Shown here piece by piece: positions 1 through 64,000 of a DNA stretch of 64,000 nucleotides. The stretch is from positions 496,001-560,000 of the forward strand of contig JAFCMP010000530.1 of assembly GCA_017506865.1 (NCBI GenBank), written 5' to 3'. A model generated the notes under the pieces. That model was not told the DNA's origin, made no database searches, and was given only the letters and a program-made list of their open reading frames with translations. Position 1 is the stretch's first letter. Each line of letters opens with the position of its first letter. Both the position numbers and the translations under genes were made by a program. Origin of the DNA: Tribonema minus. Taxonomy: Eukaryota > Sar > Xanthophyceae > Tribonematales > Tribonemataceae.

Positions 1-1
1 A

Positions 2-88
2 GAAGATGCATTGTCAACACCTGCAGCTTTCGGCACTTTTGCTGACAAGGAGCAACGCTTCTTGCTGGCCACCCGTCTTTTGAAGTGA
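2..88 (+). CDS. 3' end of an unidentified upstream gene (partial)
   Basis: An open frame enters from the left edge and ends at a TGA at 86-88, giving 28 residues that finish GTFADKEQRFLLATRLLK. The mix of charged and aliphatic residues looks like a real amphipathic C-terminus rather than shadow sequence. It lies on the same strand as the myosin, about 355 bp upstream of it. I do not recognise the family. It could be a chance open frame; only the upstream sequence can decide. Confidence 0.3.
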   Translation, partial: EDALSTPAAFGTFADKEQRFLLATRLLK

Positions 89-444
89 TCCCTAGCCGCC
101 ACTTCCGCGCCCTGAGGGAAGCACATGGCGAAAAAGAATGAACCGGTAAAAAAATCCAAGACACTGAAGACACCAACGCTGCGTAGAAGCGCCTGAAGAG
201 CTGCAGAGCGTCATTACATACCTGCATGTCTTGCCATAGCTCATCTAAAGATGTCATCCCAATGCCATCAGGTGCCTTTGATGATTACTACTGCAGAAGC
301 TAAGTCTACTGTAGCTCCGAGGTTGGCATCAAAACAGTTCCACAAGAAGTTGAATTTGCCAGAGAGAGCACGTAGAGAAGAAAGGCAAGTCAAGTCAGTC
401 AACAGAGCAGCACGCCGGCCTGCCCTTGAGGCACTTGCTGCGTC
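89..444 (+). promoter_or_regulatory. Upstream region of the myosin gene
   Basis: No recognisable gene here. A short frame at 127-198 (starts MAKKNEPVKK, 23 codons) is too short to support. The stretch is lower in GC than the exons and should contain the myosin promoter and 5' UTR. I see no clear TATA box or other defined element. Confidence 0.3.
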
Positions 445-3400
445 ATGAGCGAGGCGTGGTTTTACGTGGACCCGGCTACAAACACGCAAAGTGGCCCCTG
501 CAACATTTCACAGCTGGCCGGCCTCGTCGCACGAGGAACCCTGGGGGATGGCACACTCATGTGGAGAGATGGCTTGCCTGGCTGGGAGCCCCTGGCCAGT
601 ATCCCCTCCCTCATTTCACAGGTGATCCAATCTGTGCACCGCCCATTGACAGAGCATGCAAGCCTGTCCGCCTGGAGGTATTGCACGACTCTTTCCTGGC
701 GATCATGTTTCATGCTGGCTCGCTGCAGCAATCATGAGAAAATGGCACAAGTCGACTGTCCAGGATTCAACAGCCATCCCGTCATTGCCACCGCTTGAAA
801 CTCCTTCACGTTGTCAGGTTAAGGCTCCGAAGGCCGCCCCGCCTCTGCCCACTGCTCCCAAGCCAGCGGCCCGGCCCGTCCCCACCTACCAGGCAGCGCA
901 GAACGGCGGCGGCAGCGGCTGGGCAGCGGCGCCGCAGGCGACGACGCAGGGGAGCGGCCTCAGCGACAGGGCGGCGGCGGCGCTGACGAGCGCGGCCAAC
1001 TGGCTGGAGAAGAGGACCGCCGACGGCGTCCCCTACTACTTCAACACGGCCACCGAGACGTGCGACTGGGACAAGCCCGACTGCCTGCGCACGGCGGAGG
1101 AGCTCGACACGAACAGCGGCGCGTGGGTCTGGGTGACGGACGAGAAGGAGGGCTACGCGCCGGCGCGCGTCCTCAAGGGCGCGCCCGGCGACACGACGCT
1201 CAACGTCCAGCTGCAGAGCGGCGCCAAGCGCTCCGTCAAGGCGGGCAAGGGCGAGCCGCTGTGGCCGCTCAAGCCGTCGTCGCTGACGCGCGTCGAGGAC
1301 GACCTCGTCATGGTCGACGACATCAACACGGGGCTCATGGCGCACTGCCTGCGCGCGCGCTACCGCCGCGACGCCATCTACACGTGGGTGGGCGCGAACC
1401 ACTCCGTCCTCGTCTCCATCAATCCCTTCAAGCAGCTGCCGATCTACGGGCCCGCGCAGATCGCGGAGTACGCGCGCCCGAGCGCGTACCGGCTCGACCC
1501 GCCGCACACGTTCGCGATCGCGAACTCGGCGTTCCGGCGCCTCGCGCTCGAGGGCGCATCGCAGGCAGTGCTCATCAGTGGCGAGAGCGGCGCCGGCAAG
1601 ACGGAGGCGACCAAGCAGTGCTTCAGCTTCCTGGCGGAGGTCGCGGGGAGCGCGGACGCCGTCGAGCAGCGCATCCTGTGCGCCAACCCCGTGCTCGAGG
1701 CGTTCGGCAACGCCAAGACGCTGCGCAACAACAACAGCTCGCGCTTCGGGCGCTGGACGGAGGTGAGCCGCCGCCGCTTGGGGTTCAAGTTAGGGATAGG
1801 GTTAGGGTCAGCGTTAGGGTGGGGCTGATGCCTCCTCCTCTCTTCCTGCGGTGCGTGCACGTGATGGCGGACGCGCGGCGCCTCTGACGCGCGATGCGGC
1901 GACGGGCTGCAGCATGACCGCTTGAAGTTGATGTTGATGTTGGTGCAGTGCGGGAGCAGCACGGCCGGCGCTGCCATGGAAGCAGCGAGGAGGTCACGGG
2001 GGGTACCGCCACCAAGCGCACACCAGCTGAAGTGCGCCACGGGGTGCTGAGCACTTTGGAATCTGACCCCCCCGCCCCCCCGCCCCCCACTTCTGCCCCC
2101 CACGCCCGCGCTCAGGTCCACTTCGACGCGCAGTCGCGCATCTGCGGCGCGCGCATCGAGAACTACCTGCTGGAGAAGCAGCGCGTCGTCGCGCAGGCCA
2201 AGGGCGAGCGCAACTACCACGTCTTCTACCAGCTGTGCGCGTCCGCGACGGTCGCGCCGTCGCTCGCGCTCGGCGCGCCGGAGCACTTCCGCTACCTGCG
2301 CGCGAGCGGCTGCACGGCGGTGCCGGGCATCGACGACGCGCGCGACTTCCGCGAGGTGGAGGAGGTGAGCGCGCTGCGCGCCGCCGCTGCCGCTGCCGCT
2401 GCTGCTGCTGCTGCTGCTGCCACTGCCGCTACTGCTGCCGGTGCTGCTGCTGCTGCTGCCGCTGCTGCTGCTGGTGCTGCTGGTGAATGGCAGGTGGCGT
2501 GCAGCGCTCGGCGGATGGGAACGGATATGCATCGGGATGGTGCACAGGGCTCTCAATGGCGCGCGCAAGGGAAGGGGGGGGGGGGGGGCAGGGTGGTCCA
2601 CTGCTGCGGGAATGCATCCGTTTGCGGACAGTGCGCTTGCAGGCCCTCGCCCATTGCGGCGGCGGCACGAGCGCGTGTCCGCTCGCGCAAGCCTGGCAGC
2701 CCATGCAGCGCCGCCATTACAAAGGCAATGTGTCCTCCATTTGCTTGGTCCCATCTGCCACGTGGCCTTACTCACTGGACCAGGCGCGGGATGCGCCAGG
2801 GGTGCGCACAAGCAGAGGCATGAACAACGCCGCGGTGTGCTCTGAGAGTGTCCTTCCATGTTGCGGCCATCGACAACCATACGCTGCATGGCTCAACCCG
2901 CATGGTCGATTGCCACACAGAGCAGCCATGGGAATTCCGCTCGGCGCCTTGCCCTAACCCTATCCCTGACTCTACAACCATACGCCACTCACTAAACGCA
3001 CACACGTATCGTGCACGCGTGCGGCAGGCGCTGGACGCGCTGGGCCTGCGCGCGGACGAGAAGGCGTGGTGCTTTGAGACGTGCGCGGCGGTGCTGCACC
3101 TCGGCAACGTCTCCTTTGAGGCGCGCGGCGAGGGGTCCGCGGTGGACGCGGCGGGCGCGCAGGCGCTGGCGGCGGCGGCGCACTTCCTGCACGTGGACCC
3201 CGGCGCGCTCGCGGCGGCGCTCACGGAGCGCACCATCGAGGTGAGGCGCGGCTCTGGCACTGAGCGCTGCTGCTGCTGCGGTTGCGCTGCGCAGGCGCGC
3301 CGTCTTTTGGGGGGGGGGCTGAGGGGGGTAGCGCTGCCAAGGCGGAGGCGTGCGCAGCTGCAACGGGGGCACGACGGTGCTGCCGAGGCGCGTTGCGGAG

Positions 3401-6400
3401 CGCTGTGGCGTGGCTGGGGGGTTGCTGAGCGCCGCTCTTGCGGCGCCGCAGCGGCGAGGCATGCGGTCCTCTACCTGGAGTTGAAGCGGCTCTAGCGAGG
3501 TGGGGGTGGAGCTGAGCGTTGCAGCTGGCGGCAGATGCGGCGCAGGAGCTGGACGCGTTTCGTGCGACGCGAGAGCGCGCAGGGCGTAGGGGCATGGCGA
3601 CGAGCGCTGCTGCTGCTGCCACACTGCAGCGAGCGTGCGCGTGCCGCAGAATTTGTGTGTGTTCGAAAGTGCTTGCGCAGGCGCGCCTTGCGCTCAGGAC
3701 GGCAGTTGCGGAGGCGCTCTTTGCTGTGTAGGGATGAGCAGCGACGAGGCGCTGCTGCTGCTGCCGTGCAGCGGCAGCGTGCGCCACCCACATGCCACAG
3801 AAGCATGTGTCACGGTGGCAGCAAACAGTGTGATGCGCAGGCATGTCTTGCACCGGCTGCGGCAAACACCCGTCGGTGGCGTGACGCATTTCCTTCCTGC
3901 GCATTCGCGGCATCGCTCTGGAGGGGCGGCAGCGAAAAGCGGCAGTACTCGATGCGCTGCTGCTGCCGCTGCTGCTGCCGCCGCTGCGCTGCACGGACGC
4001 GGCTGCCGTCACGGGCAGCAGTCAGCGCTCTCCTAATCGCCAACCAGCCTCGCTCCCACATTTGACAAGCAGGCTTGTATACAGAGCCAGATACTGAAGC
4101 ACTGTGGTTGTCACCTGCATTTTTGACACACCCGCGACTGCGTCACGGTATGCAGTTCCGGACCTGGAGCCCCTGTCCGTTTCCCAGTAGTGCACTTGCA
4201 AGTGTTCTTCATGAGGCATGTACATTTGTAGGGTTAGGGTTAGTTCATGGAGCCTCGCGCATGTAGTCATGTGCAGACCATTTGGACATAGTTGACACGC
4301 AGCGCGTCAGCAGCGTACGGGCAGACCGCCCACCTGCATTCACAGTTTCAGGTGCAGCTCCAGATCTGATGCACTGTTTGTGGCTGCTCCCGCTTACGTG
4401 AATGTGGCTCAAGCTCCCAAACGCACGCGCGACGCATAGCTCCGACCACTGCGGCGTCATCCGCAGCCGTCGCTTCTTCCACCACTGTGCGCGTGACCCT
4501 TTCTCCGCTGACGCTGCCGCCGCCGCCGCCGCTGCTGCCGCCGCAGGTGCGCGGCGACGTGACCAAGGCGCTGAACCGCGCGGACCAGGCGACGCTCGCG
4601 GTGGACGCGCTGGCCAAGGCCGCGTACGACCACATGTTCGACTGGCTCGTTGGCCGCATCAACGTCGCCGTGTCGGGCGCCACCACCAACACGTTCATAG
4701 GTGCGTCTCGCGCATGCGATCGCGAGCACGAGCGCGTGCTGCACTGCGCACGTTTGCGCTGCTGCGCGCATGCGGCGCTGCGTGTTGCGGCGCGCTCGCG
4801 CAGGCGACGGCGGCGCAGTGCGCCGCGCGACACGGCCGGTCTCGCGCAGGCCCCGTGGGGATTGTGTTCAAGCGTGGTGGCGGACGGGGACCGCAATTGC
4901 CGCGCGCAGCGTCTCGCGCTCCGTGCCGCGTGCGCGCCGCTGCAGCGGCTCAAGAGCTGCCGTGACGGGCGCAGGATGGCGCGCCGTTCAATGAGGGCAT
5001 GCGACGTGCCACCACACCTGTCGTTCTGCGCGTTTGTCGCGAACGCACACGGCCTGAGCGCTGCCACTGCACACTGCCAGGTAGCGCCCGTTTCACAAGA
5101 TGTAGCCACCTGCCCCCCCTCCCCCCCCTCGCAGGCGTCCTCGACATCTTCGGCTTTGAGATCTTCGAGAAGAACCACTTCGAGCAGCTGTGCATCAACT
5201 ACACGAACGAGAAGCTGCAGCAGCACTTCAACCGCCACACGTTCCAGGAGGAGGAGACGGTGTACCGCGCCGAGGCGATAGCCTTCGAGCACATCAACTT
5301 CATCGACAACCAGCCCGTGGTGGACCTTATCGAGAAGAAGCCGTACGGTGAGCGCTGCCACTGCAGCTGAGCGTTGCTGCATTGCGCATTGCGGAGCGGT
5401 TGCGTGGAGGGGCGCTCATGGCCACCCGCGGGCACCACACAAGATGTAGCCATGCCCGTGTCTGTGAGGATGGCATTGAGGATGCAGCGCTGTTGACAGC
5501 TGCCCAAACAACTAGCAGGCATGCTGCTTCTGCTCGCGGAATGGCGGTGCGGACGCAGCGCCATTAACACCCCGCGCCCCCCCCCCCCCCCCCCCTGTGC
5601 CCCCTCCCCCCCCCAGGCCTCATGCCGCTGCTGGACGAGGAGGTGAAGCTGCCGCGCGGCGGCGACGCGGCATGGCTTGGGAAGTGCAAGCAGCACAACG
5701 CGGAACACCCCGCCCTTGCGGGCACGCCCGGCGGCAACCCGAACCGCTTCACCGTGCGCCACTACGCCGGCGACGTCGGCTACGACTGCGGCGGCTTCGT
5801 CGACACGAACCGCGACAACCTCTTCCGCGACCTCTACGACATCATGAGCAGCAGCCGCGCGCCCATCACCAAGGTGCGCGCTGCCCCTCTGATGGATGCC
5901 CGCACGGTCACGTCGATAGCACTAGCGGCGGCGGTTGGGGCGGCGCCTTTGCCGTCGGGTTTGGGGCGACGCTCCTCGAGCTGTCACCGCGCGTGCAGTG
6001 CGCGCGCCGCGGCGACGTGCACAGCGTGTCATGTAGGCCTTTATCACATCAAAGGCAGTGCTGAGCACAAGTGTAGGCCCCGGCGCTGCATCGCCGCCGG
6101 GGTCGCGCCGCCAAGTGCCATGCGGCCGGTGCAGGCTGCGCAGCAGCGCACCAGCGCAGCTCATCACGGCTCAGTTCCGTGACTGCGGCTGCTCTTTGTC
6201 AAGGCGTATGTGTGTGCCCCCCCCCCCCCCCCCTGCCTCAGCGCAGCAGCGTCACAGTGTTGAGGTGTTGAAGTCTGCGTCCGGACTCGCACATCACGCG
6301 CACGCGCCTTCCGCGCTTGCCGCTCACCGCGTGCCGCCTCCTCCGTTGCGCCTGCGCACCCCGCGCACCCGCCCCCGCCGCTGCGCCGCCGCCGCTGCTG

Positions 6401-9400
6401 CGCAGGCCGTGTTCCCGCCCAAGGACAGCAACCCGCGGCGCACGACGACGCTTGGCGAGAAGTTCCGGCGCGCGCTGCTCGACCTCATGGCGCTCGTGGA
6501 CGCGTGCGAGCCGTGGTACATCCGCTGCATCAAGCCCAACGACCAGAAGGCGGCCAACACGTTCAACGCGAGGTGCGGCGACGCGCGCGCGAACGACGCA
6601 CTCCCCTCCACCCCCCAAAACCCCCCCGCTCCCCCCCGCGGCGGGGGCGCTGGCTGGCGACTTGTCTCACACGTGACCTTCATGTGTGCTCGCGCGTGTG
6701 TTGGTGGACGTTGCGGCGCCCGTGTCAAGCCCGTGACGCATGCGGCGTCGCAGCCATAACATCATGCCAGTGAAGGCGGCGTGAGCCGACGCCTTGAGGT
6801 TTGCCCTGGTCAGCGCATGAGGCGCCTACATGCGCGCGCCCAACGCCACAACTTCAAGTTGCACTGCAACGCTCGCCTTTTGCTGTCCTCCCGTTCATCT
6901 CATCGCCCCCCCCCCGCATTGCAATGATTGCGTAGCGGGATGCGTGCGACGTGCTCTCATGCAAAAATTGCCGGCGCGCGTCGCACCCCCTGCTGCGCGA
7001 AACACGCGCGCCGGCGGGCCCCCTCTTCTCACCGTAACCCCCCAATACCTACCTAACCCCCCAATACCTACCTACCTTCGCCCCGCTGCGCGACAGGATG
7101 TGCATCGAGCAGCTGACGTACGCGGGCGTCTTTGAGGCAGTGGCCATTCGCAAGACGGGCTACCCCTTTCGCCTCACGCACCGCCGCTTTGCGAACCGCT
7201 ACCGCTGCCTCGCGTACAAGCCGGGCGTCGGCTGGGCGCCGCTGGGCGCGCGCCGCGACGACTGGCGCGCCATGTGCGCCGCGCTGCTCGGCTGCGTCAA
7301 CCAGGACTTCTCGCGCGTCCAGATCGGCGCGACCATGGTGCTGTACAGGTGGGTAGGGTAAGGGTTAGCAGACGCTCGGGGGTAGGGTAAGGGTTAGCAG
7401 ACGCGGTTCGCGCGAGCATTGAGTTGTGGTTGGCGCGCCGGGTGCGCCGCGCTGCTCGGCTGCGTCAACCAGGTCTTCTCGCGCGTCCAGACCGGAGCCA
7501 CCATGGTGCTGTATAGGTGCCAGAGCGCGGGGGCTATGTAGGGTTACGGTCGTTAGCAGACGCGGTTTGCACGCGCGTTGAGTTGAGGTTGGCGCGCCAT
7601 GTGCGCCGCGCTGGTCGGCTGCGTCAACCAGGGCTTCTCGCGCGTGCAGATCGGCGCGACCATGGTGCTGTACAGGTGAGTGCGCGCCTTCGCTCTGCGA
7701 GGCCTGAGCCCTGCTGACTGAAACACACGCACGCATGTGTACATACAACAACCATTCCCCTCTGACATGCGCGCACGGGTTCCCCCCCCCCGCCCCCCCC
7801 CTCCCCCACATCCCACCTCCCCCTTTCAGGGCCGAGGAGCACCGCATCCTGGAGCTGCTGCGCAACCTGTGCCTCGAGCGCGTGCTGCCCGTCGCGCAGC
7901 GCGCCGCGCGCAAGCGCATCGGCCGCTCGTTCCGCCGCTGCATGCGCCAGGCGCGCGCCATCTGCGCGGCGGCGCTGGCGGCGGGCGCCGCGAGCGACGC
8001 CGCCGCGCTGCGCGCCGCCATCGCGCGCGCGGACGCCGCCGCCGCGCCCGCCAAGGCGTGCTTCTCGTGGGAGCCGCCGGAGATGGTGAGCGCGCAGCTA
8101 GGGTCAGAATTAGACTACACCCTAACCCTAAGAGGTGTACTAAGTAGGTCAGGACCTGCCATCAGGCTAGTGCTGGCGGACGAGAGAGACTCGCTGTGTT
8201 GTTGTGGCCCGCGGCGCCTGCGTCAGTTCACGCAGAGGCTGTGAACAGTCAGCATCCGGCGCACTGGCGGCGCCCCGAAGCGTGGTCGTCGGCCAATGCG
8301 AAGGCAGTGCTGCTGGCACCTGTCTTAACGATACACCTGCGTGCACCGTGCGCCACGCCGCCACGACGCCACTCGATTCCCGCCCCCGCTTCGCTGAGTA
8401 GCGCCGCCGCTGCCGCCGCCGCTGCTGCCGCTGCCCCCCCCCTCCCCGCCCCCCCCCCGCAGGTCCACTGCAAGGAGCTGCTGTTTGCGCTGAGCGAGCG
8501 CGAGGCGCTGGTGGGCGTGCTGCGCGGCCTGCTCGCGCGCGACCCCGTGCAGTGCTACGGCGAGCTGCGCGCCGCCATCGCGCGCTGCAACAAGATACGG
8601 CACCTGCCCGGTGAGAGCGAGTTGGAGAGAGAGCGGCGCGCGGGGCACGTCGGGTTCGCTCGTTGCGCGTGCGCGTGCGCGCATTTGCGCTTCACAATGG
8701 CGAGACGCCGCTGGCGGAGTTCGATCAGATGGATTGATGGCGGTCGTAGACTGTTCAGTGCGAGGGTGTGTCCCGTCGTCAACTAGGAATGAGCCGGAGT
8801 CGACCGATGGTGCGTTGATAGACTGTTCAGCGCGAGCGCGCTGTCAACCGAGTCAGAATCGGAGTCAGAGTCCGCTCGGGGCACGTGCAAGTGCAGCGGC
8901 TGATCCACAGGCTTGGCCAGGTGCACGACGAATGCCTGCAAGGCAGTGCTGCGCCTCGCCGCCGACGCTTCAAACTGCGCAGTCGCTTCACCCGCCGCCC
9001 GCGCCGCCGTTGCCCCTCCGCGCAGGCGCGACGCACGAGCAGGCGTCGCTGGAGCAGCAGGCGCGCGCCGTGCTGCAGCACGCCAGCGCCGTGCGGCTGG
9101 ACCCCATCGCCGACGAGGCGCTCGCGCTGCTGGAGCGGCGCGTCATGGAGGAGGTATGTGTGCATCATGTGCACCGTTTATTTCTTTGAATGGGGGTGGG
9201 GCGGGGGGGGGGGGGGGGGTTGAGACTTTCCAGGTCCTGCAAGGGCGGGAGGGTTATGTTGAGGGGGGGGGGGGGGGGAGCGTGGGGCAGGCAGGTCGCC
9301 AGAGGCTGAAGTCAGCATGCAGGTACTTGCATGCCTGCGTATGTATGTACAAAGTTTTGCAAGTATATGAGCCTGCCCCGTTGGCACCCCCCAGGCTGCC

Positions 9401-11709
9401 GTTGACCAGGTTCTCCTTTGCGTAGGTGTTGTACGCTGTGACTACCCTCTGCCCATCCCCAACTTCGTTTGCTGATGCACCACCTGTCGCTTGCAATCAA
9501 AACGCATCCTATGCCTCACTCATCTGCCGTATTGTTGCCCTGCCCCCGCCCAACACACACCCTCAAACACCTTCGCCACTGCACACACACTGCCACGGGG
9601 GCCAGCGGCTGCCGAGCGCTGCGCCCCTGGCCGCAGTTAATCGGATGACTGCGCAGCACACCCATCCGCGCCTCGCCTCCCCCCCTCCCCCCACTTCCCC
9701 AGCTGCCATGTGTCGCCGTTACGAGCACGCATGTACGTGCATAGACAAGTAGGTAGCGTTCTACATAACTCAAACTTCAAGTATCATCTGTTCCAAAATG
9801 CAGGCCCCGTTTGCACCGCACGCCAGCACTTCCCGTTGACCCCCCCCCCCTCCCCCGCCCTCTTGCCAGGTCGTTGCGGACGCGGCGGCCGCAGAGTGTC
9901 CATACATGCATAGGCAATAGGCATCTATGTACATCAATCATCTCCGTCGGTCAGAATGCAGGCCGTGTCGCACCATGCGCCAGCACATCCCATTCACACA
10001 CACACACCCCTCCCCCCTCCCCCCTTTCCAGGTCGTCGCGGAGGCGGCGGCCGCCGAGTACGACTCGCCCGCGCTCGCGGAGGTGCGCCGCAAGCTCGCG
10101 CTGCCGGAGGCGGAGTTCGTCGCGCTGCAGCTCGAGGTCGCGCGCGCGACCAACGACCCCGCGCGCGTCGTGAACCGCCAGATCAAGCTCAAGGAGATGT
10201 ACCTTGACGCGAACGCGGGCGCGCTCGCGCTGGGCGCGCTGCCCGCGCTGCGCGACGCCGAGGAGTGGGCGGCGCTCAAGCCGCTCAAGACGCTGGCGCT
10301 CGGCAAGAAGTCCAAGGCGGACCTCGCGCGCGGGTTCTTGAGCCACACGACGGAGCCGATACACAAGTCGCTGCTGCGCGTGAGCGGCCTCAAGGGCGAG
10401 GCGCTCAAGCAGTTCAAGAACCTGCTGGGGTACGCCGGCGACCGCAAGTACCAGTACCCGGACCCGCTGCTGCACGAGATCGTCGCCAAGGGCCTCGAGG
10501 TGCGTCCGCTGCGTTTGCGCCGCCGCTGCCGCGGCTGCCTGCTCTGCAGCTGTCGCCGCCATTCGTGCTGCTGCTGCTGGTGCTGCCCTTGCCCTCGCCG
10601 CATCTATCGCGGTACCATTCCACTGTCCTGTGTGAGGTTGAAGTTGCGCAAGCGCGCTGGCCGTGTCGCTCTAGCAGACGCACGCTGGCGCAGCGCCTGC
10701 TTGAGCGCCGCAGTCTGGGCATTACAGCAGCAGAAGCCCACTGCCAGCCGCCCGCAACAGCCCCGCCGCAGCGGCTCTTGTCCCCCACCGATCTTGAGTG
10801 GTCCTCGCCTGAGGCGCTGTTGCATGCCTGAAAGCTGTGCCCTTAATGAGTTGCTGCGTGCGCCGCACATGCTCACTCCGGCCGGGCCTCACATCATTCC
10901 TACTTGAGGCGGGCGCTTACCCCCCCCCCGCCCCCCCCCTCTCTCTCCACCCGCGCCCCCCGTTCCCCCTCCCCTCCCGCGCCCAGGTCCCGACGCTGCG
11001 CTCCGAGCTGTACGTGCAGGCCATGAAGCAGCTCACCGACAACCCCAATCCCCAGTCGGAGCAGCGCTGCTGGGAGGTGCTCATGCTGCTGCTGCACACG
11101 TTCCCGCCGCCGGAGGACGTAGAGAACTACGTGCACGCGTTCGTGCGCGCGCGCGCGCCCGCGGGCCAGCGCGACAAGCTCAAGCTCGCCGTCCACATGT
11201 CCGTCGTGGAGGGCGCGAAGGCCGCGGCGCCGCCCGAGCGCGAGATCCCCGCGATCCTCGGCGCGTTCTTCGACCGCGCCATCGAGCCGCGCTACAACAT
11301 CGAGCAGGACGTCGTGTCCGCCGCGCCGCCGCCGCGCCGCGCCGAGCGCGCCGGCTGGGGCGCCGCCGCCGCCTCCGCCGCCGCCGCCGCCGCGCCCGCG
11401 CCGACGCCGAGCCCGTACCAGAACGGCGCCGCCGCCGCCGCGACGCCCTACGGCGCGGCGGCGGCTTCGCCGTATGCGCCCGCGGATGCTGCGCCGCCGC
11501 TGCCGCCGCCGCCGCTGCCGCCGAAGCCGCCGAGCGCGCCGACGGCGCGCGCGCTGTACGACTACGACCCGGCGGGCCAGGCGGGCATGCTCGCGCTGCG
11601 CATGGGGCAGGCGCTCGTCATCAAGGACCGCGAGGGCGCGGACTGGTGGATGGCGGAGACGGAGGGGCAGCAGGGCTGGGTCCCGGCGTCGTACGTGCAG
11701 CTGACGTAG
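445..11709 (+). CDS. Unconventional myosin heavy chain: GYF-WW-motor-MyTH4-SH3
   Basis: Actin-based ATP-driven motor, complete in the window. Exons: 445-621, 818-1762, 2116-2364, 3028-3240, 4547-4700, 5135-5347, 5617-5873, 6406-6572, 7097-7348, 7830-8085, 8463-8610, 9026-9153, 10032-10499, 10987-11709. All introns are GT-AG, phases agree throughout, and the total is 1449 aa. Residues 1-55 are GYF-like ([21 protein letters not shown]). A WW domain lies near 119-149. The motor (about 205-876) has P-loop GESGAGKT at 314-321, switch I NNNSSRFG at 363-370 and switch II DIFGFE at 583-588. The TEDS-rule position, 16 residues before DALAK, is Asp532, which suggests the motor needs no phosphorylation there. 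A basic helical neck (876-960) has no clean IQ motif. MyTH4 spans about 1145-1290; a Pro/Ala linker leads to a C-terminal SH3 ([20 protein letters not shown]). I see no FERM domain. The tail suggests membrane or microtubule cargo binding plus Pro-rich partners. The start follows from the GYF reading frame. Confidence 0.93.
1788..1828 (+). repeat. Telomere-like degenerate TTAGGG run in myosin intron 2
   Basis: About 25 bp after the donor of exon 2 the sense strand reads as irregular units of TTAGGG, ATAGGG and GTTAGGG. Similar runs lie in other myosin introns near 2953-2972 (CCCTAA sense), 4228-4241, 7352-7395 and 8096-8131 (both orientations). None falls in an exon. Confidence 0.8.
2380..2483 (+). 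repeat. GCT/GCC trinucleotide tract in myosin intron 3
   Basis: An imperfect (GCT)n/(GCC)n run starts about 15 bases after the exon 3 donor GTGAGC. The same kind of tract follows the donor at 26541 in the PH/CH gene, and the hexamer form follows a ferlin donor near 46362. It is intronic and not translated. Confidence 0.7.
7261..7677 (+). repeat. Triplicated 3' edge of myosin exon 9 with its donor site
   Basis: The last ~85 bp of exon 9 (7261-7348) plus its GT donor recur at about 7431-7516 and 7589-7677. The copies encode the same peptide edge with a few substitutions ([39 protein letters not shown]) and each ends in AG followed by GT. The repeat unit, ~160 bp, also carries intronic GGTAAGGGTTAG-type sequence. 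The first copy is continuous with the upstream exon and is taken as the real one. Confidence 0.88.
9798..10056 (+). repeat. Duplicated acceptor edge of myosin exon 13
   Basis: The end of intron 12 and the first codons of exon 13 (acceptor at 10031) have an upstream copy at about 9798-9905. Both contain an AATGCAGGCC stretch, a CGCCAGCAC stretch, a C-rich tract and CCAGGTCGT followed by the VVAEAAAAE-coding start (VVADAAAAE in the upstream copy). The upstream copy loses the exon sequence after about 10 codons. Confidence 0.8.
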
Positions 11710-12734
11710 CGCGGGCGGGCGGGCGGGCGGCGGTGGCGGCAGCGGCAGCGCCGCGTCGCGTGCGCAGGGGCGGCGCGTTTCGAGGCCCGTGCCCGCCACG
11801 GGGCTTCTGTGGCGCTGCTGGCGCAGCAGCGGCGACGGCGCCGCGCGTCCAGCTTCCGTCTGATGAGCTTTGCGTTTGCGAGGTGCCGCGGCGCACGGCA
11901 CGGCAGGCGGCGCACCCCTGCACAAATGCAGTGCGCGTTCGCCGCGCTCACCGCGCGGGCTTTTGTACGCGGTGACGCAGCGCGGGGTGGTGCTGCTGTA
12001 AGTGCGTGAGAGTGCGTAAGCTCCTATCGTGGCGGATGCTCAACACGTCACACCAGGTGGGCGCGATGCGCACTTTGTGCATCGCACTTCGCGTGCGCAG
12101 CGCTGCTGCCGTCCGGCAGAGCAGCAGCTCAGCGGACTCGAGTTTGTGTCTGCAGGTGCGCGTGCGTTCCGCTCGCAGCACCGCGGGTGCTGAACAGTTG
12201 TAAAAGCGATTTGATTGTTCCCCCTCCCCTTGATGTTGGCCTCTGCGGCGAGGCAACGTGCCACTGCCGACTTCCACGGCTGGCATAATCCTCGCCGAGA
12301 GAGCATAACGTTATGATGTTGTGTCTGCGCATCGCACCTGTGGATTGGCAAGTTAAATGGCACGGCGTGAAAACACAGTGCGCGGCTGCCTCTCCCTGCG
12401 TGTTTGCCGTTGTCGTGTCCACATGCCGTGCACTGCCTCTGCGGCACTCATCGCTGTCAATGCATCCATTCCCCTGACTGCCACTCAGAGCTGTCGACAA
12501 GGCATCCACCTGCCCCTTGACGGCATGACAGAAACCCAAGCAGCTGACCGCCCTTGGGCCCAAGTTTCAAACGCGCTCGGCTGTGTGGCTGCACATTTGT
12601 CTCGAACACGCTGCAGCTCGGCGGCAGCGCCAGACGCATCAACGTACCAAACACCTGTTTACATGTAGTGACACACGAGTCCTCCCATGGTACTGCAGTG
12701 AGCGGTTGCAGCCTTGCATGACTGACCGTCTAAG
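11710..12734. other. 3' flank of myosin, no gene seen
   Basis: Runs from the myosin stop to the start of repeat copy A. I see no conserved protein or RNA gene. The open frames here are compositional shadows. Confidence 0.5.
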
Positions 12735-15120
12735 ACCTCCTGTCAGCGGTTTTCGAATGTCATATTTGTGCACATGCAGCTGTGTCTTCACTTGCAAGTT
12801 CGCGCCGGCCCTTTGCAGTTGAACTTGCTGTTTGCACACCTCAGAGGAAGATGTCCTCATCGCTTGAGTTTCCTGGGTGTGCTACTGTGTACTAAATACT
12901 CAGTTCTCCCTGAGATTCAATTTCGACGCTGCTTTTCTTACACTGCGCGCATGAGGAAATCTGTGCGACTCCCCGATAAGACTCTCACTCGAGAGTAGAG
13001 TCCCGCTTGTTCAATTTCCGCGAGATTTCTCGGAACCTGTGGAGCACTGCCGTGAGCACTGCCGTCAGCAGGGACTCTCTCAGGGCTCATCACTCCCTCA
13101 CTCTCCTCGAGCAAGAACAACAAACGACGACACCACCACCACATCATGTGAAGCCTCCACCGTGCAGGGCTCAGCCCTCCTCTCCTCATCACCAGCTCGC
13201 CAGCACTGGCAGCAACATCAGCAGCAACCTCGGCATCAGCCCCCCAAAGATATGCCGAGAGCTTCAACCTGCAGCCCCACAAGCACAAGCGCATGCGGCG
13301 AAGGTCAGTGCTGCTAAGATATCGATAGTACTATTTCTCCGATGACCATCTGCTGTTATCCGCAGGCGCGCCCACTTGATGTGCGGCTCAGAGACTTGCC
13401 CGTATCTAGTTTTATTCGGATCGGTACTTGGGGCGTTTGTGTCTTGCGCTTCGTGTTTTCGTGCTGTAGTTGGCAGCGTGGATGCTCGTCAGCCTGCTGT
13501 CACAGGCATCTCAATCATCGATGCATCACAAATCACTCAATCGCTGTCTTTTCTCGTCCTTTTGCCGCGATCGCCCTCCTGCAGATGCCTGCTTCGCTGC
13601 CCACCCCCGCGCTCCACGCCATCACGCAAGCCAGCAGCCAGCAACACCTACCAGCACCACGCCCTGCACGCTAGTTGTTACTCCCTCTTTCACGAGAGGG
13701 GGCCAGAGCAGCTTCGTGCACAGCGAAAGTCACCACGGGGTATCAGTTGTCACGTCTCCGGGACCCTTCCGAAGACGCGAGAGCAGCTCTACCGCAAGCC
13801 AAGCCAAGCCTGTAGCTGTTACGCTCTCGTGTGCCAGGTGACTGGGTAAGAGCAGCTGTGTGTAGTGCTTGCCTCATCGCTTCATAGCTGTCAACCCTGT
13901 GGGAGGCATCCTTGCGGTGCTAGATCAGCTTTGTGTGGTTCAACCTGTTACGCCCGGACGTGTTCAGTAGGGAAGGGAGAGCAGTTTCGTGGCATGGGTA
14001 CTACCCATTCACAGCTATTGACTTCCCTTGCTGAGCACCGACGGGCGCAAGAGCAGGTGTTTCAAGCTAGATGTCAGCTGTTACACTGCATGAGTGTTTT
14101 CGACTCAAGGGTCAAGAGCGGCTTCAGCGATGCGAATGCCACTGCACATTGATGTTATCCCTTCGCTGCGCATTCGAGTGGCGCTAGAGCAGTCTGTAGG
14201 CGGCGCCACCAGTTGTTACGCTTCTTTGTGTGAGAGGTGAAGGGGGGAGAGCGGCTTGCGTTAAGCGAGTTGAGCATCACGTTCAGCCGTCAACCCCTTC
14301 GCCTAGCATGCAAGTTGCGCCAGAGCAGCTTTCGGCAAATGGCTGGTATCTCTGCAGTGGGCATCAGACCGCGAAGATTGTAACCCCTGCTTCCAGTTGG
14401 GGCTAGAGCAATCTTACAGCGGTCACAGGCACTCCCTTGAGTTGTTACCGCTCATGTGTTGAGTGGCAAGAGCAGCTGAGGGACGTGTTGTATTGGTGGT
14501 GGGTTCTGTTGCTGGTGGCACTGGCTTCCTCCAAACAATCTACCGCACAGTCAAGTACGGCATTAGCTGCCAACTTCCTTGACAAGTGCAGACTTTCTTC
14601 CCCTGCAGCATGTGCTGCTCACCTTCTTGCAAAGTGCAGACTTCCACACATGTCGCACGTTAGTAATGAGGCTTGTGCTCTCTGCAAGCGCCTATATTTG
14701 CATTCCACACACACCCATGAATGAAAGCACCTTTGCACACACCTCTCGTGGATTTGCTTGGTTGTATAGTTCTCTCTTTTGCTCTGTCTGCATTTCCTGT
14801 TGGTGTCGGATCCTGTACTTGGGTTGCTGTGTGAGTGCTTGCTGCCAGTGCTTACAGGTGCAAATTGAGTTGTAGTTGTTGATGAGTCAGGGACATCACA
14901 GTGTGCCGATTGTTGACGCCTGCTACCTGTCGGCTTGCATCAAATGTGCCACAACAGACTGTGTACAGTACCTGGGGTGTCCTGCGACCGTATTGAGACC
15001 CGTTGCAGTGTCAAGGGGCATCATGTGAATGTTTTGTTGCTTGCCAAAGATGTTTTTATGAATGGCTGATGCCTGCCTGCCTACAGTTTGTGCTCGCGCA
15101 TGTGCTTGTTGAGTAGGTAA
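12735..15120 (+). mobile_element. Inverted-repeat element, copy A (~2.4 kb)
   Basis: This segment matches the reverse complement of 34280-36698 over most of its length, with small indels. The match is closest over 13000-14200 and decays towards about 15120. The outer edge begins near the shared motif AGCGGTTTTCG (12747; reverse complement near 36680). It holds no recognisable transposase; frames open in both copies are Ser/Pro/Cys-rich and unconvincing as proteins. It sits in the convergent gap between the myosin and RPAC1. I did not find clear short terminal inverted repeats or target-site duplications, so the class is unknown; a non-autonomous transposon or a degenerate larger element both fit. 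Confidence 0.75.
13676..14480 (+). repeat. Degenerate ~70-bp periodic array with two conserved boxes
   Basis: About twelve units spaced 57-83 bp apart each carry an AGAGCAGCT-like box (near 13704, 13780, 13850, 13922, 13979, 14051, 14114, 14188, 14249, 14322, 14405 and 14469). A GYTGTYAC-like box precedes each one (near 13676, 13747, 13818, 13886, 13945, 14016, 14079, 14152, 14213, 14288, 14378 and 14440). Sequence between the boxes is unrelated from unit to unit. The array is kept, in reverse complement, in copy B at roughly 34965-35760. Confidence 0.7.
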
Positions 15121-15687
15121 GCCCTGAGCAGCTGGTTCTGCTATAACCTTGTAGTGCATTTGTCACCTCATGGCCAATTTGACGATCCATGTTTCTCAAC
15201 AAGAGACCTTTATTGTAGTCACCACACATACTGAGTCAAGTATGTATCATCATACGTACAGCTGTATTCTGCTACAGCGTGTTGCAAGGCGACTCCTGCT
15301 CATGACCGTGTCAAGCGTACTCGACTGAGCAGTTGCTGATGTTCTGGCTCTAGCCCTCAACAAGTGGCGTCAACAGTTGACGTTACACAACTTAAGAAAG
15401 AGGGACAGCGCTCGAGCACATGATCGCGGAAGCAGTGCTACAGGGCGCGTTTGGCGCTGCATGCAGGCGCAAACGCTGCACGAGCACGTAAACACACGCA
15501 GAAAATTGACATGCATGCATCCCTCTCACGCAGGCATCTGCAACAGCCAGACACGCAGCGCGCATGAACCACCAGCAAAGCAAAGCAGCGCAGGCGCGCA
15601 ACTTCAACACCAGCAATCACCATTGCTTGTGGGCGCAGTGGGGGCGGTCCATTACGTTTTGTGCTGCTGCAGCGGCGCGCCGCCGCG
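15121..15687. other. Intergenic gap between the element and the RPAC1 3' end
   Basis: No gene seen. It should contain the RPAC1 3' UTR and polyadenylation region on the minus strand. Similarity to copy B fades out across the first tens of bases. Confidence 0.45.
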
Positions 15688-18674
15688 TCACGTCAGGTTG
15701 CGCTTCTTCTCCACCTCCTCAAAGTACGCGAGCAGGCCGTGCGCCTTGGCGCGCAGCACGCGCACCGCCTCCTTAACGATGACGCGCGCCGGCAGCGCGC
15801 CGCACGGCTCCACGCTGAAGATGAAGTGGTTGCTCTCGCGCGCGAGCGTGACGCGCTCCGCCCACCCCGGCGGCCGTATGCACTCGCGGCACATGGTGCA
15901 GTCGCGCGGGCGCGCGACGACGGCGACGGCGCCCCCCTCCCCCTCCCCCTCGCCCTCGCTGTCCCCCCCCCGCCCCCCCCCACGTCCTCGATGTCGAAGA
16001 CGTTCATGGGGCACGCGGCGACGAGCTCGCGCGCGGCGGCGCCGGCGACGCGCTGCGCCAGCGTGATGCGCGGCGCGAGGCGGTACGACGCCGTCGCCAC
16101 CGGCGAGTACTTGGCGTGGTCCTTGCCGACGCCCTTGCGGCAGTGCATCTCGAGCGCGATCTCCTGGCCCGCGCGCAGCTTGGCGAGCAGAATGTCGTCG
16201 TGCAGCGGGCGCAGGCCGTCGGGGAAGCGCTCCGCCTGCGTCCCCTGCGGTATCCACTCAAAGTGACCGGAGTACACGCCCTCCGTGTACGGGGGGGCGG
16301 CAGGGTCCGCGTCCGCGGGGCGCACGCAGCGGCGGTGGAGTCTGGGGCGCGAGCAAGGGGGTTCGGGTTAAAGTTGGAGTTACAGTAGGGTCACAGTCAG
16401 GGTGAGGGTTGGGGGTAGAGTCAGCGGTGCGGATGGGGTTTAGGGTTTGGGCGGCGGCGCAAGTGCGGGAGTGTAGCGTTGTGCGCTGCAACTGTGCTGG
16501 GCTTATCAACAGCGCTGATATGCTGCCATTACAGCTCAAAACTAGGGGCCTACGTGGGACAGTAGTCTTGTGACTGAACTGCGCAGTGCGCTCCAACGCA
16601 GATGACGGGGGGGAGGGGTGGGGGCACTATATACTTGAATTTGAAGTTGAAGGGTGTGGCGCAATACACACTCGCATGCGTTTTACAATAATGTCGCAGC
16701 CGCTCCCTCAACTGTACGGAAGAGGTGCTTGGCTTCATCATATGCACTCCATCAAGCTCATTGTGGTAAGTCCGTCACACTGAGGCATTGGTGTCGCTCG
16801 GGGCCAGCACCCCATTTCGGCTGCAGGTGTGCTGAGGACCGATGCCCAGTCACCGCTCCGCGCGCGGACCTGCTGCAGCCTCCAGACGCTGGAGCTCTAC
16901 GCTGCAGCTCCGAGCGCCTTGACGAACGGCAGACACAGCGTAGCGCAGCACCACCGCACCACACTGCCACACCGAGCACCATCATAATGCGCATGCTTCA
17001 TCACTGCTTCGTGTACCCATGTCCCCGCGGGAAAACGCGCACAAGTAAGTTCAGCCGTCTAATGCAATCCCAACGTGCACGTCAGATGTTGAATCGCAGC
17101 GTGCGCTCCTCACATCAGATGTGACGTCTTGATGTAATCGCACAAGATCATAATCAAATACACTACAGGGTAGCCATTGTGGCTGCACACCTTGTATACC
17201 TCATGCCACAATCAAGCAACACCTGCATGGTCACCGGGCTCGTTGCACCACCAGACAATACCAACACCAACGTTCAGGGCCCTAGGCATCTGGGTGGTCA
17301 ATGGAGCTCCTGAGCACAAGCGTTCCGCACTTATGCGTTGCAGGCAACGTCCTTGCCCAGTCAGCCCCGCAGCTCAGGCCTACAGCTGCATTGCAGGCAG
17401 GTTTGCGTGCAGCAAATGCAGCGCCAGCTACTCATGGCAATGAAGGTAAGCAACAGCGAGCGAGACCTGGTATTGCAGTGTTAGATGCTGGTCCACACCA
17501 GCAGCCTTGTGACGCAGCTGAGCGGAAGCAGCTTCTCCACAGCCGCTGGCGCAGACTCAGCATGCTCTACAGCTGCAATAGCGGCTAATGCTGGCACTTC
17601 TGCCTCTTTGCCACTCGCACACATTCACTCGACCAGAAACTCATATGCTGTGTACTGCGGCCCAAGTTTTGAGGAGCAAGTTCTGTCGTAAAAAGTTTTG
17701 CTGGGCAAGCTAGGGCATGCAGGTGACCCAAGCATGGGCAGGGGCAGGCACACAATTGCCATGCTCATTCCTGTGCAAGCCTCAACCCCCTCACAAGGTC
17801 AACAGCTTATTGACGGTAAACCATGCGCAATTTATGACAGGCCCCGCAACACCTGAGACGGTGACGTCGTTTACCCAGCGTTCCTCGGGGAGCAGTGGCT
17901 GAGCTCTGGATCCGAGCTGTCCCGCAAACAATGGCCTGATACCAATTGACATCAACCTTCTTGGATGTTGCAGTGTGGTCTGCGACAATAGTGAGCCCAT
18001 GCCATGACCTCATCCGACTGCAGCACCTGAGGATGTCCCCTCCAGGTCCGATCAGGGAAATGCATCAGCAAAGCTCAGACACGTCCTGGGCGACCGGGTA
18101 AGATGCGCCTCGAATTCGAAGCACATGAGACTGAGTGAATGTTTTGCTCGTCATACGAGCGGTTCTGCAAACAAACTGTGGTACCCATCATCGGTGTTCA
18201 CCTGAAAACGACTGTGTTGTTCTCGTCCAGCAGCTCCGTCTCCTGCTCCTCAGCATCCTCCTCGTTCTGCACCCGCTTATGCCCATCCCGCGTTGTGTAT
18301 TCCTTCAGCACCTTTTGTCGCAGCGTCTCCACCTCGCTGAATGTGCGGGGGTCGACGTTTAGGGGCACCAGGCCCAGCCTGTGCGACAGCACCTCGTCGA
18401 AGATGATGCTGGTGTTCATCTCCATGTACACGGTCTCTATGGCCATGGTGGGGACCTCCGCCAGCATGATGCGTCTCAAGGCGTTGGCAATGGAAACATC
18501 AATGCCGATGAGGTCAAACACCAGCTCCTCCGGAGTCTCTTTACAGCAGTGCATCCTCAGTCGCCGCCGCACTTTTTCTGGATATCTGAGGCCTCGTTCT
18601 GCTGGGTCCGGCTTTGCAGCGGAGAAGACTCTGTGCGGGGCATCGCCCCGCATCTCGAATATGTGCTTGCTCAT
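15688..18674 (-). CDS. POLR1C: DNA-directed RNA polymerases I and III subunit RPAC1 (AC40 / POLR1C)
   Basis: Alpha-like subunit that pairs with RPAC2 to nucleate assembly of nuclear RNA polymerases I and III. Two exons: 18674-18202 and 16341-15688, separated by a 1.86 kb GT-AG intron whose phases match. The start is the ATG at 18674, with an in-frame TGA four codons upstream. The N-terminal part has the alpha-family signature [14 protein letters not shown] followed by [15 protein letters not shown]. The second exon has [36 protein letters not shown], then the C-terminal CTMCRECIR and [13 protein letters not shown] blocks. After FDIEDV the frame must shift by one base inside a G-rich tract at 15961-15983 to reach the conserved C-terminus; corrected length is about 375 aa, near the family's usual ~340-370. 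The break may be a homopolymer sequencing error, a very short intron, or a real lesion. The family call is secure. Confidence 0.92.
16362..16455 (-). repeat. Telomere-like degenerate repeat in the RPAC1 intron
   Basis: On the + strand about 90 bases read as irregular GGGTTA, GGGTCA, GAGGGTTG and GGGTTTAGGG units; the gene-sense strand is therefore CCCTAA-like. It begins about 20 bp upstream of the intron's acceptor. The rest of the intron (16460-18201) shows no gene. Confidence 0.75.
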
Positions 18675-19084
18675 GTCCTTCAGTCAACAACAACTGCACC
18701 TTTTTCTCCTGGTTCACGGACATTGTTGAAGTTTGCAGTTGAAGTTGCCTGAAACGAAACGCCTCCCGTGAGACAAAGATAGTAGACGGTGCCTGCGGGG
18801 TCCCACGCGTGAAGTTATGTCTTGGAGATGTTGCTGCTGATCTGAGGGTTGCACTGCGCAGGTGAGGTGTCCTCAGCTTGTACACGTATATGAGCAGAGT
18901 GGACACGCAGTGGCATAAGCCGTGTTGTTGCGCTGCAGCAGAGCCGCATGTGTGTGTATCAACGCCGTGCGCTGGCACTCAGCAGCAGGATTGCGCACGA
19001 TCACGCCACTGGGCGGCCTGCTGCTGTTGAAGCACCCGCAGGATAGAACTCGGGGCTCACATCGCTGCTTGAAGTAGTCACCGA
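18675..19084. promoter_or_regulatory. Divergent promoter region, RPAC1 (-) and PH/CH protein (+)
   Basis: About 410 bp separate the two start codons, so both promoters must lie here or in the first exons. It contains one GTTGAAGTTTGCAGTTGAAG stretch near 18728, a motif that recurs in introns. I see no defined core promoter element. Confidence 0.45.
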
Positions 19085-22000
19085 GTGTCATGCCGCAATG
19101 CACGCGCCATAGAGTCACTTGCAGGCTCAATGTCCCCGACTGCATCTATCATGTGTTTGCAAACACGCCCATGCTCCTCTTTCAGTGTCAGCTCTCTCAG
19201 CGTGACTGTGTACTTCAACCACAGCAGCACCAACAAGGAGCCGATGCTGCAGACGGGCCCGGGGGGGGTGGGGGGCAGCGGCCATGGCAGCGCCAGCGGC
19301 AGCACCCACAGCGCGTCCAACGGCGGTGGTGGCGGCAGACCGCTGTCCGCCGCCGCCTCCGCCGCCGACAAGCTCTCCGGCGGCGCGCGCTCGCAGTTCA
19401 CCATGCACGGCGAGGACGACCAGGAGCGGCTGCGCGCGCTCAAGACGGGGTACCTCATCAAGCGCCCGTCGCTGCGCAAGCGCGGCAACGGCATCAAGCT
19501 GTGGTCCGGCGGCAAGCGCAAGTTCTTCGTCCTGCGCGGCGGCTCGCTGAGCTACCACAAGGACCACAAGAGCGTCGACGACCCCGCGCACTCGCGCGAG
19601 GTGCTGCTCACCGAGGACTGCGACGTCGAGTACTTCTACGACCCGCCGGGGGCGCCGTTCGGCCTGTGCGTGGCGGCGCCGGGGAAGGTGCGGCGCGCGC
19701 GGTCTGGGCTCGGGGGGTGTCCGCGCACCGTTTGGGGCTGTGGCGCATGGCAGTATCGGGCAAACCGACGCATGTGCTATTGGGAAGTGTACACGGGGTG
19801 CCTATATGACCTGCCGATGGCGCCGTCTGGGCAGTGCGGCGCGGCGCCGGGAAAGGCAGGGCGCGCTGCTCGCGCAGCACGCTGTGTGCACTGCGGGCGA
19901 CGCTGCAGGCGTACACGCTGCTGCACGCCAAGCAGCAGCGGCGGCTGCTGCGCACTGCGCCGAGCGGCGCATGCGCAGATGCTGCGTCGTGCGCGGCGCT
20001 TGAACACCCAAGTCAACGGCCTCCGCCGAGCTCCGCGTCATGAAGCAATGCTCAAGAGCGGTCTCATCAGTCAGCTGTTACGGAGTGTGCATCAGCTACC
20101 TGAGGAACTGCTGTTGTGAAGCGCGGGTGCTGGCTCAGCAGTAGGCGATGCAGCATTGGGCCACACGCATAAGCTTCATCGCTGTGGCTCAAATATTGTG
20201 TAAAGTGATTTCTGCCCTTCAGTGCCAGCAGCCCCCTCGCAGCGACACCGACAACTTGATAGACCAGCAGTCAATAAACACTGCAGCATGCATGACACTG
20301 CAGCACGCGGAGCGTACACAGTTGCAGCTCCGGCGTGGCAGTTCTCAGCTGACGGGCACTGGCTGCTGCAAATCCTGCGCTCGCTCTCGCACGAGCAGGT
20401 GTTGCAGCTGGTGGCGCGCGACGTGCTGGAGCGGCAGGAGTGGAAGGACGCTATTTGCATGGTCATCAATCAGGTGCGCGTACGGAATTGTGGAAGGTGC
20501 CGCCACAATGTTGTGGGCGGCGCGTCAGGACGCTGCTATCGGGACTGTCACAACATGCGTTGTGCAAGCGCGTATTGCCTGCGACACGGGCGCGAGCTCA
20601 GAGCGCTGCGCCTACACGTGTGTGCGGGACGGCGGCGATGCCGCTGAAAGGGCGCACCACTGCCCTCAGTTGCCATGACGCCACAAAGCGCGTTGTGATC
20701 CCGGAATGCTTGCTGTGCCGTTGCGCGCGTGCTCTGCAGGTGCGGCAGACGACGCGCGGCTACCTCGGTAAGCGCAACGCCGGAGCGGGGCTGTACACGG
20801 GCGGCGGCGGCGGCGGCGGCGGGGGCGGCGGCCGGGGCGGGGGCGCCGGCGCGGCGCACAGCGCGGAGGAGGACGCGCTCTGGGCGCGCAAGTACTTCAT
20901 ACTGAGCGGCGTGGAGCGGCGGCTGACGTTCCACGTGGACCACAGGTGAGCGTGCAGCAGCGCTCGGCAGCAGCGCTCAACAGTGCTGCGCGTCGCCGCT
21001 TGGGGTGCACGTTTGGTTGCTGATGGGGCCGGGGGTGGCGTTCGCACGCGCGCGCAGCGGGCGCGTCTCGATGAGCGGAGGCGGTGCGCGACATGGCCTT
21101 GGTGGACTGCAGGTGCGGTGTGAGCTTGCGCATTTGGTGCTGATGGTCTATTGTGGCGCTGCGTTACAGACTAACCTGTAGTCGATGGTGGCGGCGCAGC
21201 CACCCAGACACATCGGGGGGAGGGGGGGGGGCTGAGGCCGGCAGTACATGGGAAGTACTTCCATTTGATTGCTGGCTTCGTGCAGCCACTGCAGAGTTGA
21301 AGTGTTCTGCGCGTTGCGAGTTGAACGTGTTGGCGCAATCACAGCCAGCTGCCGCAAGTTGTGAGCCGCAGCCAATTGCGCGCAAGTCATCGTCAGAAAT
21401 CGCGTCTGACGTGCGCCGTGCGCCACTTCTGTCCCGGCCCGCCACTTGAGCAGCTTCCATGACACCTGCGTACAATGCTATGCGCCAAAAGTGAACACGC
21501 GCATCAATCGTCAGGACCCTTCAACGCGAGCGCTACTGAGTGCAACGGTTATACTTCAAGTACACAATGCAAACAGCTGAGCTGGGTGACACGCTAATTC
21601 CAGCAACATTAGCGTGACAGTAATTCAACACGTGCAATGTCGTGAGAGGCACGCAGAATGCGGTCGTGAGAAAGATTTGTGTTTGTTGCCGCCGCTGAAA
21701 GCGCTTGTTTGAAGTAAGGGCCGCTCTTGGAGTTCACTGTAGAATTGACATTCATTGATGGCACGTCACGCCGTGTCCCTTGTGCCTTGCACTGACGTTG
21801 GCATGATCTTGTGAACGTCGTTTTGAGCGCCGCCATTACGTATGCGCCTGCAGCTGCGGATGCATTTCAGGCTGACTGGCTGCTGTTTGGGAACATAACA
21901 ATACTTGTTGCTTAGTTGGGCCTGCTGCATTGAGTGGCGTTTTTGCCTTTCGTGTGCATCTTTGCAAGTATGTTGACCGGCAGCAGCGGCAGCAGCAGCA

Positions 22001-25000
22001 GCGGTAGCCATAATAGCACAAGCAGCAGCAGCACGAGCAGCGGTAACGCCCACAGCAGCACAGCTCGCAGTGGCCGCTGCAGCTGCATAGCGGCAGCTGC
22101 AGGCTTCTTTGTTGCACCGGTGCTGCTGATCAAGGGCCGCTGCAGCTGCTGAGGCAGGTGGTCCAAGACCGCTGCTGCTGCCGCTGCCGCCGCTGCTGCT
22201 GCTGCCGCCGTCGCACCGCTGAATCAACCAATGCTGTGTCGCTGCCCGGGTGGCATCAAGCGCCGCTCACTGATGGTTCTGCAACACGTGATTACAAAAG
22301 GCATAGACGTCGAACCGGCGGCGGCCCCGCTCGCTGCGCCGCAGTTCGCTGTGCTGGCGCGCTGCACTGACAGCGCCGCGCGCCCGCCGCGCCGCGCCTC
22401 GTTCCCTCCCCACGCGCAGCCACGCCCTGGCGGCGCAGGGCTCCTTCCCGCTGTGCAAGGACACGTCGATAGAGAAGAAGCCCAACAACGTCGTCGCCCT
22501 CAAGACGGGCGAGAGCTGCCTGGTACGTGGCTCAATGCCTCCGTTGTTGTTACCTAGCGAGCCTCATCGGCTTTGTGAGAGAGCACGTGCGCGCGCGAGG
22601 TGCTGTCCAGTGTGTGCCCTGCGCCGCTCCCGCCACCGCCGCAGAGCGCGCGCCTCGTCTGGCTTTGTAAGCGCGCTTGCGCCCCTTCTGGCTGTCTCCT
22701 CCTCCTTCCCGCACTTCAATCTGTGGCGCATAGCAGGGCCCGCGGAACGCGGCTCCTGTGCCCTGTCTGCTTCGCTCAGGTTGTGCAACGGGCGGGCAAA
22801 GCCGCCATGCACCTGCCGCTCCCCTGATCACCGTGGACCGTGTTGGCCAGCACTGCGCGTCGTCCTGAGGAGCGACGGTGCTCACGCAGCGGCGCTGGAG
22901 GCGTGGTGTCTCCGCACATTGCGTCCTGCGCAGAGATGGTAGCGCACGGATTGACAGCGCCCAGATGCTGCAATGCATTGCGGTACGTCATTGCCACGTG
23001 CAGTTGGCGCCGACCAACGCACCCCACCTTCTTGAGCATTGCCACGTCCAACAAAGAATGCTGGCCGAAGCACCTCAGTGCATGCGTGGTGCGCCAGCCG
23101 GTACATGGCGGGCACCGCTAGCGTCCACTGGTTATTTTAAAAGCGCGAAGCGACTTAAAGCGGGCCTTTTTGTTGGCTGCGAACCCGCGCAGATGTGGCG
23201 CGCGGACGACGCGCAGGACTGTCAGCGCTGGATCGCCGCGATCGCCGCCATCATAACGGACGCCAAGCGCGCGCAGATGCTGCAGGCGGCAGCGGGCGGC
23301 AGCACGCCCATGGCGGCGGCGGCGGTGAGCGTTCGCGAGTTGTTAAGGCGGCGGCGGCGGCGGCGGCGCGGGCGTGTGCGCATGCATGCGCGCCCGCAGA
23401 TGCGCTGCGAGGCATGAACAGAGCACATGCAGAGGCAAGAGCGCTTGCGGCATCGCCGCGGCTCGCGCCTGTCGCAGCTGCGCTCAGGATCCTGGACGGC
23501 AAACGTGCAGGGGCGGCAAAGCTGGCGCAGCGCACACACCTGTGGCGCATCTAGCGGTCGACCTTCGAGCGTCACCGCAGTTGGCCCAGTGCGCGACCCG
23601 AAGCGCATCTGCACACGATGGTCGTGCTGCCGCCCCCCGCCCTCTCTCCTCGCGCCCCCGCACGCTGCAACGCTCCGACATTGACCCATCGAGCTCCTGA
23701 GCCGTGACGATCATCGCGTCCCGGTCTCTACCCCCCTGCCTCCCCCCCCTACCCCCTCAGAGCTCCTGAACCGTGACGATCATCACGCCCCTGACTCTCT
23801 CCCCCTTGCCCCCCCCCCCCCCTCCCCCTGTCTCTGCCCCCCTCTGCCCCCCCCCCCCACACCCCCTCTGCCGCAGCGCTGCGAGCTCGGCGCGGCGCTG
23901 GAGCCGCTGCACGAGGAGGGCGAGCCGCTGGAGGACGGCGGCGGCAGCGGCGGCGGCGAGCGCATGCGCGGCTACCTGCTCACGCGCAGCGTCGCCGGCA
24001 GCGCAGGGCGCAACGGCGTGAGCGAGGCGTGGCTGCCGAACCACTACGTGCTCACGGGGAACGCGCTGTACAGGTGCGCGGGCGCGCATCGCAGCTGCTG
24101 CCGCGGCGAGGGATTGTTGTGGGTATCTACGTTGCTCCGAGGACCGTCCTGCGCGAGCGCGCAGCGCGGCAGAGGCTGTGCTCGCGCACGGGTGGCCGCG
24201 TATCTCAGTGAGTCAGAGAGTCGGGGTCGGGGTCAGCATGGGGGCCGGGGCTGGGGTTGGGTCAATGGTCAGAATTTGGGCCACCGGCGCAATCACAGCG
24301 TTTGGCTGCGGCAGGCTGGCGGGCAGTGCGCGCCGCGACTGCGCCGCGCTCACCGCACGCCTCTCGGCGGCATCGCTGCGAGGGGCGCGGCGGCGCGCGA
24401 GTGGCACGCGTGGCATCGCCGCAGAGGTTGCCCCTCGCTCGCTTGGAACGGGCTCGTGGGGTGGTCTGCGCACGCGCGCTGGTGTGCGTGGCACGTCACA
24501 GCTCGCCCTGCAGCGCGGCCGGCTGCCCCCTGGCACCAGACGTAGAAGTAGGTTGTGATGCGGCGCGGCGGCGGTGGCTGGATATCGCCCGCCGGTAGCA
24601 TTTTGGTGGCGCGCGGCAACGTCTGCCGCCGTTGAGACCACCTGCCTATGACGTCGCCAGCCGAGCGTGTACACCTGATGGTGGCGCCGCCGCAATGTTC
24701 ACATGATCATCTGGAAGAGGGCGTGCTGCACGCCAATGAGCGCTGCTGACGATGTGCGCCGCGTCGCCACTCTCATGCGTCTCACGCCGCCGCCGCCGCC
24801 GCCGCTGCCGCGCAGATACGAGGACGAGCACTACGCGGCGCCGCTGCTGCGCCTGGCGCTGACGCCGAGCTGCAGCGTGTTTGAGACGAACCTGCGGCCA
24901 AACAGGTGAGTGTGCACCTGCGACTCTCTGTAAAAGTGCTGAGCGCTTGCTGTTGATTCTCGGATCTAGGGGTGGCCAAGTGTGTGGCCATGAAGCAAGC

Positions 25001-26557
25001 GCACCGCCACATATGGCTGAAATCAGCTGGTCGCTGGACAGCTGTCGCACCGGGCCTCGCGGAGTCTTGCCGCATTCTGCGTTGAATTGATGCTTGACTC
25101 CCTGTGGCGGCGAGGTTCTGGTTGCGTGTCGCGTAACTGTCAACATCACCGCTTGCGACACGCGCGGTACATCCACCACCGCAGTTCACCGCACCAGCAC
25201 AAGCTTTCAAGTAGTCGCTTACAAGGTGCGCCCACCTGGCGCCTCATGGAGCCGCCATTGACATCCCCTGTCGGCGCGTACACCCTCACTGTGCCCCCGC
25301 CGCCCCCGCCCGCATGCCCCCCCGCCACTGCCGCCACCGCCGCCGCCACTGCCGCGCGACAGCTTCGAGCTGGTGACGGCGAGCCAGGTGCTGCACGTGC
25401 AGGGCGCATCGCGCGCGGTCACCACGCAGTGGGTCGCCGCGCTCAAGGAGGCCATCAGCGTGGTGAGTCTCCGCTAACCCTGACCCTGGCCCTAGGGCCT
25501 GGCCCTGATCTGTGCTAACCTGAGCAAAACCCTAGTCTACGCGCAGCGGGCTGCAGCAGTGCTCAATACGCGTGGGCGGAAGCGAACGCGCGTCGCGTCG
25601 CGACATGCGTTGACATCTCGAGCGTGCAGTGTGCTTGATGTGTGTAGGCTCCGCCGCGCCCGCGCGCTTGTCGACATCCTGCGCATCTTCCCTCTTCCGC
25701 GTCTGCACGCGCCGCCCTGCCTATGCTGCGCAAGCCTGCTAGCGGTGCACGTGAGCTTTGCCCGCCGTCATCGCGTCACGCTCTCACAACCGCTCTAACA
25801 ACATCTTTACGTGAGGCATATTATGGAAATCGCCCCTGCTGTGCGCCTCCAGGCCCCCCCCGACAGCGAGGACCCCCTGCTGGCGGAGGCCAGCCGGCTA
25901 GAGGATGAGTTCTACGAGGTATGTACGTACATGTGTTGTGCTTGTTCAGACGCAGGCATGTATTCTTGCGGCCACACCGCACGCTGAATCCGCACCGCAA
26001 CGCCCCGTGCATGAGTGCTGGCAGCGTTGACAGAGGGGAGTGTGGGGGCCGCCCTACTTCGAAGTATGTGTGTGCTCGCGGCAGCGCGCGCTGGCACATC
26101 TACGCAAACGTACTCAGCCTGACAAGCTTGCGTGCCATTGGCTTGTAGTCTGCTAATGGCGTGCGCAGCAGAGCGCGCCGCTGCTGCCTCTCCCGCATAG
26201 AGAGCGCGTGCATCTCTGCGCATAGCTACCTATGCCGCGATGCCCACGCTCCCTCATCACGCTCAAACCCCCTAAACCCCCCCCCCCCCCCCCCCCCCCT
26301 CGCCCCCCCAGGTGACCTTTGAGAGCAAGCAGCCCCTCGGCGTCGTCCTGGAGCGCTCCAAGGAGTGGGCCATCGTCAAGCTGTCCAACGCGCAGGTGTC
26401 GGCGGTGACGGTCGGCTCGGCGCTGTCGGCGATCAACGGCAAGAGCGTCGTCCTGCGCCCGTACCACAGCACCATCTCCATGCTCACGGCGTGGCAGCCG
26501 CCGCTCACGCTCGTCTTCCGCCGCGCGCCGGAGAAGAGCGGTGAGCGCTGCTGCCGC

Positions 26558-26627
<70 letters not shown>

Positions 26628-29600
26628 CCGTCGCCGCCCCGCGTCGCCCCTGCGCTCCCATTGTACGGGCGTTGCGCGCAGCGTCTGCTGCTGCGCCACC
26701 GCCTCCGCTGGTTGCCACCGCGCCCCAGTGCGCTCGTGTTGTGCTGGCGATGGCCGCCCTCCCTCAGCAAAGAGGCAGGCTGCTTTGCGGAGGGCACTGG
26801 CTGACTAGGGTCTGGGTTGTCGCCTCAACTTCAACTTTGAAGACAATGCGACAAGTGCTCATTGTCACGAAGCCCGTTGCCCTCGCGCGCCCGCCGCCAC
26901 GGGGGCACCGGGCATGTGGCCCCGCATTCTCTGCGCTAGGCAAGCATGTTCCGCTGCCGTTTTTGTCGCCCATCCTATAATCCTACTCTCGACCCCGCGC
27001 CCTCACACACACGACCTCTGCTGCGCACTCTTGCAATGCCTTGTCCCACGATGCCCCATTCCCCCCCTCTTCCTCCCCCCTCGCGCAGGCTGGCTCAAGA
27101 AGCAGCGCTCGCTGTGGGACCGCAAGCGCCGCATGCCGACGGCGCTGGGCGTGGGCGTCGGCGGGGGGGGCACGGGAGGGGGCGCGGCTGGGGCGGGGGG
27201 GGGGCTCGCGCCCGACGGCGGCGGCGGCGGCGACGCGGCGGCGCGGCGCGGGCCGCGGCGGTGGCGCGCGCTCTACTTCATACTCGCGGAGGGGAAGCTG
27301 AGCTGGTTCAGCACGGACGGGCCGACGGCGCGGTTGAGGGGGGTGGTGAGTCATGTTGAAGTTGTGCCTGGTGTTGAAGTTGTGCTGTTGAAGCGCGTCG
27401 CCTGGGGGGGGGCGGGGGGGGGGGCACCGCTCTCGCGCCGCCGCTGCTGCGCGCTGCACCGCCGCGCGCTCGACCCTGTCGGCCGCTATGGCTCCCATTT
27501 GCAGGTGCCAACTGGTACTCATGAGGCAAAGCGCCAGGCGTCAGTCATACATTGAGGAGTACAGCGGAGCAGAAGTCTAACCTAACTCTAACCCTAGTCT
27601 GGCGCAGAGCTTGCAGGCGCTCGTGCGCCAGTAAGCGTAACTGCGCACGGCAACAACAGCGTCTATGTGTGCGCTTCACGAGACATGCCGTCTGAAACTG
27701 CGGTGCATACATGCTGCGTTGCGCACGCGCGCCCGTGCTGCCCGCCTCACCGCGTCCGCCGCTGCCTCCGCTGCCGCTGCCTCCGCTGCCGCGATCGCTT
27801 CGCACCGCAGGTGCCCATGATGGGCAGCGCAGTGAGCCTGCTGCCGTTCGACGCCGTCGGCCAGCACTTTGTGCTGAGCGTTGTGAGCGGCATCACGACC
27901 CTCACGCTGCAGGTATGTATGTACATGCAAATTTAGGGTTAGGGTTTGGGTGAGGGCTCGCCAGGCGGTGTGGCCATGCTTTGGGTCATGTCTCGGGGGG
28001 GGGGGGTTGGGGGGGGGCACGTCGAGCACAGCGGGTGCGCAGATGACCGACGCGGTCTGCGAGAGTGTGACAAGTCTGAGTCAGACTGCAGCTTGTCCCG
28101 CTGGTGTCCTGCGTCCTTTCCTCAGTGGTGATTGTCAGCAGGGAATGCAGTCAGGGACCCCGACCGCCGCCACATCAAGTACTGCCATACATGCATACCC
28201 CAACCGCCGCCACATGAAGTACTGCCATACATGGACACCCCAACCGCCGGCACATGAAGCACGGTCATGCAAGCTCGTAAGCGGGTCATGAAGGCAGCGC
28301 AGCTGTGCATGTGTGTGTGTTCAGCTTTTCTCCGCCATGTTGTCACTGCTCTACCATGGAGGGTGCAATGCATGCTCCTGCAATGATCGATGCGCCGGCA
28401 TCACGACTGCAAAGATGTGCTTCACCAGGTTACGCAGCAGCCATGTGCCATGCGCCTCCAAGGCACTTCACTTAGTACCAGCCCGGCCTCTGCACAAAAG
28501 TGATGACCGTCGCATGCGGCGCTCACACGGGCGACTCTCTGACTCAACTCGTACTCGACTTCGTGACTCTGCCACTCCGCGACGCGCGCGCGCGCCAGGG
28601 CCTGACCCACGAGGACATGCTGGACTGGGCCACGCACCTGTACCACGCGAGCGCCGTCGCCAACGGCGGCGGCTACCTGCTGGAGAAGGAGCGCCAGCGC
28701 GAGCGCGCCTTTGAGGAGGAGCGCGCGCGCAGGGCGCAGGCGCGCGCCGCGGAGCTCGAGGCCGCGGAGAAGCGCCAGGTGCGCCGCCGTTGCCGCGCTG
28801 TTGCTGCCGCCGCCGCCGCCGCTGCTGCCGCCGGCATCAATTGCTGTGTGCGTGCGGTGCCGCTGCGGCGCTGCCGCTGATTTTGCCGTGCAGGGTAAGG
28901 AGTTCAAGTAGGGCGAGCGCGCGGCACACGCGACGGCAGCGCAAGCACGCCCCCAGGCCCGGGCCGCAGAGCAGCAACAAGGGTCAGCCTCAGGGAGGGT
29001 TTAGGGTTAGCCGCAGAGCAGCGACACGCGTCAGCCTCAGGGTAGGTTTACTTTTTAGGGCCAGGATCCGGCGGCAGCGAAGGGGGGGTCGCGCGTGCGC
29101 CCCTCTGCTGGTCAGTCGGCGCCGCTGCTGCCGCTGCCCCCCCCCCCCCTGGCTCGTTTGTTGAAGGTTCAGTGTCAACATCGCTGCTGCCGAGGAGCGC
29201 ATTCGGCGTGCGCACCCGACGCCCGTGCGAAGAGCAGGAGGGACGAGCACCTGAGCATCATCACCACACTACTGCGGCCGCGGGGTGCGGTGTCGGCGGC
29301 GCATTGGCGGGGGGGCGCAGCCGCCTCACGATGATGGACAGCAACACGTGTGTCCAGCAGGCGCGGAGGCACGGCTGGGATGGTGCAAGCCACACAGCTC
29401 AGCACAGTGCCACTCTCCGCTTGAGCGTTGGGGACTGTTGCGTGCATAGTAAGCTCGGTGATGAATTGAGCAGAGAGCGGTCAAGGATGCGCTGGTATGG
29501 GGGGGTTTGTGGAGGCACAGTGTACCGAGACCCCGGCGCCGGCCGAGCGATGCTATCTAAGAGTGCACCTGCTTGTGGCAGTGCTCTGCCCCCGCGTACT

Positions 29601-30688
29601 GACTGTCATTATGCGTGCTAGGTCACAGCATTCACTACAGCTGAGCTATAATATACACACCCATGCCGCAAAACTGGTACAGATGGAGGCGGAGGCGCAG
29701 AAGGCGGCAGCCGCGGCTGCTGAGGTTGCGCGCCAAGAAGCTGTCACCAGCGGCGGCAGCGGCGGCGGCGGCGCCTCACCAGATGACGCCGGCGCCGCTG
29801 CCGATGCTTCCGTGAGTGGGGATGCGTCGGCGGCGCGCGCCGCCAACAATCGGCGCGGCGGCAGCGCGGCGGAGACGGCGGCGGCGGCGGCGCTGGCGGC
29901 GGCGGAGGCAGCGGCGCTTGCTGAGGAGGCGGAGGTGGCGGCGCAGGTGGCCGCGGCGGCGGTCGCGGAGCTGGTGAGTCGTGCGACACGCCTGAGCACC
30001 GAGGCACTGCTGCTGGTGCGCTGCTGCGTCATCGCAGGCCGCGCGTGCCTGTGCCCGCAGGTACCGAGGCGCGCGCGCGTGCCGCGCGGCGTGCATGCTT
30101 GTCTCAAGCGCCGGGCAGCAGCGTGGGCGCACGCAGAGTGCTGCGCCCTCGGTGCCGCACGCGTGGCGTGGCGCGTAGAGCTGCGCACACCTCGGCCGCT
30201 TCTGCTGGCGGCACGCCGGTTTGCGTGGGAGTGATTCCTCTCACCTCACGCACCATCCCCCTCCCCCTGCTGCAGCCGCGTCAGAGGAAGCACGTGATGC
30301 GCGCCACTTTACATGTGTTGCTGCTGCTGCTGATGTTACCCAGCGAGCTGCTCCGTTCCATAGCTGCGCTGCTCTCGCGCTGCTGCGCCGCGCCCGACGC
30401 TCACACGCGCCGCCGCCGGTGCTGCCTGCCGCCGCCGCAGGAGTACGCGCGCGAGCAGGAGGCGGCGGCGGCGTCCGCGGCCGCCAAGCGCAGCCAGGAG
30501 AAGCGGCGCGCGCTCGCGGCGGAGGTCGACGCCGCGCTGCGTGAGCTGCTCGCGCGGCAGACCGTCTCCTCGCGCCACCGCGACGTGCTGCAGCAGCTGT
30601 CCAGCGCCGCCGCGGACAGCCGCCGCGGCAGCCTCGGCGCGGCCGTGGCGGCGCGCGGCTGCAGCAGCGCGGGGACCTCGCCCAAGCC

Positions 30689-30719
<31 letters not shown>

Positions 30720-30965
30720 GGCGACAGCGGCGGCGCCGGCGCGTTCGGCTTTGAGCGCGCGCGGCCGGTGTCGATCGCCGCGCGCACGGCCTCGTCGCGG
30801 CGCAGCTCGCACGCCGCGCGCCGCACGCACAGCATCGACCTGCCCGCGCAAGAGGCGCCGGCGCCGCTGCCGCCGCCGCCGTCCGACGGCGACGCGGCGC
30901 TGCAGGCGGTGGCGGAGGGAGCGGCGGCGGACGACGATGCGGAGGCAGCGGGCCAGGTGCGTATG

Positions 30966-30996
<31 letters not shown>

Positions 30997-33370
30997 TGAC
31001 GGAGGCGGCGTCGACCGCTGGGGCCAGGACAGGTGTTGCATGCATCAGCTGTGCCAGCCAACTAAGGCTGAACTCTGCTTCCGTGGTCAGTGCTGCAGGG
31101 AATCGCCTTGCTGCACGGTCTGGACTCCGCAGCGATTGCATGTTTCGTTGTGGACGCCATTCCCTCACGCGTTTTGCGGTGCGTGGCATGGCTTAGGCTG
31201 AGTCTGAGCAGTGCTGCACAACACGCATAAGGCGTTCGCCCAAGCGACACACCCTCTTTGCCTTGCATGTCAACATGACTCGCAACTCTCAGCCCTGGGC
31301 GCAGCTCATCACTCCCTCGACTCTCGGCTCTACGCACGGCTCACCACCCTGTGACACTGCATGCGCCGTCTTGCGGCGCAGGCGCCTTCTGAACGAGGCG
31401 ACACCAATCGCTTCCGCATAGAAGAGTTCTCGGACGGCGGCGGCGACATCACGAGCACCGAGCCCAACCTTGAGTCGCCGCCGCAGCAGCAGCCGGAGGA
31501 CTCGCGCAGGCGCAGCGGCATCGCGGCGGCGCGTGTCTCCAGGATCAACGTGCCGCCCATCGACGTGTCTGCGCCGCCGCCTCCGCCACATCAGCAGCAG
31601 CAGCAGCAGCACCACGTGCACAGCCGCGCTCCCGCGTTGCTGTACGCGCCCAGCCCCAGCGGCAGCCCCGACGCGGAGGCGCAGCGCGCGGCGGCAGCCT
31701 GCGGCGGCGCGCTGCGTGACTCCCGCGGCGGCGGCAGCGGTGGCGACGCGGCACCGGTGGTGCCGAGCACGCCGACGCGCTACTGCGGCCCGCGCGTCGC
31801 GGACATGGTGCGCATGCGCTCCGCCAAGGGGTCGTCGCTCGGGCACAGCGCGCCGCTGCCCGCGCCACAGCCGATCGTGCGCGACGGCCCGTCGGTCACG
31901 GAGATGCTCAAGCGCATCCGCAGCAGCGGCGACAGCCTCAGCGGCACGCTGTCGGCGGCGCCGGCCGCCGCCCGCGCCGCACCTGCATCCGCGGCGGCGG
32001 CGCCGGCGCCGACCGGCGCGGTGCACCGGGGCGCAGGCGGCAAGTCCATGGGCGGCGGCGCGGTGCTGGCAGCGGCGGCGCGCGTCGCGGCGGCGCGCGC
32101 CGCAGAGTACGCGCGCCTCGCCGACTGGGTCGGCGCCGTCACGGGCGAGCCGCTGAGCGAGCGCGAGGGGCTGGCGACGGGGCTGCGCGACGGCCGCAGG
32201 CTGTGCGTGCTGCTCGATCGCCTCGGCGCGCCGCCGCCGCTGCTGGCGTCGCCGGGCGCCTCGGCGCCACCGCCGCTGGCGCAGTTCCTGCGCGGCGCGG
32301 CGGCGCTCGGCGTCGCCCCCGCGGACCTCTTTGCGGAGGCCGACGTGGCGGCGGCGGGGCCCGCGGCGGACGCGGCGGTGGCGCGGACGCTGCGCGCGCT
32401 GGCGACGCGCGTGCCCGCGGCGCTGCCGCGCTACGCCGGCCCCCTCCCGCGCACGCCGCACGTCGGCGCGCGCGGGACGCTGGCGGAGGCCGCCGCCGCG
32501 GCGGCATCGACGGGGGCGGCGTCCGCCGCAGCGATGGACGGCGACGCGTCCGACGACGAAGGGTCGGTGTCCGAGATGCAGTCGGACTCGGAGTCGCCGG
32601 GGCTGAGGGCGCGCGCGTCCCGGCGCGGTGGCGGCGGCGGCGGCGGCGGTGACGCCGTGTGGCTGACGGACGCGGTGCTGGAGCAGGCGTTCGCGTCGCT
32701 GGACCTGACGGCGCAGAGTGCGCACCTCAACGCGATGCAGTTCGCGTCGCTGTGGCGCGTGCTCACGGGCGAGGAGTCGCTGTATCGCGAGATGGTCGCG
32801 TTCCGCCGTTTCGGTGAGCGTGTCTCGTGTGTCTCCGGCCGTTGCCTGTGCGCAGTGTCTGCGCGCGATCACCGTGTGCGCGCAGGCGGGCGGACATTGC
32901 CCCTTCGTATGCAACTGGCCTCACCCGGACCCCTTTTACGGGCCTGTCACACACTTTGAGCATCACCAACGCCGCCGTCACCACCGCGCCTCTGTCTGAC
33001 CACGACGAGCTCAGCGCTGCGCTCCCGCGTACCGCGCTGCACACGCCGGCGGCCACTTTCGATGCGCAGTCTCAGCGCGTGGCCGCAATGTGCCCGCAGC
33101 CTGCAGCCCTACCTGCACGATTACACTCATCTGCACCTCGACACTCTATGCGCCACCCGCGCTGCCGTCACTGTCACACCTCTGTCCGGCACACGGGGGG
33201 CTGAGCGCTGCCCTCCCGCGCGCGCCGCTGCAGACGCCGGCGGCGACTCCGTCGTGGACCTGGACGAGTTCAAGGCCGGCTTCCGCCTGTATGAGCGCGA
33301 GCTGGGGCCCGAGCACCCCATCCTCATGAACCTGCGCGCGTGGGCAGAGTCGCAGACCGTTTCGTTCTGA
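19085..33370 (+). CDS. Multi-PH, PDZ-like, CH-domain and EF-hand scaffold protein
   Basis: Predicted cytoplasmic scaffold linking phosphoinositide membranes to actin. Exons: 19085-19687, 20399-20473, 20740-20945, 22420-22522, 23193-23324, 23877-24073, 24816-24905, 25363-25462, 25853-25918, 26312-26540, 27089-27345, 27811-27912, 28599-28778, 29683-29973, 30441-30956, 31382-32813, 33234-33370. All are GT-AG with matching phases, 1571 aa. Four PH domains: about 119-226 (TGYLIKRPS to RQEWKDAI), 232-350 (RGYLGKR to CQRWIAAI), 403-502 (MRGYLLTR to TQWVAALKEAI), 601-770 (GWLKKQRS to MLDWATHLYHA, split by a Gly-rich insert). A PDZ-like domain is at 525-600 (PLGVVLERS, SALSAINGKSV). Ala/Glu-rich helices and low-complexity sequence fill about 735-1290. 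The CH domain at 1290-1400 has LADWVGAV and GLRDGRRLCVLLDRLG. EF-hands follow; the last loop DAGGDSVVDLDE keeps positions 1, 5, 9 and 12. The start is uncertain: ATG 19244 or an upstream exon is possible. No named family with this whole layout comes to mind. Confidence 0.85.
19633..19872 (+). repeat. Duplicated donor edge of the PH/CH gene exon 1
   Basis: The last ~55 bp of exon 1 (FYDPPGAPFGLCVAAPGK, ending 19687) and its donor recur at about 19801-19872 as YDLPMAPSGQCGAAPGK. In the copy the donor GT has become GC (AAAGGCAGGG). Confidence 0.75.
23691..23828 (+). repeat. Tandem duplication, ~69 bp, in PH/CH intron 5
   Basis: GAGCTCCTGAGCCGTGACGA at 23691 recurs at 23760 with one change; each copy is followed by a C-rich tract. 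It lies in the intron just upstream of exon 6. Confidence 0.75.
26559..26626 (+). repeat. (GCT)n microsatellite in PH/CH intron 10
   Basis: About 22 near-perfect GCT units begin 18 bases after the donor at 26541. The tract is CUG-rich on the transcribed sense strand. In other frames it gives long poly-Ala, poly-Cys or poly-Gln runs that are not genes. Confidence 0.9.
27930..27957 (+). repeat. Telomere-like run in PH/CH intron 12
   Basis: TTAGGGTTAGGGTTTGGG lies about 20 bp after the donor at 27913. Similar runs in this gene are near 24210-24260, 25475-25535 (CCCTAA-like sense), 27575-27597 (CCTAA-like) and 28999-29010, all in introns. Confidence 0.8.
28156..28268 (+). repeat. Three tandem ~40-bp units in PH/CH intron 12
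   Basis: Units of the form CCCCAACCGCCGCCACATGA followed by AGTACTGCCATACATG repeat three times with a few changes. The function is unknown; probably a minisatellite. Confidence 0.8.
28966..29058 (+). repeat. Two tandem units around a telomere-like core, PH/CH intron 13
   Basis: CGCAGAGCAGC followed by GTCAGCCTCAGGG and a GGTTTAGGG-like segment occurs twice in tandem, about 45 bp per unit. Confidence 0.65.
33006..33256 (+). repeat. Duplicated acceptor edge of the PH/CH last exon
   Basis: The acceptor region and first codons of the last exon (CTGAGCGCTGCCCTCCCGCG, then CTGCAGACGCCGGCGGCGAC at about 33201-33250) have an upstream copy at 33008-33060, where the acceptor CTGCAG reads CTGCAC and the copy diverges after about 15 exonic bases. 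Confidence 0.7.
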
Positions 33371-34279
33371 TGGCGAGAGGGCGCTCAGGCGGCGGCGGCG
33401 GCGACGGCGCTGGCGCAGCGCGGCGATGCCGGCAGCAGCTGCGATGCCACGGCTGGGCAGCTGCGGCACCGCTGTCGGCAGCAGCGACGGCAACAGCGGC
33501 GGCGGCGGCGACGGCGGCAGCGCCGCGGCTGTGTGTAGCGGTAGAAGCGCGGGTGCGTGTGCATGTGTATGGTACATACTTCTGGAGTGGCCGGCAGCTC
33601 GGGGGGTCGCTGGGCAGCTGCGCAGGCGCGGCAGGGCGGCAGTGACCTTGCACGGCAATGTGGATGTTGACATGTAGTTTTGGCCTTTTGATCACAGGGC
33701 GCAGAAGGTTACGTTGTTCGAGCGGTGAAACTGGGAGAGGGGAGGGGGGGGGGGGAGATTAAAAGTGAAATATCTGTTGGTATCTGGAGTGTCACACGCT
33801 GGAACAAATAGCATGCTCTGTGCAGTTAGTGCATTGGGAACGCGTGGCACAATTTCTTGCTTCAATCCCCAGCACTGATCGCATTGCATTACGCTGGCGC
33901 AGAATGCTGATGTATGTATGTATGTGAGGTGTAGTTCACTTGTCTGACCTAGCATATGCACAAGTGTGGCGGGCTTTGACAAGATGATTCCATTTAGTGC
34001 CCTCAACACTGTTTGTGAACCATGGTGGCTGAGCTGGATGCAAGATATCACAAGTCACTTCATGTTGGCAGACAGAAATTAACATATATGAACCACATGC
34101 GTACGATAGGCTGATGCTCGCTGGTGATTCATCAATCAGTTCATTGTGCAACATGCCGCACAAGCAGAGAAAATCCATCCCTGGAATCGTCATCTCCGAT
34201 CAACTACGAAACACGTGAAAACATAACAGCGTCAGCATGCATCAGCGTAGAAACCTCTGCTTGTGGTAGGCGACTACTT
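33371..34279. other. 3' flank of the PH/CH gene, no clear gene
   Basis: A minus-strand open frame at 33936-34193 (85 codons, Cys- and His-containing, not GC-skewed) is the only frame here that is not an obvious shadow. I do not recognise it; it abuts copy B and could be a remnant of the same element. Confidence 0.4.
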
Positions 34280-36698
34280 CCTCGCATAGCAGATGCAGAT
34301 GCTCGGGCTTTCAACTAAGCAAGAAGCACCTGCGCTAGCATGAATGTGGGCAGGCATCAGCCATTTACGCGTCTTTGGCAAGCAACAAGACATTCACGTG
34401 ATATCCCTTGACACTGCCACAGGACCACAAATGGTTGCGGGATACCCAGGTACGCAAGACTGTTGTAGCACATGTGACTCAACCCGACATGCAGCAGGCG
34501 TCAACAATCGGCACATTGTGATGTGCTCGACGCGACCATCACTCAATTTGCACATGTTCAAACAGCAAGCACTCACACAGTAACCCACATGCAGGACATT
34601 CAACAAAGCAGAGGATGCAGACAAAGCAACAGAGAGAAATACACAACCAAGCGAATCCACGATCTCGAGAGGTGTGTGCAAAAGTGTTTTCATTCATGCG
34701 TGTGTGTGGAGCGCATGGAGAAGCGCTTGCAGAGCAGGCGCTTTCAGAGAGCACAAGCCTCAATACTACTGTGCGACATGTGTAAAAGTCTGCACTTCGC
34801 AAGGTGTTGAGTAGCTCGTGCTGCAGGGGAAGAAAGTCTGCACTTGTCAAGAAGTTGTGCAGCTAATGCCGTGCTTGACTGTACTACGGCAGATGGTTTG
34901 GAGGAAACCAGTGCCACCAGCAGCAGAACCAACCTCCGATTCGACACATCCCTCAGCTGCTCTTGCCACTCAAATCATGAGTGGTAACAACTCAAGGGAG
35001 TGCCTGTGACCGCTGCAAGATCGCTCTAGCCCCAACTGGAAGCAGGGGTAACAATGTTCGCGGTCTGGTGCCTACTGCAGAGATACCAGCCATTTGCCAA
35101 AAGCTGCTCTGGCGCAACTTGCATGCGAGGCGAAGGGGTTGACGGCTGAACGTGATGCTCAACTCGCTTCACGCAAGCCGCTCTCCCCCCTTCATCTCTC
35201 ACACAAAGAAGCGTAACAACTCGAGGCGCCGCCTACAGACTGCTCTAGCGCCACTCGAATGCGCAGCGAAGGGATAACATCAATGTGCAGTGGCATTCGC
35301 ATCGCTTAAGCCGCTCTTGACCCTTGAGTCGGAAACACTCATGCAGTGTAACAGCTGACATCTAGCGTGAAACACCTGCTCTTGCGCCCGTCGGTGCTCA
35401 GCAAGGAAGTTAACAGCTGTGAATGGGTAGTACCCATGCCACGAAACTGCTCTCCCTTCCCTACTGAACACGTCCGGGCGTAACAGGTTGAACCACACAA
35501 AGCTGATCTAGCACCGCAAGGATGCCTCCCACAGGGTTGACAGCTATGAAGCGATGAGGCAAGCACTACACACAGCTGCTCTTACCCAGTCACCTGGCAC
35601 ATGAGAGCGTAACAGCTGCAGGCTTGGCTTGGCTTGGGGTAGAGCTGCTCTCGCGTCTTCGGAAGGGTCCCGGAGACGTGACAACTGATACCCCGTGGTG
35701 ACTTCTGCTGTGCACGAAGCTGCTCTGGCCCCCTCTCGTGAAAGAGGGAGTAACAACTAGCGTACAGGGCGTGGTGGTGGTAGGTGTTGCTGGCTGCTGG
35801 CTTGCGTGATGGCGTGGAGCGCGGGGGTGGGCAGCGAAGCAGGCATCTGCAGGAGGGCGATCGCGGCAAAGGGACGAGAAAAGACAGCAATCGAGTGATT
35901 TGTGATGCGTCGATGATTGAGATGCCTGTGACAGCATGCTGACGAGCATCCACGCTGCCAACTACAGCACGAAAACACGAAGCGCAAGATACAAACGCCC
36001 CAAGTACCGATCCGAATAAAACTAGATACGGGCAAGTCTCTGAGCCGCACATCAAGTGGGCGCGCCTGCGGATAACAGCAGATGGTCATCGGAGGAATAG
36101 TACTATCGATATCTTAGCAGCACTGACCTTTGCCGCATGCGCTTGTGCTTGTGGGGCTGCAGGTTGAAGCTCTCGGCATATCTTTGGGGGGCTGATGCCG
36201 AGGTTGCTGCTGATGTTGCTGCCAGTGCTGGCGAGCTGGTGATGAGGAGAGGAGGGCTGAGCCCTGCACGGTGGAGGCTTCACATGATGTGGTGGTGGTG
36301 TCGTCGTTTGTTGTTCTTGCTCGAGGAGAGTGAGGGAGTGATGAGCCCTGAGAGAGTCCCTGCTGACGGCAGTGCTCACGGCAGTGCTCCACAGGTTCCG
36401 ATAAATCTCGCGGAAATTGAACAAGCGGGACTCTACTCTCGAGTGAGAGTCTCATCGGGGAGTCGCACAGATTTGCTCATGCGCGCAGTGTAAGAAAAGC
36501 AGCGTCGTAATTGAATCTCAGGGAGAACTGAGTATTTAGTACACAGTAGCACACCCAGGAAACTCAAGCGAATGAGGACATCTTCCTCTGAGGTGTGATG
36601 CAAACAGCAAGTTCAACTGCAAAGCGGCCGGCGCATATCTTGCAAGTGAAGACACAGCTGCATGTGCACAATATGACACTCGAAAACCGCTCACAGAG
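34280..36698 (-). mobile_element. Inverted-repeat element, copy B (~2.4 kb)
   Basis: Reverse-complement counterpart of 12735-15120. Several long frames open in copy A are kept with only a few residue changes (for example 36086-36424 against 13007-13345), showing recent common origin. It lies in the convergent gap between the PH/CH gene and the ferlin, so both copies sit in 3'-to-3' gaps. The two copies enclose about 19 kb containing RPAC1 and the PH/CH gene. Confidence 0.75.
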
Positions 36699-37714
36699 GT
36701 CCAAAAATGTCAATCAAGCACAAAGCCCGCTGCAACCACTCACAGGGAGGACTCGTGCGTAAGGGTCTTGGTCACCATCTATATCTATGTTTAAATGGCT
36801 GGTTCGGTATATTGATGCATCTATTGGTAGCCGTGTGTTCGAAGGCTGCATCTCTTAGGTGGTTGGTGGCGCACACTGCATCACAAACTTAGTCCAGTGG
36901 CGGAAATTCAGCAATTGTGCCGCTGATTGCTGTAAGTAAACTTCAACATCGAGTGCTTACATCCTGCAAGCGAGCTGCATCGATTATGGTTGTGACGCGT
37001 TGTCTTCAGCCCACTATGGGTTTGCAGCAGTGTTTGTAGGATCTGAGCATGCAGTCACCTGTTTTGATGAAGGCAGCAAGATCTCCAGTGTTTTGCTGAA
37101 TGCAATTGATGAAATGCACAGCAAGTCTGCTGTGTGCATGGCGCAGGCACAAATCAATCAGTCCAAAGTAGAGGCGTGAAGGCACTCAAGTCGATGCTGG
37201 TTGTGATTGCATGTTGCGCCGCGCTTGCATACAACATTGCAAACTGCCGTACAGCTCTACAACTGCACCACACAATTGGCCGTCGCATTACAAGAACGAC
37301 AATGCACAGCAAGTCTGCTGTGTGCATGGCGCAGGCACAAATCAATCAGTCCAAAGTAGAGGCGTGAAGGCACTCAAGTCGATGCTGGTTGTGATTGCAT
37401 GTTGCGCCGCGCTTGCATACAACATTGCAAACTGCCGTACAGCTCTACAACTGCACCACACAATTGGCCGTCGCATTACAAGAACGACAACACAGATGTT
37501 CAAATGTCCATGGCGGTGAAGGGCGGTTTGCAGCGCAGGCTGCTGTAGGCCACGCAGGTCGCATTCAACTTCAACTTCACATCAGCATCAACATCAACTT
37601 CAGGTCGTCACGAGCTGCAGTGTGCTACACACGGTAGCAACACAGTACATCTGCACACCTGCCAAGGCATCATGAATCAGCATGTCAACGTGTGCGCTGC
37701 GGCGTCTACCTAGA
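36699..37714. other. Gap between copy B and the ferlin 3' end
   Basis: No gene seen. It contains the 188-bp tandem duplication listed separately and one GTTGAAGTT-type motif cluster near 37565-37603. It should include the ferlin 3' UTR on the minus strand. Confidence 0.45.
37114..37489 (+). repeat. Tandem duplication of a 188-bp unit
   Basis: The unit starting ATGCACAGCAAGTCTGC at 37114 repeats from 37302 to 37489 with no difference that I can see. The identity implies a recent event or an assembly artefact. Confidence 0.92.
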
Positions 37715-63881
<26,167 letters not shown>

Positions 63882-64000
63882 CTGCGCGGACGGTGAAGCG
63901 CACCTTGAAGGTGAGCGTTGACGCCCCGCGCGCAGCTTCACCATGAAGTGACCTCATCACCAAGAGGCTCTGGGGTTCTGTTCTATAAATGTGCTGTCCA
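63882..64000 (-). other. Upstream ferlin intron or exon sequence, truncated
   Basis: On the minus strand the frame of the first ferlin exon stays open upstream to an ATG at 63944, and a neighbouring frame reads LTFKVRFTVRA. I cannot tell whether this is exon or intron. The missing N-terminal C2 domains must lie beyond 64000 or in exons outside the window. Confidence 0.3.

What the first reader, a model, noticed from the sequence alone, without database searches (positions are those of the whole stretch)
7261..63820. Exon-intron boundaries are themselves duplicated in about a fifth of the introns
In at least 11 of about 54 introns across three genes, a piece of 30-100 bp spanning an exon edge and its splice site recurs one to four times in direct orientation within a few hundred bases inside the adjoining intron. 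Donor-side cases: 7348, 19687, 63780, 57839, 53804, 48858, 44461, 41785. Acceptor-side cases: 10032, 33234, 60328, 55058, 53956. Many copies keep reading frame and splice dinucleotides. This points to a local tandem-duplication process focused on boundaries, or to boundaries being where such duplications are tolerated. It could create alternative splice sites and drive intron growth. I know of no described system with this density.
Basis: seen in the sequence. Interest (0 to 1): 0.86.

Follow-up and report, generated by a model that had tools for sequence, protein, structure and literature searches.

The report
Copied exon edges inside algal introns
In this alga-like genome small stretches of genes have been copied next to themselves, and where a copy includes the edge of an exon it leaves a spare, decaying splice site inside the intron; the pattern is real but looks like ordinary duplication rather than a process aimed at exon edges.

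Summary
Observation confirmed: all 13 listed exon edges, in 13 of 55 curated introns, recur in direct orientation in the adjoining intron.

The reading "focused on boundaries" did not replicate. In the window 12 of 17 testable duplication loci span a junction against 5.3 expected from random placement (P 0.0003). In the adjoining 200 kb it is 7 of 19 against 5.2 (P 0.24), and 7 of 169 modelled introns are affected.

The intronic copies behave as neutral debris. Identity is 93% on the exon side and 80% on the intron side. Exon-side differences by codon position are 33/31/69, 7 of 7 exon-side indels shift the frame, and GT/AG survive no better than neighbouring bases. The constrained exon original slows erasure and so favours detection of boundary-spanning pairs.

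Three arrays queried have no second match in the genome, which argues against introners.

Best explanation: local tandem duplication, tolerated where an intact exon-proximal splice site remains. A window excess beyond detection bias stays unexplained. Introns also carry telomere-like tracts (32 of 32 clusters are intronic), hinting at double-strand-break repair (inferred).

The parts
897..11709 (+). Myosin gene (WW-like, motor, MyTH4, SH3), 13 curated exons
19225..33370 (+). PH-domain gene, 17 curated exons
39148..63881 (-). Ferlin-like multi-C2 gene, 26 curated exons (the 23 exons 63881-41785 read through without a stop; the rest less certain)
   Evidence: 'ferlin' is recalled, Pfam gives C2
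7263..7686 (+). Donor-side array: myosin exon end 7348 with two intronic copies (junction equivalents 7516 and 7675, both GT)
9863..10059 (+). Acceptor-side pair: myosin exon start 10032, copy at 9870 (AG)
19637..19866 (+). Donor-side pair: PH-gene exon end 19687, copy at 19855 (GC)
32949..33248 (+). Acceptor-side pair: PH-gene exon start 33234, copy at 33043 (AC, site lost)
41592..41800 (-). Donor-side pair: ferlin exon end 41785 (GC donor), copy at 41687 (CC, site lost)
44073..44549 (-). Donor-side array: ferlin exon end 44461, copies at 44269 (GC) and about 44099 (GT, seen by eye)
48568..48876 (-). Donor-side array: ferlin exon end 48858, three intronic copies at 48790, 48703 and 48616 (all GT)
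53640..53832 (-). Donor-side pair: ferlin exon end 53808 (GC donor; 53804 in the finding), copy at 53650 (GC)
53915..54508 (-). Acceptor-side pair: ferlin exon start 53956, copy at 54505 (AG); a second, intron-only repeat lies at 54078-54408
55025..55288 (-). Acceptor-side pair: ferlin exon start 55058, copy at 55273 (AG)
57468..57863 (-). Donor-side array: ferlin exon end 57839, copies at 57729 and 57523 (GT), further degraded ones by eye near 57783, 57655 and 57459
60249..61350 (-). Acceptor-side array: ferlin exon start 60328, copies at 60666 and 60915 (AG)
63453..63806 (-). Donor-side array: ferlin exon end 63780, copies at 63627 (35 bp, 100%) and 63464 (both GT)

Best explanation
Short gene segments are duplicated locally and in direct orientation (best pairs mostly 75 to 200 bp apart), probably by error-prone repair of double-strand breaks or by replication slippage. 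When a segment overlaps an exon edge, the exon-proximal copy still supplies an intact splice site and an unchanged protein, so the event is tolerated, and the extra copy stays in the intron with a spare donor or acceptor. That copy decays neutrally while the exon original is held by selection. The slower decay of the exon half keeps boundary-spanning pairs recognisable longer. Shown: the copies, that the three arrays queried are private to their place, neutral decay of the copies, constraint on the originals, no significant junction excess in the adjoining 200 kb. Inferred: the repair mechanism, use of the exon-proximal site, and absence of a general function of the decoys.
For: 13 of 13 edges verified. 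Junction spanning at the random level upstream, 7 of 19 against 5.2. Exon-side identity 93.0% against intron-side 79.5% in 20 copies at 14 junctions, Wilcoxon P 9e-4. Exon-side differences 33/31/69 of 450/451/446 by codon position and 7 of 7 indels frame-shifting in 25 copies. GT kept in 13 of 18 donor copies (14.1 expected from identity), AG in 6 of 8 acceptor copies (6.7 expected). One place in the genome for each of three arrays. Copies abut within 15 bp at 24 of 51 loci, gap 16-60 at 7, larger at 20. Telomere-like tracts confined to introns and over-represented at duplication loci, 7 of 42 against 2.3.
Against: In the window the junction excess exceeds the simulated decay bias: 12 of 17 against 6.1 with odds times 1.3, P 0.0015; pooled 19 of 36 against 12.3, P 0.010. 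Four exons carry copies at both edges (chance level not tested). At 20 of 51 loci the best copies lie more than 60 bp apart, so simple tandem duplication is not visible there. No transcript, sister species or breakpoint was available.
Confidence: 0.7

Rival explanations
1. Splice junctions are true duplication hotspots, for example because transcription-linked breaks concentrate at exon edges, at least in some genes.
For: Window: 13 of 18 loci against 6.1, P 0.0002, or 12 of 17 against 5.3. Affected introns are concentrated: 9 of 25 in ferlin and 7 of 50 in one upstream model against 4 of 149 elsewhere (my tally).
Against: Adjoining 200 kb: 7 of 19 against 5.2, P 0.24. The window excess shrinks with the required overhang (12 bp: 8 of 18 against 5.25, P 0.08). 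Per point, junctions 12 of 110 against intron interiors 38 of 544.
Confidence: 0.17
2. The copies are kept as functional decoy or alternative splice sites that regulate splicing or make isoforms.
For: 15 of 20 donor copies are GT and score at or above the 5th percentile of modelled donors; 6 of 11 acceptor copies likewise. A whole 132-bp exon with both splice sites is duplicated upstream.
Against: Splice dinucleotides are kept no better than expected from identity; indels shift the frame in 7 of 7 cases; only 2 of 20 donor and 0 of 11 acceptor copies allow an in-frame, stop-free extension.
Confidence: 0.07
3. The repeats are introners or other mobile elements that insert at exon edges.
For: Repeats at intron ends are a known mark of such elements (recalled).
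Against: Arrays at 7261-7800, 48560-48880 and 44073-44549 each match one place in the genome, themselves (only these 3 of 13 were queried). The units contain local exon sequence.
Confidence: 0.02
4. Assembly artefact.
For: A 188-bp unit at 37113-37490 is a perfect tandem copy, and equal-scoring kinase rows on C144, C223 and C278 suggest uncollapsed haplotypes.
Against: The best-scoring pair is 71 to 90% identical at 12 of the 13 junction loci, which mis-assembly does not produce; the exception is a 35-bp perfect match.
Confidence: 0.02

Closest known systems
Boundary-crossing tandem duplication in a potato RdRp gene (Ma, Lan and Niu 2016, PMC4974935; passages seen)
   Same: A local tandem duplication that includes the end of an intron and the start of the next exon.
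   Different: One event in one gene, and it created a new intron; here copies sit inside existing introns in several genes and the reading frame needs no new intron.
[quoted passage not shown] review PMC3443670, passages; Drosophila cases PMC2891723, passages)
   Same: Same mutational step: a local direct duplication carrying splice-site sequence.
   Different: There the duplicated segment is exonic and a new intron results; here the segment spans an existing junction and the intron grows.
Tandem exon duplication with mutually exclusive exons (PMC9741552, search listing with start of abstract)
   Same: One upstream gene has a whole 132-bp exon with both splice sites duplicated, 82% identical over 150 bp.
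   Different: At the 13 window sites only one exon edge is copied.
Interstitial telomeric sequences as break-repair scars (PMC2246262, passages)
   Same: Short TTAGGG tracts inside chromosomes, here in introns and over-represented at duplication loci.
   Different: Described there in mammals by comparison with empty sites; no empty site could be examined here.

Membership tests
Tandem genomic duplication, boundary-crossing type | Direct local duplication that spans an intron-exon boundary | tested here: met
   13 of 13 window sites; copies abut within 15 bp at 24 of 51 loci overall
Tandem genomic duplication, boundary-crossing type | Absence of the copy in a relative (derived state) | not testable with these tools
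   No relative of this genome is held
Intron gain by AGGT exonic duplication | Duplicated segment is exonic and bounds a new intron | tested here: not met
   Copied segments at the 13 sites span existing junctions and lie inside an intron bounded by the original exons
Introners | Similar elements dispersed in many genes | tested here: not met
   Three of 13 arrays queried, one place each
Tandem exon duplication | Whole exon with both splice sites copied, frame kept | tested here: not met
   Window sites copy one edge only; met at one upstream locus, W-177906
Functional alternative splice sites | Copies preserved beyond neutral decay | tested here: not met
   GT 13 of 18 against 14.1 expected, AG 6 of 8 against 6.7
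Functional alternative splice sites | Use in RNA | not testable with these tools
   No transcripts available

The most novel reading that the evidence does not exclude
This lineage enlarges its introns through an unusually active break-repair process whose scars (local duplications, inserted telomere repeats, plastid DNA) pile up in the introns of certain genes; its duplications near junctions leave arrays of near-consensus splice sites, so that splicing must routinely pick the exon-proximal site among several good ones, and in those genes boundaries may be real hotspots.
Probability: 0.25. Interest if true: 0.65.

Novelty: new variant of a known kind. Interest (0 to 1): 0.42.

Why it matters
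It supplies natural experiments in which an exon edge with its splice site is copied beside the original: 20 of 224 modelled introns on one contig. Within one copy the exon half and the intron half act as a constrained and a free clock for the same event, so intron growth by duplication can be dated, and choice between duplicated splice sites can be read from RNA. It also warns gene finders: my own ab initio model turned intronic copies into false exons.

Tried and rejected
Boundary hotspot: not replicated upstream. Selection on the copied splice sites: none detected, although an upstream array (W-159144) had looked core-conserved by eye. Introner origin: disfavoured for the three arrays queried. 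Early gene-finder settings gave either thousands of tiny false exons or fragmented genes; the final one still made false exons out of copies, nine of which I removed by hand before the recount. An uncorrected upstream count (4 of 16 against 3.99 and 5 of 16 against 3.94) was replaced by 7 of 19. Dropped before the count: 15 of 51 loci, namely 6 not inside a gene model (37113 among them), 4 with a whole exon inside a copy, 5 with a copy more than 95% exonic (the myosin locus 7263 among them). With the myosin locus the window figure is 13 of 18. One search lists one more upstream intron (-55136/-55485) whose copies lack the splice dinucleotides; I did not count it. Naming the organism failed: the rRNA search did not complete, and two rbcL-family fragments were not pursued. 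Density in other eukaryotes could not be measured. In my paper searches (open-licence papers only) I saw no survey of junction-spanning local duplications.

Full report
WHAT WAS CHECKED. The window is 64 kb of a 693-kb contig in a 158-Mb, 554-contig eukaryotic genome. I fetched the adjoining 200 kb and trained a small two-strand ab initio gene finder on the 264 kb; its learned splice signals are AG|GTG(A/C)GT and GCAG|G. In the window I corrected the models by hand: myosin, RPAC1-like subunit, PH-domain gene and ferlin-like multi-C2 gene, 55 introns (domains, RPAC1; the name ferlin is recalled).

Ferlin exon 48980-48858 has three intronic copies of about its last 19 bases with the donor; the myosin exon ending at 7348 has two copies, 93 and 96% identical on the exon side. 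Local direct repeats are far above chance: 178 pairs against 3 at E 0.01, 86 against 0 at 45 bits or more (one second-order Markov control).

ARE BOUNDARIES SPECIAL? Each duplication locus was placed at random within the gene models. Window: 13 of 18 loci span a junction against 6.1 (P 0.0002), or 12 of 17 against 5.3 under stricter exclusion of exonic copies (P 0.0003). Requiring 8 or 12 bp on both sides gives 11 of 18 against 5.7 (P 0.003) and 8 of 18 against 5.25 (P 0.08). Its gene models are weaker and were corrected by hand at nine false exons; missing junctions there would hide some cases. A per-point test gives junctions 12 of 110, intron interiors 38 of 544 and exon interiors 10 of 133 in the window; upstream 23 of 200 against 31 of 884, where several of the 23 lie in whole-exon and domain repeats. 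The effect is uneven: ferlin 9 of 25 introns, myosin 2 of 12, PH gene 2 of 16, RPAC1 0 of 2, one long upstream model (ankyrin repeats by eye, perhaps several merged genes) 7 of 50, other upstream models 0 of 119 (my tally; a whole-exon duplication at W-177906 and one doubtful intron at -55136/-55485 are not counted).

WHY THEY LOOK FAVOURED. In 20 copies at 14 junctions with at least 8 aligned bases on either side, identity is 93.0% on the exon side and 79.5% on the intron side (exon side higher in 15, tied in 1; Wilcoxon P 9e-4; per junction P 0.006). Exon-side differences by codon position are 33, 31 and 69 of 450, 451 and 446 sites in 25 copies: 7% at positions 1 and 2, 15.5% at position 3. 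That fits an intronic copy that drifts freely and an exon that changes at silent sites only. All 7 exon-side indels shift the frame. So the exon half of a boundary-spanning pair decays more slowly and the pair stays visible longer. A simple simulation puts this bias at 1.23 to 1.34 fold: enough for the upstream figure, not for the window (12 of 17 against 6.1 at odds times 1.3, P 0.0015; pooled 19 of 36 against 12.3, P 0.010). I put the rest down to choice of a striking window and variation between genes, but a hotspot in some genes is not excluded.

ARE THE COPIES USED? With the splice core masked during detection, copies have GT in 13 of 18 donor cases (14.1 expected from their identity; two of the originals are GC) and AG in 6 of 8 acceptor cases (6.7 expected). 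Many copies still look usable: 15 of 20 donor copies are GT and score at or above the 5th percentile of modelled donors, 6 of 11 acceptor copies likewise. Yet only 2 of 20 and 0 of 11 would give an in-frame, stop-free extension, one of the two with a GC site. Use of the exon-proximal site is inferred from frame and domain continuity, not from RNA.

WHAT MAKES THEM. Three arrays queried match one place each in the genome. Copies abut within 15 bp at 24 of 51 loci, lie 16 to 60 bp apart at 7 and further at 20. Introns also hold telomere-like TTAGGG/CCCTAA tracts: 32 clusters in 264 kb, 32 of 32 in introns, 16 in each orientation, against 0 in four Markov simulations and 0 to 8 for nine other hexamer classes of the same composition; 7 of 42 mostly intronic duplication loci carry one against 2.3 by random placement (P 0.0055). 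TTAGGG arrays occur at a contig start and widely elsewhere (2303 + 3123 overlapping 30-base matches, reversed control 0). A plastid atpH-like fragment (name recalled) lies in a ferlin intron. Such telomere tracts are described as break-repair scars in mammals (PMC2246262, passages). I infer error-prone double-strand-break repair as a likely common source; replication slippage is not excluded.

COMPARED WITH WHAT IS KNOWN. A tandem duplication that crosses an intron-exon boundary is described in a potato gene, where it made a new intron (PMC4974935, passages). Tandem duplication is an accepted route of intron gain (PMC3443670 and PMC2891723, passages). Here the copies lie in existing introns and recur in several genes. 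I saw no survey of this kind in ten searches and could not compare the density with other eukaryotes.

VERDICT. Real and striking in this window; largely explained by ordinary local duplication, tolerance and unequal decay, with an unexplained residue.

Noticed in passing
e.g. window 1787-1821, 7350-7398, 47412-47453, 48391-48425, 63743-63770: Telomere-like TTAGGG/CCCTAA tracts: 32 clusters in 264 kb, 32 of 32 in introns, over-represented at duplication loci (7 of 42 against 2.3).
   Followed up: partly
62200-62520, and AT-rich islands 55972-56435, 59061-59536, 62258-63180: Plastid-like DNA (an atpH-like frame with a lost residue) and further AT-rich islands in ferlin introns.
   Followed up: partly
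W-159339..-159127, W-156090..-155946, W-142552..-142393 (upstream of the window) and window 53956-53808: Four exons carry copies at both edges; whether this exceeds chance was not tested.
   Followed up: no
46168-46352: About 31 units of GCAGCG lie just inside the donor of ferlin exon 46554-46363.
   Followed up: no
37113-37490: A 188-bp perfect tandem duplication outside the curated gene models.
   Followed up: no
53808 and 41785: Two ferlin introns appear to use GC donors; both are among the duplicated junctions.
   Followed up: partly
W-177906..-177544 (L015/L016 region upstream of the window): A whole 132-bp exon of a protease-like gene (papain-like by eye) is duplicated with both splice sites.
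   Followed up: no
W-111303 and W-21555 gene models: Two related genes about 90 kb apart carry tandem copies of a domain containing RPHARDCGTTPELCDC.
   Followed up: no
G000 contigs C144, C223, C278 and C90, C179: Equal or nearly equal kinase matches on different contigs suggest uncollapsed haplotypes or recent duplications.
   Followed up: no
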